From Candidatus Poribacteria bacterium (lineage in GTDB: Bacteria > Poribacteria > WGA-4E > WGA-3G), in contig JAPPIG010000051.1 in assembly GCA_028820635.1 (NCBI GenBank), positions 42,029-106,028 on the forward strand: a stretch of 64,000 bases of DNA, in the 5' to 3' direction. Positions 1-64,000 of the stretch are shown here, piece by piece. Below the pieces are notes generated by a model, which saw only the letters and a list, made by a program, of their open reading frames with translations, did not search any database and had not been told where the DNA came from. How positions within the stretch are numbered: position 1 is the first letter of the stretch; each line of letters opens with the position of its first letter. A program made the position numbers and the translations under genes.

Positions 1-63
1 TTCTTCAGTATCTTCTGCTGGTTCTTCAGTATCTTCTGCTGGTTCTTCAGTATCTGCCTGTGA
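1..63 (-). repeat. 21-bp in-frame tandem repeat in rpsF tail
   Basis: The unit ttcttcagtatcttctgctg(g) occurs at 1-21 and 22-42, with a diverged third copy at 43-63. Read leftward it encodes a repeating seven-residue acidic block (EEPAEDT). The repeat probably runs past the window edge. Confidence 0.85.
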
Positions 64-450
64 TTCTGCTGAATCTTCCACAGATTCAGTTGTATCTTCG
101 GCAGTGTCAGCATCCGATGTTTCGGGTTCTACCGCCTCTTTTTCTGCTAATTTCAGTTTTTCGACATCGTCTTCATAGAGCACAATCATGTGTCGTAAAA
201 TTGCTTCAATAACACGGAGTGATTGGTTCAACTGCGCAACAAAACTGGGTTCGCTTTCAAAAACATAAACTACGTAATAGCCTTCGCTGCGCTTCCGTAT
301 CGGATAGGCGAGTCGTCTTTTTCCCCAAACATCTGTGTGGATGATATTTCCACCATTTTCAATAATACCCTTGACGTTTTCGGTGAGTGCTTCCGCTTCG
401 TTCTCCTCGTGGTCAGGGGTAATGATAAGCATAAGTTCGTACGCTTTCAA
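1..450 (-). CDS. rpsF: 30S ribosomal protein S6 (C-terminus beyond window)
   Basis: Small-subunit protein of the 30S platform, partner of S18. The leftward frame reads KAYELMLIITPDHEENEAE and later KRRLAYPIRKRSEGYYVVYV, the S6 signature. The start is a TTG at 450 with an AGAGAGG ribosome-binding site 7-8 bases upstream; no ATG gives the S6 N-terminus. After about residue 105 the protein continues in a glutamate-rich tail (about 45 residues visible) that becomes an EEPAEDT heptad repeat at the window edge. S6 tails are acidic in some bacteria, but this one is unusually long. The gene is truncated by the window, and rpsR/ssb presumably lie beyond. Confidence 0.93.
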   Translation of the reverse strand, partial: MKAYELMLIITPDHEENEAEALTENVKGIIENGGNIIHTDVWGKRRLAYPIRKRSEGYYVVYVFESEPSFVAQLNQSLRVIEAILRHMIVLYEDDVEKLKLAEKEAVEPETSDADTAEDTTESVEDSAESQADTEEPAEDTEEPAEDTEE

Positions 451-825
451 TGTATATCCTCTCTTTGGACTCACGGCTCCACCGCGTAAATCAGGGAGCA
501 GAGATTAAGTATATTATTCCATCTGTCGGATAGAATTTTGCTAAATTATTTCAAGTGACATAATTATAACACATTCCAGTCGGTATATCAACTTTAAATC
601 ATGTTTTCGGTTAATTATTGCAGATGCAAAACCATTAAGTAATTGTAAACTATACTTTAACATATTTGATATTTTATGTCAAACGTTTTGATTGCTAATT
701 TCACTCAAATGCGCTATTATTTGCATAATCATGTATAATTTAAGAAGAATCTACCGAGATTATTCAGATATTGATTAATCAGGAAAAGGTTGAATATTTG
801 CTAAAAATGCCTTATACTTATAGAC
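451..825. other. AT-rich intergenic region
   Basis: 375 bases between the divergent rpsF and toxin genes. I see no open frame with a plausible product. The region is strongly AT-rich and contains the rpsF ribosome-binding site at its left end and a good sigma70-type promoter at its right end. The rpsF promoter is presumably here as well, but I cannot place it with confidence. Confidence 0.6.
790..818 (+). promoter_or_regulatory. Sigma70-like promoter of the toxin-antitoxin operon
   Basis: TTGAAT at 790-795, a 17-base spacer, and TATACT at 813-818. The toxin ATG begins 7 bases after the -10 box and no Shine-Dalgarno sequence precedes it, so the transcript is predicted to start at or next to the AUG (leaderless). 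Confidence 0.6.
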
Positions 826-1164
826 ATGCAAATTCGCCCCAGAGAAATACTTCACTATACTATGCCAAGCGGGCGTAATCCGTATCGGCAATGGTATACG
901 CGGATTAAGGATCAAAAAACACAGATAGCAATCTCTAATAGAATTTCACGATTAAGAACAGGAAACTTTGGAGATTTCAAGCGATTGAGTAAAGATTTAT
1001 ACGAATTGGGAATCCACCACGGACCCGGATATAGAGTCTATTTCGGAGTCTTTCAAAATGATATTGTTATTTTGCTTTGTGCAGGGGATAAAGGCACACA
1101 GCAGCGGGATATTACCAGATCTCAAAACTATTGGAACGACTTTCTGGAACGAATGAAGGAATAA
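826..1164 (+). CDS. RelE/HigB-family toxin (phage-derived Gp49-like, COG3657 type)
   Basis: 112-residue predicted ribosome-dependent mRNA interferase of the RelE/ParE superfamily. The pattern IKDQKTQIAISNRISRLRTG followed by GDFKRLSKDLYELGIHHGPGYRVYF and a C-terminal CAGDKGTQQRDITRSQNYW is typical of the addiction-module killer family, which is usually about 100 residues. The toxin precedes its antitoxin (higBA-like order), separated by five bases. The start is the only ATG that fits and lies just after a promoter, so it is probably read leaderless. It is expected to be autorepressed by the toxin-antitoxin complex; no operator was identified. Confidence 0.87.
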   Translation: MQIRPREILHYTMPSGRNPYRQWYTRIKDQKTQIAISNRISRLRTGNFGDFKRLSKDLYELGIHHGPGYRVYFGVFQNDIVILLCAGDKGTQQRDITRSQNYWNDFLERMKE

Positions 1165-1169
1165 TCATA

Positions 1170-1481
1170 ATGAATATAGATAATAAACTTCAGCAATACA
1201 CAATCCCTTTTAAAGACTATCTTCTTAAAGACCTTGCTGAACCTGAATTTGCAAAGGGTTATCTTCAAGCTGCGCTTCAAGATTTTGATAAAGATGGTAA
1301 CATTGAAACGCTATTGCTCTCCATGAAAGATATTGCAGAAGCACAAGGTGGAATTGAAAGACTTGTCAGCTGGACAAATCTCAATCTGCAGGATCTCACC
1401 TATCTTCTTAATTCCACGCACACACCGCAATTGGATGAAGTACTGAACATTCTCTCCAGATTAAATGACTCCCTCAGTTAA
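1170..1481 (+). CDS. HigA-like antitoxin (COG3636 type)
   Basis: 103-residue DNA-binding antitoxin partner of the upstream RelE/HigB-like toxin. The segment LQAALQDFDKDGNIETLLLS then KDIAEAQGGIERL and LTYLLN is the degenerate helix-turn-helix signature of the putative addiction-module antidote family. The frame is open upstream from 1131, but ATG 1170 is preferred: it carries a GAAGGA ribosome-binding site and begins 5 bases after the toxin stop. Co-transcribed with the toxin. Confidence 0.85.
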   Translation: MNIDNKLQQYTIPFKDYLLKDLAEPEFAKGYLQAALQDFDKDGNIETLLLSMKDIAEAQGGIERLVSWTNLNLQDLTYLLNSTHTPQLDEVLNILSRLNDSLS

Positions 1482-1534
1482 CTGGCAAAACTAAGTTGAA
1501 ATAGTTAAAAACACACAAAGAACCGAGGTCAAAA

Positions 1535-2893
1535 ATGCCAACAATTTTGGAGCGGTATCAAAAAACATTCGCAAAAGACAAAGAATTGGCACAGGCAGCA
1601 AACCAAATCTTCCCTGACGGTGTAACACATGATAGCCGTTATATGTCACCATTTCCGATTTACATTACCCGTGCGGATGGTGCGAAAAAATGGGGACTGG
1701 AAGACAGGACGTTTATAGACTATTGGGCAGGACATGGGGCACTACTGCTTGGTCATAATCCACCTGAAGTTGTGGAAGCGGTGACAGCACAGATGCATCG
1801 TGGCACACATTACGGTGCCTGCCATCCACTTGAATTGGAATGGGGCAATCTCGTAATCCAACTGATACCATCGGCGGAACGTGTCAGGTTTGTCAGTTCT
1901 GGTACTGAGGCGACATTGATGGCGATTCGTCTGGCGCGTACCTACACACGAAAAAATAAAGTGTTGAAGTTTGCCGGACATTTTCACGGTTGGCACGATA
2001 GCCTTATCTTTGGTGCATATCCGCCCTTTGATATGTCTGTTCCGGGCATTCCGCAAGAGGTGCGCGACACAACCCTTCTCTGTCCGCCGAACGATATTGA
2101 TGCCGTCGAACAACACTTGAAAACAGACAAAGACATTGCATGTATTATCCTTGAACCGACAGGTGCTTCTTTCGGAATCGTGCCAACTAATGGCGTATTC
2201 TTGCAGCAACTTCGTGAACTTACACAGAAACACGGTGTCCTTCTCATTTTTGACGAGGTGATTACAGGATTTCGGGTAGCACCCGGTGGTGCACAGGCAC
2301 ATTACAATGTTATACCTGATATGACAACATTAGCAAAAATCTTGGCTGGTGGACTTCCGGGCGGCGCACTTGCAGGAAAAAAAGAGATTCTTGAGTTAAT
2401 TTCAATGCAGGCAGAAGAAGATGGACTGAAGATGCCGCATCCCGGCACATTTAATGCGAATCCGATTTCTGCATCCGCAGGAATTGCGATGCTTAACATT
2501 GTCAAGACTGGTAGACCGCACGAACAGGCGAATCGCATCGCACAACAACTCCGCGATGAACTCAATAGCGTTATTGATAGGTATGGATTGGACTGGGTGA
2601 TTTACGGAGAATTTTCTGGTATCAGGATGCTCATCGGACACGGTGAACAGGATATACGCGCTGCTGATTTTGACCCGTATACATGGGATTATCGGAAACT
2701 CAAAGGTGGTAACGATGAAGAGTTGCTTATACATCTCCGATGCGGTTTATTGCTCAACGGTGTTGATCTTGCTACCAACGGTGGTATGACAACTGCTGTA
2801 CACACAGAAACGGACATCACAAAAACGGTGCACGCCTTTGAGCAGACGATTGAGTGGATGAAGACGGATGGGTTAATCCTGAAGTCAAAATAG
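1535..2893 (+). CDS. Class-III PLP aminotransferase, glutamate-1-semialdehyde aminomutase-like
   Basis: 452-residue fold-type I PLP enzyme related to HemL. Visible motifs are the phosphate-binding SSGTEATLMAIRLAR, the FDEVITGFR cofactor-aspartate motif and LAKILAGGLPGG with the Schiff-base lysine. The enzyme is longer than most HemL proteins and there are no other haem genes nearby. In Poribacteria-like genomes many such paralogues exist, probably acting on amino acids or amino sugars, so true HemL function is not claimed. The ribosome-binding site is weak (cgaggtc) 6 bases before the ATG. A beta-helix gene follows after 14 bases and is probably co-transcribed. Confidence 0.88.
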   Translation: MPTILERYQKTFAKDKELAQAANQIFPDGVTHDSRYMSPFPIYITRADGAKKWGLEDRTFIDYWAGHGALLLGHNPPEVVEAVTAQMHRGTHYGACHPLELEWGNLVIQLIPSAERVRFVSSGTEATLMAIRLARTYTRKNKVLKFAGHFHGWHDSLIFGAYPPFDMSVPGIPQEVRDTTLLCPPNDIDAVEQHLKTDKDIACIILEPTGASFGIVPTNGVFLQQLRELTQKHGVLLIFDEVITGFRVAPGGAQAHYNVIPDMTTLAKILAGGLPGGALAGKKEILELISMQAEEDGLKMPHPGTFNANPISASAGIAMLNIVKTGRPHEQANRIAQQLRDELNSVIDRYGLDWVIYGEFSGIRMLIGHGEQDIRAADFDPYTWDYRKLKGGNDEELLIHLRCGLLLNGVDLATNGGMTTAVHTETDITKTVHAFEQTIEWMKTDGLILKSK

Positions 2894-2907
2894 ATAATCG
2901 AAGGTGT

Positions 2908-4149
2908 ATGGATTACTACATCAGCCTATACGGAGACGATTCAAACTCAGGTATCTCTCAAAAACATCCGTGGCAGAGCATTGATAGGGTGAATGCAACT
3001 CGAATACAACCGGGCGATTCGGTGTGGTTTCACGCTGATCAGACCTTTAATGGAAACCTAACACTTTTTGGTGCAAATACAGATGCTTTGGACGAACCGA
3101 TAACATTTGGTTCTTATGGGAGCGGTAGAGCAACAATTGATGCTGGCACTGGTGCTGGTTTTTTCGCTAAAAACCGTGGCGGTGTTCGGATAGTTGATCT
3201 CAACTTTGTTGGATCGGGAACAGATCAAAACACGGGTTCTGGTATCTGGCTCGTCAACACGCTACCAGATCACGAAAAACTGACGCATATCCGTATTGAT
3301 AATGTTGATGTTAGTGGTTTTAGGCATGCAGGGATTCGTGTCGCAGCACAGCCGATTGATGGCGGTTGGAGCGGATTCAGTGATGTAAAAATTACGAACG
3401 CTAACGTCCATGAAAATGGAAATGCGGGGATAAGTTGCCTCGGTGCTTGGAAACCTGAAGTGGAGGGCTATTCTCACAAAGACATTTATGTTGGAAAGTG
3501 TCGTGTCTATAAAAATTTAGGCATTCCGGGAAAGGGGAGTCATTCGGGAAATGGTATTGTCCTCGCGCAGGTAGATGGTGCCACGATTGAACATTGTGAG
3601 GCATCCGAAAACGGAATATTAAACGATTTTGAAGGCGGCGGTCCTGTTGGTATCTGGACGTGGGACTCAAATCGTGTTCTCATTCAGTTCAACGAATCTT
3701 ATCATAACCGAACGGGAAGCAGTAAAGATGGCGGCGGATTTGATCTGGATGGAGGTGTGCGAAATTCAATTGTGCAGTATAACTACTCACACGATAACGA
3801 TGGTGCTGGGTATCTGTTAGCGCAATTTGAAGGAGCAAAGGCATTCCATAATAACGTTATACGCAATAATCTCAGTGAAAATGATGGGCGAAAGAATAGT
3901 TATGGCGGTATCCACCTCTGGTCTACTGGTGCAAATGGCGGTATCAGAAACACCACTATCTATCGGAATACAATCCTCACAAAAAAATCTGATGTTGGGA
4001 ATCCCGCTGCAGTTGACTGTATGAGTGAAGGAGCTCACAATATCCGTTTCTACAATAACACCTTTAAAACCGATGGCAAAGCAGTGCTAATTCGTGGAGA
4101 AGATAATCCAGAAGTAATTTTTGAAGGTAACATTTGCTTGACTACTTAA
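2908..4149 (+). CDS. Right-handed parallel beta-helix protein
   Basis: 413 residues without a signal peptide. The N-terminus MDYYISLYGDDSNSGIS resembles the DUF1565/beta-helix opening (YVSP.GNDSNSGTS). The body shows repeated short strands with stacked Asn/Gly (NVHENGNAGIS, NESYHNRTGSSKDGGG, YNYSHDNDGAGYL, NNLSENDG), typical of pectate-lyase-like beta-helices. The longer frame from 2854 would overlap the aminotransferase; ATG 2908 has a GAAGG site 3-4 bases upstream and matches the family N-terminus. The substrate is unknown, perhaps a polysaccharide. The absence of a signal peptide is odd for this fold. Confidence 0.8.
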   Translation: MDYYISLYGDDSNSGISQKHPWQSIDRVNATRIQPGDSVWFHADQTFNGNLTLFGANTDALDEPITFGSYGSGRATIDAGTGAGFFAKNRGGVRIVDLNFVGSGTDQNTGSGIWLVNTLPDHEKLTHIRIDNVDVSGFRHAGIRVAAQPIDGGWSGFSDVKITNANVHENGNAGISCLGAWKPEVEGYSHKDIYVGKCRVYKNLGIPGKGSHSGNGIVLAQVDGATIEHCEASENGILNDFEGGGPVGIWTWDSNRVLIQFNESYHNRTGSSKDGGGFDLDGGVRNSIVQYNYSHDNDGAGYLLAQFEGAKAFHNNVIRNNLSENDGRKNSYGGIHLWSTGANGGIRNTTIYRNTILTKKSDVGNPAAVDCMSEGAHNIRFYNNTFKTDGKAVLIRGEDNPEVIFEGNICLTT

Positions 4150-4182
4150 CTTGGATGGCGAAGGATTGACAGGAGGGAGAAA

Positions 4183-5775
4183 ATGAGGCGTTTTGGAACT
4201 CAAGGGCGTGTGTATCCTGATCGACACTATGTTGTCCCGCGCGCCGAAGAAATTGCTGACTTCATCGCACGTGTAAAAGATGGAAGGTATATCGTTCTCT
4301 TTGCCCCACGCCAGACCGGAAAAACCACTTTCTTCCGATTTGCCCTTGAGGCACTAACCACAGAAGATCCAACCTATTTCCCTATTCAGTTAGATTTTCA
4401 AATTATGCGAAATTCCTCGCCACCTGTTTTTTATGATAGATTTTCTCAGCTGATTCGTAGGGAAATTGAGTATGTTCTACAAAATAGAAAAGTGGAACTG
4501 TCTGAGAATGTAACACAATTTTTAGAGGATACACAAATAAGTGATCATTATTCAATGACAGATTATTTTGAACAATTAGCGGTTATTCTCGGTAATCAGA
4601 GAGTTGTGCTCCTTATTGATGAGTTTGACGGCATTCCTCAAACTGTTGTAAGTGATTTCCTTTATGCCCTCCGTTATATCTATCTTGATGAAAAACTTCA
4701 ATGCCCACAAAGCGTTGGAATAGTCGGTGTTAAGAGTATTAGTCAACTCAACTATGATCGATCTGTTTCACCGTTTAATATCCAAGATGAGTTTCGCTTG
4801 CCAAACTTTACGCTTCAACAAGTTCAAGAACTACTTTCGCAATATACAGATGAGGTAGGTCAAGATTTCGCACCAGAGGTGATCGCCTCTATCCACAAGC
4901 AAACCGCTGGGCAACCTGTACTTGTGAACCGCTTCGCGCAGATTCTCACTGAGGAGATGGATATTCCCAAAACCGAAACTATTACCCCTATACACTTCTC
5001 AGAGGCACACATGCAGCTTCTTCGTGGACGAAATACGAATATACAGCATCTAACAACGAATGTCCGCAGAGACCCGCGCTTTGAAAGTATGTTGATGAAA
5101 ATCATGGCGCGTGAGGAAGGCGTGGATTTCAACCTTGATGATGACATCATCAGTGAACTTGCCACTTACGGTGTTATCCGAGAAGCACCTGACGGAAGGT
5201 GTGAGATAGTTAATCCAATTTATCTCTACCGTATTATGAGAACCTTCAAACCGACATTCAATGGGTTGGAGAATGAGTATCTGTCTGAAGAGAAGGATGA
5301 ATGTTTCTTGGATTACCTTACACCTAAAGGACAAATTGACATGGTGTCTTTGCTTGATAACTTCGGAGATTTTATCGCTCGTGTTGGTTTCCGCATCTTG
5401 CAAGTACCGGATAAACCGCAGGAATATGTTGGACAGCATCTGCTTTATGCCTACCTTGAACAGTTTATCCGCAGCGTAGGTGGAAATATGTACCTTGAAG
5501 TGCAAACAGGTCGTGGTAGAATGGATATGCTTCTCATCCACAACCAGCGGAAATACATCGTAGAAACCAAGGTTTGGGAAGGTAGCAATCGCTATGCAGC
5601 GGGCAAAAAACAACTCACCGCGTATATGGAATTGGAAGGAACTACAGAGGGTTACTATGTTGTGTTTGATCATCGCGAGAATCCAGAACCGAAAGTTGAG
5701 ACAGAAACGGTGGACGGTTTGACAATTCGGAGTTACGTTATTCCGGTGATACAAGCACGTCCTTCATCAGTTTAG
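4183..5775 (+). CDS. AAA-ATPase with C-terminal PD-(D/E)XK nuclease-like domain
   Basis: 530 residues. The N-terminal AAA_35-type ATPase has Walker A APRQTGKTT (residues 41-49) and Walker B VVLLIDEFDG (141-150). The C-terminal domain has GRGRMDML followed by YIVETKVWEG, the D...ExK core of PDDEXK_9-type domains, then a Q in KKQLTAYM. This AAA-ATPase/PDDEXK_9 pairing is a widespread family of unknown function, often in mobile or accessory regions. A strong AGGAGG site precedes the ATG. It could act in DNA restriction or repair, or be a decayed mobile gene; no partner gene is adjacent. Confidence 0.82.
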   Translation: MRRFGTQGRVYPDRHYVVPRAEEIADFIARVKDGRYIVLFAPRQTGKTTFFRFALEALTTEDPTYFPIQLDFQIMRNSSPPVFYDRFSQLIRREIEYVLQNRKVELSENVTQFLEDTQISDHYSMTDYFEQLAVILGNQRVVLLIDEFDGIPQTVVSDFLYALRYIYLDEKLQCPQSVGIVGVKSISQLNYDRSVSPFNIQDEFRLPNFTLQQVQELLSQYTDEVGQDFAPEVIASIHKQTAGQPVLVNRFAQILTEEMDIPKTETITPIHFSEAHMQLLRGRNTNIQHLTTNVRRDPRFESMLMKIMAREEGVDFNLDDDIISELATYGVIREAPDGRCEIVNPIYLYRIMRTFKPTFNGLENEYLSEEKDECFLDYLTPKGQIDMVSLLDNFGDFIARVGFRILQVPDKPQEYVGQHLLYAYLEQFIRSVGGNMYLEVQTGRGRMDMLLIHNQRKYIVETKVWEGSNRYAAGKKQLTAYMELEGTTEGYYVVFDHRENPEPKVETETVDGLTIRSYVIPVIQARPSSV

Positions 5776-5850
5776 ACAGAATACTAAAGCAACAAGGAGC
5801 ACTGCAGCCTTAAGAAAACTAAAACGAAATATGAAAGGAACAGACGAAAA

Positions 5851-6834
5851 ATGAAAACAATTACCTATCGTGATGCGCTAAAAGAGGCATTGATAGAGGA
5901 GATGGAACGCGACGAAGCGGTCTTTCTCATGGGGGAAGATATTGCTGAGTATGGCGGTGCATATAAGGTCACGGATGGTCTCTTTAAACAATTTGGAAAA
6001 GATCGTATCCGAAACACACCGATTTCTGAAGCCGCTATTATCGGCACAGCGCTTGGTGCTGCTGTAACAGGCATGCGTCCTGTAGCAGAACTGATGTATA
6101 TTGACTTTACTGCTGTTGGGATGGATCAGATTGTCAATCAAGTTGCTAAAATTCGCTATATGGTGGGTGGGCAATTGGATGTGCCACTTGTTATCCGCAC
6201 GCAAGGTGGTGCAGGTCGTTCCTCCGCTGCACAGCACGCACAAAGTCTTGAGGCGTGGTTCGTACATATTCCAGGTCTGCTTGTTGTGATGCCAGCTACC
6301 CCTTATGACGCGAAAGGGTTACTAAAAACCGCTATCCGAAACGACAACCCGATTATGTTTATTGAACACAAACTGCTTTATACTGAAGAGGGTGAAATTC
6401 CCGATGAGGAGTACACTATTCCATTGGGTGAAGCGGATGTAAAACGTGAAGGTGAAGATATAACAATTTTAGCGACATCGCGTATGGTATTGAAAGCACT
6501 TGATGCTGCAGATGAACTGAGTGAAGAAGGCATCTCAGCGGAGGTTGTTGATCCAAGAACATTGATGCCGCTTGACAAAGAGACCATTTTTGAGTCTGTA
6601 AAGAAAACAAATCGCCTATTAATTGCGCATGAAGCAGTTGGCAGAGCAGGGTTCGGTGCTGAGATCGCTGCGCTCGTTGTTCGCGAAGCGTTTGATTATC
6701 TTGATGCGCCAATTGAACGCGTCGCTGCAGTGCCAGTACCTGTTCCTTTTGCCCCCGTGATGGAGAAATTTGTTATTCCGGATACTGAACAAATTGTTGA
6801 TGCTGCTCGGAAGTTAGTTAGATACGAAATTTGA
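5851..6834 (+). CDS. pdhB: Pyruvate dehydrogenase E1 beta subunit (2-oxoacid dehydrogenase)
   Basis: 327 residues, full length for the E1 beta family. It forms the thiamine-diphosphate heterotetramer with E1 alpha that decarboxylates pyruvate (or branched-chain oxoacids) for transfer to E2. Diagnostic stretches are TYRDALKEAL, MGEDIAEYGGAYKVT, NTPISEAAIIG, GGAGRSSAAQHAQSLEAWF and VDPRTLMPLD. The alpha subunit, E2 and E3 are not adjacent. An AAAGGA site lies 9-10 bases before the ATG. Which oxoacid it uses cannot be settled from sequence alone. Confidence 0.93.
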   Translation: MKTITYRDALKEALIEEMERDEAVFLMGEDIAEYGGAYKVTDGLFKQFGKDRIRNTPISEAAIIGTALGAAVTGMRPVAELMYIDFTAVGMDQIVNQVAKIRYMVGGQLDVPLVIRTQGGAGRSSAAQHAQSLEAWFVHIPGLLVVMPATPYDAKGLLKTAIRNDNPIMFIEHKLLYTEEGEIPDEEYTIPLGEADVKREGEDITILATSRMVLKALDAADELSEEGISAEVVDPRTLMPLDKETIFESVKKTNRLLIAHEAVGRAGFGAEIAALVVREAFDYLDAPIERVAAVPVPVPFAPVMEKFVIPDTEQIVDAARKLVRYEI

Positions 6835-6839
6835 AAACA

Positions 6840-7005
6840 CCGTTAGCTGTGGTAGATGCGGTTTCCTAACCGCATCATAGAATTAATTTAAAAAACCTCG
6901 TAGGTCGGGTAGAACGGAACTGAGAAAGAGAGTGCTAATAGCCAAACATGTCTCAAATTACATACCTACCTATTCCAGTTAGGTAGGAGTGAAACCCGAC
7001 AATAG
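6840..7005. repeat. Palindromic repeats after pdhB
   Basis: GATGCGGTT-TCCT-AACCGCATC at 6855-6876 is a perfect 9-bp stem with a 4-base loop. It belongs to the same repeat group as sequences near 11640-11660, 34931-34960 and 39460-39490. A second, looser inverted pair is TAGGTCGGGTAGAACGGAAC (6901-6920) and GAGTGAAACCCGAC (6987-7000), related to the repeat at the window's right edge. No T-run follows, so this is not a classical terminator. Confidence 0.6.
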
Positions 7006-7028
7006 ACTTATAAAGAAGGAGAAATAAC

Positions 7029-7976
7029 ATGGAAATATCCGAATACTTGCATCTTATTACACCAAAACGAATTCTATTTGTGATTATTGGTGTAGCAGTC
7101 TTGGTGAGTTTAACAACCAGTTTTTACACTGTTGAAGCAGACGAAATCGCTGTTGTCTTGATGTTCGGAAAATCTGTCCGAAAAACCGAACCCGGGCTCC
7201 ACTTCAAGTTACCTTTTGGCATTGAGAAAGCCGTGAAGGTACAGGTACGAAAGGTCTTCAAGGAAGAATTCGGATTTAGAACACTTAAAGCAGGTGTCCG
7301 TACCCAGTATGACCCCAGTGATTTTGGAGAAGAATCTTTACTACTGACCGGAGACCTGAACATTGCTGATGTTGAATGGGTCGTTCAGTACAAAATTAAT
7401 GACCCCGAAAAATATCTATTTTCTGTTAGGAATCCTCGGTATGCTTTGCGAGATCTATCAGAATCAGTGATGAGTCGAGTGATTGGAGACCGCACTGTTA
7501 CCGAAGTGTTAACTGTTGGACGTATAGAAATTGCTGCGGAAGTAGAACAACATCTGCAGACACTTCTTGATTTGTATGAAACAGGGTTAGATGTAGCAAC
7601 GGTGACACTGCAGGACGTTAATCCACCAGAAAAGGTGAAGTCTGCATTTAACGCGGTTAATGAAGCAAAGCAGGAAAAAGACCGTCTCATCAATGAAGCG
7701 TGGCGTGATTACAACCAATCTGTTCCGAAATCTAAAGGATTGGCACAACAACAGATTTCAGAAGCAGAAGGTTACGCGCTGAAACGTGTTAACCAAGCAC
7801 AAGGGGACGCGGATAAATTCAATGCAATACGCGCTGAGTATCAAAAAGCGAAAGAGGTAACTCGCCAACGACTCTATCTGGAAACGATGCAGGACGTTTT
7901 GCCTCAGGTTAAAGAAATTTATGTCATCGATACTGAAACCAACACACCGATCCCTATTCTGCAACTAAAAGAATAG
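7029..7976 (+). CDS. hflK: HflK-like SPFH/band 7 membrane protein
   Basis: 315 residues. One N-terminal membrane helix (residues about 14-32) is followed by the SPFH domain: TVEADEIAVVLMFGK, then TGDLNIADVEWVVQYKI and YETGLDVATVTLQDVNPP, and a charged coiled-coil stretch. HflK with HflC forms the large ring around the FtsH protease and modulates membrane protein turnover. A GAAGGAG site precedes the ATG. The stop at 7976 is followed 36 bases later by hflC, so the two form an operon. It lacks the long glycine-rich N-terminus of proteobacterial HflK. Confidence 0.9.
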   Translation: MEISEYLHLITPKRILFVIIGVAVLVSLTTSFYTVEADEIAVVLMFGKSVRKTEPGLHFKLPFGIEKAVKVQVRKVFKEEFGFRTLKAGVRTQYDPSDFGEESLLLTGDLNIADVEWVVQYKINDPEKYLFSVRNPRYALRDLSESVMSRVIGDRTVTEVLTVGRIEIAAEVEQHLQTLLDLYETGLDVATVTLQDVNPPEKVKSAFNAVNEAKQEKDRLINEAWRDYNQSVPKSKGLAQQQISEAEGYALKRVNQAQGDADKFNAIRAEYQKAKEVTRQRLYLETMQDVLPQVKEIYVIDTETNTPIPILQLKE

Positions 7977-8012
7977 TTGATAGCAAGTTGCTTCAACAAA
8001 AGGAGTTTTCTG

Positions 8013-8972
8013 ATGAAATTCAAGATACTGGTACCGTTGATTATCGTTGTTATTCTGGTGGTTATATTCTCCTCTGGTGCGTTCTATATTGTGTATGAAG
8101 GTGAACAGGTTGTCATTACTGAATTTGGTCGTCCTGTTGGCGATCCCATTGTCAATGCGGGATTAAAAATGAAGACACCATTTATTCAGCAGGTACACCG
8201 CTTTGATAAGCGCATCCTTGAATGGGACGGTTCTCCAAATCAGATTCCGACAAAGGACAAGAAATTTATCTGGCTTGATACGACAGCACGTTGGCGGATT
8301 AAAGATGCACTCCAATTCTATGAGGCACTCGGAACAGAGGTGCTGGCACAATCACGACTGGACGATATTATTGATTCTGCGGCACGTGATTTAGTGACAG
8401 CACAACTGTTGATTGAAGTCGTTCGCAATTCAAACCAAGTGTTAGAACAGAATACTGAAATCCTTGAAGATGATGAAGGTCAATCCGGCGAACCGTTAGA
8501 AGAGATTCAGATTGGTAGAGAGAAGATTACGCAGATGATTCGTGAAAAAGCACAAGAAGCTGTTCCGCAGTTTGGTATTGAACTCGTTGATGTGCAGGTA
8601 AAACGGATTAACTATGTAGACGAAGTTCGACAGAAAGTTTTTGACCGTATGATTTCGGAACGTCAGCGTATCTCCGAGAAATATAAATCTGAAGGCGAAG
8701 GCGAAGCGGCGAATATCATGGGGCAGAAACAGAAGGAGTTAGAACGTATCCAATCGGAGGCATACAAGCAAGCAGAACAGATTAAAGGGGATGCTGATGC
8801 GCAAGCTATCCAGATTTATGCTGATGCACACGGCAAAGACCCGGAGTTTTTTGCCTTCCTCCAGACCTTAGAGACCTATCGTAAAACAAGCAGCGCAAGC
8901 ACGAAACTTATCTTGTCAACAGATAGTGAACTCTATAAATATCTTAAAAGTGCCCAATTACTGAGGCGGTGA
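8013..8972 (+). CDS. hflC: HflC-like SPFH/band 7 membrane protein
   Basis: 319 residues, partner of HflK. Membrane helix about residues 5-25, then the SPFH domain (YIVYEGEQVVITEFGRPVG, VNAGLKMKTPFIQQV, DKKFIWLDTTARWRI) and coiled coil with the typical HflC ending FFAFLQTLETYRKT. The frame is open from 7977, but ATG 8013 has an AGGAG site 8 bases upstream and gives the normal HflC N-terminus. Probably an inner-membrane regulator of FtsH, co-transcribed with hflK. Confidence 0.91.
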   Translation: MKFKILVPLIIVVILVVIFSSGAFYIVYEGEQVVITEFGRPVGDPIVNAGLKMKTPFIQQVHRFDKRILEWDGSPNQIPTKDKKFIWLDTTARWRIKDALQFYEALGTEVLAQSRLDDIIDSAARDLVTAQLLIEVVRNSNQVLEQNTEILEDDEGQSGEPLEEIQIGREKITQMIREKAQEAVPQFGIELVDVQVKRINYVDEVRQKVFDRMISERQRISEKYKSEGEGEAANIMGQKQKELERIQSEAYKQAEQIKGDADAQAIQIYADAHGKDPEFFAFLQTLETYRKTSSASTKLILSTDSELYKYLKSAQLLRR

Positions 8973-9040
8973 GTGTCTGAACATTACTATTGAGTCTTGA
9001 TTTATTCAAAACGCTATTGTATAATACCGATATGGCGCAA

Positions 9041-9187
9041 GACTAGTAGTCTGTCCAGTCTAAAATTGTAAGTATCAGCAATAGTCGGGAATCGGAGTTC
9101 CCTCCTACAAAGAGCAGGCGGTATTGGTAGGAGCGATCTCCGAATCGCGACCTATACCGCAATTTTAGAGTAGATAGACCACTAGGA
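9041..9187. mobile_element. MITE-like nested inverted repeat
   Basis: Long terminal inverted repeats with 5 mismatches: CTAGTAGTCTGTCCAGTCTA... at the left and its complement at the right, both running into TCTAAAATTG/CAATTTTAGA. Inside lie two facing copies of the GTAGGAGCGA..TCGCGACC palindrome family (9083-9109 and 9127-9152). There is no coding capacity. It is best read as a non-autonomous element or its remnant. Confidence 0.55.
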
Positions 9188-9191
9188 TAAT

Positions 9192-10032
9192 ATGGCAAAA
9201 AGTCTGTTGACAGATTATGCCACCGACATCTCAAAGTTTGTACTCAACGTAAATGATGTTGAAGTCCTCGAAAAATTGACACTGAACAACAGATCGTTAT
9301 AGCACAACGCACCGATAGCACAAAACGTATCCGTGTTAACAACCATGAAGCTATCTTACACATTGAATTGCAACTTCGCGACAGCACACGTAAACCGATG
9401 TGGGCACGAAACGCTGTGTATCACGGATACCTTGTCGGTGAACATCAGATACCTGTCTACTCCAATGTCATCTATTTTCACCCGAATGCTGGTAGGAATG
9501 ACACAGGGGTTTATGAATACAGTTGGCACGGTTATGCATACACGCTACGCTATAAGGTGATACGACTCATTGAGATAGAGGGACAGGCGGTTTTAGAGAC
9601 GCAAGCACCCGGCTTATTGCCTCCACTCCGCTTATGAAACCACCCACGGGGATGGGCATAGAACAATGGGTGCAAGAATGTATTAATGTAACGCGTGATG
9701 CTCCAGTTGATCGAAGGACACAAGCAGATTTACTTTACGGAATCTACCTTTTTGGTGGAATAGTGTATGACTCTGAGTTGTTTAAACGATTTATACCGGA
9801 GGAACTTATGCAAGAATCAAAGACTTATCAATATCTATACAATAAAATCCTTACAGAGACCATGATTAAAAACATTCTGGCGTTATTGGAGTCAAGATTC
9901 CAGGCAGAAGCGGTGAGTGCCCTAACGCCATCACTTCAGAATATTACCGATTTGCAACGACTTGAACAGCTGCATCTCGCTGCTGCTAACGTCCAGAGTC
10001 TTGATGCCTTTGCCCAAATGCTAAGCGAATAG
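9192..10032 (+). pseudogene. Broken Rpn-family nuclease / putative transposase (PD-(D/E)XK)
   Basis: Three frames together give one protein: MAKSLLTDYATDISKFVLN..., then (from about 9278) DTEQQIVIAQRTDSTKRIRV through HIELQLRDSTRKPMWARNAVYHGYL, then (from 9634) MKPPTGMGIEQWVQECINV and LTETMIKNILALLESRF. This is the architecture of the Rpn/PDDEXK recombination-promoting nuclease-like family. A single-base loss near 9277 and a second shift near 9620 break the frame, so it is most likely dead. Two independent sequencing indels are possible but less likely. Confidence 0.75.
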
Positions 10033-10227
10033 AACAATCGGACTAAATAAACGGCTAACCGAATAACCGTTAAAATTTCTGACTTGCTGGTTTGTGATGA
10101 TTTTGCAAATCAGGTTGTATCTTTGGTAAAAGAGAACCAATATCTGCATATTGAGTGAAAACGCTGTGACCGCGTCCTGCGCGGAGACATTAAATCCGCG
10201 TGCTAAAACTGTAAAGAACAAATTACA
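10033..10227. other. Intergenic stretch
   Basis: 195 bases between two decayed genes. I find no convincing open frame, ribosome-binding site or terminator; a weak inverted pair (acggctaacc / ataaccgt) lies at 10050-10069. Confidence 0.4.
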
Positions 10228-11372
10228 ATGGAATACAACCCCACAAAATACCTACTCCTTATATGCGCTGGTATTCTCACGCTGATTCCAAACGGATTTG
10301 CAGCGGATACCCTATCTGTTCCTGCATTTCCCGGTGCGGAGGGTTACGGCGCAAGAACATTATCCTTGACCATGTCTCTGCAAGCTGGAGTATAGATGAG
10401 ACAGTATCTATCTACTATTGCGAAAATGTAACAATTCAATGATGTCTGATATCAGAAAGTTTACGCTTTTCTGGGCACGCCAAAGGTGCACATGGGTTTG
10501 GTGGAATATGGGGATCAAACCGTAGCACGTATCATCATAACCTGTTTGCACACCACAGCAGTCGCACTCCCGCTTTTGCTCGAGGTTGCGGATATAACGA
10601 TTTCAGAAATAATGTGATATACAACTGGGGTTACAACAGTGCCTACGGTGGCGGGAAACAACATGCAGACGATGAGAGGTTTAACTTTACCGTTGTCAAC
10701 ATGGTGGCAAATTACTACAAGCCGGGCCCCGCGACTCGCCCTGGCAAGTGGTCTTACCGCATTGTTAATCCATTCTCGGAAAATTCAGACAACAATTTTG
10801 GCAAATGGTTCGTTGCTGATAATGTTGTTCACGGCAATCCTGCAGTTACTGCTAATAACTGGGACGGTGGTGTGCAGCCTGCGGGTGGCAATTCACATAT
10901 TCCAAAATTAAAACTTGACAAACCTTTTAACGCTGTCCCTATCAACCAGCAAACCGCTGAAGAGGCATACCTTGCTGTTCTTGAGAGTGTAGGCACCTCA
11001 TTGCCCAAACGCGATGCCGTAGACGTGCGCATTGTTGACGAAACCCGTAATGGCTATGCAACTTATGAAGGGGGAATATATAAAAATAGGTGGCCCGTGC
11101 CTGATGCATCGAAAAAATGCGGTATTATTGACTCACAGAAAGATGTTGGTGGGTGGCCCGAACTCAAAAGTCTGCCTGCTCCGCTTGACAGCGATAGTGA
11201 TGGTATGCCCGATGAATGGGAAAAGGGGTACGGGTTTGATCCGAGTGATGCTTCCAATGCCGCAATGGACAACGATGGGTACACTAACATTGAGGAATAT
11301 CTTAACGGCACTGATCCAACAGAGTTTGTGGACTATACAAAGTCCGAAAACAATGTAAACACATTGAAGTAA
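10228..11372 (+). pseudogene. Secreted pectate lyase-like protein, deleted and with a nonsense codon
   Basis: Starts with signal peptide MEYNPTKYLLLICAGILTLI and the polysaccharide lyase hallmark AFPGAEGYGA, then jumps frame at about 10355. The new frame reads NIILDHVSASWSIDE, a lyase core motif normally about 100 residues later, so an internal deletion is likely. A TGA at 10440 interrupts VTIQ/CLISESLRFSGHAKG, where homologues would have Trp. The rest (FGGIWGSNRSTYHHNLFAHH, FRNNVIYNWGYNSAYGGG) runs to 11372 and ends in a Ca-binding DSDSDGMPDEWE.GYGFDP segment. The part from 10614 on is intact but lacks the N-terminal half. Confidence 0.8.
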
Positions 11373-11669
11373 CATAGGTTCGGACGAACTTCACCTACTG
11401 CTTTGTCAAGTGATAATTGATGAGTCTTGTAAAGTAGTCGGGAATCCAAATCAAGAAATCAACGGTATGAACAGAATCAACGCCGAATGCGCGTATGGCA
11501 TTCGGCGCCTGTAGGCGTTCCCCCAAATCAACGCCACATGCCTGTAGGCATCTGTCCAAATCAACGCCGAATGCGCTTTTGGGCATTCGGCGGGTATGAA
11601 TGCCATTTAGACATTCCCCGTGTGGCATTCTGCATTGGTTAGGAAACCGCACCTACCGAGACGAATCGC
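11373..11669. repeat. Cluster of palindromic repeats (family B plus one family E)
   Basis: At least three AATCAACGCC-type stem-loops between 11475 and 11595: CGCCGAATGC/GCATTCGGCG at about 11481-11506, a degenerate copy at 11527-11552, and another at 11559-11592. A further degenerate copy lies at 11598-11632. At 11637-11662 is GGTTAGGAAACCGCACCTACCG, the reverse of the repeat after pdhB. No gene is visible in these 297 bases. Confidence 0.75.
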
Positions 11670-11888
11670 GTTAATTTGGTATTAGAAGTCCCACAAGGGA
11701 TTGAGTTATTTTATTTACCGCCGTATACGCCCGAACTTCAACCTGCTGAACGGCTATGGTCTCTGTTGCGAGAGGTCGTTGAGAATAAGTTTTTACAACT
11801 GTCAGCACTTGAAGAAGTGCTTGTGGAAAGGTGTCGGTGGTTTTCCAAAAATAGAGAGAAGGTGCAGGCACATGTCGGTTTTGAGTAG
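11670..11888 (+). pseudogene. IS630-family transposase, C-terminal remnant
   Basis: About 72 residues matching the end of the DDE_3 domain: LPPYTPELQPAERLWSLLRE contains the third catalytic acid (the E of AERLW). No start codon or N-terminal two thirds is present, and palindromic repeats abut the left side. The 15-base string GTTAATTTGGTATTA occurs at the left edge of the fragment (11670) and again at about 11921, after its stop. Non-functional. Confidence 0.85.
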
Positions 11889-11931
11889 ATTTGCAAAATA
11901 GAAAAACAATATGAATCAAGTTAATTTGGTA

Positions 11932-12786
11932 TTAATTATAGTTGCTACTTAGTGTTGCACTACTTTTATTTAGATCAATTACTTCTATTTGGCCTGCAGC
12001 ATTTATATATTTCTTTTGATCCTTAAGGCTACCCACTTCCTTCCTTAACCTATCTTTCTCTGCTTTTAGATGCTCTATTTCACTCTTCAATATTGCACTA
12101 CTTTTATTCACAAATATATCATCTACTCTGCCTTTAGCACTATTCTGTTTCTTTAACTCTATCTTTTCCTTCTCGAGGTCTTCTACTTCCTTACTTAACA
12201 CATTTTCCTTTGCTTTAAGTCGTTCTACCTCACTTTCCAGAGACTCAACTTCTCTACGCGTAGAGCGTGCCCTTTCCAATAATTCTTTTTCTGCTTTTCC
12301 TGCTTCACTTCTTAGCACCTCGATCTGTTGATGTGCCTTAGTTATTTCTGCTTCAAGTCGTGTTACCTCACTTTCCATGAAGTCAGTTTTTTGACGCGCA
12401 TCGCGTCCCTTCGCCAATAATGCCTGTTCTGCTTTCTCTGCTTTCTCAATTCCTTCAATAAGTTTTGTTTTACGCGATTCAAGCGACGATATTTCAATAT
12501 CTAAATAGCTTAAGTGTAATTGTTTAAGCTCCATAATCGCATCATCAACCGGACACTTAAAGAATTCTTTATTTGGAGATACACGGCAATAAGCGAGTTT
12601 AAAATGTATATCCTTTTCAAGTTTTATATACCACTCACAATATAGGGCATAAGCAACCTCAAATTGGTACGGAGCGGCAGTTTCTCGTGAGAGTTGTTTC
12701 GCTCGGGCCTCGGCGAGACCGCCTGTCTGGCCAATTTTTACTAAGCCTTGATTTCCTTCATTCGTAAGAATATAGACACATCCCAT
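11932..12786 (-). CDS. GIY-YIG-type (T5orf172/Mug113-like) nuclease domain with long coiled coil
   Basis: 284 residues. The N-terminus GCVYILTNEGNQGLVKIGQT, then AEARAKQLSRETAAPYQFEV and EKDIHFKLAYCRV...KEFFKC, is the T5orf172/Mug113 version of the GIY-YIG fold (Y-I-L ... K-I-G). After residue about 95, heptad-rich segments dominate (ELKQLHLSYLDIEISSLESR; LESEVERLKAKENVLSKEVE), giving a coiled coil of about 180 residues. AAGGAG lies 6-7 bases before the ATG. Its function is unknown; such proteins occur on phages, mobile elements and defence loci. It lies downstream of the three tandem PD-(D/E)XK genes but 223 bases away. Confidence 0.8.
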   Translation of the reverse strand: MGCVYILTNEGNQGLVKIGQTGGLAEARAKQLSRETAAPYQFEVAYALYCEWYIKLEKDIHFKLAYCRVSPNKEFFKCPVDDAIMELKQLHLSYLDIEISSLESRKTKLIEGIEKAEKAEQALLAKGRDARQKTDFMESEVTRLEAEITKAHQQIEVLRSEAGKAEKELLERARSTRREVESLESEVERLKAKENVLSKEVEDLEKEKIELKKQNSAKGRVDDIFVNKSSAILKSEIEHLKAEKDRLRKEVGSLKDQKKYINAAGQIEVIDLNKSSATLSSNYN

Positions 12787-13009
12787 GTTTTACTCCTTAA
12801 TAATTCTTTTAATTTAAAAAGGTAATCTGATCGTTCCTAAGTTTTTCTTGCTAATACCTTGTTATGAGCAGTAGCGACTTAGGTTTACATTTCAAACACC
12901 GTTATTGCATATATCAAAGAGATTTTTTGTGTTAATGTCAAAACTCCATATCAACAGTATCGTATTCAGTATCAATTACTTGTCCACAGAAACGCGGATC
13001 AAGGCAATA
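12787..13009 (-). other. Intergenic region with dnaK-tail-like remnant
   Basis: Read leftward from 13012, the TGA stop of the next gene is followed in the same frame by a 23-codon open stretch. It contains GQVIDTEYDTVD, similar to the DnaK C-terminal [13 protein letters not shown], and ends at a TGA near 12943. It has no start codon and looks like a degenerate copy of the dnaK 3' end. The remaining bases to 12787 hold no gene that I recognise. Confidence 0.55.
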
Positions 13010-13615
13010 TCACGCCTTTTGTGTTACCATACTGGAGAGGATTCCGAGAATTCTGTCACACCGCTCAATTGTATAAGTTGACATATCAATATGCAAACAT
13101 TTTCCCTCCAATTTGAGGAACAGCCAATCTATTCCTGTCGTGGAAGCCCCATAAACGCATGAGATATCATTTCCTCTTTCTGCGTTAAAGCGTTGAGCAG
13201 CGAGCATCTCGGCGACACACTGACCCATACCAAGTTTCAGGTCATCCTTTTTCGCTTCAACAAGAACGATGACAGGTGCCTGTAACAAATGCTGCACTGG
13301 CGACAAGCTTACTAAAAAATCGCACACCCCGGTTAATCCACTTTCCTCGTCAACACTGAACTCAATACCAGAGAAAAAGCTGATGCGGTGCTCGAATTGC
13401 TCTCGGAGTTCGAACAGGATATCAGCAACAATCAGTTCTGATTTCGCCTTTTCAGTACCTATGGCGATGGCTAACTGCACCTTTTTGGTTAACACTTCTG
13501 TGAGATAGCTACTTGGAACTATTGTTTCTATTTCAGCAAAAAGTGCCGCGGATTCAACGATTTCTAATTGAAACGTCGTTACCACTGTTTCCAGCGTCCA
13601 ATTGCTATAAGCCAT
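13010..13615 (-). CDS. Uncharacterised PD-(D/E)XK-like protein, tandem copy 1
   Basis: 201 residues, one of three tandem paralogues of equal length. The core resembles a PD-(D/E)XK nuclease: E60, GVCDF with D99, IVLVEAK with E120 and K122, and Q132 in GQCVAEM. Similar stand-alone proteins are common in cyanobacteria and other multicellular-type genomes without known function. The start at 13615 has an AGGAGG site; the frame is open to 13729 but that would run into the neighbour. It lies 110 bases downstream of copy 2. It is the most diverged copy (KKDDLKLGM where the others read KNLDLKLGL). Confidence 0.75.
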   Translation of the reverse strand: MAYSNWTLETVVTTFQLEIVESAALFAEIETIVPSSYLTEVLTKKVQLAIAIGTEKAKSELIVADILFELREQFEHRISFFSGIEFSVDEESGLTGVCDFLVSLSPVQHLLQAPVIVLVEAKKDDLKLGMGQCVAEMLAAQRFNAERGNDISCVYGASTTGIDWLFLKLEGKCLHIDMSTYTIERCDRILGILSSMVTQKA

Positions 13616-13725
13616 ATCTGTTCCTCCTGAAAACTGTGAAAATGTGCCCCGTTTCATCTTCTCATTTGTCTCAACACCCCTGCTATCCGCAAGTTTAGCA
13701 GTTCCCTTGCCAATCCTGTCTATGG

Positions 13726-14331
13726 TCACGCCTTTTGTGCCACCATACTGGAGAGGATACCGAGGATTCTGTCACACCGCGCGATTTGGTAGGTTGCCAT
13801 ATCAAGTTGCAGGCACTTTCCTTGCAACTTGAGGAATAACCATTCAACCCCTGTTGTGCTTGCGCCATAAACTGTAGAGATGTCATTTCCTTTCTCAGCA
13901 TTAAATCTTTGGGCAGCGATCATCTCAGCGATACACTGTCCAAGCCCAAGTTTTAAGTCAAGATTTTTTGCTTCAACAAGGATGACGACAGGTGCTTCCA
14001 AGTAAAATTGGTTTGGTGATAGACTTACTAAAAAATCACACACCCCTGTTAAACCCGATTCTACATCTACATTGAAGTCAATACCAGAGAAGAAACTTAT
14101 GCGGCGATCGAAATGTTCAAGGAGTTCAACGATCACATCTGCGACAATCAGTTCCGACCGCGCTTTCTCGGTGCCGATAGCGGTAGCTAAAGCAGCTTTT
14201 TTTGCTAATGCAGTCGTCAGATGGTCACTTGGAGGAACCGATTCAACTTCTGAAAAAAGCCCTATAGTGTCAATCTTTTCAAGTTGGAACATTGGCACTA
14301 CAGATTCTAAGGTAAACTCACTATAAGCCAT
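13726..14331 (-). CDS. Uncharacterised PD-(D/E)XK-like protein, tandem copy 2
   Basis: 201 residues, same architecture as its neighbours (GLTGVCDFLVSLSP, VILVEAKNLDLKLGLGQCIA). The opening MAYSEFTLESVVPMFQLEKI is shared across the family. A GGGAG site lies about 10 bases before the ATG. Between this gene and copy 3 lies a remnant of the dnaK 3' end, indicating tandem duplication of a dnaK-tail/gene unit. No biochemical role is known; the intact D...ExK...Q suggests a metal-dependent nuclease fold. Confidence 0.75.
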   Translation of the reverse strand: MAYSEFTLESVVPMFQLEKIDTIGLFSEVESVPPSDHLTTALAKKAALATAIGTEKARSELIVADVIVELLEHFDRRISFFSGIDFNVDVESGLTGVCDFLVSLSPNQFYLEAPVVILVEAKNLDLKLGLGQCIAEMIAAQRFNAEKGNDISTVYGASTTGVEWLFLKLQGKCLQLDMATYQIARCDRILGILSSMVAQKA

Positions 14332-14477
14332 TGATAAAATCTCCCGTGTAGCACCAGGGAAGTTGTAATTCAGAGGTATCGCCTAACTTTCATCTTTCTT
14401 TTCATCTTCGTCAACGACTTCGTATTCAGCATCAATCACATCGCCACCGTAATTTGGGTGACACAGTCAAGACCCTA
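14332..14477 (-). pseudogene. dnaK 3'-end remnant between tandem copies
   Basis: Read leftward from about 14450 to 14388 the sequence encodes [20 protein letters not shown] and a stop, almost the same as the DnaK tail [19 protein letters not shown] at 15126-15185. It has no start codon and stops precede it in frame. About 57 bases downstream copy 2 begins, which mimics the dnaK-to-copy-3 junction. Confidence 0.75.
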
Positions 14478-15083
14478 TCACGCATCTTGTGATACCATGC
14501 CTGTCAGTATACCGAGGATTCTGTCACATCGCTCAATCGTATAGGTTGACATATCAAGTTGCAGGCACTTTCCTTCTAACTTGAGGAATAACCACTCAAC
14601 TCCTGTTGTGCTTGCGCCATAAACTGTAGAGATGTCATTTCCTTTTTCAGCATTAAAACGTTGTGCGGCAAGCATCTCTGCAACACACTGCCCAAGTCCA
14701 AGCTTCAAGTCGAGATTTTTTGCTTCAACAAGGATAATGATAGGTGCTTCTAAATAAAATTGTTCAGGCGATAGACTCACTAAAAAATCACACACGCCAG
14801 TCAACCCTTTTTCAGCGTCAACATTGAATTCAATCCCAGAAAACAGACTAATGCTATGATCAAAGTGTTGAAGAAGGTCAACGAGTACATCAGCAACAAT
14901 TAGTTCCGATCGCGCTTTTTCGGTGCCGATGGCGGTAGCTAATGATGCCTTCCGCGCTAAACCCATCGTGAGATACGTACTTGGCTCCACTGGTTCTATT
15001 TCAGAGAAGAGTCCAAAAGACCGAACCGTATCAAGATGAAACGTTTTCTGTGCGGTCTCTAAGGTAAAGTCACTATAAGGCAT
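14478..15083 (-). CDS. Uncharacterised PD-(D/E)XK-like protein, tandem copy 3
   Basis: 201 residues, directly downstream of dnaK (42 bases between dnaK stop and ATG), so probably read in part from the dnaK transcript. Motifs are GLTGVCDFLVSLSP and IIILVEAKNLDLKLGLGQCV. An AGAGGTG site precedes the ATG. It is very close to copy 2 in the central half and more different at the N-terminus (FHLDTVRSFGLFSEIEPVEP). It may be the founder copy, since it keeps the junction to intact dnaK. Confidence 0.75.
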   Translation of the reverse strand: MPYSDFTLETAQKTFHLDTVRSFGLFSEIEPVEPSTYLTMGLARKASLATAIGTEKARSELIVADVLVDLLQHFDHSISLFSGIEFNVDAEKGLTGVCDFLVSLSPEQFYLEAPIIILVEAKNLDLKLGLGQCVAEMLAAQRFNAEKGNDISTVYGASTTGVEWLFLKLEGKCLQLDMSTYTIERCDRILGILTGMVSQDA

Positions 15084-15125
15084 AATAACACCTCTTGGAT
15101 AGAAGCAGGTGGTTAGTGGGACTGC

Positions 15126-17048
15126 CTACTCCTTGTCCTTATTCTCATCTTCGTCAACGACTTCATATTCAGCGTCAACTACATCTTCAGGTGGAGCATC
15201 TTCAGAAGTGGCATCTTCTGGGGCAGCACCCTGATCAGCATCAGCGGCCTGTTGATAGAGTTGTGCTGAAGCCTCATGCCATATCTGCATCAGGTCATCA
15301 GTAGCAGATTTTATCTCAGCACTGTTGTTCGCTTCCAGTGCCTGCTTGACGCGTTCAACACCAGCGTTAACCTTTTCCTTAGTCGCATCGTCCACCTTGT
15401 CACCGAATTCCTTCAGGTTTTTCTCAGTTTCATAGACTAAAGAATCAGCGCGGTTGCGTGTCTCAACTTCTTCTCGCTTCTGTTTATCCTCTTCAGCGTG
15501 TGCTTCGGCATCTTTCATCATCTGTTCGATTTCCGCATCGCTAAGTCCGGAGGAAGCAGTAATCGTAATCTTCTGTTCCTTGCCCGTTGCTGTATCCTTG
15601 GCAGATACGTTGAGAATACCGTTCGCATCAATATCAAATGTGACCTCAATTTGCGGAACGCCTCTGGGAGCTGGTGGAATATCGCCCAGTCGGAATCTGC
15701 CAATTGTTTTGTTGTAAACTGCCTGTTCCCGTTCACCTTGAAGGACATGCACATCAACAGCAGTTTGACTGTCTTCCGCAGTTGTGAACTTCTCGGATTT
15801 CTTTGTTGGAATCGTGGTATTCTTTTCGATTAACCGCGTAAACATACCACCGAGTGTTTCAATACCGAGTGAAAGCGGCGTAACATCCAATAGCAATATG
15901 TCTTTGACTTCTTCATCACCAGCGAGCACACCACCTTGAATAGCTGCACCAACAGCAACAACTTCGTCTGGATTGACACCTTTGTGTGGTTCTTTTCCGA
16001 AGAGATCTTGGACAGCCTCCTGTACTTTTGGCATCCGTGTTTGCCCACCAACGAGTATAACTTCGTCAATTTCAGAAGGTTGTATTTCGGCATCGGTGAG
16101 TGCTTGTCGGCACGGTTCAAGGGAACGTTGGACCAAATCATCCGTTATTTGTTCCAGTTTTGCGCGCGTGAGTGTTAAATTAAGGTGCTTGGGACCGCTG
16201 GCATCGCTCGTAATAAAGGGCAGATTAATATCTGTCTGTTGCGTGCTGGAAAGTTCACACTTTGCCGTTTCTGCTGCCTCTTTCAGGCGTTGCAGTGCCA
16301 TCTGGTCGCTACGCAGATCAATACCTTGGCTACTGAGAAATTCCTGTGCCATCCAATCAATAACCGATTGGTCAAAATCATCTCCACCGAGGCGTGTATC
16401 GCCATTTGTGCTTTTTACTTCAAACACACCATCTCCGATTTCCAGAATAGAGATGTCAAACGTACCACCACCAAGGTCGTAAACAGCGATTTTCTTGTCA
16501 CCTTCATTTTGCAATCCGTAAGCGAGTGAAGCAGCGGTCGGTTCATTGATAATCCGCTGAACTTCTAAACCTGCGATTTTACCCGCATCTGCTGTCGATT
16601 GGCGTTGCGAATCGTTGAAGTAAGCAGGTACAGTGACGACCGCTTGTGTGACTTCTTCCCCAAGGTATGCCTCAGCGGTTTCCTTCATTTTTCGCAGAAC
16701 CATCGCGGATATTTCGGGTGCCGAGTACTCTTTGCCATCAATGTTTACAACAACATCACCATCTTTGTCGCTTTTTAATTCATAAGGCACGCGAGATGTA
16801 TCGTCTCCAAGTTCGTTATATTTTCGTCCCATGAACCGTTTAATAGAAAAAATTGTATTTTCAGGATTTGTGATGGCTTGTCTTTTGGCTACTTGCCCAA
16901 CGGGACGCTCCCCTTCTTTGGTGAAACCGACAACTGAAGGAGTCGTCCGATTTCCCTCGGTATTTTCAATCACCTTCGCATCGCCACTCTCTAAAACAGC
17001 AACACAAGAATTTGTTGTTCCTAAATCAATTCCAATTACTTTACCCAT
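15126..17048 (-). CDS. dnaK: Hsp70 chaperone DnaK
   Basis: 640 residues, full length. ATP-dependent protein-folding chaperone of the cytoplasm working with DnaJ and GrpE. Seen: [19 protein letters not shown] at the N-terminus, [34 protein letters not shown], the linker [14 protein letters not shown] and substrate-domain [18 protein letters not shown]. The acidic tail ends [16 protein letters not shown], the usual DnaK end. grpE and dnaJ sit about 41 kb away in this window rather than adjacent. There is no CIRCE element upstream. GGAG lies 8-9 bases before the ATG. Confidence 0.98.
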
Positions 17049-17077
17049 TTTTAATCTCCAATAGAATAAATTGTATT

Positions 17078-17105
17078 ATTTTATATAGTGCAATATCTGT
17101 GCCAA
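17078..17105 (-). promoter_or_regulatory. Possible dnaK promoter
   Basis: Read leftward: TTGGCA (17105-17100), a 16-base spacer, TAAAAT (17083-17078), then 29 bases to the dnaK ATG at 17048. No CIRCE inverted repeat (TTAGCACTC-N9-GAGTGCTAA) is present, so HrcA control is not supported. Confidence 0.4.
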
Positions 17106-17189
17106 CATTGACCTATTAAATTATAGTCAAATCTGAAATATCTCTATACAATAACTTGTGGACAAAGATGCCATAAACACATTCGGCAT

Positions 17190-17256
17190 TGATTGGGTCC
17201 CTGCCCAATAGTTTCATATCAAGAAATGACGAGGCACAGGGACCTCGCCCTACAAA
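17190..17256. repeat. Palindromic repeat, family C
   Basis: TGGGTCCCTGCCCAATA (17194-17210) faces GAGGCACAGGGACCTCGCCC (17231-17250) followed by TACA. The second arm is the reverse complement of a repeat at 54586-54612 after bamA. Located in the 279-base gap between dnaK and the LamG gene. Confidence 0.6.
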
Positions 17257-17327
17257 TAGGCTATAGTTCTACGCTGCAGACAAGTCAAATTGGCAGTTTT
17301 ACTCCAAGAAAGTATTAATAATGTCTG

Positions 17328-18137
17328 TCAATTTGACACACTACGTATATTATACTTTTGTTTCAGAATGCCCCATTTTGTTGATAACTTATCAGTTGCT
17401 TCAACTGATAAAGCATCCGCAATACCTTCCTGGAGCTCTTTAATTTCATTTTGAGAAAGCCCGCGGTTAAACATAGCAAACTCATCCATATCGCCATTAT
17501 AGTAGCGGTTTAATCTAAACGGTTCTTCAGTTCCAAGCAGCAACGGTGATTCAACAGGAACTAATTTGCCATCTTGCTTCGGATGATCGATTAGCACTTC
17601 ACCATCAAGATATACCGTCCACCATTCTCCATGTTGAAACGAAATAGCAACGTGCTGCCATTTATCTTTGACAACCTTGGGGGGACTCTGTGCAGGCACT
17701 TTACGTCCACTTGTTAATCTCCATCCCATCCATATAAAACCGTTTGGATGGAGAAGTATTTCAAAAAACTCTTCGACATCAGGGCCTTTTGCAGCAATCA
17801 GTTGCCATGTGCCGGGACCTGCTTCTAAAGTAGGGCGAATCCACGCACAAATGGTGATCCCATCGGTAAATTGGAATTGATGGGAATGAACGACCCGAAC
17901 AATTCCGTTCTTACCACCAAAATTTAGACCTTTACCAAATTTGCCGTTGGTCCAGTCTGTGTCTCCTTCTAATTTTCCATCTTGTTTGTTTCCAGATTGA
18001 TCTGTGACGGTTTTACCCGCGCCATCTTCAAAGTCAAAATAAACGACTAACCCTTCCAATTCTTCAGCTGTGCTGCTAATTTGAAAACTCGCTGCCAGAA
18101 ATACAGTTGTAAAGAACATAACTATAAAATTTCGCAT
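17328..18137 (-). CDS. Secreted LamG/concanavalin A-like protein with C-terminal KWG motif
   Basis: 269 residues. Signal peptide at 1-22 (MRNFIVMFFTTVFLAASFQI), then one LamG domain: GLVVYFDFEDGAGKTVTDQS, ITICAWIRPTLEAGPG, WQHVAISFQHGEWWTVYLDG and FRLNRYYNGDMDEFAMFNRG. Such domains bind glycans or matrix. The tail KLSTKWGILK (250-259) matches the ends of four other secreted proteins in this window. ATG 18137 is chosen over the open upstream frame because of the AGAGGTG site and the signal peptide. Single gene, downstream of the dioxygenase gene. Confidence 0.85.
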   Translation of the reverse strand: MRNFIVMFFTTVFLAASFQISSTAEELEGLVVYFDFEDGAGKTVTDQSGNKQDGKLEGDTDWTNGKFGKGLNFGGKNGIVRVVHSHQFQFTDGITICAWIRPTLEAGPGTWQLIAAKGPDVEEFFEILLHPNGFIWMGWRLTSGRKVPAQSPPKVVKDKWQHVAISFQHGEWWTVYLDGEVLIDHPKQDGKLVPVESPLLLGTEEPFRLNRYYNGDMDEFAMFNRGLSQNEIKELQEGIADALSVEATDKLSTKWGILKQKYNIRSVSN

Positions 18138-18217
18138 GAGTTTCACCTCTTTATAAATTGGGGAATAGGTTGAATTTAGGCGGATACAAATCCGCCTAAA
18201 AGATAGAGTGGATTGTT

Positions 18218-18940
18218 CTAAGCAAACGGGAAGGTGCCTTGATATCCGCGCGCTCGTGAGACGTGCCAAACACCATCATACATCGGTGTGACCTGATAAT
18301 GGCACACAACATTACTCCGTTCCATATCGTCGCGTTCTTTTGCACCTTGATGTGGCATGTGGTTGATGAACACGACACAATCGCCTGCTTTCGGATACAA
18401 AATGACGTGTTCTTGTGATTCGCACCACTCCTCAAATTTGGGACGATCTAATGGATACAGATGCGGCGGTTCGTTTAGATGTCCACCCTTTACAAACTTG
18501 AGGTGTCCTTCGCCTGGACCGTTGTCTTGAAAATAGTAGGTGGTGTTGATACCAACAGGCACCATTGCAAATGGATGTTCCTCAACATACCGCTTTTCGT
18601 GCCAATAGCCGTAAAAATCCATGTGCCATTCCTGCAGATATGGACCTGGATTGATATGTGCGCGCAGACTACGAAGTTGACACTGTTTGCCCATCAATCC
18701 TTCAAGATAAGGGCGGACGCTTGGATGCCCTACAAGTGGTGCGTAGGTGTCCGGTTCACGATCAAGCAGGGAATCAAACCACATATTACCGACTGCGTTC
18801 AAGCCCTCTTCCCAACCCTGTTCGCGTGCATAGTTAACCCGCTGACGAACATTTTCGGTTTCTTCAGGTGACAACGCGCCTTCTAATAAAACGAAACCGT
18901 TTTGTAGTAGTTGATCAATCTTAACTTTCTTATCTTCCAT
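18218..18940 (-). CDS. Phytanoyl-CoA dioxygenase (PhyH)-family Fe(II)/2-oxoglutarate enzyme
   Basis: 240 residues. The facial triad is visible: H and D in EWHMDFYGYW, and the distal H in GDCVVFINHMPHQGAK. The 2-oxoglutarate arginine is probably in the following DDMERSN segment. The family hydroxylates diverse small molecules, and the substrate here cannot be told. AAGGAGA lies 6-8 bases before the ATG. Isolated between the LamG gene (80 bases downstream) and a transporter gene; possibly co-transcribed with the latter (108-base gap). Confidence 0.88.
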   Translation of the reverse strand: MEDKKVKIDQLLQNGFVLLEGALSPEETENVRQRVNYAREQGWEEGLNAVGNMWFDSLLDREPDTYAPLVGHPSVRPYLEGLMGKQCQLRSLRAHINPGPYLQEWHMDFYGYWHEKRYVEEHPFAMVPVGINTTYYFQDNGPGEGHLKFVKGGHLNEPPHLYPLDRPKFEEWCESQEHVILYPKAGDCVVFINHMPHQGAKERDDMERSNVVCHYQVTPMYDGVWHVSRARGYQGTFPFA

Positions 18941-19048
18941 GGTTCATCTCCTTCTAAGTTTAAAGTCGTTACCAAAATTCTACATTCTTAATCACAAGAT
19001 GTCAACGTTTTCGTATTTTTTTATATGAGATTGCATGGAACTTCCCAA

Positions 19049-20530
19049 TTACCCAACAAAATGTTTAACAAATAACCCCCAACCACTAATTCCTGCAAAC
19101 ACAATTAGCACAACTGCGGAAATCAGCGAACCGACCAACATGAATGGTCGAGTGCGATAGGCAGACGGTAGTTTGAAGTTGAGATATATAGCTGCGAGCA
19201 TCATCAAAGCAATTGAGAAGTTCGCTAAGATAAATGCAGCTATTTGCGTTAAGATGTCAAACGGAATGTTCAACCAAATAATAACCATCGTGGTCAGAAA
19301 AATATAGAGACAGACCCATCGACGAATTGTATCGTAGCTCCATTCACGATTCGGCCACACAGCCTGAAAGAACTCTTGGATAACCCGTGCGTAAATTTCA
19401 GGAAGTGCTTGTAACGTTCCCCAAAGTGCAACGACGATGCAAATATAGTAAACCCAGACCAACGATGCGTGAATATTTTTCCACACGCTTGCTTGGTCGG
19501 TGAGTAGACTCCATCCTTCAAACGAACTTTCAAGACCATACAATACTGCAGCACCTGATAGCATGAATGCACCCGTCACAATGAACAGTACAATCGCGCC
19601 CATGCCAATATCCCATCGCAACGGTGCAAGAATTTTCCGCAAGCGACTAACTTGTTCTGGCTGTTCAGGTAGATAGTCAATTCTATCACGTCCGGACGCA
19701 TGACTACGAATAGCACCAATGTTCTGATGTGAAGTCATCCCCCATCTATGAATGCTAACCCAATTTGCGTAAACGATGTAACCCATCACAGAACCACCGA
19801 CGTAACCGAATGTCGTTGCCATTGTCAGCAATGGGTTTTTAACTGCATCTTCAGGTGTCCACGCTGGAAATTCAGGCAAGTGTCCAAAACGGAGACTTCC
19901 GACAATAGCCTTACCAAAATCGGGACGTACCATCAGAGTTCCGACAATCGTTCCAACAACAAGTATAGCACAGATGATAAGTTGCTGTTTTTCTAATTTT
20001 TCGAACGAGAGTCGTAAACCGAAAAGCAATGCTAAAGTGATGAAGCAAGAAGTAAATAGATTTTCCCAGATCTGTTGCGAAACAGAAGACGTAAGTGTCT
20101 CTTTAAACAAAAAATGAAGCAGTGAACCGCACGGCTTCGCAATCGGCACCCATGCTAAAGGTGCGCCTATCATTTCAAAGATGATAATAGCGATTAACAA
20201 CCATCCACGAGGCCCGGGCAGTTTGGCAAGGCGATTTCCGATATACTCACCGCTGACTGCTGTATAGCGTCCCAACAGATAGGTAACAAAAACACCCTTC
20301 ACGACGCAGCTCAACAGCACAAGCCAGAGCAGATCATATCCTGCCCATGCACCAGCACGGACAACAACAATCGTCTCGCCAGCACCGATGCTTACTGAAG
20401 CCACAATTGCCGCAGGACCAAAGACTGATGCCAGCGCAATGATCTTTTTTAGCGACCACGGATCAGCATAAGGTCCGGTGACGGGTGGAATGTCAAACTT
20501 TTCGGGATTTTGCGTATCTTCGCTTTGCAT
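19049..20530 (-). CDS. Nramp-like multi-spanning transporter
   Basis: About 493 residues with 11-12 membrane spans (AAIVASVSIGAGETI..., LLWLVLLSCVVKGVFVTYLL, MGAIVLFIVTGAFMLSGAAV, and others). The overall pattern is that of the Nramp divalent-cation transporter family. The canonical DPGN motif of helix 1 is replaced by SIGAGE, as in a divergent Nramp-related group, so the substrate may not be Mn/Fe. The frame is open from a TTG at 20572; ATG 20530 is the more likely start, although neither has a strong ribosome-binding site. Located in the inner membrane. Confidence 0.78.
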   Translation of the reverse strand: MQSEDTQNPEKFDIPPVTGPYADPWSLKKIIALASVFGPAAIVASVSIGAGETIVVVRAGAWAGYDLLWLVLLSCVVKGVFVTYLLGRYTAVSGEYIGNRLAKLPGPRGWLLIAIIIFEMIGAPLAWVPIAKPCGSLLHFLFKETLTSSVSQQIWENLFTSCFITLALLFGLRLSFEKLEKQQLIICAILVVGTIVGTLMVRPDFGKAIVGSLRFGHLPEFPAWTPEDAVKNPLLTMATTFGYVGGSVMGYIVYANWVSIHRWGMTSHQNIGAIRSHASGRDRIDYLPEQPEQVSRLRKILAPLRWDIGMGAIVLFIVTGAFMLSGAAVLYGLESSFEGWSLLTDQASVWKNIHASLVWVYYICIVVALWGTLQALPEIYARVIQEFFQAVWPNREWSYDTIRRWVCLYIFLTTMVIIWLNIPFDILTQIAAFILANFSIALMMLAAIYLNFKLPSAYRTRPFMLVGSLISAVVLIVFAGISGWGLFVKHFVG

Positions 20531-20606
20531 TGGCAAATTAATTAGAGAGGACAGACATGATTGCCTGCCCAACTTAATTCCCGCTTGGAAAGGTCAGTTA
20601 CTTCCT

Positions 20607-21329
20607 TCAACTGAGAGGTTCTAACGGCTTCGCATTCCCAAAGACAGGTACCGGCGCATCACCAAGAGCAGCCCATCGCGACGCATTCGCAATTACATGC
20701 CGTACATTTTTATCGTAATAGATAGGATACGTTTCATGACCGGGACGAAAATAGAAAATCTTCCCTCTACCGCGGTAGTAGCAACAGCCGCTACGGAACA
20801 CCTCACCGCCAGGGAACCAGCTGATGAAAACAAGCGTGTCTGGTTCTGGAATGTCAAACGGTTCACCATACATTTCGGCCTGCTCAATTTCGAAGTATTC
20901 ACCAAGTCCTTCAACAATCGGATGCCCATGTTCAATCACCCAGAGGCGTTCCTTTTCCCCTGCTTCACGCCATTTGAGGCTACACGACGTTCCCATCAAG
21001 CGTGTAAACGGTTTAGAATAGTGCCCTGAATGTAAGACGATAAGTCCCATGCCCTGTAGCACACGCGCTTTTACCTTATCCGCAATTGCGTCTTCAACAG
21101 CACCGTGCGCGGCGTGTCCCCACCATATCAACACGTCTGTTTTATCCAACACTTCGTCAGTTAAACCGTGTTCAGGTTCATCTAACGTAGCGGTTAGCGT
21201 TTCAATGCCGTGTTCACCTAACCCATCGGCAATAGCAGTATGAATACCTTTTGGGTAAATTTTGCGGATGGTTTCGTTCGTTTTTTCGTGCCTAAATTCG
21301 TTCCAAACTGTAACTAAAGGTTGTGACAT
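20607..21329 (-). CDS. ThuA-like (trehalose utilisation) domain protein
   Basis: 240 residues with a class-I glutamine-amidotransferase-like fold. Marker segments are [66 protein letters not shown] and [16 protein letters not shown]. ThuA proteins are linked to sugar utilisation, but this WNE...WWGHAAH subgroup is uncharacterised. ATG 21329 has an AAGGAG site 6 bases upstream; the open frame to 21416 is discarded. It may be co-transcribed with the transporter gene 76 bases downstream. Confidence 0.86.
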
Positions 21330-21604
21330 AACTTCTCCTTCAATTGTATTACATTGAAATTCTATTAGGAATATCTGCCAGACTATCTTATACTGAACGT
21401 GAATTCCATAAAACATCCAATATGGCTTCTTTCAAATTATATAATGCTAATCTTTCTTGCTGTTTAGTTGTGTTCATCAATCTTTACATTCCTTTAATGA
21501 GTGTGCGTTTTTTTATCTCCACGTAAGGATACATAAGGTAAAACCAAGTATCTAATGGGAGTATTGCCTCTAAACACGCTCTCGTGAAGCGAGACCTAAA
21601 TGCT
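21330..21604. other. Intergenic region
   Basis: 275 bases with no plausible gene. A short hairpin-forming sequence, CTCTCGTGAAGCGAG, lies at about 21578-21592, just after the stop of the next leftward gene (21605). It lacks a clear T-run. Confidence 0.4.
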
Positions 21605-22705
21605 CTAATTATCCAATTTTAACGTTTGTGCGCGTTTCATAAAAACACCGTTATCCACGACCCATTGTGCGTAGCCGATGTTGCCGTTATCGGTGAGATA
21701 GTTAATCCTTTTATTCAGAAACTCAAGCAATTCCGTGTTTTCACGTGCGACAGTAAACCCACCATATTCTACCTGTTCATCGAGAGCAGTAACAACGAAA
21801 GTCCCAGCAGATGCAGCCGCAGCATCTCGGTTGCCGATCTCACCGCGTGCAAGGGCATCAACCCTGTTTTCTTGTAAGTTGCCAAGTAACACCTGTTCTT
21901 CTGATAGGACGACGGTAACACGAGGTATAAGCGGGTCAAAGCCTTGATGCGGCATATTCACTGGATAGTTGACTTGCGGCATATTGTCTGCGGGCGGGTA
22001 GAGAGTAAACCTGTTTTCTATATTCGGTGTCGATCCCGCTGCAGTAATTTTATAATCCGCTGTGCCATCTGCCACAACCGTGCCTTGTAGTGTTTGTATG
22101 TGTGTGCCTTTTGCTACCACGCCACTCTTATCCACAATTCCAGTAATTTGAAGTAAGCGTGCCTCACCGGTTGTCCCCCTTAGTACGCCAACGCGGACAT
22201 CGCGCGTCAGATCGGTGTAGTTTTGGATATGCTCTGCATCTTCAGCACGTACCAGGATAGATTGACGAAACACAATGTGAGGCGTTGTGAAGGTAACAAG
22301 GGGTGTGCCTGTTGCGTCCTTTGTCCGGTCATCAAGGATCGTGATACCCCCACCGATAACATCATAGTCAGGCGCAGCTGCCAAGAGCCAGATATTCTCC
22401 CATTGAGAGATCGGTTCCCTTGTAAAAGACAGATTAGGGGTTTCCATGACTTCAAGTGCAGTCAAAAGGTCTGCTTCATAACCGAGATGTGTATTTGTCC
22501 AACCATAGCTAACAGGCGAAAAAGAGTCATAAAACCCAACATTGAGAACACGGGGCTGTTCTGGTGTGCGTGTGTCGTCAATGACATTGATAGTTTTTTG
22601 GTATTCACACCCGATTGATATCACGCAAAGTGCTATGAAAACAATAAACAAGCTGCGCAAAAGATATATCGAAAAAACAAAACTATAGTAAATCTGTTTT
22701 TGCAT
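21605..22705 (-). CDS. Family-3 extracellular solute-binding protein, probable lipoprotein
   Basis: 366 residues. An N-terminal hydrophobic segment ends in VISIGC (C33), a weak lipobox. The body has the periplasmic binding-protein fold of amino-acid/transglycosylase sensors: RVLNVGFYDSFSPVSYG, LGYEADLLTALEVM, YDVIGGGITILDDRT, VGVLRGTTGEARLL and the C-terminal NKRINYLTDNGNIGYAQWV. AAGGAG lies 6-7 bases before the ATG. No ABC permease or ATPase is adjacent, so it may be a sensor or orphan SBP. Confidence 0.85.
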   Translation of the reverse strand: MQKQIYYSFVFSIYLLRSLFIVFIALCVISIGCEYQKTINVIDDTRTPEQPRVLNVGFYDSFSPVSYGWTNTHLGYEADLLTALEVMETPNLSFTREPISQWENIWLLAAAPDYDVIGGGITILDDRTKDATGTPLVTFTTPHIVFRQSILVRAEDAEHIQNYTDLTRDVRVGVLRGTTGEARLLQITGIVDKSGVVAKGTHIQTLQGTVVADGTADYKITAAGSTPNIENRFTLYPPADNMPQVNYPVNMPHQGFDPLIPRVTVVLSEEQVLLGNLQENRVDALARGEIGNRDAAAASAGTFVVTALDEQVEYGGFTVARENTELLEFLNKRINYLTDNGNIGYAQWVVDNGVFMKRAQTLKLDN

Positions 22706-22756
22706 TGCGCATCTCCTTTATAGTGGATTCTACAATTAACTTCACATCTGAGCTGC

Positions 22757-22836
22757 GAATCAACGTTGAATGCGCTTTTGGCATTCAGCCAAATCATGCA
22801 GAATACGCGTTTGGTATTCTGCATGATTTGGCGCCT
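22757..22836. repeat. Palindromic repeats, family B (two nested stem-loops)
   Basis: GTTGAATGC/GCATTCAGC (22764-22789) and GCAGAATAC/GTATTCTGC (22798-22822), the second enlarged to a longer palindrome by AAATCATG/CATGATTT. The arms differ from other copies but still pair, i.e. compensatory changes. Located in the 261-base gap between two leftward genes. Confidence 0.75.
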
Positions 22837-22966
22837 ACAGAAAATGTGCCTCTTTCATTTTAAGGTTCACAATATCAAAATCTCTGTTGAGATTTCGTTT
22901 TCAATTACACTCTAAAATACATTGAGGACTTGCACGCCGTGTCTGCAGCCACCCTCAATTTGTGAA

Positions 22967-23488
22967 TCAGAAATAAAGGTGATAACCAAACGATAAACGC
23001 ACACCTAAATCATCTAACGGATTTATACCTATCTCAAATGAATATCCAAGATCTGGAAGACTTGGAAAGAAATATTCATAACCCATAAATACTTCAAACC
23101 AAGTATTGGAAAGCGTATGTTCTTCGGTATCTGTTTCGATTTGAGAGATTGGATAATTCATGCCCCAGCCGACATAGAATTTGCTCAGAGGTTTTATGTG
23201 AGTGGCATATAAAAACCTGTTCCCTGCCCACACTTCAATTCCGTTGTTTGTCCCCATAAACATTTGCGTTTCAAACCAGTCTAATATTCTAATCCTCCAA
23301 CTGGTCCCAACTGAACTGACTAACCCACCATTAAATACATAGACCCCGCTTGTGATGCCAAACCCAAACCAATTCGTATCATCAGATGCAACCGTTTCGG
23401 TGGCAGGATTCGTTGCTGCAGCAGGATGCAGGGCTAAACTATAACCGATTGCTAAAAACGTCAATAAGCAGATGAAATAACGTTTCAC
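22967..23488 (-). CDS. Small secreted, probably outer-membrane beta-barrel protein
   Basis: 173 residues of unknown family. Signal peptide MKRYFICLLTFLAIGYSLAL with cleavage near AAA-T (residue about 25). The rest alternates aromatic and small residues (WFGFGITSGVYVF, IEVWAGNRFLYATHI, FYVGWGMNYPISQ, GVRLSFGYHLYF) and ends in F, as outer-membrane barrels recognised by BamA do. No close family is recognised. A GGAGG-like site (AGTGGAGGAAATCGATAG) precedes the ATG by about 10 bases. Confidence 0.65.
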   Translation of the reverse strand: MKRYFICLLTFLAIGYSLALHPAAATNPATETVASDDTNWFGFGITSGVYVFNGGLVSSVGTSWRIRILDWFETQMFMGTNNGIEVWAGNRFLYATHIKPLSKFYVGWGMNYPISQIETDTEEHTLSNTWFEVFMGYEYFFPSLPDLGYSFEIGINPLDDLGVRLSFGYHLYF

Positions 23489-23552
23489 TATCGATTTCCT
23501 CCACTGAATGTTGGTTATAAAATCACAATAGATTCATTGAAACACACAGACA

Positions 23553-23610
23553 GCGCGCTTACAAAGCGCGCCTACCGTAATTGGGGTTACGCACCTACCG
23601 TGATAGGGAC
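23553..23610. repeat. Palindromic repeat, family D
   Basis: GCGCGCTTACAAAGCGCGCC followed by TACC at 23553-23576; the same sequence recurs at 33462-33484. A related CACCTACCGTGATAGGG follows at 23591-23607, at the 3' end of fabV. Confidence 0.65.
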
Positions 23611-23612
23611 CG

Positions 23613-24806
23613 TTAGAATGCTAATTCTGTCTCTACTGCTTCATCATAGTCAACACCCTCAACCTCAAATCCGAAAAGGTTTCGGAAACGTCTTCTATAG
23701 CCAGCGTAATCAGAGAGTTCATGGAAATTGTCGGTATTAATCTGTTCCCATCGTTCTGTGACAGCATCGGTCACATCCTGCCTTAATTCTCTGTCATCCA
23801 GTCGGATGTAACGTTCAGTATCAAGTTGAGGCTGCAGTCCAGGTCCAAGATGTTCCGAGAATAATCGATGCATCTGTCCAATCGGTGCTTCATTGATACC
23901 TTTTGCATTCATAATATCGTAGAGAATACTAATGTAAAGAGGAACAACAGGTATTGCCGCAGAGGCTTGCGTAACGACTGCTTTGTTAACTGAAATATAA
24001 GCATTGCCGCCGAGTTGATCTTCAAGTTTTACATCAAGCGTATCCACACATGCTTTCAGGTCATCTTTTGCCTTGCCGATAGTGCCATCTCGGTAAATTG
24101 GCCAGGTCAACGCACTGCCGATATAGGTATATGCCACAACAGTCATCTCTGGCGCGAGTAATTCGGCATCTGCTAAAGCATCAACCCACATTTCAAGGTC
24201 TTCGCCACCCATCACAGCGATTGTATCTGCGATTTCTTTATTATCTGCTGGTTCAATCGTTACAGGTACAACGGTTTCATCGTTCAGGTCAATGGTTTTG
24301 CCTGTGTATGATTCACCGATTGATTTTAGCACAGAATTATGCGTTTCGCCAGTGCGTGGGTGGATTCGGCGCGGCGCAGCGATGCTATAGACAAGCACAT
24401 CTACTTTGCCAAAGTTTGCTTTGAGTCGTTCAATCGCCTCCTGCTTCATTTCATCCGAAAAAGCATCTCCGTTGAGACTCTCTGCCAAAAATCCATCCTG
24501 TTGTGCTTGCCGATGGAAAGCCACGGTGTTGTAATAGCCTGCAGACGCGGTACGCCTCTCATCAGCGGGACGTTCATAGAGAAGACCTAAAGTTTTTGCA
24601 CCGTATCCCCACGTCAACGCGATACGAGAAGCGAGTCCATAACCGGTTGATGCACCGATAACAAGCGCATTTAAACCCGTCCCTTTATAAGTAGCATTCT
24701 CCTTAATTAAATCTATCTGATTTTGAATGTTTGCCTGACAGCCAGCAGGATGTGCATTCGTACAGATAAAACCACGAATCCGAGGTTTAACAATTTGAAC
24801 TGCCAT
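23613..24806 (-). CDS. fabV: FabV-type enoyl-ACP / trans-2-enoyl-CoA reductase
   Basis: 397 residues, normal FabV length. NADH-dependent reduction of enoyl-ACP, the last step of each fatty-acid elongation cycle. Seen: VKPRIRGFICTNAHPAGC, cofactor loop VIGASTGYGLASRIA, VDVLVYSIAAPRR, and the catalytic Y-x8-K in PIYRDGTIGKAK. FabV is the triclosan-resistant isozyme. AGAAGGG lies before the ATG. It follows ridA by 26 bases, so the two form an operon. Confidence 0.95.
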   Translation of the reverse strand: MAVQIVKPRIRGFICTNAHPAGCQANIQNQIDLIKENATYKGTGLNALVIGASTGYGLASRIALTWGYGAKTLGLLYERPADERRTASAGYYNTVAFHRQAQQDGFLAESLNGDAFSDEMKQEAIERLKANFGKVDVLVYSIAAPRRIHPRTGETHNSVLKSIGESYTGKTIDLNDETVVPVTIEPADNKEIADTIAVMGGEDLEMWVDALADAELLAPEMTVVAYTYIGSALTWPIYRDGTIGKAKDDLKACVDTLDVKLEDQLGGNAYISVNKAVVTQASAAIPVVPLYISILYDIMNAKGINEAPIGQMHRLFSEHLGPGLQPQLDTERYIRLDDRELRQDVTDAVTERWEQINTDNFHELSDYAGYRRRFRNLFGFEVEGVDYDEAVETELAF

Positions 24807-24832
24807 AATTCCCTTCTTCTTTTCTAAAGCAG

Positions 24833-25294
24833 TTAGCCTTCAATTTCTACGACCATTTCAACTTCAACAGGAATACCACCGGGCAATTGCACCATGCCGA
24901 CTGCTGAACGCGCGTGTTTGCCTTTATCCCCAAAAACTTCAACAAAGAAATCCGATGCACCGTTGACGACAGCGGGCTGATCCGTGAAATCTGCCGAAGA
25001 GTTGACAAAACCGACAACCTTCACAACACGTTTTATCCGATCCAGATCGCCTAACGCATGTTTGAGCGTGCTGACCAAACCGATAGCAACTTGACGCGCA
25101 GATTCATATCCCTCTTCAATGGTTGCATCTGTGCCGAGTTGGCTTTTATAGATTGGACCTTCGCCCGTGCCAGGACCGTGTCCAGATGTAAAGACAAGAT
25201 TTCCTGTTTGCACTGTGGTAACGTAATTCGCCACTGGTGTCGCAGGGGGTGGTAATTCTATCCCTAATTCTTCAAGTCGTTTTTCTATTTTAAT
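24833..25294 (-). CDS. ridA: RidA/YjgF family protein, probable non-AUG start
   Basis: Reactive enamine/imine deaminase family. Core seen: TGNLVFTSGHGPG, GYESARQVAIGLVSTLKHAL, VKVVGFVNSSADFTDQPAVVNGAS in part, and HARSAVGMVQLPGGIPVEVE. The region from GTG 25234 gives only 133 residues and lacks the usual first helix. The same frame upstream reads IKIEKRLEELGIELPPPATP, the normal RidA N-terminus, back to an in-frame TAG just before 25306. The only candidate starts there are ATT (25294) or other non-standard codons, near AGGAG and AAAGGA. I chose ATT 25294 (153 residues); a mutated start is the alternative. Confidence 0.75.
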   Translation of the reverse strand: MKIEKRLEELGIELPPPATPVANYVTTVQTGNLVFTSGHGPGTGEGPIYKSQLGTDATIEEGYESARQVAIGLVSTLKHALGDLDRIKRVVKVVGFVNSSADFTDQPAVVNGASDFFVEVFGDKGKHARSAVGMVQLPGGIPVEVEMVVEIEG

Positions 25295-25452
25295 GTCCTT
25301 TAATATCTCCTAAAAAAATAAGTCTGGATTTAAGGTGCTGCAAACATGATATTTGCACATCAACCTGTATTATTAAATAGGTTTTCGGAGATTTTGTCAA
25401 GTGATTTTGTTTCTGAAAAAATAAAGTTGCTGTATGAAATGGGTAGGAAAGA

Positions 25453-25683
25453 TCAATCTTCCGTGAGCAGCTGAAAGTATTCTTCTCTGCTCAGGTTTAC
25501 AGTTCGCATATTATTTCTGATGACGGTGAGCGGCACTTCGTCATAGCGTGGAATAACCACAGCACGTTTAGCATTAGGATGGTGATAGATGAGATGGGAA
25601 CCTTTTTGTCGAACGAAACGGCACCCGAATTTTTCAAAAATCTTAACTTGGGTTCGCCAGTCTGTTGGCGAAATTTTAGGCAC
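25453..25683 (-). CDS. hicA: HicA-family mRNA interferase toxin
   Basis: 76 residues with a double-stranded RNA-binding-like fold. The catalytic histidine is in QKGSHLIYHHPN, followed by VVIPRYDEVPLTVIRNNMR. It starts with GTG that overlaps the TAG stop of hicB by one base (TAGTG), with GGAGG inside the 3' end of hicB as ribosome-binding site, so translation is coupled. Antitoxin-first order, as in many hicBA loci. Confidence 0.88.
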   Translation of the reverse strand: MPKISPTDWRTQVKIFEKFGCRFVRQKGSHLIYHHPNAKRAVVIPRYDEVPLTVIRNNMRTVNLSREEYFQLLTED

Positions 25684-25967
25684 TAAAAGCCTCCAATTGG
25701 CACGGTAAGTTGATTGAAAGAAATCACCTGTTTATCAAGTTGGAGGGTTGATTGTGAAGTGTTTAAATCATAACCAGCATCTTCTAAAAAAGCCTTAAGC
25801 GTTCCAAGTTGTGCTGTTTCTTCTAACTGAATTTCAATAACTTCAAGCAAGTTATTTCGTGCTTCTTCAATATCCCTTCCGCAACTTGCAACGTCTAATT
25901 CTGGGCAATAGGCGGTGTACATATTGCCTTCTTTCCAAATTTCTTCTGTTACGACTAAATTTCTCAT
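25683..25967 (-). CDS. hicB: HicB-family antitoxin
   Basis: 94 residues. The partially degraded RNase-H-like fold of HicB is seen in WKEGNMYTAYCPELDVASCG and the helix DIEEARNNLLEVIEIQLEE. ATG 25967 has GGAGG 6 bases upstream and is preferred over the longer frame from 26009. There is no separate DNA-binding domain at the C-terminus. Transcribed away from the large STAND gene; the 188 bases between them probably hold both promoters. Confidence 0.85.
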   Translation of the reverse strand: MRNLVVTEEIWKEGNMYTAYCPELDVASCGRDIEEARNNLLEVIEIQLEETAQLGTLKAFLEDAGYDLNTSQSTLQLDKQVISFNQLTVPIGGF

Positions 25968-26118
25968 TATAGCCTCCATCTTTTTACCGTTGAATTGTTC
26001 ATGCACCAATAAGAATTGTACACAATTTTGCTTAAATTATCAAGTAATCTTGATGGCTGAGAAAGACTGATGTTAATGATAATCTTATCTTGTAGCAAAT
26101 AGTTTTTATGAAAATAAC

Positions 26119-26148
26119 TTGACACGCAATGCGATTTTGTGTTAAAAT
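26119..26148 (+). promoter_or_regulatory. Promoter of the STAND/PIN operon
   Basis: TTGACA (26119-26124), 18-base spacer, TAAAAT (26143-26148). The ATG at 26156 starts 7 bases after the -10 box and no Shine-Dalgarno is present, so the mRNA is predicted to be leaderless or nearly so. Confidence 0.65.
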
Positions 26149-26155
26149 TTGTCTT

Positions 26156-29100
26156 ATGAATAGTAAACCTGTAGAAAAAGGCAAAATCAAACTTTTAGAT
26201 GTCGTTGCGCTTACTGAGGATATCCCTGAACATAACCTTAAGCGTGGAGAAGTCGGCACAGTCGTTGAAATCCTTTCGGATGGCGAAGCGTTTGAGGTTG
26301 AATTCAGTGATGACAATGGACAAATGTCCAAGTGTACCAGTTTCCTTGCATCTCAATTGGAAGTTCTTCCTCACGAACCAATAAATGTAAATCAGAACAG
26401 ACAAGCAAATGATGCCATACAAGGTTATTACTATCAACTTTGCCATACTGTAAATGCTTGGTTAGACCTTGTTGATAATGATATTCTCTATGTTGAAGTT
26501 GCAGAAGATTTTGACATAGATTCAGATGGGACGTTTACGGCTACGCAAGTCAAACACACACAAGGCAACATAACACTTAGATCTAAACAAGTAATTGACG
26601 CAATCAACAACTATTGGAAATTACGAAAAAACAATCTTAATCGTTATGTAAAATTCCGTCTCCTCACAAAATCCAAAATCGGCAAAGAACAAGGTGATCC
26701 TTTTGGAACGGATAAACCAGGTCTTGAGTTATGGAGTCGTTGTTCAGGTGATGAAGCCGTAATCCAAAAAATATCTCGCTTTTTGCAGAATGATGGGAAA
26801 ATATCATCTGACGTAAATGATTTTCTTCAGAAGGCAACACCTCAAGAAATTTATGACCAACTTATAGAACCCATTGCTTGGGAAACTGATAGCAAACCTG
26901 CAAGTTTCGTTGAACAATCCATAAGTAAAAAACTGATTACTCATGGTCATGAGTACAAGATTGCACCTTCTTATGCCAAGAAAGTCGTTGATCATCTTCT
27001 CAAAGAAGCGTTAACAGTTGCAACAAAAAAGAAAAATCGTGAACTTACCAGAGCACGTTTTCTTGAAATTTTTGAAGAGAAGACAACAATAAGAGTGCCG
27101 ATTCAACAGCATATTCAGGCACAACAACCGATCAATCCAAAGCTTATTCTCGATTATTTTAAGGAAGAAATCGAAGAACTCGTCGATGATCTATCTGAAT
27201 TTAGCATTCAATTTCAGCATCCTATACAAACTGATATACCTCCACTCAATTTTGATGTTGCTCAGAGAGCAGAACTGCTCACAGATATTCAAGTTAAACT
27301 TGAAGTCGAAAATTTTGTCGTAATTCAAGGAGGAACTGGAAAAGGAAAGACCACACTTGCAAAATTGTATGCAAATGCTATTAGTAGTAAATGGCTTTGG
27401 GTAAACTTTACAAATAAAGATTCTTCTCTGATCGTTCAACATCTGCAGCAACTTGCTGCTGCAGTTAGTCAGGAAGCATCACAGGTCAATATTGTCCTTG
27501 ACGATTTGAATTTACAACCTCAACAGCTTCGAGAGTATACAGAAATCCTAAGCGTAGTCGTTAATAGAATTAGGGAAAGTAGGGCAAAATTATTGATTAC
27601 AAGTCAACATAAACCGCCTAATAACTTCACCCGTGATCTTGGTGTATCATCTTCCGTAACTACCAATGTTCCTAACTTTACTTCACCTGAGATTGAACAA
27701 TTTGCACTACAAATGGGATGTCCAACTAACGATATAAAAACTTGGGTAACACTTATTCAAGCACATACAGGTGGACATCCAAGGCTCGTACACGCTCGAC
27801 TCGCCCAATTACGAGAGGAAGGATGGAAACAACCGGACACAATCGAAGGTATGATATATCCCTCCCAAGAAATAAAAAAAGAACGTGAAGCAGCACGACA
27901 ATTACTCACTGACTACTCAAAAGATCAACGTGAATTTCTTTATAGACTCAGTTTGCTAACTGAATTCAGAAAAGATTATGCAATTAATATTGGTGAGATA
28001 CCTGCACCTATACCCCATCCAGGCGATGTTTTCAGTCAATTGGTTGGCCCTTGGATAGATCAAGTCAATGAGACCTATTATACTATTTCACCTTTATTAA
28101 AGGATGCCGCCAAAGAGGTTTGGTCCGATGATAGAATAAAAGATCTTCATGGGCATATTGCAGATGCTATAATTAAAACAAAGAAACTGACCCCAACAGA
28201 GGGCTGGACTGTATTTACACATAGTATGGTTGGCCAGAACAAAGAAGGAATTATTGCTTTCATTTATTCATTGATGGACGCTCCAGAGAGTGGTTGGAAA
28301 GATCTCTGTCAACAATTCTCGATGTTAGCACATATTAAAACTGATCCTCCCGAAGAATTATTCCCTGGTGAAACATTTGTAAATCAAATGTTTCGGACAC
28401 TGCAATATCGCATTGCAGTTGAGGTGAAACCTGAATTAGTTCCAAAGATACTTGAAATCTGGGATAAAGAAACCAAACCTTATGAACCCCGCCAGTCATA
28501 CTTGCTGTCTCGTCTCATGTTAGCAACAGAAATACTCAAATATAATCAAGTGACACTACCAGCCAAGAAACTGGTAGGTTATCTTAAAGAAATTATTGAT
28601 ATTAAAAACATGGACAAAAAGGTTTGGAAGTCATATTTTAATCCCATGGAAGAATTAAAAGAAATAAACATTGATGAATCAAACTTTTTCAGTTTTCTAT
28701 TTAGTTTTATCTATGCACGGCCTCCTATTTACGAGCCGTTTCTCAGCGACCTTATTGATGCGTTGGATGAACTACAGCCAGAAATTCGAACTTTACTATT
28801 GGCTGACTTTGGAGGGAATAGTATTGAAGCTCAGCTTTTGATTAGTGGCGTTTGGTTGGCAGAATCAAAGCTTGAAAATCCCGATTGGCAAAGGTGTCTT
28901 GAAACTTTTGATAAAGTAATTGAAAAAGCTATTGCCTGGGGTTATCCACATATCGCAGCCGCATCAGCAAAAGGAAAAGCCATCATCTATGACGAATACT
29001 TGAACACCCCTGACACTGCCCATGAAGTTCTTAAAGATATTACATCAAAAGTCGGATCACTACCGGTGATAGAAGAAGAGCGTGCATTGGTATATTTCCA

Positions 29101-30637
29101 CCAAGAACATTATAGAGAAGCACTAAATATTTATGAACGTATTCTCCCAAAATGGGATCCACCATCGGAACAATTAAACATCGGACCTTTAGAGGAATAT
29201 CGAAGAGCTGCTGTGTGCGCTGCACATTTGGACGATTGGAAAAAAGCAGCTACCTTTTTCGAAGAGGGAGCTAAAAGAACCCAAAAGATTGAAAATACCG
29301 AAAGATATATCGGTTTATATGCAGATGCAGGATTTGCCCAGTTTAAGGCAGGCAATATGTTGAACTGCATAAAATTTCTACATCTTGCGTTGCAAGATTT
29401 TGAGAAACGTCCTCAAGACAAGACAGACCTTCAGTATTTCACTTTGAAAAAACGATTAGAACACACTATAAAATGGTTATGGCAAATATGGTGTGGGTTT
29501 GAAGATAACGCTTCAGAACCCTCTGAACTCCCCCCGGGTTTTTGTAGCAATACGGAGACTAACGAAAAAGTTTTAGACTTACCTGATTCTCCGATAGGAT
29601 ACTCTTGGCTCTACCTTGCACAAATTGAGTACAGATTTGGGCATGAGACGACAATTTTTCAACAGGCCTTTCAAACCACAAATAAAAATACATATCCAGA
29701 ATTAAGTTTCTTTCTCTCTCTACTTAAAACACAATACGACTTTAGAAACAAAACCCTCAATGAGCTGCCAGCACGTATACAGCAATTGGCAAATGCTTGC
29801 AACTCAATACAAAAGCACTTCCAAAATGGTAAAGGGATCGGAGAAGAGGGAATCGGCTTTATACCTATAGAAAATGTGCCTAATTTCACATCTGTTGAGA
29901 ACATCACTGTTATGTTAGTAGCAGCCCTTATTATTCAATTATCAGCAGGGGCAGATACACATGCAATTTTGTCTATATGGCGTGCTAATTCTTCAGAGCT
30001 ATTCATAAAAGAAAATATGACAACTGTTCTTAATCTGATTGACAGAATGCTATCTGCAGATCAAAATAACGTCCTAAAAGTGATGAAAACACAAGATGTT
30101 AAATCTGAAGAAAGGTTAACAGCAGCATTAAAGATTATTTATAATACCGAAACAAGTCCAAAAGATCTTTTTCATGCACATATACTCATTTCAACTTATC
30201 TCGTAGATAGTCTAATATGGCTAGATCCCTTCTTGACAGGTTTAGCAGACTTGCTTTCCGTACAGTGGCTTGAGAAAATAAAATTTCGAGCTGCATTGAA
30301 AATGCCTATGGTTACAGTGCCCGAAATTGAACAAGCCTGTAAGAGTAGTGAAACCGGTAAGAAAAAAATTGGTCAGATTCTACTCGCTGTACATCCCGCT
30401 GTTTCAGCCAGAGTAGCACCTGATACATTGCAGCAGTTTCGCACTTGGACAGAATCAGATCAGAAACAGGAACATACAATAAGAAAAAATCTCGCTGCTC
30501 AACGCCTCATCAAAGCGATGGAAAAGCCACCGCATCTCACTGATGAAGACATTGAAGCACTCAATCAGTCCATAAAAGAGGGGGAAATACCTATAAAATT
30601 TGATTCACCCTTTGATTCGGATGAAAGCGAAAAATAA
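26156..30637 (+). CDS. DUF4926 / Cap4-like nuclease / STAND NTPase / helical-repeat protein, putative anti-phage protein
   Basis: 1493 residues. Residues about 10-70 match DUF4926 (KLLDVVALTEDIPEHNLKRG, GTVVEILSDGEAFEVEFSDD). Residues 84-230 look like the Cap4/DUF4297 dsDNA nuclease: GYYYQLCHTVNAWLDLV, acids around E114-D121, and Q131-V-K133. The NTPase has Walker A GGTGKGKTT (392-400, K398) and Walker B IVLDD (445-450), then winged-helix-like and long TPR-like alpha-repeat sequence to about residue 1470. Nuclease, STAND NTPase and sensor repeats in this order are the plan of Avs-type phage sensors. The stop overlaps the next ATG (TAATG). The usual longer start at 26129 is discarded because it lies inside the promoter. 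Confidence 0.82.
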   Translation: MNSKPVEKGKIKLLDVVALTEDIPEHNLKRGEVGTVVEILSDGEAFEVEFSDDNGQMSKCTSFLASQLEVLPHEPINVNQNRQANDAIQGYYYQLCHTVNAWLDLVDNDILYVEVAEDFDIDSDGTFTATQVKHTQGNITLRSKQVIDAINNYWKLRKNNLNRYVKFRLLTKSKIGKEQGDPFGTDKPGLELWSRCSGDEAVIQKISRFLQNDGKISSDVNDFLQKATPQEIYDQLIEPIAWETDSKPASFVEQSISKKLITHGHEYKIAPSYAKKVVDHLLKEALTVATKKKNRELTRARFLEIFEEKTTIRVPIQQHIQAQQPINPKLILDYFKEEIEELVDDLSEFSIQFQHPIQTDIPPLNFDVAQRAELLTDIQVKLEVENFVVIQGGTGKGKTTLAKLYANAISSKWLWVNFTNKDSSLIVQHLQQLAAAVSQEASQVNIVLDDLNLQPQQLREYTEILSVVVNRIRESRAKLLITSQHKPPNNFTRDLGVSSSVTTNVPNFTSPEIEQFALQMGCPTNDIKTWVTLIQAHTGGHPRLVHARLAQLREEGWKQPDTIEGMIYPSQEIKKEREAARQLLTDYSKDQREFLYRLSLLTEFRKDYAINIGEIPAPIPHPGDVFSQLVGPWIDQVNETYYTISPLLKDAAKEVWSDDRIKDLHGHIADAIIKTKKLTPTEGWTVFTHSMVGQNKEGIIAFIYSLMDAPESGWKDLCQQFSMLAHIKTDPPEELFPGETFVNQMFRTLQYRIAVEVKPELVPKILEIWDKETKPYEPRQSYLLSRLMLATEILKYNQVTLPAKKLVGYLKEIIDIKNMDKKVWKSYFNPMEELKEINIDESNFFSFLFSFIYARPPIYEPFLSDLIDALDELQPEIRTLLLADFGGNSIEAQLLISGVWLAESKLENPDWQRCLETFDKVIEKAIAWGYPHIAAASAKGKAIIYDEYLNTPDTAHEVLKDITSKVGSLPVIEEERALVYFHQEHYREALNIYERILPKWDPPSEQLNIGPLEEYRRAAVCAAHLDDWKKAATFFEEGAKRTQKIENTERYIGLYADAGFAQFKAGNMLNCIKFLHLALQDFEKRPQDKTDLQYFTLKKRLEHTIKWLWQIWCGFEDNASEPSELPPGFCSNTETNEKVLDLPDSPIGYSWLYLAQIEYRFGHETTIFQQAFQTTNKNTYPELSFFLSLLKTQYDFRNKTLNELPARIQQLANACNSIQKHFQNGKGIGEEGIGFIPIENVPNFTSVENITVMLVAALIIQLSAGADTHAILSIWRANSSELFIKENMTTVLNLIDRMLSADQNNVLKVMKTQDVKSEERLTAALKIIYNTETSPKDLFHAHILISTYLVDSLIWLDPFLTGLADLLSVQWLEKIKFRAALKMPMVTVPEIEQACKSSETGKKKIGQILLAVHPAVSARVAPDTLQQFRTWTESDQKQEHTIRKNLAAQRLIKAMEKPPHLTDEDIEALNQSIKEGEIPIKFDSPFDSDESEK

Positions 30638-31053
30638 TGAATAAGTATCTCTTGGATACATCAACATGTAGTGAGTTGATGAAAGATAATTCCAGAGTAA
30701 AGAGGCGTTTAGATTCGCTAACCGAGTCGGACTACCATTTTACTTGTCCCATCGTTAAGGGTGAAATTCTGTTCGGAATTCGCAGGCTTCCTGCAGGGAA
30801 AAGGAGACAAGACCTCGAACAAAGGGCAAATGAGTTTTTTGCTGATGTGCAATGTGACCCAATCCCAGAAAATGCCGCCGATGCCTATGCACAAATAAAA
30901 GTTGCTGCGCAACAACAAGGAACGTCTTTAGGTGAATGCGATCTTTGGATTGCTGCTACAGCTTTGTCTCTTGATGCAATCTTGGTTGCTTCTGATTCTG
31001 ATTACGAGAAAATAGTCGAGTTGGGGTTGCGTTTGGAAGATTGGAAGAATTAA
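30637..31053 (+). CDS. PIN-domain ribonuclease, VapC-like, without VapB
   Basis: 138 residues. The conserved PIN acids are visible: LLDTSTCSEL (D7), IVKGEILFGIRRL (E), GECDLWIAATAL (D) and VASDSDYEKI (D). VapC toxins cleave tRNA or rRNA and are normally encoded after a VapB antitoxin. Here the gene instead shares one base with the STAND gene's stop codon, so it is translationally coupled to it. It may be an effector of that system or a captured toxin; its neutraliser is unknown. Confidence 0.87.
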   Translation: MNKYLLDTSTCSELMKDNSRVKRRLDSLTESDYHFTCPIVKGEILFGIRRLPAGKRRQDLEQRANEFFADVQCDPIPENAADAYAQIKVAAQQQGTSLGECDLWIAATALSLDAILVASDSDYEKIVELGLRLEDWKN

Positions 31054-31123
31054 CAACACATCTACGCACACCACCTCACCGCTCCCTACCGTCTACTTCA
31101 ACCTAACAAATCCGCCAAATTAA

Positions 31124-31152
31124 CTGACACAAATATATGTATATGCTATAAT
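31124..31152 (+). promoter_or_regulatory. Promoter of the phosphohexomutase gene
   Basis: CTGACA (31124-31129), 17-base spacer, TATAAT (31147-31152), 29 bases before the ATG at 31182. This places the mutase gene in its own transcription unit, separate from the STAND/PIN pair. Confidence 0.65.
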
Positions 31153-31181
31153 ACCCGTAAAACCTATGTTGGAGTGCGGAG

Positions 31182-33368
31182 ATGGTAATTGCTGTAGATG
31201 CAGCGTCCCTTGAAAAACGAAACCGAACAGAGCAACAACTTTTCGCAGTGGTTGAGCAGAATACGCCCGACTCAATCAAATCCCCCCTTTTTCCTCAAGA
31301 CGAACCCGAAGCATTCACATTTTTGCTCAACAAGGAACTGATTGAACGTTTGAACCTTTGGGAATGGTTTGGCAACTATGCAAAGGAAGCGCAGGTGTCA
31401 ACCGCTGGCATACGCGGTCCCCAAAATATTCTCTATCCATGGGATACGCGCTTTCCGATCAATCAGGTTGGCATTATCCTGGCGACACTTGGAAAAAGTC
31501 TCGTCGCACAGGAAAAATCTGATGGGAAACCCGTAGAGAAACTTGCAGGATGTGAGGTGCGCTATAACTCCCAAAAATATGTTGAGTTCATCGCGCGGAT
31601 TCAGGCAGCACAAGGCATACGAACTTATGTGCCGAAAGGGTTTGGCACACTGCCGATTTGGATGGCATCGTTCCTTATTTTCATGCTTGACTTGGACGGT
31701 GGTGAGCATGTCACATCAAGTCATTCTGTTAGTACGAAAAATGCAACAAAGGATCTCAACAATCAGGGTAGTCAATACTTGCCCGAAGAATCCATGCAGT
31801 TTGTTGAAAAGATTGAGGAGATTCTTAATACTGCTGAAACGGATGGATATCCAATTCAGTTTAGCGCAATCAACGACGAACATATTGATTTTGAACGATT
31901 AGACGAACTCCACGATGGCGTGCAGCTTTATGTCGGTTATCTCAAAAGTGGTGTCGCTACAGATGCAAATCTCAATCTTATCCGAAAGACAAAACCTCCT
32001 ATCGTTGTTGATTGTGTCGGTGGATGTATGTATCGCCCGATGCGTGCGATCTTTGAACGGTTAGGTATTGCCAACTCTGTACGTTGGCTTCACGTTGAAG
32101 CAGACCCACTCTATCATAACATTGGGAAACTGGGCAGAAATCCGAAAACAGGTGAGGCTGAATTTTATGACCTTGGATGTGATTTTAGTATTCTGGATGT
32201 CGTCAAATCTGCTGAATATGCGACGAAACTAAAAAAACAACCTATCGGAACAATTATTGAAGCAACCGATCCAGACGGAGACCGACTTATCGTTTGCCAA
32301 ATAGAAGAAGCATCGCGTGCTGAAACCCTGCAACGTCTCGGTGTTGATTTTCTAACGCTTGATGATGACCGACTATTGACGATTTACACACCTAATCAGG
32401 CGTTTTTGATGTTGATGGACTTTCACACGAAGCAGCTCAAAACCGCAGGACTTTGGGAGGATCATCCGCGGTTTATGATTAAAACAACTCCTTCTGCACT
32501 TGCTTGGGATCAATGGGCTGCTGCTAACGGGGTAGATGTAATTAATGTCCCGGTCGGCTTCAAAGAGATCGCGGCAATTATGAAAAAGATTGAAAAGCAG
32601 ATAGCCGATACACCAAACGCGTCAGTTGTTATCCAAGATGTTTACGGTGAAACAATTTCGCTCGGTGTACAGCCGCGACTCATCTTTGCGGGTGAAGAGA
32701 GCGGCGGTATGATAACCGGTCCTGAAGAACTTATCCAGAGTCAAAGTGGCAGGACAGCCATTGCGATGCGGGAAAAATCAGCAGGCGAATCTATGGTGTT
32801 GGTCACAGCGCTTGCCGCACATTGCAAGCAAGCGGATATACCTTTGTCTGACTATCTTGCCTCTATTTTTTCTGAGAGTGGAATTACTGCAACGTGTGAT
32901 GTGAGGGAAGACATTACCTACTACAACGAGTCTGAACCGAATCCTGAAAAACTACGCGAGGCAAAATGGGAAGGCGAAGCGAAACGCGATAAAAACGATC
33001 TATTTTTTCTGGGGATTGCTATTGCACTGCGCGAAGGGAAAATAGATATGGAGCAAGCGCGTGCTATCCTTTCCGATGCGCTTCCTGAACTTGATTTTAC
33101 TAATCTTGAAGATGTCCGATTTGTCGGGGATGGAACATACCTTAAGTTTGCGGACATGTTCGTTGAGGTGAGAAAGTCTGGCACAGACGCAAAGACAAAG
33201 GCTTATGCTTCTGGTGGTGATAAAGAGGAGTGTCGTCGTTATGCCAAAGCCTTTGGGGAGACAAGTGGAAATTTGACTGAACTTTACTGCGCGCAAATCA
33301 GTGAGACCTATTTAAAAGATGTTGAAAAGCGGGCGCGAGAGATTTATGATACGTTTCAGTCTGCTTAA
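31182..33368 (+). CDS. Phosphohexomutase-family protein (phosphoglucomutase/phosphomannomutase-like)
   Basis: 728 residues, longer than the usual 450-580. Family motifs are STAGIRG near the N-terminus, the metal-binding TDPDGDRL and the sugar-binding GEESGG. The phosphoserine loop, normally TASHNP, reads TSSHSVST here. It interconverts sugar-1- and sugar-6-phosphates in the family; the altered loop and long insertions leave the substrate open. GGAG lies close to the ATG. Single gene with its own promoter. Confidence 0.85.
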   Translation: MVIAVDAASLEKRNRTEQQLFAVVEQNTPDSIKSPLFPQDEPEAFTFLLNKELIERLNLWEWFGNYAKEAQVSTAGIRGPQNILYPWDTRFPINQVGIILATLGKSLVAQEKSDGKPVEKLAGCEVRYNSQKYVEFIARIQAAQGIRTYVPKGFGTLPIWMASFLIFMLDLDGGEHVTSSHSVSTKNATKDLNNQGSQYLPEESMQFVEKIEEILNTAETDGYPIQFSAINDEHIDFERLDELHDGVQLYVGYLKSGVATDANLNLIRKTKPPIVVDCVGGCMYRPMRAIFERLGIANSVRWLHVEADPLYHNIGKLGRNPKTGEAEFYDLGCDFSILDVVKSAEYATKLKKQPIGTIIEATDPDGDRLIVCQIEEASRAETLQRLGVDFLTLDDDRLLTIYTPNQAFLMLMDFHTKQLKTAGLWEDHPRFMIKTTPSALAWDQWAAANGVDVINVPVGFKEIAAIMKKIEKQIADTPNASVVIQDVYGETISLGVQPRLIFAGEESGGMITGPEELIQSQSGRTAIAMREKSAGESMVLVTALAAHCKQADIPLSDYLASIFSESGITATCDVREDITYYNESEPNPEKLREAKWEGEAKRDKNDLFFLGIAIALREGKIDMEQARAILSDALPELDFTNLEDVRFVGDGTYLKFADMFVEVRKSGTDAKTKAYASGGDKEECRRYAKAFGETSGNLTELYCAQISETYLKDVEKRAREIYDTFQSA

Positions 33369-33498
33369 AAGTAGTAGGCACACGCCGTGTGCCGTAACGT
33401 ATTCAAAGAGGCGCAATAAATTGCGCGACTACAAACAAGCAAATTCCAATTTATAAGGTGCGGCGCGCTTACAAAGCGCGCCTACTGAGAAAAAGGGA
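33369..33498. repeat. Palindromic repeats, family D and relatives
   Basis: CACACGCCGTGTGCCG (33377-33392), a GGCGCAATAAATTGCGCGAC pair (33411-33430) and GGCGCGCTTACAAAGCGCGCC (33462-33482) followed by TAC. The last is the same as at 23553. They fill the gap between two convergent genes and may aid termination on either strand, but no T-run is present. Confidence 0.65.
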
Positions 33499-34872
33499 TT
33501 AAAATGTAGTTTCGCGGTTAGTCAAAGCACACCAACGCGTGCCTTCTAAATACTTTAGAAGCACTGATTTTGCTTGTGGCGTGCCGATACGGTGAAGCGC
33601 ATGCACCGCATTACCACGGATATACCGGTTTTCATCAAAGAGTAGATTTTCCAAACCATCAACTGCATCTGCAGCATTTTCACCAATCCGACACAGCGCA
33701 AATACAGCATTGCGTCTAATCCCACCGTTTGGGTTTTCCAATGCCTTAATCAATTCTGGAACCGCTAACGAACTTGATTGACTGGTTGTGCCTAACGCCT
33801 CAATCGTGCGTGCCCGGACATTGTCAGATTCATCTTGTAACGCCTCAACCAATGCAGGAACGGCAGGTTCTGCCTTCGTCCCAAGGTCTCCAAGTGCCTC
33901 TGCGGCATTTGCACGAGCTTGTTCAGGACCCTCTTTCAAAGCACCTTGTAACGCATCAACGGCGGGAACACCGACTGCATTTAGCGCATAACACGCGTTT
34001 CGGCGATTCATATCCGACTCCTCATACAGACACCTGACCAATGCTGGCACCGCTTTTCCGCCGAACTTTGGCACTTGATATGCAGCCTTTAATCCTATTG
34101 ATTCAATAGTGTTGTTCAACGCACTGATTAAATCTGATAACGACTCACCGTTAGATGAAGACTGTGCATCACTATTCTTTGTACCAAGGTGCCAATTCCA
34201 CAAATGTTTGAACATCTCCTGATGTTCAGCAGGTCCGTGTGCTGTGCCGTTTTCCCATTTTTTTTCTTTGTTTGCCCACGTAGGTTTCTGCGGTTCTGTC
34301 ATCCGGGCATAGAGGAATTTCATCATGTAACGCCTCTCATCAGTCTGATTCGGCATGGCACGATGCCATAGGTCATAGTTAGCGAATGCAACAGTTCCTG
34401 CTTTGCCAGTGATAGGCTTTTCTGGAGATACCTGTGAACCTTCATTTGTACTAAAGTAATGACTTATTGGGACAACACCAGTTGGTCCACGCTCAACAGG
34501 TGTATCTTGTGGATAATAGAAAACAAGTAACCTACGGGTATGGTGTGACCACCGTTTGCCACCGTCTTGATGCATACCCTGCCCGTTGCTACCGGGTGGA
34601 TTATAGTGCGGGTGCCGATGCGGTTGCATATAATAATCCGGTCCCAGCAGACTTGTCAATGCACCTTTTACATTTGCATCGTCAAAGACTCTCTGAATCT
34701 CTGGTATTCGCGGCAAAAGATTATTACCCGGATTGCCTTCCTTATCAAACACAACAGCAGTTCTTTCAAAGATGTCATCGTGAAATGCTGGCGGAAACGC
34801 TGTCGTAACGGTGACAAAACCGTTCACGATAAAATGCCGCATCTGTTCATCAGTTAATAGGTTTTCTGCCAT
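33499..34872 (-). CDS. Phytanoyl-CoA dioxygenase domain fused to HEAT repeats
   Basis: 457 residues. Residues 1-260 are a PhyH-type Fe(II)/2-oxoglutarate enzyme: GMHQDGGKRWSHHTRRLLVF carries the HxD pair, DLWHRAMPNQTDERRYMMKF the distal H and an arginine. Residues about 270-450 form at least five HEAT/PBS-lyase repeats (PALVRCLYEESDMNRRNACY, ANAAEALGDLGTKAEPAVPA, ARTIEALGTTSQSSSLAVPE, RRNAVFALCRIGENAADAVD, RGNAVHALHRIGTPQAKSVL). ATG 34872 has GGAGG 8 bases upstream. The repeats may bind a protein substrate or partner. The fusion is unusual. Confidence 0.87.
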   Translation of the reverse strand: MAENLLTDEQMRHFIVNGFVTVTTAFPPAFHDDIFERTAVVFDKEGNPGNNLLPRIPEIQRVFDDANVKGALTSLLGPDYYMQPHRHPHYNPPGSNGQGMHQDGGKRWSHHTRRLLVFYYPQDTPVERGPTGVVPISHYFSTNEGSQVSPEKPITGKAGTVAFANYDLWHRAMPNQTDERRYMMKFLYARMTEPQKPTWANKEKKWENGTAHGPAEHQEMFKHLWNWHLGTKNSDAQSSSNGESLSDLISALNNTIESIGLKAAYQVPKFGGKAVPALVRCLYEESDMNRRNACYALNAVGVPAVDALQGALKEGPEQARANAAEALGDLGTKAEPAVPALVEALQDESDNVRARTIEALGTTSQSSSLAVPELIKALENPNGGIRRNAVFALCRIGENAADAVDGLENLLFDENRYIRGNAVHALHRIGTPQAKSVLLKYLEGTRWCALTNRETTF

Positions 34873-34928
34873 TTTCATCTCCTCCAAAGGTTTCGGTTTC
34901 TATGGTAGAATTACTTATTACACCCTGC

Positions 34929-34962
34929 ACCGGCGAGGTTAGGAAACCTCACCAACCGGGTA
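34929..34962. repeat. Palindromic repeat, family E
   Basis: GGCGAGGTT-AGG-AAACCTCACC at 34932-34953 followed by AACCGGG; a relative (GTCGAGGTTAGAAACCTCGA) lies at 39462-39481. Located in the 184-base gap between the dioxygenase-HEAT gene and the LamG gene. Confidence 0.55.
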
Positions 34963-35057
34963 TGAAAGTGTATATTTATTTTCACAATTAGTAGTTTTTG
35001 ACATAAACATTAATTGGCACAGGTTTTCTCTTTGTATTTCAAAATTATCTTTAATAA

Positions 35058-35837
35058 TTAACGGCTACTCGATGATTTCAATGATGCCCATTTGACAGTA
35101 ATCTTGCTCTTACTGTCAATAGGTAAAGCAGTATTTGAAAGTTTTCTAATCTCTCCCATACTCAATGCACGCTCAAAAATCATTACCTCGTCAATCAGTC
35201 CTCTGAAGTATCTGTTGCCACCACAGCATTCGTCCCATCCAAACTTTAAATTGAGTACTGTTTGCTGGATATGCGGCCTTTTATTATCAGCAAACTCAAA
35301 CTTACCATTTTCTTTGTGATAAATATAACTTGTTGCTTTTTCAGGTTGAATGACTATAGCCATTAAGACCCACTCGTCCTTTGGAATGCGAGGCGCACCA
35401 TGCCAAAACCATGTATCTATGCTATTATTATTCCATATATACATCACAGTGTCTTGATGATTAAACCCTAAACCGAATGTGCTGGGGTCATTTCTACCTA
35501 TAACAACGCCTGCCCAGTCTACTGTTTTCCATCCTTTTATCCGAGCGATTACAGTAATTTTATCTGTCATTAAAGTAAAATTTCTGTCAACAACTGCATG
35601 ACCGCTTATTCCGTCAACTTCAAGTGCACCTCCGATCCATCCATCCTTAACCCATTTAGCACCACCTTTTATAGTAGCATTATTGCCATAGCCAGACTGA
35701 TCCGATCCGCTATCGTCTAAAGGCCAATATCCAACAAGTCCGTCACTTAAATTAGCTGCGAGCGCATCGTTATTGAAAGTGGGTATCATTAATATAATAG
35801 ACATTAATATTACATACACAGTAATTCTAAATTTCAT
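35058..35837 (-). CDS. Secreted LamG/concanavalin A-like protein with C-terminal KWA motif
   Basis: 259 residues. Signal peptide about 1-27 (MKFRITVYVILMSIILMIPT...ALAA), one LamG domain (GLVGYWPLDDSGSDQSGYGN, VDGISGHAVVDRNFTLMTDK, RGLIDEVMIFERALSMGEIR), and the tail KITVKWASLK (245-254) followed by SSSSR. ATG 35837 has an AAAGGA site; the longer frame overlaps the upstream gene. Probably co-transcribed with the zincin gene that ends 29 bases upstream, and sharing its C-terminal tag. Confidence 0.85.
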   Translation of the reverse strand: MKFRITVYVILMSIILMIPTFNNDALAANLSDGLVGYWPLDDSGSDQSGYGNNATIKGGAKWVKDGWIGGALEVDGISGHAVVDRNFTLMTDKITVIARIKGWKTVDWAGVVIGRNDPSTFGLGFNHQDTVMYIWNNNSIDTWFWHGAPRIPKDEWVLMAIVIQPEKATSYIYHKENGKFEFADNKRPHIQQTVLNLKFGWDECCGGNRYFRGLIDEVMIFERALSMGEIRKLSNTALPIDSKSKITVKWASLKSSSSR

Positions 35838-35866
35838 ATCTTTATTCCTTTTCTTGTATGATACGA

Positions 35867-37153
35867 TTACCTGTTTAATGATTTTAGCGAAGCCCATTTG
35901 ACAGTCAGTTTATTTCTGGTATTTACTGATCTGGGGTTTTTCAAATTTGTATCATCATCTTCAGGTATTTCTTCTATAGAAACCTCGCATCCTTCGCATA
36001 CATGTTTGACTTCATCATTATTATTGTCTAAATCTTCAGGATTTTTATTGTCAAATTTCTCATCAAACGCTTGCTTGGATAAGTCTGGGTTACCAAGTTG
36101 TTCTCCATCATCAATACTAACTGGTTTAAGATCGTAATTTTTATCCCCAAACTTCTCGTCAAAGTTTTTTCTATACAAATCTAAGTCGGTAGGTTCCTGT
36201 CTCGGCAATGCATAACCTTGAGCGTAATACATCCAATTGCCATCATTGTCCATAAGTTGTACCCCGATATTGTTGCTACCTAAAACATGTCCGAGATCTA
36301 CATCAAAAACTGCAGTGTCGTTGTTATTGCTGCCATTAAAGAAATCCCATCCTACAATATTTGTATTAAGCCCAACATAAGCTTGATGTATCCCGCTGTT
36401 ATCTCTTATATCTATGCTAAATCTAATCTTACCGTTATCTAATTGTTCTGTATTGTGAAACTTTACAATACTCGGAGCAGTTCCAAAATTCCATTGATTA
36501 TTGAAATAACATAATTTAGACAACCACCTCGCCTCATGCAGAGATAATTTCTCACCGCTACCTAATATAAATTCTTTTGGATTATAAAGCACAATATGCC
36601 ACAGACCAAAGGTGTGTCCTAACTCATGAAGAATGATCTGTTCCGTGTTTTCTCTTGACGTTTCTGCACTAAGAGCGAAGCCGTGATATTCATCACTATT
36701 CCACGGTCTAGCACTTCCCATACCTCCAAACCAACCGCCTTGAATAGCAGGTACTCCTGCTATAACGATGGAGTATATATTCTTTTTATCATTGAATCTT
36801 TGTTGTATTTCTGATACAACCAATCCGAAAGTATCATGATAGTAAAATGCCTTATTATGCCTGCCAAAAACTTTATGGACTATGACATCTCCTTGATTGT
36901 CAAGTTCTAATCTAAAAGTCTTATTCGGAAATCCATGCCTATTCATTTCGCTCCTATAGACATTTTGGCTGGATTTCATAATATCATCCAAATCTAACCA
37001 ATCAGATTTATCAACGCTGTCTGTAGGAATAAAATATACCGTTCGTACGGTATACGGATCAAGCGAAAAAGAGTTTTGGAAACCAGAAAATACAAACAAT
37101 AACATACTCAGATATATAAGTGGTCGGACGGAATTATGAAAGCTGTTATTCAT
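35867..37153 (-). CDS. Secreted zincin metalloprotease with C-terminal KWA motif
   Basis: 428 residues. Signal peptide to about residue 30 (LSMLLFVFSGFQNSFS). The catalytic site HELGHTFGLWH fits HExxHxxGxxH of metzincins, followed by a domain with IRDNSGIHQAYVGLN. A low-complexity acidic segment (EDLDNNNDEVKHVCEGCEVS; with two NFDEKFGDKN-like repeats) precedes the tail KLTVKWASLK (415-424) and SLNR. Likely an extracellular or surface protease. AAAGGAG lies 10 bases before the ATG. Operon with the LamG gene. Confidence 0.85.
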   Translation of the reverse strand: MNNSFHNSVRPLIYLSMLLFVFSGFQNSFSLDPYTVRTVYFIPTDSVDKSDWLDLDDIMKSSQNVYRSEMNRHGFPNKTFRLELDNQGDVIVHKVFGRHNKAFYYHDTFGLVVSEIQQRFNDKKNIYSIVIAGVPAIQGGWFGGMGSARPWNSDEYHGFALSAETSRENTEQIILHELGHTFGLWHIVLYNPKEFILGSGEKLSLHEARWLSKLCYFNNQWNFGTAPSIVKFHNTEQLDNGKIRFSIDIRDNSGIHQAYVGLNTNIVGWDFFNGSNNNDTAVFDVDLGHVLGSNNIGVQLMDNDGNWMYYAQGYALPRQEPTDLDLYRKNFDEKFGDKNYDLKPVSIDDGEQLGNPDLSKQAFDEKFDNKNPEDLDNNNDEVKHVCEGCEVSIEEIPEDDDTNLKNPRSVNTRNKLTVKWASLKSLNR

Positions 37154-37253
37154 AACACAGATACTCCTTTATATTTTAAATAACGTAAATCTTTCCTAAA
37201 ACCTAAAATTAACATAGTATGTCATTAATTTGCACGATTTACAACAAAAAATG

Positions 37254-37281
37254 TTGAGACTAATGCGAATTGTGGTATACT
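37254..37281 (+). promoter_or_regulatory. Promoter of the aminotransferase/dioxygenase operon
   Basis: TTGAGA (37254-37259), 16-base spacer, TATACT (37276-37281), 31 bases before ATG 37312. Confidence 0.55.
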
Positions 37282-37311
37282 ATCTATTTAAATTGCGTAG
37301 AGGTGTGTAAT

Positions 37312-38511
37312 ATGGGAAGAAGTTTTGATAAATCGTTGGCATGGCGGGAACGGGCGAAGGCTGCGTTAGTAGGCGGCGGACAACCACATAAACAGAGCAA
37401 TCCGCCGCAACCGGTTATGGTTGCTGGTGGGAAAGGTGCGCATTTTTGGGATGCAGATGGCAATGACTATATTGACTATCTAATGGGATATGGACCGATG
37501 ATTCTCGGACATGCTTATCCTACCGTGATAGAAGCAGTCGCAAAGGCACTTGAGCGAGGCAATGTTTATAACGTAGGGCACACGCTGGAAATAGAACTCG
37601 CAGAGAAACTTGTAGAGATTATTCCATCTGCGGATAGGGTCGCTTACTTTGTCGGTGGTTCCGATGCGACAACGGGCGCACTTAAGTTTGCACGTGCATA
37701 CACTGAAAAAGAGAAGGTAATTCGTTGCGGATACCACGGTTGGCATGACTGGTGTCATAATACCCGTGGACATCTACCGGGCAGTGCTGCATCAACATTG
37801 AGTGTTGGTTTTAACGATATAGATGCGTTGGAAGATCTCTTTAAGGAGCATCCCGGAGAAATAGCGTGTTTGATTATGGAACCTTCTGGACACGACTTGC
37901 CCGCAGAAGGATATTTAGAAAATGTGAAGTCCGTTGTGAACGCTAACGATGCGCTGCTAATTTTTGATGAAGTTAAGACTGGATTCCGATATGCTTTAGG
38001 TGGAGCGCAAGAATATTTCGGTGTGACACCTGATATGTCGGTTTTTGGGAAGGCGTTGGCAAACGGATTCGCGACTGCTGTTGTAGTCGGCAGGCAGGAA
38101 ATTATGGACGAAGTTGCTGGTGTATGGGTCGCCGCGACTTTCCACGGAGAGGTCTCACTTGTTGCCGCCGCTATTGCTACGATTGCGGAATTGGAGGCAA
38201 AAGACGGTGTTACATTCATGTGGAACCAGGGGACAAAATTGTTAGATGGTTATAGAGAAATGACAGATCGATTAGGTATTGACCAAGCACGCATTGGTGG
38301 TATTGGACCTATGCCTTTTTTCGGGTTGAATGCTGTAGGTGAAAAGCAAAGTCAGTTTCGCAGAACCTTCTATGAAGCAACATTAGATGGTGGATTGTAT
38401 CTGCCAGAGGGACATATCTGGTTTATGTCCATTTCACATACGGACGAAGACATCGCAAAGACGCTGAATGTTTCTGAGGATGCACTGAAACGCGCGAAAG
38501 CGGTGACATAA
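37312..38511 (+). CDS. Class-III PLP aminotransferase, glutamate-1-semialdehyde aminomutase-like
   Basis: 399 residues. Seen: DGNDYIDYLMGYGPMILGHA, GGSDATTGALKFARAYT, GYHGWHDW, IFDEVKTGFRYALGG and FGKALANGF with the PLP lysine. ATG 37312 with AGAGGTG is preferred to 37270. Related to, but distinct from, the gene at 1535. A dioxygenase gene follows after 24 bases, so the pair may act on one small molecule (amination plus oxidation). Confidence 0.88.
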   Translation: MGRSFDKSLAWRERAKAALVGGGQPHKQSNPPQPVMVAGGKGAHFWDADGNDYIDYLMGYGPMILGHAYPTVIEAVAKALERGNVYNVGHTLEIELAEKLVEIIPSADRVAYFVGGSDATTGALKFARAYTEKEKVIRCGYHGWHDWCHNTRGHLPGSAASTLSVGFNDIDALEDLFKEHPGEIACLIMEPSGHDLPAEGYLENVKSVVNANDALLIFDEVKTGFRYALGGAQEYFGVTPDMSVFGKALANGFATAVVVGRQEIMDEVAGVWVAATFHGEVSLVAAAIATIAELEAKDGVTFMWNQGTKLLDGYREMTDRLGIDQARIGGIGPMPFFGLNAVGEKQSQFRRTFYEATLDGGLYLPEGHIWFMSISHTDEDIAKTLNVSEDALKRAKAVT

Positions 38512-38535
38512 ACAAGCAAATTAGGAAATATCATT

Positions 38536-39408
38536 ATGGAACAAGCAACAAACTATACAAAACCTTTTATCGTTGACAAAAACTTGGGGGCGGCACTGGA
38601 TATAGACAATGCCGAACTCCCGCAAACTACCTCCGACGGTACACCTGTCGTGCCACCTACACAAGAACAAAAATATCTGTTTGACATGCACGGTTGGCTC
38701 CTCGTCCCTGGCGTTTTGTCAGGCGATGAACTGCAAGAGATGCAGGAGTTCTGTCATCGTCTACGTCATGAACCGGAGTCTATTCCAGAACATGAACGTT
38801 CACCTCTCGGTGGACCGATGGAAAAATTATCCGATCATCCAAACGTTGTCGGATTTCTGAACGAGTTTCTCGCGCATCCAGCACTTTCAAGCCAAGAATG
38901 CTACGGCTTCCGTATGGAATCGTGCAGTCTGTTCTACCGCACTGTCGGAGATGGTAACTTTGGACCACACAACGGCAACGGTATGCTCCGTTTTCCCGGC
39001 GATTCGCATCTTTATCGGTGTATCCCAGGGCGAGCCTATAGCGGTTTGACACGTATTGTTTGGGAACTTAACCCAGTCAAATACAGACAGGGCGGTACAC
39101 TATTTATAACAGGAAGCCATAAAGCAGTCTATACTGCGCCGGATACTATCCAGAGTCAGGATTCTCCGATTTGGGATACCTATGAGTGCCCAGCGGGGTC
39201 ATTGCTGTTTTTCACAGAAGCATTGACGCATAGCACGCACCGATGGATAAATGAGGATAACGACAGGTTGGCAATTTTTAGTTGTTATAACACTGTAAAT
39301 AGTAAATGGCACGATTGGAATCCGCATCCGAAGTTGCTGGAAGAGATGCCACCCAAACGCCAGACATTATTTAGACCTGTTCGTGCTGCGAATAATTTGA
39401 TTGGGTAA
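38536..39408 (+). CDS. Phytanoyl-CoA dioxygenase-like protein with an HxG (halogenase-like) metal motif
   Basis: 290 residues of the PhyH superfamily. The expected HxD metal pair is replaced by H145-N-G147 in GPHNGNGMLRFPGDSH. The distal histidine lies in TEALTHSTHRW (H232 or H235) and the 2-oxoglutarate arginine is R244 (DNDRLAIFSCYN). Loss of the carboxylate ligand to Gly or Ala is the hallmark of 2-oxoglutarate-dependent halogenases such as SyrB2. Halogenation is inference only; a hydroxylase with another ligand set or an inactive relative is possible. Weak AGGAAAT site before the ATG. Co-transcribed with the aminotransferase. Confidence 0.82.
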   Translation: MEQATNYTKPFIVDKNLGAALDIDNAELPQTTSDGTPVVPPTQEQKYLFDMHGWLLVPGVLSGDELQEMQEFCHRLRHEPESIPEHERSPLGGPMEKLSDHPNVVGFLNEFLAHPALSSQECYGFRMESCSLFYRTVGDGNFGPHNGNGMLRFPGDSHLYRCIPGRAYSGLTRIVWELNPVKYRQGGTLFITGSHKAVYTAPDTIQSQDSPIWDTYECPAGSLLFFTEALTHSTHRWINEDNDRLAIFSCYNTVNSKWHDWNPHPKLLEEMPPKRQTLFRPVRAANNLIG

Positions 39409-39459
39409 ACATATTCACCTCAATTACGGTAGATTTTAGAATCACTTGAACACTCTGCA

Positions 39460-39490
39460 TAGTCGAGGTTAGAAACCTCGACTACCGGGG
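39460..39490. repeat. Palindromic repeat, family E
   Basis: GTCGAGGTTAGAAACCTCGA (39462-39481) followed by CTACCGGGGG. A perfect TCGAGGTT/AACCTCGA stem with a short loop; relative of the repeats at 6855, 11637 and 34932. Confidence 0.6.
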
Positions 39491-39541
39491 GACGAAAGTG
39501 CCAGTTTATTTTATAATTCACAATAATAATACCTTCGCCAA

Positions 39542-40159
39542 TTATCCAGGGTTTAGTTCAGGTTGCGTGTGATGAATAGCACCGATTGCCCCCAGATGTT
39601 GTGCGATTTGTTGAATAACAATAGGTTCATGTTTTTGCGGAAGTATTTTTAATGTTTCGTGTAAATACTTCAAACCTCGGTAGTGTGCCCTAAGGTCTAA
39701 AACACTATACGTAGTATTTTTACAACGGAGCGTATCTATGAGTTTAGCACTCACATTCACCATAAACATTGAGAGGTTCGCTGCATTGTTTACCGGTATC
39801 TTGTTGACATTCATAAAATCTTGTAATCCCCAATATCGCTTTGCGTCTCGGAAGTTGAACTCGATTTGAAAACGGAGGGAGATCGAGTGGCCAACCCGTT
39901 GTAGCAACGCCGTGACCATCGTTTGAAGTTGTTTCAATACATCGGTCAGCACAATATCGTCTTTGTTTCGGTTTCGACTCCCCTGATGTTCGGATGCTAA
40001 AACTCCCGGATTTGACGATGCGGTGCCCCGCACGATTTGTTCCATCACCATAATGAAATTTAAGAAAATATTTCGGTAATTATAATTTCCAAAACGCTGT
40101 AGGTGCGGTTCATAATCGAAAAGGTCCTCCCAGGATAGTCCATACGGTTTCAAGCGCAC
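39542..40159 (-). pseudogene. Transposase remnant (IS4-like DDE family)
   Basis: 205 residues. The second half contains LRFQIEFNFRDAKRYWGLQD, the YREK-like C-terminal helix of IS4-superfamily transposases, and NAANLSMFMVNVSAKL. The first half (LSWEDLFDYEPHLQRFGNYN) joins directly to it, with no recognisable DDE catalytic aspartates, so the middle appears deleted or the start is missing. The ATG has no ribosome-binding site. Probably non-functional. Confidence 0.65.
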
Positions 40160-40161
40160 AC

Positions 40162-40203
40162 AAAAAAACGGCTCAAACCCAAGTTATTACTGGATTCAAG
40201 CCG
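40162..40203 (-). terminator. Intrinsic terminator downstream of the discoidin gene
   Basis: Read leftward: CGGCTTGAATCC, an 11-base loop, GGGTTTGAGCCG, then TTTTTTT (40168-40162). The 12-bp stem pairs completely if G-U pairs are allowed. It lies 27 bases after the stop codon at 40230. Confidence 0.8.
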
Positions 40204-40229
40204 ATTTAGAAAATGTCTGATATTTGCGC

Positions 40230-40925
40230 TTATCGGACCTTTTTGATGCTTGCCCATTTGGTTGTGAGCTTGGCTTTAGGGTCTACGGGATAACTATCAT
40301 CGCCGAAGAACTCAATTTCGCCAATTTGAAAGTACGCCCCAGCCGGGTTCGATGCGGTGTCAAAAGTAACATGCCGAAAAAACTTATATCCGATTTTTTG
40401 CTTATCGTAATCTTCGCCTGCCTCAAAAAGGACGACTTGCAGTCGCTGATCCCAAAAGCTATCCCCGTCGTGAGCATAGATGGTCTCAAACTCCTTGCCG
40501 TCGTTCGACCCCTGAACCTCCCACACTGTGGGGTCCCTTGCAGGAACATCATTTGCTGAAGATACGGTGAAGTGTGTCAATGCGTACGGCTCCTCAAACT
40601 CAGCTGTCACGTGTAGGCCTTCCTCCGGAATGCCTCCTCCACGTCCTCAGCACCATTTGGCATTGCCGGGGCCAAGGACGTGATCGAAGACGTTAAACGC
40701 AAATTCCCCGCCCGCGAATCCGGGTTCATCGTTGGCTGTGAACTTGGCGTTGTAACCGTCATCTGCTTCAGGATTACCATCGTCTTCTGGATCGGTTAGG
40801 TCTCCTCCGAGCAGTGAATCTGTTCCTACTCCCAAGACTTCCTCCGCCTGTGCTATGTCGCTTGTGCTGAGAACACAAAAGGCTATCATCAACACAAATC
40901 CTGCTAATACCAACATAATTTTCAT
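40230..40925 (-). pseudogene. Secreted discoidin (F5/8 type C) protein with in-frame TGA and C-terminal KWA motif
   Basis: One frame holds a signal peptide (MKIMLVLAGFVLMIAFCVLS), an acidic linker (ADDGYNAKFTANDEPGFAGG), the start of a discoidin domain (VFDHVLGPGNAKWC), a TGA at 40647-40649, and then GRGGGIPEEGLHVTAEFEEP, NDVPARDPTVWEVQGSNDGK, HVTFDTASNPAGAYFQIGEI and the tail KLTTKWASIK + KVR. Without the TGA it would be a normal 231-residue protein. ATG 40925 has AGGAGG 9 bases upstream. A nonsense mutation is the simplest reading; the distal part could be re-initiated at GTG 40610 but would lack a signal peptide. Confidence 0.8.
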
Positions 40926-41398
40926 GTCGCTCAACCTCCTATAGAAATGAATCTCACTTTACGTGAGTTTCGTATTAAATATAGGTGAGTTTGAATAAAC
41001 TGCACCTATTTTACCATACCAATCTTTACTAATCTATGTTCCATAATAACATATTATTTCATATTATGATAACCTAAGTTGCCACATAGTAGCACAATCT
41101 GTATGAAGATTAATTTATTTAATCTTCATTTAAAATCTTGTCCATAGCAACTTGAGTTAAATTACCGAATTAAAAACTTAATCTTCATACAAGTGATTTC
41201 TCACATGTTCCAAGTATTATACCTTTTTATATTTTTCTGTCAAGTTTTTTTGCTAATTTATCAAAAAAAGGTGTTGAGATTGCCCTACTATAGCGTTTTT
41301 TTCTGCCGTCTGGTTTATACATAGGGTTTTTACGGTTTCGGGTGGTAACAACGATACGGAATGCGGGTGGTTTATCAGATTAGCCGTGCAGTAGGACT
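40926..41398. other. AT-rich intergenic region
   Basis: Part of a 789-base gene-free stretch between divergent transcription units. Left part: possible promoter of the discoidin gene and an 88-bp imperfect palindrome (41071-41158). I see no open frame with a recognisable product. Confidence 0.5.
41071..41158. repeat. 88-bp imperfect palindrome
   Basis: The left arm begins AACCTAAGTTGCCACATAG and ends ATGAAGATTAA; the right arm is its near complement, TTAATCTTCAT ... CTATAGCAACTTGAGTT-like (actual CCATAGCAACTTGAGTT). The central loop is about six bases. A further TTAATCTTCATAC lies at 41179-41191. Confidence 0.6.
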
Positions 41399-41641
41399 CA
41401 GAGGCATTCAATTGTCGCGCAGTGTTCTTGTTGGAGGGAATCAACGCTGAATACGCGTTTGGTATTCAGCCAAATCAACGCCAAATGCGCGTATGGCATT
41501 TGGCGGGTTTGTAACCCCGATTTCTTTTGTAGGAGCGAGTTCCAACTCGCGACCTTTCGTAATATGTCGCGAGCTGGAGCTCGCTCCTACAGTAAGAGGT
41601 TTTAGAGAAAAGAATAAATTATTCGAAAATTGAATGGCTCT
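41399..41641. mobile_element. MITE-like element with terminal repeats and target duplication
   Basis: Ends CAGAGGCATTCAATTGTC (left) and AGAGCCATTCAATTTTC (right end, reverse complement), about 14 of 17 matching. The flanks carry GCAGTAGGACT (41388-41398) and GCAATAGGACT (41642-41652), an 11-base direct repeat with one mismatch. The interior is made of palindromic repeats: family B (41438-41508) and facing family A copies (41529-41554, 41566-41592). There is no gene inside. A shorter relative lies at 63740-63858. Confidence 0.7.
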
Positions 41642-41661
41642 GCAATAGGACTACATTTATA

Positions 41662-41690
41662 TTGACACATTCAAGTTGATATGTTAATAT
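41662..41690 (+). promoter_or_regulatory. Promoter of lnt
   Basis: TTGACA (41662-41667), 17-base spacer, TAATAT (41685-41690), 24 bases before the GTG start. It lies just right of the MITE-like element. Confidence 0.65.
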
Positions 41691-41714
41691 TTATCTAAAT
41701 TTTGTACCTATCCT

Positions 41715-43319
41715 GTGGAATACATTTTGGATTTTTTAAAACGTTCCCGATATTGGCTCGCTGCAAGTTCAGGTATAATTTTGTTCTGTAGTTTTCCCAG
41801 TGTTAATTTGTTTCCACTTGCATGGGTTGCGATAGTCCCGTTATTGATAGCACTTGAATCTGTAGAGAGTTGGAAATCAGCATTTCTCGTAGGGTATGTA
41901 GCAGGATTTTTGTTTTTTGCAGGTCTACTTATAGCAATTGTGCTCTTATATCCCTATGCGAATATCTTTGCGACATTGCTTGGCTACATACTTTTAGTAG
42001 GGTATACAGCACTCTATTTTGCAGTCTTTGCGGTATTAGTACATCAGTTACCGTGGCAATCAGGCATTCTATTCCCATTAGGGGTTGCCGCTATCTGGGT
42101 TAGCTTAGAATGGGTGCGGAGCTGGCTATTAACAGGCTTTCCCTGGGGTAACATCGGTTATTCACAGTGGAAATATCTGCCAGGAATTCAAATCGCATCT
42201 TTGACCGGTGTTTACGGCATTAGCTTTGTGATTGTATTTTTCAATGCGGGGATTGCAACGTTAATTCGACGTAGACAGGAGTGGCGAAAAGAATTAATGG
42301 CAATAATTGTTCCTTGCTTGTTAGCAATGATATGTCTAATTTATGGATATGCTGCAATTGCGAGAAGTGAAAATACTTCCCAAAAAAGTATGAAGGTGGC
42401 AATTATTCCAGGGAATATCTTGCAAATTGAGAAATGGAAATCAGAGAGTATCGAAAAGATTATAAAAAAATACCTCAATTTGACACGAAAAGCCGCAGTT
42501 GAAAAGCCTGACGTAATTGTTTGGCCCGAGACGACAGTTAGAGGACAAGTAATATCTGGGGAGTGGATAGTACAAACCTCATCTAATAGTTTTAGAAGAT
42601 TTCATAACTTATTCAAGCAGACGTTCGGAGAAATTGATGGCATTCCAATGCTTATAGGTGCTACTGATCAAGATGCCTTCGGAGATTTGTACAATCGGGT
42701 TATGTCAGTGTCATCGGAAGGTGAAGTACTTAGTAAGTATGCCAAGATGCACCTTGTGCCGTTTGGAGAATACGTTCCTTTAGCAGATTTTCTACCCAAT
42801 TTTGTCCAATTTAAACCGTTTGAACATGGTAAAACAGTAAACCTTTTACCAATAACAAACGTTGAAACCATGCAAACCAACGATGAAGAAATAGAAGTCG
42901 GGACATCAATTTGCTTTGAATCCGCCTTTCCGAGCCATTTTCGGCAGTTCGTGAAAAAAGGTGCAGATGCAATGGGTATTCTTACGAATGATGCGTGGTT
43001 TGTTGGAACCGCTTTCCCTGATCTGCATCTGGCAATGGCACCTTTGCGCGCGGTCGAGAATCGAATTGCTGTTTTTCGCTGCGCGAATGGTGGATACTCA
43101 TGTGTTGTTGACAGTTTTGGACAGATTACGACACCATTTGTCACACCACAAACTGATAAAGAGTTCTTAATAGCAGATGTAGCACTATCAGAAGGAAAAC
43201 AGACGTTTTATACACGATATGGTGATTGGTTGCCTATCCTCTGTTTAGTGCTTAGTATACTATGTATTGCTTATAGAGTTGTAATACGATACACAAAGCC
43301 TAAAATCACAGATAATTGA
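41715..43319 (+). CDS. lnt: Apolipoprotein N-acyltransferase
   Basis: 534 residues. Inner-membrane enzyme that N-acylates diacylglyceryl-lipoproteins in the periplasm. N-terminal part with about six membrane helices, then a nitrilase-like domain with the catalytic Glu (VWPETT), Lys (AKMHLVPFGEYVP) and Cys (GTSICFESAFP), and a last helix near the C-terminus. It starts with GTG 41715, with no clear Shine-Dalgarno; a promoter lies 24 bases upstream. prfB begins 11 bases after its stop. Confidence 0.95.
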   Translation: MEYILDFLKRSRYWLAASSGIILFCSFPSVNLFPLAWVAIVPLLIALESVESWKSAFLVGYVAGFLFFAGLLIAIVLLYPYANIFATLLGYILLVGYTALYFAVFAVLVHQLPWQSGILFPLGVAAIWVSLEWVRSWLLTGFPWGNIGYSQWKYLPGIQIASLTGVYGISFVIVFFNAGIATLIRRRQEWRKELMAIIVPCLLAMICLIYGYAAIARSENTSQKSMKVAIIPGNILQIEKWKSESIEKIIKKYLNLTRKAAVEKPDVIVWPETTVRGQVISGEWIVQTSSNSFRRFHNLFKQTFGEIDGIPMLIGATDQDAFGDLYNRVMSVSSEGEVLSKYAKMHLVPFGEYVPLADFLPNFVQFKPFEHGKTVNLLPITNVETMQTNDEEIEVGTSICFESAFPSHFRQFVKKGADAMGILTNDAWFVGTAFPDLHLAMAPLRAVENRIAVFRCANGGYSCVVDSFGQITTPFVTPQTDKEFLIADVALSEGKQTFYTRYGDWLPILCLVLSILCIAYRVVIRYTKPKITDN

Positions 43320-43329
43320 AAGGATATAA

Positions 43330-44437
43330 ATGCTTACAGACTTAAAAATAGAAGTTGATGCCGTGACAAATCAACTTCATGAACTCAGGGGGTATCTTTG
43401 ACCTGTCTACAAAACAAAGAGAATTAGAAGAACTTGAAAAAGAGGCGATGGCACCAGATTTTTGGGGGAATTCGCAGCGAGTACAAACAGTAAATCAACG
43501 TATTGCTGCCCTAAAAGATGAAATTGGTGAATATGAAAAAATAGAGAGTGTTATTGACGATCTACAGGTTCTGATTGAACTTGCCATTGAAGAAGACGAT
43601 TCCAGTTTGGATCCAGAAATTCAAAACGGTATCGCAACAGTTACGACGCAGTTAGAGAAAATGGAACTGCGTTTAATGTTAAATGGGGAATTTGATGAGA
43701 ACAATGCAATTCTTTGTATTAATCCTGGGGCAGGCGGCGTTGATGCACAAGATTGGGCAGGCATGTTGATGCGGATGTATCTCCGTTGGTGTGACCAGCA
43801 TAACTATACGACTGAAGTCGCTGACCTTACACCTGGAGATGAAGCTGGAATTAAAGGAGCAACGATTTTTGTTAAAGGAGCATCTGCTTATGGCTACTTG
43901 CAAGCAGAATCTGGTGTACATCGTCTCGTTCGTTTATCTCCCTTTGATTTTAACAAGAGACGTCATACCTCATTTGCGGCGGTGCACGTTACACCAGAAA
44001 TTGACGAGAGTGTTGATGTTGAAATCAATGCTGAAGACCTGCGGATTGATACCTATCGAGCCAGTGGTGCTGGTGGGCAACATGTCAATGTTACAGACTC
44101 GGCAGTCCGAATCACCCATGTTCCGACAGGGATTATGGTACAGTGCCAGAACGAACGTTCGCAGCACAAAAACCGAGAAATCGCTATGAAGGAGCTGCGT
44201 TCTCGGCTATACATCCATTTTAGAGCGCAACGTGACGAAGAACTGGCAAAACTACAACCAGAAAGACGAGATATTGACTTCGGTAGCCAAATTCGTTCTT
44301 ATGTACTACATCCATATCAACGGGTCAAAGATACGAGAACAAACATTGAAACAGGTAACGTTGAGGCTGTTTTGAATGGCGATATAGATACGTTTATTGA
44401 AAGTTTTCTGAAAATGAAGGTGGCAGAAAATAAGTAA
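43330..44437 (+). CDS. prfB: Peptide chain release factor 2 with programmed +1 frameshift
   Basis: Read as 43330-43398 joined to 43400-44437 (368 residues). The first 23 codons end AGG GGG TAT CTT followed by in-frame TGA C: the classical RF2 autoregulatory site with an internal Shine-Dalgarno (AGGGGG) 3 bases before CTT-TGA. Shifting +1 gives GAC CTG and continues the RF2 frame. The protein recognises UGA/UAA: SPF tripeptide in LSPFDFNKRRH and catalytic GGQ in ASGAGGQHVNVTDS. AGGAT lies shortly before ATG 43330. Annotation from 43379 alone would miss the N-terminus. Confidence 0.97.
43387..43402 (+). promoter_or_regulatory. prfB: prfB programmed frameshift site
   Basis: AGGGGGTATCTTTGAC: SD-like AGGGGG, 3-base spacer, slippery CTT, UGA stop and a C in the following position. 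This is the canonical arrangement that makes RF2 synthesis respond to low RF2 activity. Confidence 0.97.
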
Positions 44438-44459
44438 GTACCTTTGATAGGAAGAAAAA

Positions 44460-45851
44460 ATGAAATCTTTTAGATGTTTTGCATATTTTTCTATTGTTCT
44501 AAGTCTAATTTGTGTCAATATGCAGACATTCGCTGCAGTGATTCATGTTCCTGCTGATCAACCGACAATTCAATCAGGTATTGATGCTGCAAAAGATGGG
44601 GATACGGTGTTAGTAGCAGATGGAATCTACAAAGGCAAAGGAAATGTAAATATAGATTTTAAAGGGAAACAGATTACCGTTAAGTCCCAGAATGGAGCGG
44701 AAACGACTACAATCAGTTGCCGGTGGACTGAGAACACACGAGGTTTCATCTTTCAGAATGGAGAGACTCATGATTCAGTATTGGATGGTTTTTCGATTAA
44801 AAATGGTGTTCATGATCTGGGTGGTGGAATCTATTGTAAAAATGCTTCACCGACGATTAAAAATTGTGTCATAGCATGGAACAGAGCGGCTGAAAACGAC
44901 CGTGGGACTGGTTATGGTGGTGGAATTTACTGCTTTAACTCTGATGCGAAAATAATTGACTCTATAATCTCAAACAATAGGGCTGAATCTGCTTATGGTG
45001 GAGGTGTTTACTTTGATGGGGACACGATAATAGACGATGTTATCTTGAGAGAAACCTCGTTTAAACCCTCACTTCTCAATTGCACTATTTCAGACAATAC
45101 TGGCAGTGGCGTTCATATCCAATCCGATGCAAGCTCTGAAATTAGAGACTCCAAGATAATACATAATAGTTGGCGAGGCATTATATGTACATTTTTTTCT
45201 CGCGGCGGCACCCTCATTACAAATTGTGAAATTGCCCAAAACACTGGCGGTGGGGTGGAGGTCAGCGAGTATTCTATTCTGAAAATCACCGATTCTATCA
45301 TCAAGCAAAATACCGCTAAATATGGCAGTGGAATTTCCTGTAGCCCATCAGGAAATGTAGTGGTCTCTGAATGTGTTATTGCGCAAAATATCGCAACACA
45401 ACGGGGTGGAGGAATTGGGATTTTTGGGTCAAAGTGGGGGGACGCAGAAATCACCCGCTGTACAATTACGCGTAATTCTGCGAGCGAGAGAGGTGGTGGC
45501 ATTTATATTGATAGCGAAACTTCCTTTAGATTAACTGATTCCATTGTTTGGGGTAATAATTCAGACAACACACACGCTGAAGTTTTTGTTTCTGGTAGAG
45601 GAATAGTTATTAAATCAAACGATATCAAGGATGGTCTTAATGGTATCGGGCGCGAGCCAGATGGGGATTTTATCTATGAAGACAACATTGATGAGGATCC
45701 GCTTTTCGTTGATGCTGATAGAGGTGATTATAGGCTTAAGCGTCAAAGTCCTGCAGCAGAGATGGGGCCGCAATCGTCCGTTGGAGGTGCGCTCAGCGTC
45801 ACATCAGTAGGGAAAAGATTGGTAAAATGGGCAGAACTCAAGCGTAGATGA
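44460..45851 (+). CDS. Secreted right-handed beta-helix protein with C-terminal KWA motif
   Basis: 463 residues. Signal peptide about 1-25 (MKSFRCFAYFSIVLSLICVN...FAA). The opening IHVPADQPTIQSGIDAAKDG is typical of DUF1565/NosD-like beta-helices. Many stacked repeats follow (GGGIYCKNASPTIKNCVIAW, GGGVYFDGDTII, RGGGIYIDSETSF) and a late LFVDADRGDYRLKRQSPAAE. The tail KRLVKWAELK (452-461) + RR is the most diverged copy of the C-terminal motif found on four other secreted proteins here. TAGGAAG site before the ATG. It lies 22 bases after prfB. Confidence 0.87.
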   Translation: MKSFRCFAYFSIVLSLICVNMQTFAAVIHVPADQPTIQSGIDAAKDGDTVLVADGIYKGKGNVNIDFKGKQITVKSQNGAETTTISCRWTENTRGFIFQNGETHDSVLDGFSIKNGVHDLGGGIYCKNASPTIKNCVIAWNRAAENDRGTGYGGGIYCFNSDAKIIDSIISNNRAESAYGGGVYFDGDTIIDDVILRETSFKPSLLNCTISDNTGSGVHIQSDASSEIRDSKIIHNSWRGIICTFFSRGGTLITNCEIAQNTGGGVEVSEYSILKITDSIIKQNTAKYGSGISCSPSGNVVVSECVIAQNIATQRGGGIGIFGSKWGDAEITRCTITRNSASERGGGIYIDSETSFRLTDSIVWGNNSDNTHAEVFVSGRGIVIKSNDIKDGLNGIGREPDGDFIYEDNIDEDPLFVDADRGDYRLKRQSPAAEMGPQSSVGGALSVTSVGKRLVKWAELKRR

Positions 45852-45867
45852 TTTTCCAGTTTCATGT

Positions 45868-45896
45868 TGCATCGGGCAAAAAATAAAGGTATAATT
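45868..45896 (+). promoter_or_regulatory. Promoter of lysS
   Basis: TTGCAT (45868-45873), 17-base spacer, TATAAT (45891-45896), 34 bases before the lysS ATG, which also has AAAGGAGGG. Confidence 0.7.
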
Positions 45897-45930
45897 AAAA
45901 TGGCCATAAGATAGAAAGGAGGGTAGACGT

Positions 45931-47403
45931 ATGGAAGAAACAAATGACTTAATGCGACAACGCAAAGAAAAATTAAATGAAATCCGAGAAGCAGGGATTG
46001 ACCCCTATCCGCATCAATACGCCCCGACACATACAACATCAGGAATTCTCTCCGCATTTGAAGATGTAGATGAAACACCTGACGAAACCAACCGAGTTAC
46101 TATCGCTGGCAGGATAATGACCAAACGCGATCATGGCAAAAGTAGTTTTGCACATTTGCAAGATAGCACGGGTCAAATCCAAATTTACGTGCGGCGAGAC
46201 GATGTAGGAGCAGACTCTTATAAAATCTATCGTCGATTTGATGTTGGCGATATTATTGGGGCAAGTGGTGTCGTTTTCCGCACACGCACAGGTGAATTAA
46301 CAATCCTCGTTGATGTAGTGGAACTACTCTCCAAATCCATCCGACCTCTCCCAGAAAAATGGCACGGCTTACAAGATAAACAGACTCGCTACAGACAACG
46401 TTACGCTGATCTCATCATGAATCCTGAAGTGAAAGAAGTCTTTGTCAAGAGGACACAAATTGTCCAAGCTATTCGGGACATGCTCAATGAACAAAATTTT
46501 ATTGAAGTTGAAACGCCTGTGTTGCAACCAATCTATGGAGGTGCAAGCGCACGCCCTTTTACAACTTATCATAATACTTTAGACCAACCGCTATATCTCC
46601 GAATTGCAAATGAACTTTATCTAAAACGTCTTATAGTAGGAGGGTTTGATCGGGTATACGAATTTTCGCGCGATTTCCGCAACGAAGGCATGGATAGAGA
46701 CCATAACCCTGAATTTACGATGCTTGAACTCTATCTGGCTTTTGCAGATTACCTTGAGGTAATGGAACTAACAGAAAATCTGATTGCGCAAACGGTAGAA
46801 AAGATTCACGGCACAACAAAAATCACCTATCAGGATCAGGAAATAGATTTTACACCGCCTTGGCGAAGAATAACTATGATAGAATCAATTCAGGAATATA
46901 GCGATTTTGATCCAGACTCACTTTCTGCCCACGAATTATATACAAAGGCAGTAAATGCAGGTGTTGAATTGGCAGGAGATGAATCAAAGGGCGAAATTAT
47001 TGCCGAACTATTTGATATTTATGTAGAGTCGAAACTGATTCAACCAACGTTTATCTACGACTATCCCATTGAAGTTTCCCCATTTGCTAAAAAGAAACCC
47101 GAGAATCCAGAACTCGTAGAAAGGTTTGAATTTTTTATCAGTGGTATGGAAGTTGGTAATGCCTTTAGCGAGCTTAATGACCCAATTGACCAGCGCCAGC
47201 GCTTTATGGAACAAGCAAGCAATTTAGCAAAAGGTGATGAAGAAGCGTTTATGGTTGACGAAGACTATCTGCGTGCGTTGGAATATGGGATGCCACCCAC
47301 GGGTGGACTCGGAATAGGAATTGACAGGTTAACCATGCTGTTGACGGATCAATACTCTATACGGGATGTAATCCTATTTCCGCAGATGCGTCCGGAAAAT
47401 TAA
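45931..47403 (+). CDS. lysS: Lysyl-tRNA synthetase (class II)
   Basis: 490 residues, full length. Charges tRNA-Lys in the cytoplasm. N-terminal OB-fold (VTIAGRIMTKRDHGKSSFAH, GQIQIYVRRDDVG), motif 2 (FRNEGMDRDHNPEFTMLELY) and motif 3 (PPTGGLGIGIDRLTMLLTD). Very strong AAAGGAGGG site. Two GNAT genes follow without a gap (1 base, then a 7-base overlap). Confidence 0.98.
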   Translation: MEETNDLMRQRKEKLNEIREAGIDPYPHQYAPTHTTSGILSAFEDVDETPDETNRVTIAGRIMTKRDHGKSSFAHLQDSTGQIQIYVRRDDVGADSYKIYRRFDVGDIIGASGVVFRTRTGELTILVDVVELLSKSIRPLPEKWHGLQDKQTRYRQRYADLIMNPEVKEVFVKRTQIVQAIRDMLNEQNFIEVETPVLQPIYGGASARPFTTYHNTLDQPLYLRIANELYLKRLIVGGFDRVYEFSRDFRNEGMDRDHNPEFTMLELYLAFADYLEVMELTENLIAQTVEKIHGTTKITYQDQEIDFTPPWRRITMIESIQEYSDFDPDSLSAHELYTKAVNAGVELAGDESKGEIIAELFDIYVESKLIQPTFIYDYPIEVSPFAKKKPENPELVERFEFFISGMEVGNAFSELNDPIDQRQRFMEQASNLAKGDEEAFMVDEDYLRALEYGMPPTGGLGIGIDRLTMLLTDQYSIRDVILFPQMRPEN

Positions 47404-47404
47404 A

Positions 47405-47959
47405 ATGAAATCCGCTCCAATACTATACACTGAAAGGTTGATACTTCGTTCTTTTACACTTGAAGACGCTGCAGATGTGCAAAGCCTTACAGATGATCCT
47501 GATATGGCATCGACAAGTTATGATATAGAATATCCATACAAAGATGGTATGGCAGAAAAGTTGATTGAATGGTATAACCAAGAATTTGAAAAGGGAGAAG
47601 GTATTTATTTTGCGATCACGTTTAAAACAGATGGAACCTTGATTGGTGAAGTAGACTTAACATTCCGCACTTACCTTCCTTACAAAGATGCATCACTGAA
47701 CTATTGGATAGGAAAATCGTATTGGAACTGTGGATATTGCACTGAGGCGGCAAAGACTGTTGTCGCTTATGGATTTTGTGAACATGACATTGAGTTAATT
47801 TTCGCCGAGCACTTCAAACGAAATTCCGCCTCTGGCAGAGTAATGCAAAAAATAGGAATGCACTACAATGATTTTTATCCCAAAGACCCAGAAGATGATT
47901 CTTCTGAAGATACGATAGTGTATATTATTCAAAAGAGTGAGTTTGAGGATAAATGTTAA
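47405..47959 (+). CDS. GNAT-family N-acetyltransferase (RimJ/RimL-like), copy 1
   Basis: 184 residues. TERLILRSFTLEDAADVQSL, LIGEVDLTFRTYLPYKDASL, LNYWIGKSYWNCGYCTEAAK and RNSASGRVMQKIGMHY are RimJ/RimL-type landmarks, with the acetyl-CoA loop around the WNCGYCTEA segment. It begins one base after the lysS stop. Substrate unknown (protein N-termini or small molecules). Confidence 0.88.
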   Translation: MKSAPILYTERLILRSFTLEDAADVQSLTDDPDMASTSYDIEYPYKDGMAEKLIEWYNQEFEKGEGIYFAITFKTDGTLIGEVDLTFRTYLPYKDASLNYWIGKSYWNCGYCTEAAKTVVAYGFCEHDIELIFAEHFKRNSASGRVMQKIGMHYNDFYPKDPEDDSSEDTIVYIIQKSEFEDKC

Positions 47960-48513
47960 CTGTTCCAACACTACACACAGAAAGGTTAATACTCCGTCCA
48001 TTTAAACTTAAGGACGCCCCAGAGGTGCAACGCTTCGCTGGTGATCGTGATGTCGCATCCACAACATGTGCCATTCCGTACCCCTATGAAGATGGTATGG
48101 CAGAAGAGTGGATTAGTACTCATAAAGCAGCCTTTGAAAAAGGGACTGGGATTTACTTAGCTATAACGCTTAAAGATAATGAAAAATTAGGTGACACTAT
48201 TTTAATAGGGGCAATTGATTTGCGCATTGACCAAACTGAAAAGATTGCAGAACTCGGTTATTGGGTTGGCAAGCCTTATTGGAATAGTGGGTATTGTACA
48301 GAAGCTGCAAAGGCTATCGTAACTTATGCTTTTGACGTTTTAGAACTAACTAATATTCATGCTTTCTATCTTAAGCGAAATCCCGCATCGGGACGTGTCT
48401 TGGAAAAGATCGGCATGCAATTTGAAGAGTGCTTCCCAAAAGGGGCAGAAAAATGGGGTGTGCTTGAAGATTTAGTAAAATACAGTATACAAAATCAAAA
48501 CTTAAAATCTTAA
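47953..48513 (+). CDS. GNAT-family N-acetyltransferase (RimJ/RimL-like), copy 2
   Basis: 186 residues and clearly a paralogue of the preceding gene (TERLILRPFKLKDAPEVQRF, ELGYWVGKPYWNSGYCTEAA, RNPASGRVLEKIGMQFEECF). The ATG overlaps the end of copy 1 by seven bases, so the pair is translationally coupled. It probably arose by tandem duplication. Confidence 0.88.
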   Translation: MLTVPTLHTERLILRPFKLKDAPEVQRFAGDRDVASTTCAIPYPYEDGMAEEWISTHKAAFEKGTGIYLAITLKDNEKLGDTILIGAIDLRIDQTEKIAELGYWVGKPYWNSGYCTEAAKAIVTYAFDVLELTNIHAFYLKRNPASGRVLEKIGMQFEECFPKGAEKWGVLEDLVKYSIQNQNLKS

Positions 48514-48608
48514 TTGGATAAAAAATACCATTAACTTCAGCAGGCTACTGATGCCTTTGATTATCTGTTCTATGGTGAATTATTGAAATAATTATACACC
48601 TCACCTGT

Positions 48609-48703
48609 GAATCAACGCCAAATGCGCGTATGGCATTTGGCGGGAGCGATCTCCGAATCGCGACTAAAACCATTTGTAGTCGGGAATCGGAGTTCCCTCC
48701 TAC
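48609..48703. repeat. Palindromic repeats, families B and A joined
   Basis: Family B: AATCAACGCC then AAATGC-GCGTATG-GCATTTGGC (48610-48641). It runs directly into family A GGAGCGATCTCCGAATCGCGA (48643-48663) and its partner AGTCGGGAATCGGAGTTCCC (48678-48697) followed by TCCTACA. Fills most of the 245-base gap before the Lol permease gene. Confidence 0.75.
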
Positions 48704-48758
48704 AGTCGAATGATGTTTAATTAATTCTAAATCTACCGTAAATAGTATTTTAAAATAT

Positions 48759-50219
48759 ATGAAATTTGAATGGTTCGTCGCCTCGCGGTATCTGCTTTCA
48801 CGTAGAAAACAATCTTTTATTTCTATTATTAGTATTATTTCCATTGCAGGGGTTGGGCTTGGTGTTGCGACTGTGATTTTAGTGATCGCTGTTTTAGATG
48901 GTGTAGAACATGGACTCAAAGAGCGATTTCTTGCGAATGAAGCACATATAGTTCTAAGATTGATAGATAACGGGTTCTATGGCGATTATCAAAACAAAAT
49001 TGAAGCGATTGAAGATGTTGAAGGGGTTGTAGCAGCATCACCCGTTGTTTATTCACAACTTGCTGTTTTTCGAGAAGGTAGTGAACAAATTGAAGACGTA
49101 ATTCTTATCAAAGGAATTGAACCAGAAATTGAAGATAAAGTCACAGGTTTCACGAAGTTCGTGAAAGGTTCGTATAATTTTCAAAATGACGATTTAATTG
49201 AACAAGCAAGACTTTTAAATAATGAAACGATTACTGGGGGAATTGTTCTTGGTTCACGATTAGCACAACGTCTCACTGTAAACGAGGGCGATGTCTTACG
49301 TCTTGTGGTAAATATGACTGAAGACAAATTTAGTCCTGGCGCTTTTATTCCGGTAATCAAGAATTTTGTTGTAATTGGGTTTTACGAATCAGAATTGACT
49401 GTTTATGACGATCATATTACTTATATAGATTTAAAGGCTGCACAAAAAATATATAATGAAGTTGGTAGAGTAAATACTATTTTTGTTCGACTTGAAGATG
49501 CCGAGCTTGCACCGAAAATGAGTGAGGAAATAGAAGAAGCCGCACAGTTTTCTGTGCTTGAGATGCCGACAACGAGAACATGGATGGAAAAATATGCACC
49601 ACTGTTTGCCGCATTGGAATTGGAAAAGATTGCAACAGTTATCATTGAAGCACTCATTATTTTGGTTGCTGCCTTTAATATCGCAAGCACATTGATAATG
49701 ACGGTTATGGAAAAGACACGAGATGTCGGGATGCTACGCACACTCGGCAGCTCACGTGGAAACATTGTACGTATCTTCATGATTCAAGGTAGCGTGATTG
49801 GCATGTTGGGAACTATAGCCGGAACAGCCTTGGGGCTTGGTATATGTTGGCTTCTGAGTTCAAATGTAGCCCGACCTTCCCCATGGTTTGCGTTAGGTGC
49901 TGTTGCCATATTGATTCTGTTTCAGATTGTGATTGTTCTGCGGCGTATTATGCCACATAGCAAATTAAGAAGAGGCGGATTATTCGTCTTCTGGTTACTT
50001 GTCGTATGTTTTGGACTTTACTGCTTTGTTGTACCTATCTCATTGAAAGAATTAGGTTTGAGCGCCATTTACCAAATGAATCAACTACCAATAAAAGTAA
50101 ATTGGTTCTTTGTAGGTTTCATAAACCTACTCTCATTCGCAATCTGTTGGCTCGCAACGATATATCCAGCGTGGCAAGCATCAAATTTGAAACCAATAGA
50201 GGCGTTGCAGTATGAATAA
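48759..50219 (+). CDS. lolC: Lipoprotein-releasing ABC transporter permease (LolC/LolE)
   Basis: 486 residues versus about 400-415 in the family. N-terminal VASRYLLSRRKQSFISIISI and GVGLGVATVILVIAVLDG are typical LolC/E; then a periplasmic domain and the FtsX-like core (NIASTLIMTVMEKTRDVGML, RTLGSSRGNIVRIFMIQGSV, TIYPAWQASNLKPIEALQYE). An insertion of about 70 residues with extra hydrophobic helices lies before the last helix. Works with LolD to release lipoproteins from the inner membrane to LolA. No clear ribosome-binding site. Confidence 0.93.
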   Translation: MKFEWFVASRYLLSRRKQSFISIISIISIAGVGLGVATVILVIAVLDGVEHGLKERFLANEAHIVLRLIDNGFYGDYQNKIEAIEDVEGVVAASPVVYSQLAVFREGSEQIEDVILIKGIEPEIEDKVTGFTKFVKGSYNFQNDDLIEQARLLNNETITGGIVLGSRLAQRLTVNEGDVLRLVVNMTEDKFSPGAFIPVIKNFVVIGFYESELTVYDDHITYIDLKAAQKIYNEVGRVNTIFVRLEDAELAPKMSEEIEEAAQFSVLEMPTTRTWMEKYAPLFAALELEKIATVIIEALIILVAAFNIASTLIMTVMEKTRDVGMLRTLGSSRGNIVRIFMIQGSVIGMLGTIAGTALGLGICWLLSSNVARPSPWFALGAVAILILFQIVIVLRRIMPHSKLRRGGLFVFWLLVVCFGLYCFVVPISLKELGLSAIYQMNQLPIKVNWFFVGFINLLSFAICWLATIYPAWQASNLKPIEALQYE

Positions 50220-50256
50220 AGCCAAATTAAGATGAGGGTAATCCTATATACTTCAA

Positions 50257-50964
50257 ATGGAAACACTAATAAGAATTGACAATTTACACAAATCCTTTTA
50301 TGATGGTGATATTGAACTCAAAGTGCTTAAAGGTGTGAATCTTGATATTCATAAATCAGAGATACTCGCGATTATGGGGGCATCAGGTGTTGGAAAAAGC
50401 ACTTTATTACATATCATTGGGACGCTGGACCGTCCTACAGACGGGAACATTTTTTACGAGGATGAAGATATCACGGCTTTTTCCGAACGCGAACTCACTC
50501 GATTTAGGAATGATGCAATTGGTTTTGTATTCCAGTTTCATCAATTACTTCCAGAATTCACCGCGTTGGAAAACGTGGCTATGAGTAGAATAATTAGAAA
50601 TACCAGAAATGCCGTGGACAAAGATGGAATTCGTTACAACAGTGATGACGCTTATGAAAAAGCGGAAATCCTTCTTGAAAGTGTCGGTCTCTCTGAACGG
50701 CTTAGACATTTTCCGAACCAACTTTCTGGAGGAGAACGACAACGCGTAGCAATTGCCAGAGCTTTAGTCAATCAGCCTAAGGTTGTTCTGGCAGATGAAC
50801 CGACAGGGAACATTGACGACAAAACAAGTGAAGCAGTACTCGATGTTTTACAGGATATAAATGAGCGTCTGAACCAGACATTTATTATTGTAACACACGA
50901 CTCTCGGTTATCCGAGCGCGCAAACCGGACTGTTCACCTTGTTGATGGGAAAATCGCAGACTAA
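50257..50964 (+). CDS. lolD: Lipoprotein-releasing ABC transporter ATP-binding protein
   Basis: 235 residues. Walker A GASGVGKST, Q-loop FQFHQLLPEF, signature LSGGERQRVAIARALVNQP, Walker B VVLADEPTGNID and H-loop VTHDSRL. Follows the permease gene by 37 bases, the usual lolC-lolD order. It has a short insertion in the helical region (NTRNAVDKDGIRYNSDDAY). No strong Shine-Dalgarno. Confidence 0.95.
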   Translation: METLIRIDNLHKSFYDGDIELKVLKGVNLDIHKSEILAIMGASGVGKSTLLHIIGTLDRPTDGNIFYEDEDITAFSERELTRFRNDAIGFVFQFHQLLPEFTALENVAMSRIIRNTRNAVDKDGIRYNSDDAYEKAEILLESVGLSERLRHFPNQLSGGERQRVAIARALVNQPKVVLADEPTGNIDDKTSEAVLDVLQDINERLNQTFIIVTHDSRLSERANRTVHLVDGKIAD

Positions 50965-50999
50965 CAATAAGACCATTTGTACATAGGAAGGTATAGGTA

Positions 51000-51881
51000 A
51001 TGTTGATTTATCTTGACGGAGAATTTTTACCGCGTGAGGAGGCAAAGATTTCCGTGTTCGACCATGGATTACTCTATGGTGATGGTGTTTTTGAAGGCAT
51101 CCGATGCTATAACGGATTTGTCTTTAAGCTGGATGAACACTTAGAAAGGCTCTATGATTCTGCAAAGTCGCTTATGCTACAAATCCCGATTCCAATTGAT
51201 GAGATGAAGCAAACAGTGCTTGAAACGCTCCGTCGAAATCAACTTCGCGAGGGATACATTCGATTAGTTGTCACACGCGGCATAGGTGACTTAGGACTCG
51301 ACCCTGATAAATGCCCGAATCCATCAGTTATAATTATTGCAGACAAAATCACGTTGTACCCACAAAATTTCTATGAAAACGGATTAGAAATTGTTACAGT
51401 TTCAGTTCGCAGGAATTACCCTGAAGCAATTAACCCGCGTATTAAATCATTAAATTACCTCAACAATATCCTTGCTAAAATTGAGGCAAAACAATCAGGC
51501 GCTGTGGAAGCACTTATGTTGAATAACGACGGTTATGTTGTGGAGTGTAGCGGAGATAATATATTTTGGATAAAAAATGAGGTAATCGTTACCCCACCTC
51601 CCTATATCGGTATTCTGGAAGGTGTTACTCGGAATAGCGTGATTGCACTTGCACACGAAGCAGGATTTCAAGTAGAAGAACGTGTATTTACGCGACATGA
51701 CCTTTATATCGCAGATGAATGCTTCCTTACAGGAACAGCAGCAGAAGTAATTCCAGTTGTTAAACTTGACCAACGTGTTATTGGAGATGGAAAACCGGGA
51801 AAAGTTACGCAAAAACTCATTGCAGCATTTCGACATCTAACAAACAATTTTGGCACCCCAATCTACGCAGAGGATGCTTGA
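51000..51881 (+). CDS. ilvE: Branched-chain amino acid aminotransferase (class IV)
   Basis: 293 residues. Fold-type IV PLP enzyme interconverting Val/Leu/Ile and their 2-oxoacids. YLDGEFLPREEAKISVFDHG, YGDGVFEGIRCYNGFVF, the PLP lysine in INPRIKSLNYLNNILAK, and the ending FLTGTAAEVIPVVKLDQRVI are typical of short archaeal/Bacteroidetes-type IlvE. AGGAAGG lies 9-10 bases before the ATG. D-amino-acid aminotransferase is the alternative, but the SLNYLNNI context favours IlvE. Confidence 0.92.
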   Translation: MLIYLDGEFLPREEAKISVFDHGLLYGDGVFEGIRCYNGFVFKLDEHLERLYDSAKSLMLQIPIPIDEMKQTVLETLRRNQLREGYIRLVVTRGIGDLGLDPDKCPNPSVIIIADKITLYPQNFYENGLEIVTVSVRRNYPEAINPRIKSLNYLNNILAKIEAKQSGAVEALMLNNDGYVVECSGDNIFWIKNEVIVTPPPYIGILEGVTRNSVIALAHEAGFQVEERVFTRHDLYIADECFLTGTAAEVIPVVKLDQRVIGDGKPGKVTQKLIAAFRHLTNNFGTPIYAEDA

Positions 51882-51927
51882 AGAGTAATAACACGACTCC
51901 ACTCATCTATAAAGGAGGAACTCAACC

Positions 51928-54552
51928 ATGAGCGGCTTAAAAAATTTCACGTCTATTTTTATCTTTCGTTTAGTTAGTATTTCTATCTTTTCCTTTATTC
52001 TGAGTTTCGCTGTCTGGGCTGGTCAATCTACAGATACAACCTTTGGTCCCAAACCGGCTGATGAAACGCAACCCGTTGAATCCGCAGCAGTAGAACAAGA
52101 ATCTTCATCGGTTGATGAAACGTTTATGGTTAGAAAAATCGAGTTTAAAGGGGTACAATCACTCCGAAAGGAAATGCTGCAAACCCTCATTCAAACGCAA
52201 GTAGGGCAGGAAATATCAGATGAACTGTTAACGAAAGATATTGAAAGTCTTTACAAGGATACAGGTTTTTTCTTCGATATAGCCGTAGATGTACAAAATG
52301 CCGAAGATGGTGGATTTGAGGTTACCTTTCTGCTTGATGAAAGTCCTAAAGTAGAAGGGATTACCATTATTGGAAATGAAGAGTTGGACATTGGAAAACT
52401 AATGGATAGGATCACTTTACGGCGTTCAGAAATTTACAGTGACCGTCTTCGCTGGGAAAGCGAACGTGCAATCCGCAGTTTATATCACGAAAAGGGTTAT
52501 TATCTTGTAAGCATACAGGTCCACGATGATAGAAATGAAGAAAATAACACTACCCAAATAACATTTGAAATAGATGACGGGCCACGCGTTAGAATTACAG
52601 AAATTAACTTTATCGGAAATGATAAGGTTGACGCAAAAAAACTGCGTAAAAAGATGAAGACGCGTGTAGGCAAACATTTTGATGAAATATTGTTTGAAGA
52701 AGAAGATTTAAGTCTAAATCTACGTAATTACTACCAGGACCTTGGGTTCGCGCAAGTAAAGATTGAAGGACACACCAAGCGTTTTTCTGAGGATAAAACA
52801 GGTCTGATGCTTGATATAACGGTTGATGAGGGAGCCCAATATGTTGTGGGAACATATAACGTTCAGCTTGAGGCTGGAGAAAAAATCGTCTTTTCCGAAC
52901 AAAAAATCCGAGACATGTTAGACCCTGCTGAAGGCGAAAATTTTAACCGTGCTACTTTTGAAGAATCAATTCAGGAGCTGCAGCAAATATATTACGACAA
53001 AGGTTATCTACTTGCCGATGTAAATCCAATTCCGTTTTTTGATGAAGCAAACGCACTCGTCAACATCACCTTGCAAGTTAACCAGGGTGATGTTATAATT
53101 ATTGACGATGTACCAATCAGAGGATTAGCAAAAACGAAGGACTTTGTGATTAGGCGTGAACTGGATTGGTTGAATATCAAATCCGATGAATTGCTCGATG
53201 TCAAGGTTCTCCGCAAAGCACGGCAACGTCTCTTCCAGATGGGTCCATTTATTCGTGCTGTTGATTTCGTTCCCAGTGATACTGATAACGATAGCCGAAA
53301 GAATCTTGTTGTAAATATTGCTGAATCACCTACAACAGGAACACTTAGTGTCGGTGGTGGATATGGTAGCGAAGGCGGTATTTTTGGCACGGCGGAAGTC
53401 GGACAGCACAATCTATTTGGACGAGCTTACCGTGTACACCTAAAAGGTGAGTTAGGTACCCGCGACCACCATACAGCAGAAGCACGTTTTGGAACACCGT
53501 GGATATTCAGCACACCGACACGGCTTAATGCTCGTATATACAACAAGCGTCGGTTTCGTCGTTACTATACGGTGGGGACAATTCAAAATCAAAACTATCA
53601 AGACTATTTGCGTGACCGGTACGTTTGGGATACTCGTGGCGGATCTGTGTCCATTGGTCGTCCGATTGCTTTTGATATTGACGCATCTGTCAGGTTTCGA
53701 AACGACAGCACCAATAACGTAACTCAACAAGACTGGCTTATCTCGTTAGTAGATAAGCCGTTAAATGATGTTGTACGTGTAGTAGATGGGGTTGAAGTAA
53801 TTGAAGAAAAAGGGGCGTTAACGCTGGTAGATGAGTCAAGATTCAGAGGTAGAGATAAGGAGTCCATTAAGGAACAACTTCGGATCAAGTCCCTTGATAA
53901 AAATTCAGCAAAAGAATATTCTAATCGTTCAACAAGAAGTATTCTTTTTGCTGTGGGACGCGATACGCGGGATTACCGCACATCCCTTTACGATCCGATG
54001 GGTGGAAGTTCAAACACCATTTCCTATGAATATTCTGGCGGATTTTTGGGTGCTGACAACGAGTTCCAGAAGTATAGTGCGGACACCAGTTGGTTTTTTA
54101 ACCCTTGGTGGAATCATGTCTTTGCTGTCCATGCCCGGGCAAGTTATATGCAAAATAAAAGTGAGGATAACAGAGATCTTTTCTATGAGCGGTTTTATTT
54201 GGGCGGTGTTGATACAATCCGCGGTTATGAGGACTATGAAATTTATCCTGATCCTGATGAAACAAACATACCCAATCCTTTTGGCGGGAATAAAATGTTT
54301 TTTACCAACTTAGAGTATCGTATTCCTGTTTCACCACAACTCACAACTGCCGTTTTCTTTGATTTTGGGCAGGTGTGGGATGAAAGCATGCCAAATATTT
54401 TTAACCAAATTAATATAAAACGCGGGGCAGGTGTAGAAGCTCGTCTGCAAATGTTAGGCATGTTGGCTCGGTTTGGTTGGGGATACGGCTTTGATCGACA
54501 AAATCGACCACCGCAAGGTAGGTTTTACTTTACAATCGGTCCTGGTTTTTAA
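51928..54552 (+). CDS. bamA: Outer-membrane protein assembly factor BamA
   Basis: 874 residues. Signal peptide to about residue 31 (FSFILSFAVWA), five POTRA domains (IEFKGVQSLRKEMLQ; GITIIGNEELDIGKLMDRI; ITEINFIGNDKVDAKKLRKK and others), and a 16-strand barrel with the diagnostic L6 motif IRGYEDY. Ends FYFTIGPGF. Inserts beta-barrel proteins into the outer membrane. AAAGGAGGA site. Followed by skp and lpxD, the widely conserved bamA-skp-lpxD order. Confidence 0.97.
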   Translation: MSGLKNFTSIFIFRLVSISIFSFILSFAVWAGQSTDTTFGPKPADETQPVESAAVEQESSSVDETFMVRKIEFKGVQSLRKEMLQTLIQTQVGQEISDELLTKDIESLYKDTGFFFDIAVDVQNAEDGGFEVTFLLDESPKVEGITIIGNEELDIGKLMDRITLRRSEIYSDRLRWESERAIRSLYHEKGYYLVSIQVHDDRNEENNTTQITFEIDDGPRVRITEINFIGNDKVDAKKLRKKMKTRVGKHFDEILFEEEDLSLNLRNYYQDLGFAQVKIEGHTKRFSEDKTGLMLDITVDEGAQYVVGTYNVQLEAGEKIVFSEQKIRDMLDPAEGENFNRATFEESIQELQQIYYDKGYLLADVNPIPFFDEANALVNITLQVNQGDVIIIDDVPIRGLAKTKDFVIRRELDWLNIKSDELLDVKVLRKARQRLFQMGPFIRAVDFVPSDTDNDSRKNLVVNIAESPTTGTLSVGGGYGSEGGIFGTAEVGQHNLFGRAYRVHLKGELGTRDHHTAEARFGTPWIFSTPTRLNARIYNKRRFRRYYTVGTIQNQNYQDYLRDRYVWDTRGGSVSIGRPIAFDIDASVRFRNDSTNNVTQQDWLISLVDKPLNDVVRVVDGVEVIEEKGALTLVDESRFRGRDKESIKEQLRIKSLDKNSAKEYSNRSTRSILFAVGRDTRDYRTSLYDPMGGSSNTISYEYSGGFLGADNEFQKYSADTSWFFNPWWNHVFAVHARASYMQNKSEDNRDLFYERFYLGGVDTIRGYEDYEIYPDPDETNIPNPFGGNKMFFTNLEYRIPVSPQLTTAVFFDFGQVWDESMPNIFNQINIKRGAGVEARLQMLGMLARFGWGYGFDRQNRPPQGRFYFTIGPGF

Positions 54553-54585
54553 TAATATTACCTATAACCTCTCTCATAAATCATT

Positions 54586-54661
54586 TGTAGGGCGAGGTCC
54601 CTGTGCCTCGCCATGTATTGAGGATGGAACAACGGACGGGCACAGGGACCCGCCCCTACAA
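54586..54661. repeat. Palindromic repeat, family C
   Basis: TGTAGGGCGAGGTCCCTGTG followed by CCTCGCC (54586-54612), facing GGGCACAGGGACCCGCCCCT followed by ACA (54638-54660). The first arm matches 17231-17254 in reverse. Sits between bamA and skp. Confidence 0.7.
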
Positions 54662-54810
54662 TATGAATGAGCGTTAGATAAAACAGAGCAAAACCTAATA
54701 AATCTGATTTATGTGATATGCTCTAATAATTGTTCTGAAAACAATGATTACATCAATACCATAGTAATACGAATTAGATGCAATTTCGTTTTATTAAAAA
54801 AGGAAAAATT

Positions 54811-55380
54811 ATGAAAAAACTTGTGTTTATAACATTTTCAATGGTGCTCTTAGTCGGCTTAATGGCAGGGAGTATCGGTACAGAAACGTTCAAATTGGGT
54901 GTAGTTGATAGCAACCGCGTTTTACTAAATTATCAAAAAGCAATTGAAACTGACAAAATTCTCAAAGATGCCGAGAAGCGCTTGAAAGAGAAACTTGATA
55001 TTAAAGGTGAAGAAATTAGAACCCTGAGAGAGAAAAAAACAAAATCAGAACTTTTTCTTGAACAACCAAAAATTGCTGAATTACAGAAACAAATTGAACA
55101 AAAAACGATAGAACATCAGCAAGAGTTTGAACGAGGCAGACAAGCTCTCTTGGAAAAGAACCAAGAACTGATGACACCTATTTTTAAAGAACTTGAAGAA
55201 CTTATCATTAAAGTTGGCAAAGAAGAAAAATATGATCTCATTATTGATAAACAAGCTACTCTCTATTTTAATGAGAAATACGATATAACTGATGAACTCA
55301 TAAAATTAATTAACGCCAATGCCGAGAAGGCAGAACCGAAAAAAGAAAATGCCGAAACTTCAACTGAGAATGCGAAATAA
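54811..55380 (+). CDS. skp: OmpH/Skp-family periplasmic chaperone
   Basis: 189 residues. Signal peptide MKKLVFITFSMVLLVGLMAG, then FKLGVVDSNRVLLNYQKAIE and a long helical, coiled-coil body (AELQKQIEQKTIEHQQEFER), and IDKQATLYFNEKYDITDELI. Ends in an acidic/lysine tail. Carries unfolded outer-membrane proteins to BamA. ATG 54811 with AAAGGA is chosen over 54778 because it begins the signal peptide. Confidence 0.92.
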   Translation: MKKLVFITFSMVLLVGLMAGSIGTETFKLGVVDSNRVLLNYQKAIETDKILKDAEKRLKEKLDIKGEEIRTLREKKTKSELFLEQPKIAELQKQIEQKTIEHQQEFERGRQALLEKNQELMTPIFKELEELIIKVGKEEKYDLIIDKQATLYFNEKYDITDELIKLINANAEKAEPKKENAETSTENAK

Positions 55381-55467
55381 ATTCTATTTATATCAACAAG
55401 GTATTTAGGTTTAGTTCTAAAACCTATGCCCGAATGTTACACTGTAACTCGCCCGAATGAGGAATAT

Positions 55468-56526
55468 ATGCGTATGAAACTAAAGGATATTTGTGATCAC
55501 TTAGACGGTGAACTCTCTGGTGATGGTGAGATAGAAATTACAGGTGTTTCTGGCATTAAAGAGGCGGTACCAAGTCAGATAACTTTTGTAGCTAATTCAA
55601 AATATCTGGGTGCTATTGCGACAACACAAGCCTCTGCGATCATAATCGGGCGTGGAGTTTCTGGAAATGGAAAACCGACTATCTGTGTTGATAATCCATA
55701 TTGGGCATTTGTCAAAGTTTTGGAATTATTTGCTTGGGATACGGGAAAACAGACACAATCGGGCATTCATGCAACTGCCATTATAGGTGAGAACGTCACA
55801 TTGGGAGAAGGTGTCACGATTCAAGCTCACAGCGTTATAGGTGACAATGTTGAGATAGGTAATGACACCGTAATTATGCCGCTTGTATATATCGGCTCTG
55901 ACAGTAAAATTGGATGCGACGGCTTAATCTATTCACACGTAAGCATTCGCGAAAACGTGACCATTGGAGATCGTGTAATTATCCACTGTGGTGCAGTGAT
56001 TGGCAGCGATGGCTTTGGTTTCACGCCCGATCCTACCAACCATAGCCCGTATAAAATCCCACAAATCGGCACAGTCGTTGTTGAAGACGATGTTGAAATT
56101 GGTGCTAATACCACAATTGATAGGGCAACGCTCTCTGAAACACTTATCAAAAGCGGAACGAAACTTGATAATCTCGTTCAAATTGCACACAACGTTGTTG
56201 TTGGAAAAGATTGTTGCTTAGCGGCACAATCTGGAATTGCTGGGAGTGCTATCCTGGGTGATCGGGTAAACATTGCTGGACAATCTGGCGTGATTGGACA
56301 TCTAACTCTTGGGGAAAATAGTGTGCTTTACGCTAAATCTGCTGTGACAAAAGATATGCCACCCGGTAGTCAACTTTCTGGATTTCCTGCCAGACCACAT
56401 AAACAAGAGTTGCGACTTCAAGCCTCCATCCGAAAATTACCTGAACTGCTACAAGATTACACCCAACTCCAGAAACGGGTTGAGGAATTAGAAGCGAAAC
56501 TGCAAGAACTTGAAGACCAACCATAA
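55468..56526 (+). CDS. lpxD: UDP-3-O-acylglucosamine N-acyltransferase
   Basis: 352-353 residues. N-terminal uridine-binding domain (LKDICDHLDGELSGDGEIEI, QITFVANSKYLGAIATTQAS), then left-handed beta-helix hexapeptide repeats (HATAIIGENVTLGEGVTIQA and following, with IGSDGFGFTPD and VQIAHNVVVGKDC), and a C-terminal helix. Third step of lipid A synthesis, so this cell should make LPS. ATG 55468 has GAGGA 5 bases upstream; the frame is open from 55426. Confidence 0.95.
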   Translation: MRMKLKDICDHLDGELSGDGEIEITGVSGIKEAVPSQITFVANSKYLGAIATTQASAIIIGRGVSGNGKPTICVDNPYWAFVKVLELFAWDTGKQTQSGIHATAIIGENVTLGEGVTIQAHSVIGDNVEIGNDTVIMPLVYIGSDSKIGCDGLIYSHVSIRENVTIGDRVIIHCGAVIGSDGFGFTPDPTNHSPYKIPQIGTVVVEDDVEIGANTTIDRATLSETLIKSGTKLDNLVQIAHNVVVGKDCCLAAQSGIAGSAILGDRVNIAGQSGVIGHLTLGENSVLYAKSAVTKDMPPGSQLSGFPARPHKQELRLQASIRKLPELLQDYTQLQKRVEELEAKLQELEDQP

Positions 56527-56600
56527 TAGATTCTGCCACAACTCTCCCAATTCTATCACACAAAGATTTACCAATTTACTTACCCGTTTTACATCACAGC

Positions 56601-56626
56601 GGAGGGACAAGTGAAAACTTGTCTTA
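56601..56626 (+). promoter_or_regulatory. Ribosome-binding site with an intervening GNRA hairpin
   Basis: GGAGGG at 56601-56606 is directly followed by ACAAGT-GAAA-ACTTGT (56607-56622), a 6-bp stem closed by a GAAA tetraloop, then CTTA and ATG 56627. In linear distance the site is too far (20 bases), but with the stem folded the spacing is about 4 bases. Confidence 0.45.
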
Positions 56627-57871
56627 ATGAGATCGTTGATAAACTACGATAAGTTGATCACATTCTTGGAAGTAGTTGACCCAAACGCTGAAGAAGTGCT
56701 TCATTTTAAACAGGCATACCGTTCCTATTCCGAGACAAGGGTATGGCAACAAACTTATCAGGTCTTTATTTCTGGGTGGGAAAATATAGATGGTGCTATG
56801 CTGGTAAAACCAGAGGATACATTAGATGTCGACTATAGAGTTTACCTAACTGCTACAACTGAACGAAGTTTAAGGGAACTACTGCTTGCCTTTCCAAGGC
56901 GATGTGTAGGAATGTTCCACATCGCTGAAGAATGGATAGAAGAAAGAATTGGAGACATATTGGAAGGGGACTTTATTCATACGGATTCGAGGAAATATTT
57001 TCGCGGTATCAAACGAGGAAGTCATACTAAAGCGGAACAACGAGTTGTTTCTAAAAGAAAAGACGAAATCGCAGCCCATATTCGTAAATTAGCATCCTTA
57101 AGAGGCAAATTTGAACATTCACAATTCGTTATTGAAGGGGAAATGATGGTAGAACGTGCTATTGCAGACGGACTACCGATTGAAACAATTCTCTATACTG
57201 CAGACTTTGTTTCAACATCTGATGGGAAAAAATTTATAAAACGGGTATTCGATGAGAATTTGTCTTGCTATCTGGTTAATGACGGTGTAATGGGTTCAGT
57301 CACAACAACGCGTCCCGTGCCTTCAATAGTTGCTTCGGTACATCTCAACTATCCACTCTTTTTGTCTGAATCTGGACAACTTAATTTTCACTTTAGTCGA
57401 AACTGCATTTTGCTTATCGCGGAAAATGTTCGGAATCCTGATAATCTGGGAATGACATTACGGACTGCTGATGCAGCAGGTGTATCCGCAGTTTTACTCA
57501 GTGGTAATGGAGCAAGTCCATTTCATAAGAACTGCATACGCGCCTCGCGCGGTGCTGTTGGACGTCTGCCTATGTTCCAGACACCAAAAACAAATTTGGC
57601 GATTGAGCAACTAAAATTATCAGGATGGAGAGTAATCGGTGCTACAGCCAAAGCCGAAAATGACCTCTATACTATGGAATATACCTCTCCGACTGCAATT
57701 GTTGTCGGTAACGAAAATACAGGATTATCGGATGAAACGCGCGAGTGCTGCACGGACTTAGTTCGTATTCCTATGGCAGCTGGACAATCCTCCTTAAATG
57801 TTGGCGTAGCAGCGGGTGTTTTACTTTTTGAATTAAGTAGGCAAAAACGAAGCATCATGACTTCAATTTGA
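56627..57871 (+). CDS. SpoU/TrmH-family RNA 2'-O-methyltransferase with N-terminal extension
   Basis: 414 residues. Residues about 155-410 are a SpoU-type enzyme: substrate-binding domain (HSQFVIEGEMMVERAIADGL), then motif 1 ENVRNPDNLGMTLRTADAAG, motif 2 PTAIVVGNENTGLSDE and motif 3 IPMAAGQSSLNVGVAAGVLL. The first 130-150 residues (YDKLITFLEVVDPNAEEVLH and onward) are an added domain that I do not recognise. Target RNA unknown (rRNA or tRNA ribose). Confidence 0.88.
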   Translation: MRSLINYDKLITFLEVVDPNAEEVLHFKQAYRSYSETRVWQQTYQVFISGWENIDGAMLVKPEDTLDVDYRVYLTATTERSLRELLLAFPRRCVGMFHIAEEWIEERIGDILEGDFIHTDSRKYFRGIKRGSHTKAEQRVVSKRKDEIAAHIRKLASLRGKFEHSQFVIEGEMMVERAIADGLPIETILYTADFVSTSDGKKFIKRVFDENLSCYLVNDGVMGSVTTTRPVPSIVASVHLNYPLFLSESGQLNFHFSRNCILLIAENVRNPDNLGMTLRTADAAGVSAVLLSGNGASPFHKNCIRASRGAVGRLPMFQTPKTNLAIEQLKLSGWRVIGATAKAENDLYTMEYTSPTAIVVGNENTGLSDETRECCTDLVRIPMAAGQSSLNVGVAAGVLLFELSRQKRSIMTSI

Positions 57872-57896
57872 CAAATTGCTCAGACGGTGGTAAAAT
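57868..57896 (+). promoter_or_regulatory. Promoter of grpE-dnaJ(-prmA)
   Basis: TTGACA (57868-57873), overlapping the stop codon of the methyltransferase gene, 17-base spacer, TAAAAT (57891-57896). A housekeeping-type promoter; no CIRCE or heat-shock sigma consensus is visible. Confidence 0.65.
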
Positions 57897-57955
57897 TGTT
57901 TAGTTTTGGAGACACGTAAAAGAATTCACTGAGAAAGAAAAAGAGGTAATTCGTA

Positions 57956-58693
57956 ATGTCTGAAAATAATGAGGTAGTAATAGAAGTAGAAACAGAAACA
58001 GAAAATATCAAAAAACCAGATTTTCTTATTGACGAGGCTGAAGAAGAAACGGATGCGTCTGATGAAGTGGACGCGGAGGCAGAGGGACGCACAATAGAAA
58101 CTGTTGAAGCAGAACTTGAGGCACTCAAAGAAGACTTAAAAAAACAACTTGAAGCAGTTGCCGAAACTGAACGTGAGCAATATGAGGAAGAACGAGAACG
58201 TTTGCTACGAACTGCTGCTGAAGCCGAAAATTCAAAAAGACGGACTGAAACCGAAGCACAGAAACAGCTTAAATTCGCTAACAAAAACATTATAGAAAGT
58301 CTGATTCCGGTGTTAGATAGTTTTGAAGCAGCGATTAAAAGTGTTGATGGAAAAATTGAATCGAGTGAGACTTCATCAGATTTCTCAAACTTTAGTGAAG
58401 GGGTGCAATTAGTTCATAAACAACTCTTGGATGTACTAAAGATACATGGCCTCATAGCAATTGAAGCAGCGGTTGGTGCCCCGTTTGATCCGAACCAACA
58501 CGAAGCAGTCTTTGCTACTGAATCCGAAGAAGTCCCAGATGGAAATGTAATAGAAGAATTCAGATGTGGTTACCAATTGCATGACCAAGTTCTTCGTGCC
58601 GCACAAGTTGTGGTTTCTAAAGGGAAAATTGAACAGCAGCCTTCTTCTGAAGATAGTGAGGGACAAGAAACTGAAGACACAACAGAAAAATAA
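57956..58693 (+). CDS. grpE: Nucleotide exchange factor GrpE
   Basis: 245 residues. Acidic N-terminal stretch and long helix (ELEALKEDLKKQLEAVAETE), RTAAEAENSKRRTETEAQKQ, then the beta-domain end GAPFDPNQHEAVFATESEEV and VIEEFRCGYQLHDQVLRAAQ. Releases ADP from DnaK. The acidic N- and C-terminal extensions make it longer than the usual 190-200. AAAGAGGT lies before the ATG. Operon with dnaJ (34-base gap). Confidence 0.95.
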   Translation: MSENNEVVIEVETETENIKKPDFLIDEAEEETDASDEVDAEAEGRTIETVEAELEALKEDLKKQLEAVAETEREQYEEERERLLRTAAEAENSKRRTETEAQKQLKFANKNIIESLIPVLDSFEAAIKSVDGKIESSETSSDFSNFSEGVQLVHKQLLDVLKIHGLIAIEAAVGAPFDPNQHEAVFATESEEVPDGNVIEEFRCGYQLHDQVLRAAQVVVSKGKIEQQPSSEDSEGQETEDTTEK

Positions 58694-58727
58694 GCAAAAT
58701 TTTACTACAGTGTAGGTAGGAAAACAG

Positions 58728-59843
58728 ATGGTTCAAAAACGGGATTATTATGATATTCTTGATGTAGGCAGAGATGCTGATGAAGATGAAATTAAGAAGG
58801 CTTACCGAAAGTTAGCGATTAAATATCATCCAGATAAAAATCCAGATAATAAAGAAGCTGAGGAAAAGTTCAAAGAAGCCACCGAAGCTTACGATGTGTT
58901 GCGGACACCTGAAAAGCGTCAACGTTACGATCAATTTGGGCATGCTGGACTTGAAGGCACTTCAAGCGGCTTCGATTTTGGTGTTAACCTTGATGATATT
59001 TTCAGCGAAGTCTTCGGAGACGTTTTTGGCGGATTCGGTAGAACACAAAATAGACCTAAGCAAGGACGCAGCCTACAATATCCCCTTGAAATCTCACTTG
59101 AAGATGCGTTCAATGGCAAAGAAGTAACAATTGAAGTGCCTCGTATTGAATCTTGTCCAGAATGTAAGGGAAGCGGCGCAGAAAGAGGGACAACTGTTGA
59201 AACGTGTCCACAGTGTTATGGAAGGGGACAGATAACTCAATCTCAAGGTTTTTTCACTATGTCCCGACCCTGTCCACGCTGCCGGGGTGAGGGAGAAATT
59301 ATCCAAAATCCATGCCGAAATTGTAATGGACAAGGACGAATTAGAGTAAAACGTGAATTAAAACTGAAAATTGATAAGGGTGTTGATAACGGCATTGAAT
59401 ACCGATTGCAAGGAGAAGGTGAAGCTGGAACATTGGGTGGTCCGCCTGGTAATTTACACGTTGTTATTCATATCCAACCGCATCAACAATTTAGTCGTGA
59501 TGGGAACGATCTGATCACTTCCGCAAAAATATCGTTTGCACAAGCAGCACTTGGTAGCACAATCGAAATTAATAGTCTTGAAGGTCCAGAAAAACTAAAT
59601 ATCCCTGCCGGTACGCAGTACGGAGATCAGTTACGTATACACGGCAAAGGCATGCCAAAGTATAGAAGCTCAAGTTTCGGAGACCTCATTGTGAAGATCG
59701 GAATTGTAACACCAAAAAATCTCAATGAACAGCAGCGAAAACTTTTAGAACAATTTGCTGAACTACAAGATGAATCCGTTGAATCTGGACAAAAAGGATT
59801 TTGGGATAAGCTTTTTCATCACGATGATGACGAGAAAAAATAA
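58728..59843 (+). CDS. dnaJ: Chaperone DnaJ (Hsp40)
   Basis: 371 residues. J domain with HPD (AIKYHPDKNPDNKEAEEKF), Gly/Phe region, four CxxCxGxG zinc motifs (CPECKGSG, CPQCYGRG, CPRCRGEG, CRNCNGQG), then the C-terminal substrate-binding domains. Delivers clients to DnaK and stimulates its ATPase. GTAGGA site before the ATG. Confidence 0.98.
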   Translation: MVQKRDYYDILDVGRDADEDEIKKAYRKLAIKYHPDKNPDNKEAEEKFKEATEAYDVLRTPEKRQRYDQFGHAGLEGTSSGFDFGVNLDDIFSEVFGDVFGGFGRTQNRPKQGRSLQYPLEISLEDAFNGKEVTIEVPRIESCPECKGSGAERGTTVETCPQCYGRGQITQSQGFFTMSRPCPRCRGEGEIIQNPCRNCNGQGRIRVKRELKLKIDKGVDNGIEYRLQGEGEAGTLGGPPGNLHVVIHIQPHQQFSRDGNDLITSAKISFAQAALGSTIEINSLEGPEKLNIPAGTQYGDQLRIHGKGMPKYRSSSFGDLIVKIGIVTPKNLNEQQRKLLEQFAELQDESVESGQKGFWDKLFHHDDDEKK

Positions 59844-59880
59844 GAATCTGGTATCTGGAAGTTAAAAAAACAGCATATTT

Positions 59881-60795
59881 ATGAATTGGGCGCGGATTAC
59901 CGTAACGACTTCTGACGATGCATCTGAAGCCGTTGCAAACTACCTCTTTGAAATGGATGCTTTCGGGGTTGAGTTAAAAGATGCTGCCAATTCAACAACT
60001 TCGCTCATTGCATATTATCCACTGGACGACCGCGTAAACACAAGAGTAGAGAAACTAAAAGATTTTCTTTCTAAACTCCCAACGTGGGGTATCCAAGCAC
60101 ATCCTGCGAAAATTGACTTAAAACGCGTTGAATCTGAAGAGTGGACAGAAGCGTGGAAGTCATCTTTCCCACCCCAACGAATAGGAAAACGTCTGCTAAT
60201 TGCCCCGACATGGCATGATATTTCCCCTGACGAGACAGATATTCTAATTCGCCTTGATCCCGGCATGGCATTTGGAACTGGTTACCATCCGACCACACGT
60301 TTGTGCTTGGAAATGTTGGAGCAAACGATTAAGCCAGATCAACAAGTCGCTGATATCGGAACAGGTTCGGGTATACTCGCAATTGCCGCTATAAAGTTAG
60401 GTGCAAAACATGTTGATGCGATTGAACTTGACCCGACAGCAATTCCTGTGGCAGAAACAAACTTTACAATTAATGGTGTTACAGAACAGATCAGTTTGTC
60501 CCAAGGCGATGGAATTAAGGTAGTCCAAGACAAATATCATCTAATTGTTGGCAATATTCTTACAAAGGCAATTCTTCCGATAATACCCTATTGTCCGTCG
60601 CGATTGCACCCTGAAGGACAGATTATTTTTTCTGGAATTTTGGAATCAGAACTAAAACAGGTTCAGGAGGTATTAGAGGAGTACGGATTGCAATGCATCC
60701 ATGTGACGCGCGAAGCAGAAGCGGAAGTGATGTGGACAGCACTTAGGGCGCAGCTTGCAAGCCCATATTACGAATCAGCGAGATTCTTTGGCTAA
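59881..60795 (+). CDS. prmA: Ribosomal protein L11 methyltransferase
   Basis: 304 residues. WARITVTTSDDASEAVANYL at the N-terminus, RLDPGMAFGTGYHPTTRLCL, and the SAM-binding VADIGTGSGILAIAAIKLGA then HLIVGNILTKAILPIIPYC. Trimethylates L11 on the 50S subunit. It follows dnaJ by 37 bases (common grpE-dnaJ-prmA order). Its last 21 bases overlap the convergent small cytochrome gene. No clear Shine-Dalgarno. Confidence 0.94.
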   Translation: MNWARITVTTSDDASEAVANYLFEMDAFGVELKDAANSTTSLIAYYPLDDRVNTRVEKLKDFLSKLPTWGIQAHPAKIDLKRVESEEWTEAWKSSFPPQRIGKRLLIAPTWHDISPDETDILIRLDPGMAFGTGYHPTTRLCLEMLEQTIKPDQQVADIGTGSGILAIAAIKLGAKHVDAIELDPTAIPVAETNFTINGVTEQISLSQGDGIKVVQDKYHLIVGNILTKAILPIIPYCPSRLHPEGQIIFSGILESELKQVQEVLEEYGLQCIHVTREAEAEVMWTALRAQLASPYYESARFFG

Positions 60796-61032
60796 TCCGT
60801 GGCAGAGATTGCATCTACCAAGATTGAGGTGTGGCATTGTCGGTGATTTTTCGTCACCTTTCAAATGGCATTTCAGGCATGCAGCATCTTCAGATGATTC
60901 CCGATGCACCTCAATGTTTGAACGTGCAGGTGCAGCATTAAAAAATAGAATTACCATTACGATCGCAAAAATAATACCAATAACGAAGACGATGTAAAAT
61001 AGCACCTTTGGATCAGCTTGTTCGGTTGGCAT
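60775..61032 (-). CDS. Small membrane-anchored di-haem c-type protein
   Basis: 85 residues. One membrane helix (VLFYIVFVIGIIFAIVMVIL) followed by an outward domain with two haem-binding motifs, CLKCH and CNLCH. Unknown family; resembles short NapC/NirT- or cytochrome c7-like electron carriers. ATG 61032 is chosen as the best start (TTG 61071 is open). No strong ribosome-binding site, but GGAG lies 15 bases upstream. Its 3' end overlaps prmA by 21 bases on the other strand. Confidence 0.7.
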   Translation of the reverse strand: MPTEQADPKVLFYIVFVIGIIFAIVMVILFFNAAPARSNIEVHRESSEDAACLKCHLKGDEKSPTMPHLNLGRCNLCHGLAKESR

Positions 61033-61174
61033 ATAAAATAAATAGACTCCGAATCTATGGTAATTACTCAACTAATAGGATACCTTAAAATCAGTTGTAC
61101 TGCAAATAAAAATAGAAGTTGGATAATTATACCATTTCTAATTGATAAAGTATCATTCCAATTTTGAGTTTCTT

Positions 61175-61218
61175 TGTAGGAGCGACCTCCTGGTCGCGAC
61201 CAGGAGGTCGCTCCTACA
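61175..61218. repeat. 44-bp perfect palindrome, family A
   Basis: The left arm TGTAGGAGCGACCTCCTGGT plus CG is followed without loop by its exact reverse complement. Half copies occur at 63781-63807, 41529-41592, 9083-9152 and 48643-48703. Located in the 257-base gap between two leftward genes. Confidence 0.9.
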
Positions 61219-61289
61219 GAAGAAAATATTGCATTCTTCCAACCGATTTTCTAAATAATGTTATATCATTATTTAGAATTGGTATTAGG

Positions 61290-62114
61290 TCATTCGAAAA
61301 AAGGGAAAAGAATTGGTAAATTCTCGGTTGTCAGTGAAGAGCCATATTCACAGGATTCAAATGCTTCAGCATATTGAATGTTAGCACCAACTTTTTTCCC
61401 ATAAAATTCAACTAACAGATCACGGTGCTTTTCCGCTACACTACTAAAACGATTTCGTAAACGTTCCGCAAGCCATTCCCGTCGATCTTCTACACTATCG
61501 GGAACGACATTTAAGTTACCGCTGTTGTAAGGTAGCCACTCATAGAACTGCGATTCGTGGCAATGGAGCATATCAATTTTCTGTTCCACTACGGTGTCAA
61601 TACCGACAACAACATCTGGCGAAAACGGGATAGGCTTCATGAAACCATCGCTCAGATAGACAATAACGGGATTTTTCTCTAAATGTGGTGTCAGCGCGCA
61701 AATGTTCGGCACAGTCACCATATAGGCTGCGTCTTGCACGAGCATTGACGTATAGCGATGGTCAGGATGGTAGTCGTTGGGACGGTGCGTCATAATCAAG
61801 TCTGGACGAAATTCGCGAATAGTACGGATAATCTGATACCGATTTTCTAATGTTGGCATCAGTTCACCATCGTGATTGTCAAGTAGTTCGTATTCAATGC
61901 CGATAATTTCAGAGGCAGCTTGCGCTTCGGCATTACGCCTTTGTGCTAAAGGACCACCGCCCATCTCATGGTGTCCTGCATCGCCGTTTGTAACGGAAAC
62001 AAATTTGACATGGTGTCCTTTTTGAACATACAGAGCTGCGATACCACCAGCTTTTATGTCACAATCGTCGGGATGTGCTCCGAAGATTAATACGCGAATC
62101 TGTTTTGTATCCAT
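61290..62114 (-). CDS. PIG-L family deacetylase
   Basis: 274 residues. Zinc-binding AHPDD motif (FGAHPDDCDIKAGG), THRPNDYHPDHRYTS with further ligands. Family members remove N-acetyl groups from GlcNAc-type substrates (MshB, BshB, PIG-L). This version belongs to the group common in Planctomycetes/Poribacteria-like genomes; substrate unknown. GGAT/ACCC precedes the ATG only weakly. Single gene. Confidence 0.9.
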   Translation of the reverse strand: MDTKQIRVLIFGAHPDDCDIKAGGIAALYVQKGHHVKFVSVTNGDAGHHEMGGGPLAQRRNAEAQAASEIIGIEYELLDNHDGELMPTLENRYQIIRTIREFRPDLIMTHRPNDYHPDHRYTSMLVQDAAYMVTVPNICALTPHLEKNPVIVYLSDGFMKPIPFSPDVVVGIDTVVEQKIDMLHCHESQFYEWLPYNSGNLNVVPDSVEDRREWLAERLRNRFSSVAEKHRDLLVEFYGKKVGANIQYAEAFESCEYGSSLTTENLPILFPFFE

Positions 62115-62177
62115 TTTGGGTTATCCGTAAAATGTTGATTTTTTAATAGGTACTTGTAAGTCACCATTTCACTTAAT

Positions 62178-62660
62178 ATGGAACTAAAATCTATGAATAA
62201 TTGGAAAGTCGAAATTTTCTATAAACCTGAAGTGCCTGACACTATTGGACAAGGCATTCTTGAAGATATTGCTGACCTCGGCATTAGTGGAGTGGACTCT
62301 GTAAAGACAGCCACAGTTTATTGGATTGAAGGCAGTCTTAACTCACATACTATTGAGCGGATTGGAACAGAACTGCTCGCCGATCCAATTACACAACTTT
62401 TCACCTCTAACGCTGACAATGAAAAAATTAAAGATTGGACGGTTGAAGTACAGTTCAAACCCGGTGTTACCGATGCAGTTGGCGATAGTACAGTCAAAGG
62501 CATCAGAGACCTTGGTATTGAAGGCGTAGAGACTGTTCGCACAGGACAAAAGTTCTGGCTCAGCGGCACCTTGAGTGCAGAAATCATTGAGTCCATTGCA
62601 CAACGGCTTTTGATGAACGATGTCATCCAGACTTTCTCTTATCAAGAACCGCAAGCGTAA
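62178..62660 (+). CDS. Tandem PurS-like protein (FGAM synthase small-subunit fold)
   Basis: 160 residues, or 155 from ATG 62193. Two similar halves, each with the PurS pattern: VEIFYKPEVPDTIGQGILED...LGISGVDSVKT and VEVQFKPGVTDAVGDSTVKG...LGIEGVETVRTG. PurS is normally a single about 80-residue subunit of phosphoribosylformylglycinamidine synthase. No purL or purQ gene lies within the window. Weak ribosome-binding site; the start at 62178 or 62193 is uncertain. Confidence 0.75.
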   Translation: MELKSMNNWKVEIFYKPEVPDTIGQGILEDIADLGISGVDSVKTATVYWIEGSLNSHTIERIGTELLADPITQLFTSNADNEKIKDWTVEVQFKPGVTDAVGDSTVKGIRDLGIEGVETVRTGQKFWLSGTLSAEIIESIAQRLLMNDVIQTFSYQEPQA

Positions 62661-62682
62661 TCCAAATCCGAAACATGCAAAT

Positions 62683-63654
62683 TTAGAATAACGATAGTCC
62701 TTGTGCTTCCACATATACTGAGTAAAGAGACTGGCTACCAGTCATAAAGAGTCTATTCCGTTTCACCCCGCCGAAGCAAAGGTTTGCACAAATTTCTGGA
62801 AGGTGAATCTTCCCAATAAGCGTACCATCTGGTGCAAAAACATGGACACCGTCATATCCATCTCCTATCCAACCGGCACTTGCCCAGAGGTTACCATCAA
62901 TATCACATCGGATACCGTCAGCGATGCCCGGTGCCATATCACAGAAAACTTGCTTGTTGTCTAAATGTTCGCCGTTTACAACATCAAAAACATAGATGTG
63001 TCTTGGTGTTCCTTCTTTGTGGGTTACCCCTGTGTCTACAACATACAACTTTTCATAATCAGGTGAAAAGCAGATACCGTTGGGTTTTTCAAGTTCATCC
63101 GTAACGACTGTAGCTTCTCCAGTATCAGGATTTAGGCGATAAACTGAAGTAGGCAATTCAAATTCTGCAATATGCCCTTCATAGTTGAGCATAATCCCGT
63201 ATCCTGGATCGGTAAACCAGATAGATCCGTCAGGATGAACAGCCACGTCGTTTGGCGCGTTGAGTTGTTTTTCCTCAAACTTGTCCATTAGCACAGTAAC
63301 CGTTCCATCATATTCAGTTCGTGTTACACGACGCGTGCCGTGTTCACAACTGATAAGTCTACCTTGTCGATCTCTGGTATGTCCGTTACTGTAATTAGAT
63401 GGTTTACGGTATACACTTACCTTACCCGTTGCCTCTTCCCATTTTAGGATGCGATTGTTTGGAATATCACTCCAGAGAAGATATCCGCCATCTCCAAACC
63501 AGACGGGTCCCTCAGACCAGCGCGCGCCTGTCCATAATCTTTCAACAACGGAATTGCCAATTTTATATTTTCCAAAACGAGAGTCAATCACTTCAATTGC
63601 AGGGTCAGGGTATCGTGTTATTGTTCCGTCCCACTTTCTTTCAGATTCATTCAT
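62683..63654 (-). CDS. SMP-30/gluconolactonase family protein
   Basis: 323 residues. Six-bladed propeller with metal ligands in SEGPVWFGDGGYLLWSDIPN (E), NAPNDVAVHPDGSIWFTDPG (N, D) and EKPNGICFSPDYEKLYVVDT. Family enzymes hydrolyse sugar lactones (gluconolactone, other aldonolactones). Strong AAGGAGG site before ATG 63654. No transporter or sugar dehydrogenase is adjacent; the PIG-L and PurS genes are its neighbours. Confidence 0.9.
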   Translation of the reverse strand: MNESERKWDGTITRYPDPAIEVIDSRFGKYKIGNSVVERLWTGARWSEGPVWFGDGGYLLWSDIPNNRILKWEEATGKVSVYRKPSNYSNGHTRDRQGRLISCEHGTRRVTRTEYDGTVTVLMDKFEEKQLNAPNDVAVHPDGSIWFTDPGYGIMLNYEGHIAEFELPTSVYRLNPDTGEATVVTDELEKPNGICFSPDYEKLYVVDTGVTHKEGTPRHIYVFDVVNGEHLDNKQVFCDMAPGIADGIRCDIDGNLWASAGWIGDGYDGVHVFAPDGTLIGKIHLPEICANLCFGGVKRNRLFMTGSQSLYSVYVEAQGLSLF

Positions 63655-63739
63655 ATTGTTTCCTCCTTAAATCCATTGAATTCGGTGATAGTATAGCACA
63701 AATAATGAATTGGAGGTATAAATATTCGCGTAGATAGTC

Positions 63740-63858
63740 AAGGCATTCAGTTGTCAGATTATTATCCGTTTTAGGTAAAAGGTCGCGACCAGGAGGTCGC
63801 TCCTACAGGAAGAGCCTTTTGAAGAAAGTTAAAATTACTGGAGAATTGAATGGATCTG
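63740..63858. mobile_element. MITE-like element with 10-bp perfect direct repeats
   Basis: GTAGATAGTC flanks it exactly at 63730-63739 and 63859-63868. Ends: AAGGCATTCAGTTGTC (left) and the complement of GAGAATTGAATGGATCTG (right), the same terminal type as the element at 41399-41641. The interior carries one family A half palindrome (GGTCGCGACCAGGAGGTCGC, 63781-63800, continuing to TCCTACA). Confidence 0.7.
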
Positions 63859-63945
63859 GTAGATAGTCCAGGGTTATTCAGTTTTCGGTTTTTCTGGTGT
63901 GTTTTATCACAAACGTTAATTTTCTATAGGAGTATTGTAGGTCGG

Positions 63946-64000
63946 GTAGAGCAACGCGACACCCGACATGAACAAAACGTGTCGGGTGTCGCTGCGCTCT
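63946..64000. repeat. Inverted repeat at window edge
   Basis: AGAGCAACGCGACACCCGAC (63949-63968) faces GTCGGGTGTCGCTGCGCTCT (63981-64000) around ATGAACAAAACGT. One mismatch in the outer stem. Related to the GGTCGGGTAGAACGG repeat at 6903. Confidence 0.75.

What the first reader, a model, noticed from the sequence alone, without database searches (positions are those of the whole stretch)
17328..45851. Shared C-terminal tag K-[LIR]-[TSL]-x-K-W-[AG]-x-[LI]-K on five unrelated secreted proteins
The last 12-20 residues are KLSTKWGILK (LamG, 17328), KITVKWASLK (LamG, 35058), KLTVKWASLK (zincin, 35867), KLTTKWASIK (discoidin, 40230) and KRLVKWAELK (beta-helix, 44460). All five have an N-terminal signal peptide and an extracellular-type fold, and no evidently cytosolic protein here has the tag. 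The folds are unrelated, so common descent of the whole gene does not explain it. The tag has no hydrophobic anchor, unlike PEP-CTERM or LPXTG, and is much shorter than a type IX CTD. This suggests a lineage-specific export, sorting or surface-attachment signal, with unknown machinery.
Basis: partly seen in the sequence, partly recalled or inferred. Interest (0 to 1): 0.8.

Follow-up and report, generated by a model that had tools for sequence, protein, structure and literature searches.

The report
Phylum-wide C-terminal tag of Poribacteria
Poribacteria, uncultured bacteria best known from sponges, end many of their exported proteins with one short conserved peptide that also sits just before the type IX secretion domain of some other proteins, so it looks like an undescribed address label for the cell envelope.

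Summary
The tag is real and far wider than the window. Its full form is L-[AS]-V-[ED]-[PA]-x-x-K-L-[TA]-T-T-W-[GA]-x-[LI]-K, usually plus 1-6 residues; the window's KW form is a local variant. The genome has at least 150 copies. In 1015 called proteins, 109 of 110 profile hits were C-terminal, and 103 of the 109 had a signal peptide by a crude rule. All 84 genomes searched in the phylum carry it. A strict form searched in 84,980 species matched 42 loci, all titled Poribacteria. Carriers have unrelated folds. No Pfam or NCBIfam model matched the tags tested.

Unexpectedly, the same motif stands seven residues before the type IX secretion (T9SS) sorting domain in some poribacterial proteins. The phylum also encodes SprA, PorV and C25/PorU relatives; a 2014 paper reported Por structural genes as not found. 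Best reading: a detached pre-CTD element used as a sorting or attachment signal at the outer membrane, probably with T9SS parts. Function is inferred; nothing was tested at the bench.

The parts
17361..17405 (-). tag VEATDKLSTKWGILK of a LamG (PF13385) protein; tail of 10 residues to the stop; likely start codon ATG at 18137, not the TTG at 18269
   Evidence: (LamG E 3.5e-22); AF2 model puts the tag in a separate short helix
35076..35120 (-). tag IDSKSKITVKWASLK of a LamG protein (35058-35897), tail of 5 residues
   Evidence: (LamG E 1.1e-14)
35882..35926 (-). tag VNTRNKLTVKWASLK of a zincin-like metalloprotease (35867-37153), tail of 4 residues
   Evidence: zincin families hit only below cut-off
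40242..40286 (-). tag VDPKAKLTTKWASIK of a discoidin-like protein whose frame is interrupted by TGA at 40647-40649; tail of 3 residues
   Evidence: F5/8 type C E 0.0022, below cut-off
45798..45842 (+). tag VTSVGKRLVKWAELK of a right-handed beta-helix protein (44460-45851), tail of 2 residues
   Evidence: (Beta_helix E 2.6e-24)
40647..40649 (-). in-frame TGA that splits the discoidin-like gene into a 5' part with signal peptide (ORF 40647-40934) and a 3' part with discoidin domain and tag (down to 40230)

Best explanation
The tag is a C-terminal sorting or attachment signal of Sec-exported proteins, specific to Poribacteria. It is the stand-alone form of a segment that in some other proteins of the phylum lies directly before the T9SS type A CTD. 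SHOWN: motif, C-terminal position, signal-peptide carriers with unrelated folds, presence in all 84 genomes searched, likeness to the pre-CTD segment at fixed spacing, and T9SS outer-membrane parts in the phylum. INFERRED: the carrier crosses the inner membrane by Sec. The C-terminal peptide, predicted as a short helix with L, W and L on one face and K at both ends, then docks on an outer-membrane partner, most likely one of the PorV-family proteins (8-24 matches per genome) or the SprA/PorU apparatus. The protein is thereby exported to, or held at, the cell surface. In tag-CTD proteins the CTD would do the export and be cut off in the seven-residue linker, leaving the tag as the mature C-terminus, as in tag-only proteins.
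For: C-terminal: 109 of 110 profile hits in 1015 proteins; 90 of 90 hits (79 distinct) in 54 other poribacterial loci, all fetched by the tag itself, so here only the position is evidence. Signal peptide: 103 of 109; blind sample 5 of 75 SP genes against 1 of 234 others, p 0.004. Tag not used for choosing: of 53 LamG ORFs in stretches taken for LamG hits, 45 end in the tag, 45 of the 47 under 450 aa (leaving out the window's two and one from C122; 53 of 110 LamG hits). Selection on the peptide: all synonymous codons of the conserved residues are used. Phylum: 84 of 84 genomes; 42 of 42 strict matches Poribacteria. T9SS link: tag kept before the CTD in 12 of 12 members read of one family with full-length hits in 46 genomes; tag-like segment at the same offset in 27 of 29 further CTD proteins, most of them chosen for it; profile match probability 97.7%, E 1.7e-12. 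Machinery: type A CTD and PorV family 84 of 84 over cut-off, C25 83 of 84, PorU model E 2e-124 next to a PorV-family gene, SprA relatives 83 of 84. Foldseek's four best PDB matches to the SprA-like model are T9SS translocon chains, E 4.8e-25 to 1.3e-19, next 2.4e-6.
Against: Only 3 of 51 CTD proteins recovered from this genome have the tag-like segment. The 27-of-29 figure is biased: 18 of the 20 regions were taken because a hit began at or before the tag; the two CTD proteins without it came from a hit that began after the tag and from a region picked by TIGR04183, and the other such region gave no CTD protein in my scan. Tag-only carriers and CTD carriers share almost no domains (2 weak BLAST pairs between 204 and 22 regex-flagged proteins, at least one of the 22 wrong). 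In tag-CTD proteins the CTD should suffice for export, so the tag may do something else. SprA matches are below the family cut-off in 82 of the 83 genomes that have one; PDB sequence searches found no SprA, and the SprA model's confidence is modest (pLDDT 66.8). The GldM motor model finds nothing over cut-off (1 weak hit in 84). No interaction, export or surface location was measured.
Confidence: 0.5

Rival explanations
1. The tag is a docking peptide of the mature protein and does not depend on T9SS: it binds a phylum-specific partner (surface polysaccharide, S-layer or scaffold protein) after export by another route.
For: Order tag then CTD in the tandem proteins, so that cutting the CTD off would expose the tag; 48 of 51 CTD proteins of this genome do without it; the carriers' folds (LamG, CBM, discoidin, beta-helix, LRR) suit an extracellular matrix.
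Against: A plain docking motif need not sit within a few residues of the C-terminus, yet 109 of 110 hits do; the fixed spacing to the CTD ties it to the T9SS module. No partner was found.
Confidence: 0.27
2. The tag is a membrane-binding amphipathic helix with no protein receptor.
For: AF2 predicts a separate short helix (249-260, block pLDDT about 61-78) with L, W and L on one face and lysines at the ends.
Against: Membrane helices tolerate substitution; here the residue at -5 is V in 58 and I in 3 of 61 tags, although the regex did not demand it, and T and G within the helix are largely kept. Only one hydrophobic face of three residues.
Confidence: 0.08
3. The tag is a relic: carriers descend from T9SS cargo that lost the CTD, and the pre-CTD linker stayed behind without a use.
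For: Tag-only proteins end about where the CTD would begin (tails of 1-6 residues in 183 of 193, against a 7-residue linker).
Against: At least 150 copies in one genome, 84 of 84 genomes, synonymous codon variety at conserved residues, unrelated carriers: a relic would decay.
Confidence: 0.06
4. The tag is a periplasmic quality-control or retention signal read by a protease or chaperone.
For: C-terminal position and signal peptides fit a periplasmic reader as well.
Against: PDZ-type readers need the exact last residues (recalled), but the tail varies in length; it does not explain the copy before CTDs.
Confidence: 0.05

Closest known systems
T9SS type A C-terminal domain (TIGR04183, Por_Secre_tail) of Bacteroidota
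   Same: C-terminal, on Sec-exported proteins of many folds, with a conserved lysine near the C-terminus (PMC10994853, passages seen); the same phylum has CTDs (84 of 84 genomes), and the tag stands right before some of them.
   Different: The tag is about 16 residues and predicted helical, the CTD a 7-stranded beta-sandwich (same paper); none of 10 tags tested hits any NCBIfam model.
Short T9SS CTDs of Prevotella intermedia (PMC11969387, passages seen)
   Same: A reduced C-terminal T9SS signal coexisting with the long one in one organism; the paper cites work in which only the 22 C-terminal residues of Hbp35 were absolutely required for secretion and attachment of GFP.
   Different: Those are 43-55 residues, three beta-strands, with CTD motifs B, D and E; the poribacterial tag corresponds to the stretch before the CTD.
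MYXO-CTERM (Myxococcota), PEP-CTERM/exosortase, GlyGly-CTERM/rhombosortase
   Same: Short C-terminal homology domains on otherwise unrelated exported proteins; MYXO-CTERM is also phylum-wide with dozens of copies per genome (PMC11980579, start of abstract in search listing).
   Different: Those have a hydrophobic membrane segment, a basic end and a dedicated intramembrane protease (recalled); the tag has neither a conserved Cys nor a hydrophobic segment, and exosortase was found in 3 of 84 genomes only.

Membership tests
T9SS type A CTD (TIGR04183 and kin) | match to a family model | tested here: not met
   10 tag peptides against NCBIfam and 7 against Pfam at E up to 10: no family; such short queries have little power
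T9SS type A CTD (TIGR04183 and kin) | beta-sandwich of about 70-100 residues at the C-terminus | tested here: not met
   about 16 residues; AF2 model of one window carrier gives a short helix
T9SS cargo in the wide sense (works through SprA/PorV) | translocon SprA in the same organism | tested here: met
   relatives in 83 of 84 genomes, below the family cut-off in all but one; the own-genome protein's model matches SprA chains 8gl6, 8gl8, 6h3i, 6h3j best
T9SS cargo in the wide sense (works through SprA/PorV) | shuttle PorV and sortase PorU in the same organism | tested here: met
   PorV family 84 of 84 over cut-off; C25 83 of 84; PorU model 416.5 bits, just under its cut-off of 420, next to a PorV-family gene
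T9SS cargo in the wide sense (works through SprA/PorV) | motor GldL/GldM (PorL/PorM) | tested here: inconclusive
   GldM model: 1 of 84, E 0.0042, far below cut-off; GldL not tested
T9SS cargo in the wide sense (works through SprA/PorV) | export depends on SprA/PorV | not testable with these tools
   needs genetics or a reconstituted system; co-folding of two chains was not on offer
PEP-CTERM | exosortase in the genome | tested here: not met
   PF09721: 3 of 84 genomes, none in the window's genome
PEP-CTERM, LPXTG, GlyGly-CTERM, MYXO-CTERM | C-terminal hydrophobic segment (MYXO-CTERM also an invariant Cys) | tested here: not met
   sequence of the tags: no hydrophobic run and no conserved Cys; definitions recalled except the Cys of MYXO-CTERM (start of abstract)

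The most novel reading that the evidence does not exclude
Poribacteria run a divergent type IX secretion system with two C-terminal signals: the classical CTD and a CTD-free, helical signal of about 16 residues that, in the window's genome, marks more proteins than the CTD does (at least 150 against 56 hits). The tag would be shorter than any T9SS sorting signal that I know of, and a phylum-wide marker of surface proteins.
Probability: 0.33. Interest if true: 0.85.

Novelty: new variant of a known kind. Interest (0 to 1): 0.72.

Why it matters
The tag marks at least 150 proteins in one genome, against 56 CTD hits, so candidate surface proteins of a phylum of uncultured, partly sponge-associated bacteria can be predicted from sequence alone. 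[quoted passage not shown] SprA, PorV and C25/PorU relatives in at least 83 of 84 genomes make that question testable. If the tag works through T9SS, it separates a short recognition element from the folded CTD.

Tried and rejected
The narrow KW pattern gave 12 matches against 7 for its reversed control, so KW alone is a poor probe. PDB sequence searches with one SprA-like protein and with a profile of eight found no SprA; the fold search did. A regex for CTD proteins flagged window 51928-54552; it is BamA. I looked for domain pairs that swap tag and CTD and found only two weak matches. Genes beside SprA in eight genomes: no neighbour is shared by all, though two loci of one genus share some. 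A foreign origin of contig C23 as the cause of the KW variant got no support from GC, tetranucleotides or codons. I first took the one SprA match over the cut-off (G006, L153) for foreign DNA; its GC of 0.63 is like that of other loci of its class, so that is withdrawn. The first fold of the TGA site used the wrong stretch and was repeated. Invariant K, W, K in A5, and K, W, K, are not counted as evidence, since the rows were chosen by patterns that demand them; the same holds for V or I. The 'blind' stretches were chosen by position while I knew where the LamG hits lay. The AF2 fragment of the LamG carrier began two residues after the likely start. The signal-peptide rule is my own crude script, not a trained predictor; six C-terminal carriers failed it, at least one of which reads like a signal peptide by eye.
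Full report
1. The observation. The five C-termini are as described. A regular expression for the ten-residue core finds exactly these five in the window's 55 called genes, all within 20 residues of the C-terminus; shuffling the last 40 residues of each window protein gave no match in 200 passes. Four of the five have a signal peptide by a crude rule. The fifth, the discoidin ORF 40230-40610, is the 3' part of a gene interrupted by TGA at 40647-40649; the 5' part carries the signal peptide, and an uninterrupted relative with signal peptide, discoidin part and tag is at L069:7294-7992. Pfam puts the carriers in LamG, LamG, weak zincin, weak F5/8 and right-handed beta-helix families.

2. How far it reaches in this genome. 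The window lies in a 5.97-Mb genome of 136 contigs. From 61 tags matched by the regex in fetched stretches, V (58) or I (3) stands five residues before the first K, a position the regex did not fix; E, D or S follows in 52 and then P or A in 56. Pooled over several genomes (193 tags), the usual residue before W is T (134), K being rare (7). A profile of the motif (A1) against the whole genome gave 254 first-look candidates; only 150 were scored, and all 150 had E of 4.8e-4 or less. Three of the window's own tags are missing from that list, so the true number is higher.

3. Position and export. In 20 stretches of 20 kb taken by position, the regex hit 5 of 75 signal-peptide genes, 1 of 204 soluble, 0 of 27 membrane and 0 of 3 weak-signal genes, never internally (Fisher p 0.004 for SP against the rest). 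In 20 stretches chosen mostly for LamG hits it hit 48 of 99 signal-peptide genes and 2 of 204 others. With the profile, 1015 called proteins from the window and 73 loci (1008 distinct) gave 110 hits of at least 12 bits (109 distinct): 109 lie within 25 residues of the C-terminus, and 103 of these have a signal peptide by the crude rule; 33 of the 73 loci were fetched because they held the tag. In 54 loci from poribacterial genomes, all fetched by the tag, 90 of 90 hits (79 distinct) were C-terminal and 77 of 90 had the crude signal peptide; some genes there are cut by locus ends. The count that does not depend on the tag is that of PF13385 ORFs: of 110 hits in the genome, 56 lie in the LamG stretches, C122 and the window. 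48 of these 56 ORFs end in the tag, 48 of the 50 shorter than 450 residues and 0 of the 6 longer ones. Without the window's two and the one of C122, which may have been chosen with the tag in view, it is 45 of 53 and 45 of 47. One of the two short exceptions has C in place of W.

4. Unrelated carriers, selection on the peptide. 56 carriers, chosen mostly for lacking a LamG hit, matched 54 Pfam families at E up to 0.001 (25 shown, some overlapping one another). They include 3-keto-disaccharide hydrolase, CBM9, NPCBM, WD40-like propellers, LRR, zincins, F5/8, beta-helix and ankyrin. Among 193 tags all synonymous codons of the conserved V, E, P, L, T, G and K are used, so the peptide and not a mobile DNA piece is conserved.

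5. Phylogenetic range. All 84 genomes that the tool searched in the phylum have the profile at E up to 0.01 (21 of 21 genera), 22 to 107 matches each, 107 being the scoring cap. A strict DNA pattern for V-E-P-x-G-K-L-T-T-T-W-G-x-L-K in 84,980 species genomes matched 42 loci, 42 of 42 titled Candidatus or uncultured Poribacteria (the tool warns that records very near the window's genome may be left out). Looser forms in other phyla were not searched.

6. The link to type IX secretion. The single non-terminal hit has the tag, then seven residues, then a complete T9SS type A CTD. A search with this tag-CTD piece (120 residues; V of the tag at 15) found hits beginning at residue 1-3, before the tag, in 46 genomes, all of one family that has 58 genomes here (my count of the listing). 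In the 12 of the 46 that I read, tag and spacing are kept in 12 of 12 while the sequence before it varies. A further set of CTD proteins, 18 of whose 20 regions were fetched because a hit began at or before the tag, shows a tag-like segment at the same offset in 27 of 29: V[ED]P in most, then G-x-[IVL]-[KR] in most, seven residues before [YF]PNP, with W often replaced by L or F. Its profile matches the tag profile over 19 of 20 columns (probability 97.7%, E 1.7e-12), and 27 of 27 segments score above the 99.9% point of 36,599 background windows. The selection favours this: among 51 CTD proteins recovered from 56 CTD hits in this genome, only 3 have it, two of these with weak profile scores (7.5 and 4.7 bits). 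Three classes thus exist: CTD alone, tag plus CTD, and tag alone; the last ends about where the CTD would begin.

7. The machinery. Type A CTDs and PorV-family proteins are over their cut-offs in 84 of 84 genomes, the latter with 8-24 matches each. Peptidase C25 is in 83 of 84. One C25 protein of this genome matches the PorU sortase model at E 2e-124, 416.5 bits against a cut-off of 420, and lies next to a PorV-family gene. SprA relatives occur in 83 of 84, below the cut-off in 82 of these; complete ones read are about 2,000-2,300 residues long. The one over the cut-off is in G006, which has a second, weaker SprA match on another contig. PF14349 is above cut-off in two of three tested. AF2 of the C-terminal 1200 residues of the own-genome protein is of modest quality (pLDDT 66.8), yet its four best PDB matches are T9SS translocon chains (E 4.8e-25 to 1.3e-19; next 2.4e-6). 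The GldM model finds no motor. [quoted passage not shown] My searches for 'type IX secretion' or 'T9SS' with 'Poribacteria' listed the same three papers each; I saw their listings only.

8. Mechanism. Shown: motif, place, range, selection, likeness to the pre-CTD segment, machinery genes. Inferred: Sec export by the signal peptide, then recognition of the C-terminal peptide by an outer-membrane partner, leading to surface export or attachment. AF2 places the tag of the window's LamG protein in its own short helix (residues 249-260 of the fragment, block confidence about 61-78) after a stretch of lower confidence, as expected of a peptide read by a partner. I prefer a T9SS partner because of the shared motif and spacing and the many PorV paralogs, and because different CTD types are known to use different shuttles (PMC12618676, abstract). 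Against it stand the scarcity of the tag among this genome's CTD proteins and the lack of any functional test.

9. Novelty. No Pfam or NCBIfam model matches the tags tested (7 and 10). Searches for 'Poribacteria' with 'sorting signal' (0 papers), with 'secretion system' and 'LamG' (63 papers holding two terms, 20 listed), with 'C-terminal' and 'signal peptide' (11 papers, 10 listed) and with 'Por secretion system', 'TIGR04183', 'sorting domain' (34 papers holding two terms, 10 listed) showed no title or abstract start about such a tag. Of the papers on Poribacteria I opened PMC3909097 only, by passages. The library lacks most subscription journals. I file the tag as a new variant of a known kind: a C-terminal sorting signal, related to but not a member of the T9SS CTD family.

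Noticed in passing
contig C23: window and L033:1238: All 6 tags read on this contig, on unrelated proteins, have K before W, against 1 of 100 own-genome tags read elsewhere (part of the 100 were fetched with a T-rich profile). The whole-genome KW pattern leans the same way (6 of 12 matches on C23). Composition does not mark the contig as foreign. Unexplained: local exchange of tags or a strain difference.
   Followed up: partly
window 40647-40649: The TGA that interrupts the discoidin-like gene stands where an uninterrupted relative has Cys, next to another Cys. The RNA starting one codon before it folds better than most shuffles (z -2.45, 4 of 200 as good). Either a nonsense change or assembly error, or a selenocysteine codon; Rfam at gathering scores shows nothing in the window.
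   Followed up: partly
G000 contigs C134, C63, C34 (L160-L163): Three very large C25 proteins (1,740-2,164 residues) in this genome, each with a CTD hit at its end, one with a PorV-family gene right behind it; another PorV-family gene follows a 999-residue protein whose C-terminal part hits the PorZ model.
   Followed up: partly
G006 C30 (L153): The only SprA match over the family cut-off; the same genome has a second, weaker SprA match on C4. Whether it has two SprA copies or a mixed bin is open.
   Followed up: no
window 51928-54552 and 55426-56526: BamA (390 bits) and LpxD (365 bits), both over cut-off: the organism should have an outer membrane with lipid A.
   Followed up: no
window 26129-30637: 1502-residue protein with an N-terminal match to the DUF4297 anti-phage-associated family (E 2.1e-8, far below cut-off) and weak ATPase matches; a small PIN-like ORF follows at 30637 (PIN from reading the sequence, not tested).
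   Followed up: no
G015, G017, G003: Exosortase occurs in 3 of 84 poribacterial genomes only; all three assemblies are in 540-910 pieces.
   Followed up: no
own-genome CTD proteins (L218-L266): By a loose regex, 32 of 51 CTD proteins have another kind of stretch before the CTD, roughly [RK]GI..LE.LL......TALL.N, where the tag would stand.
   Followed up: no
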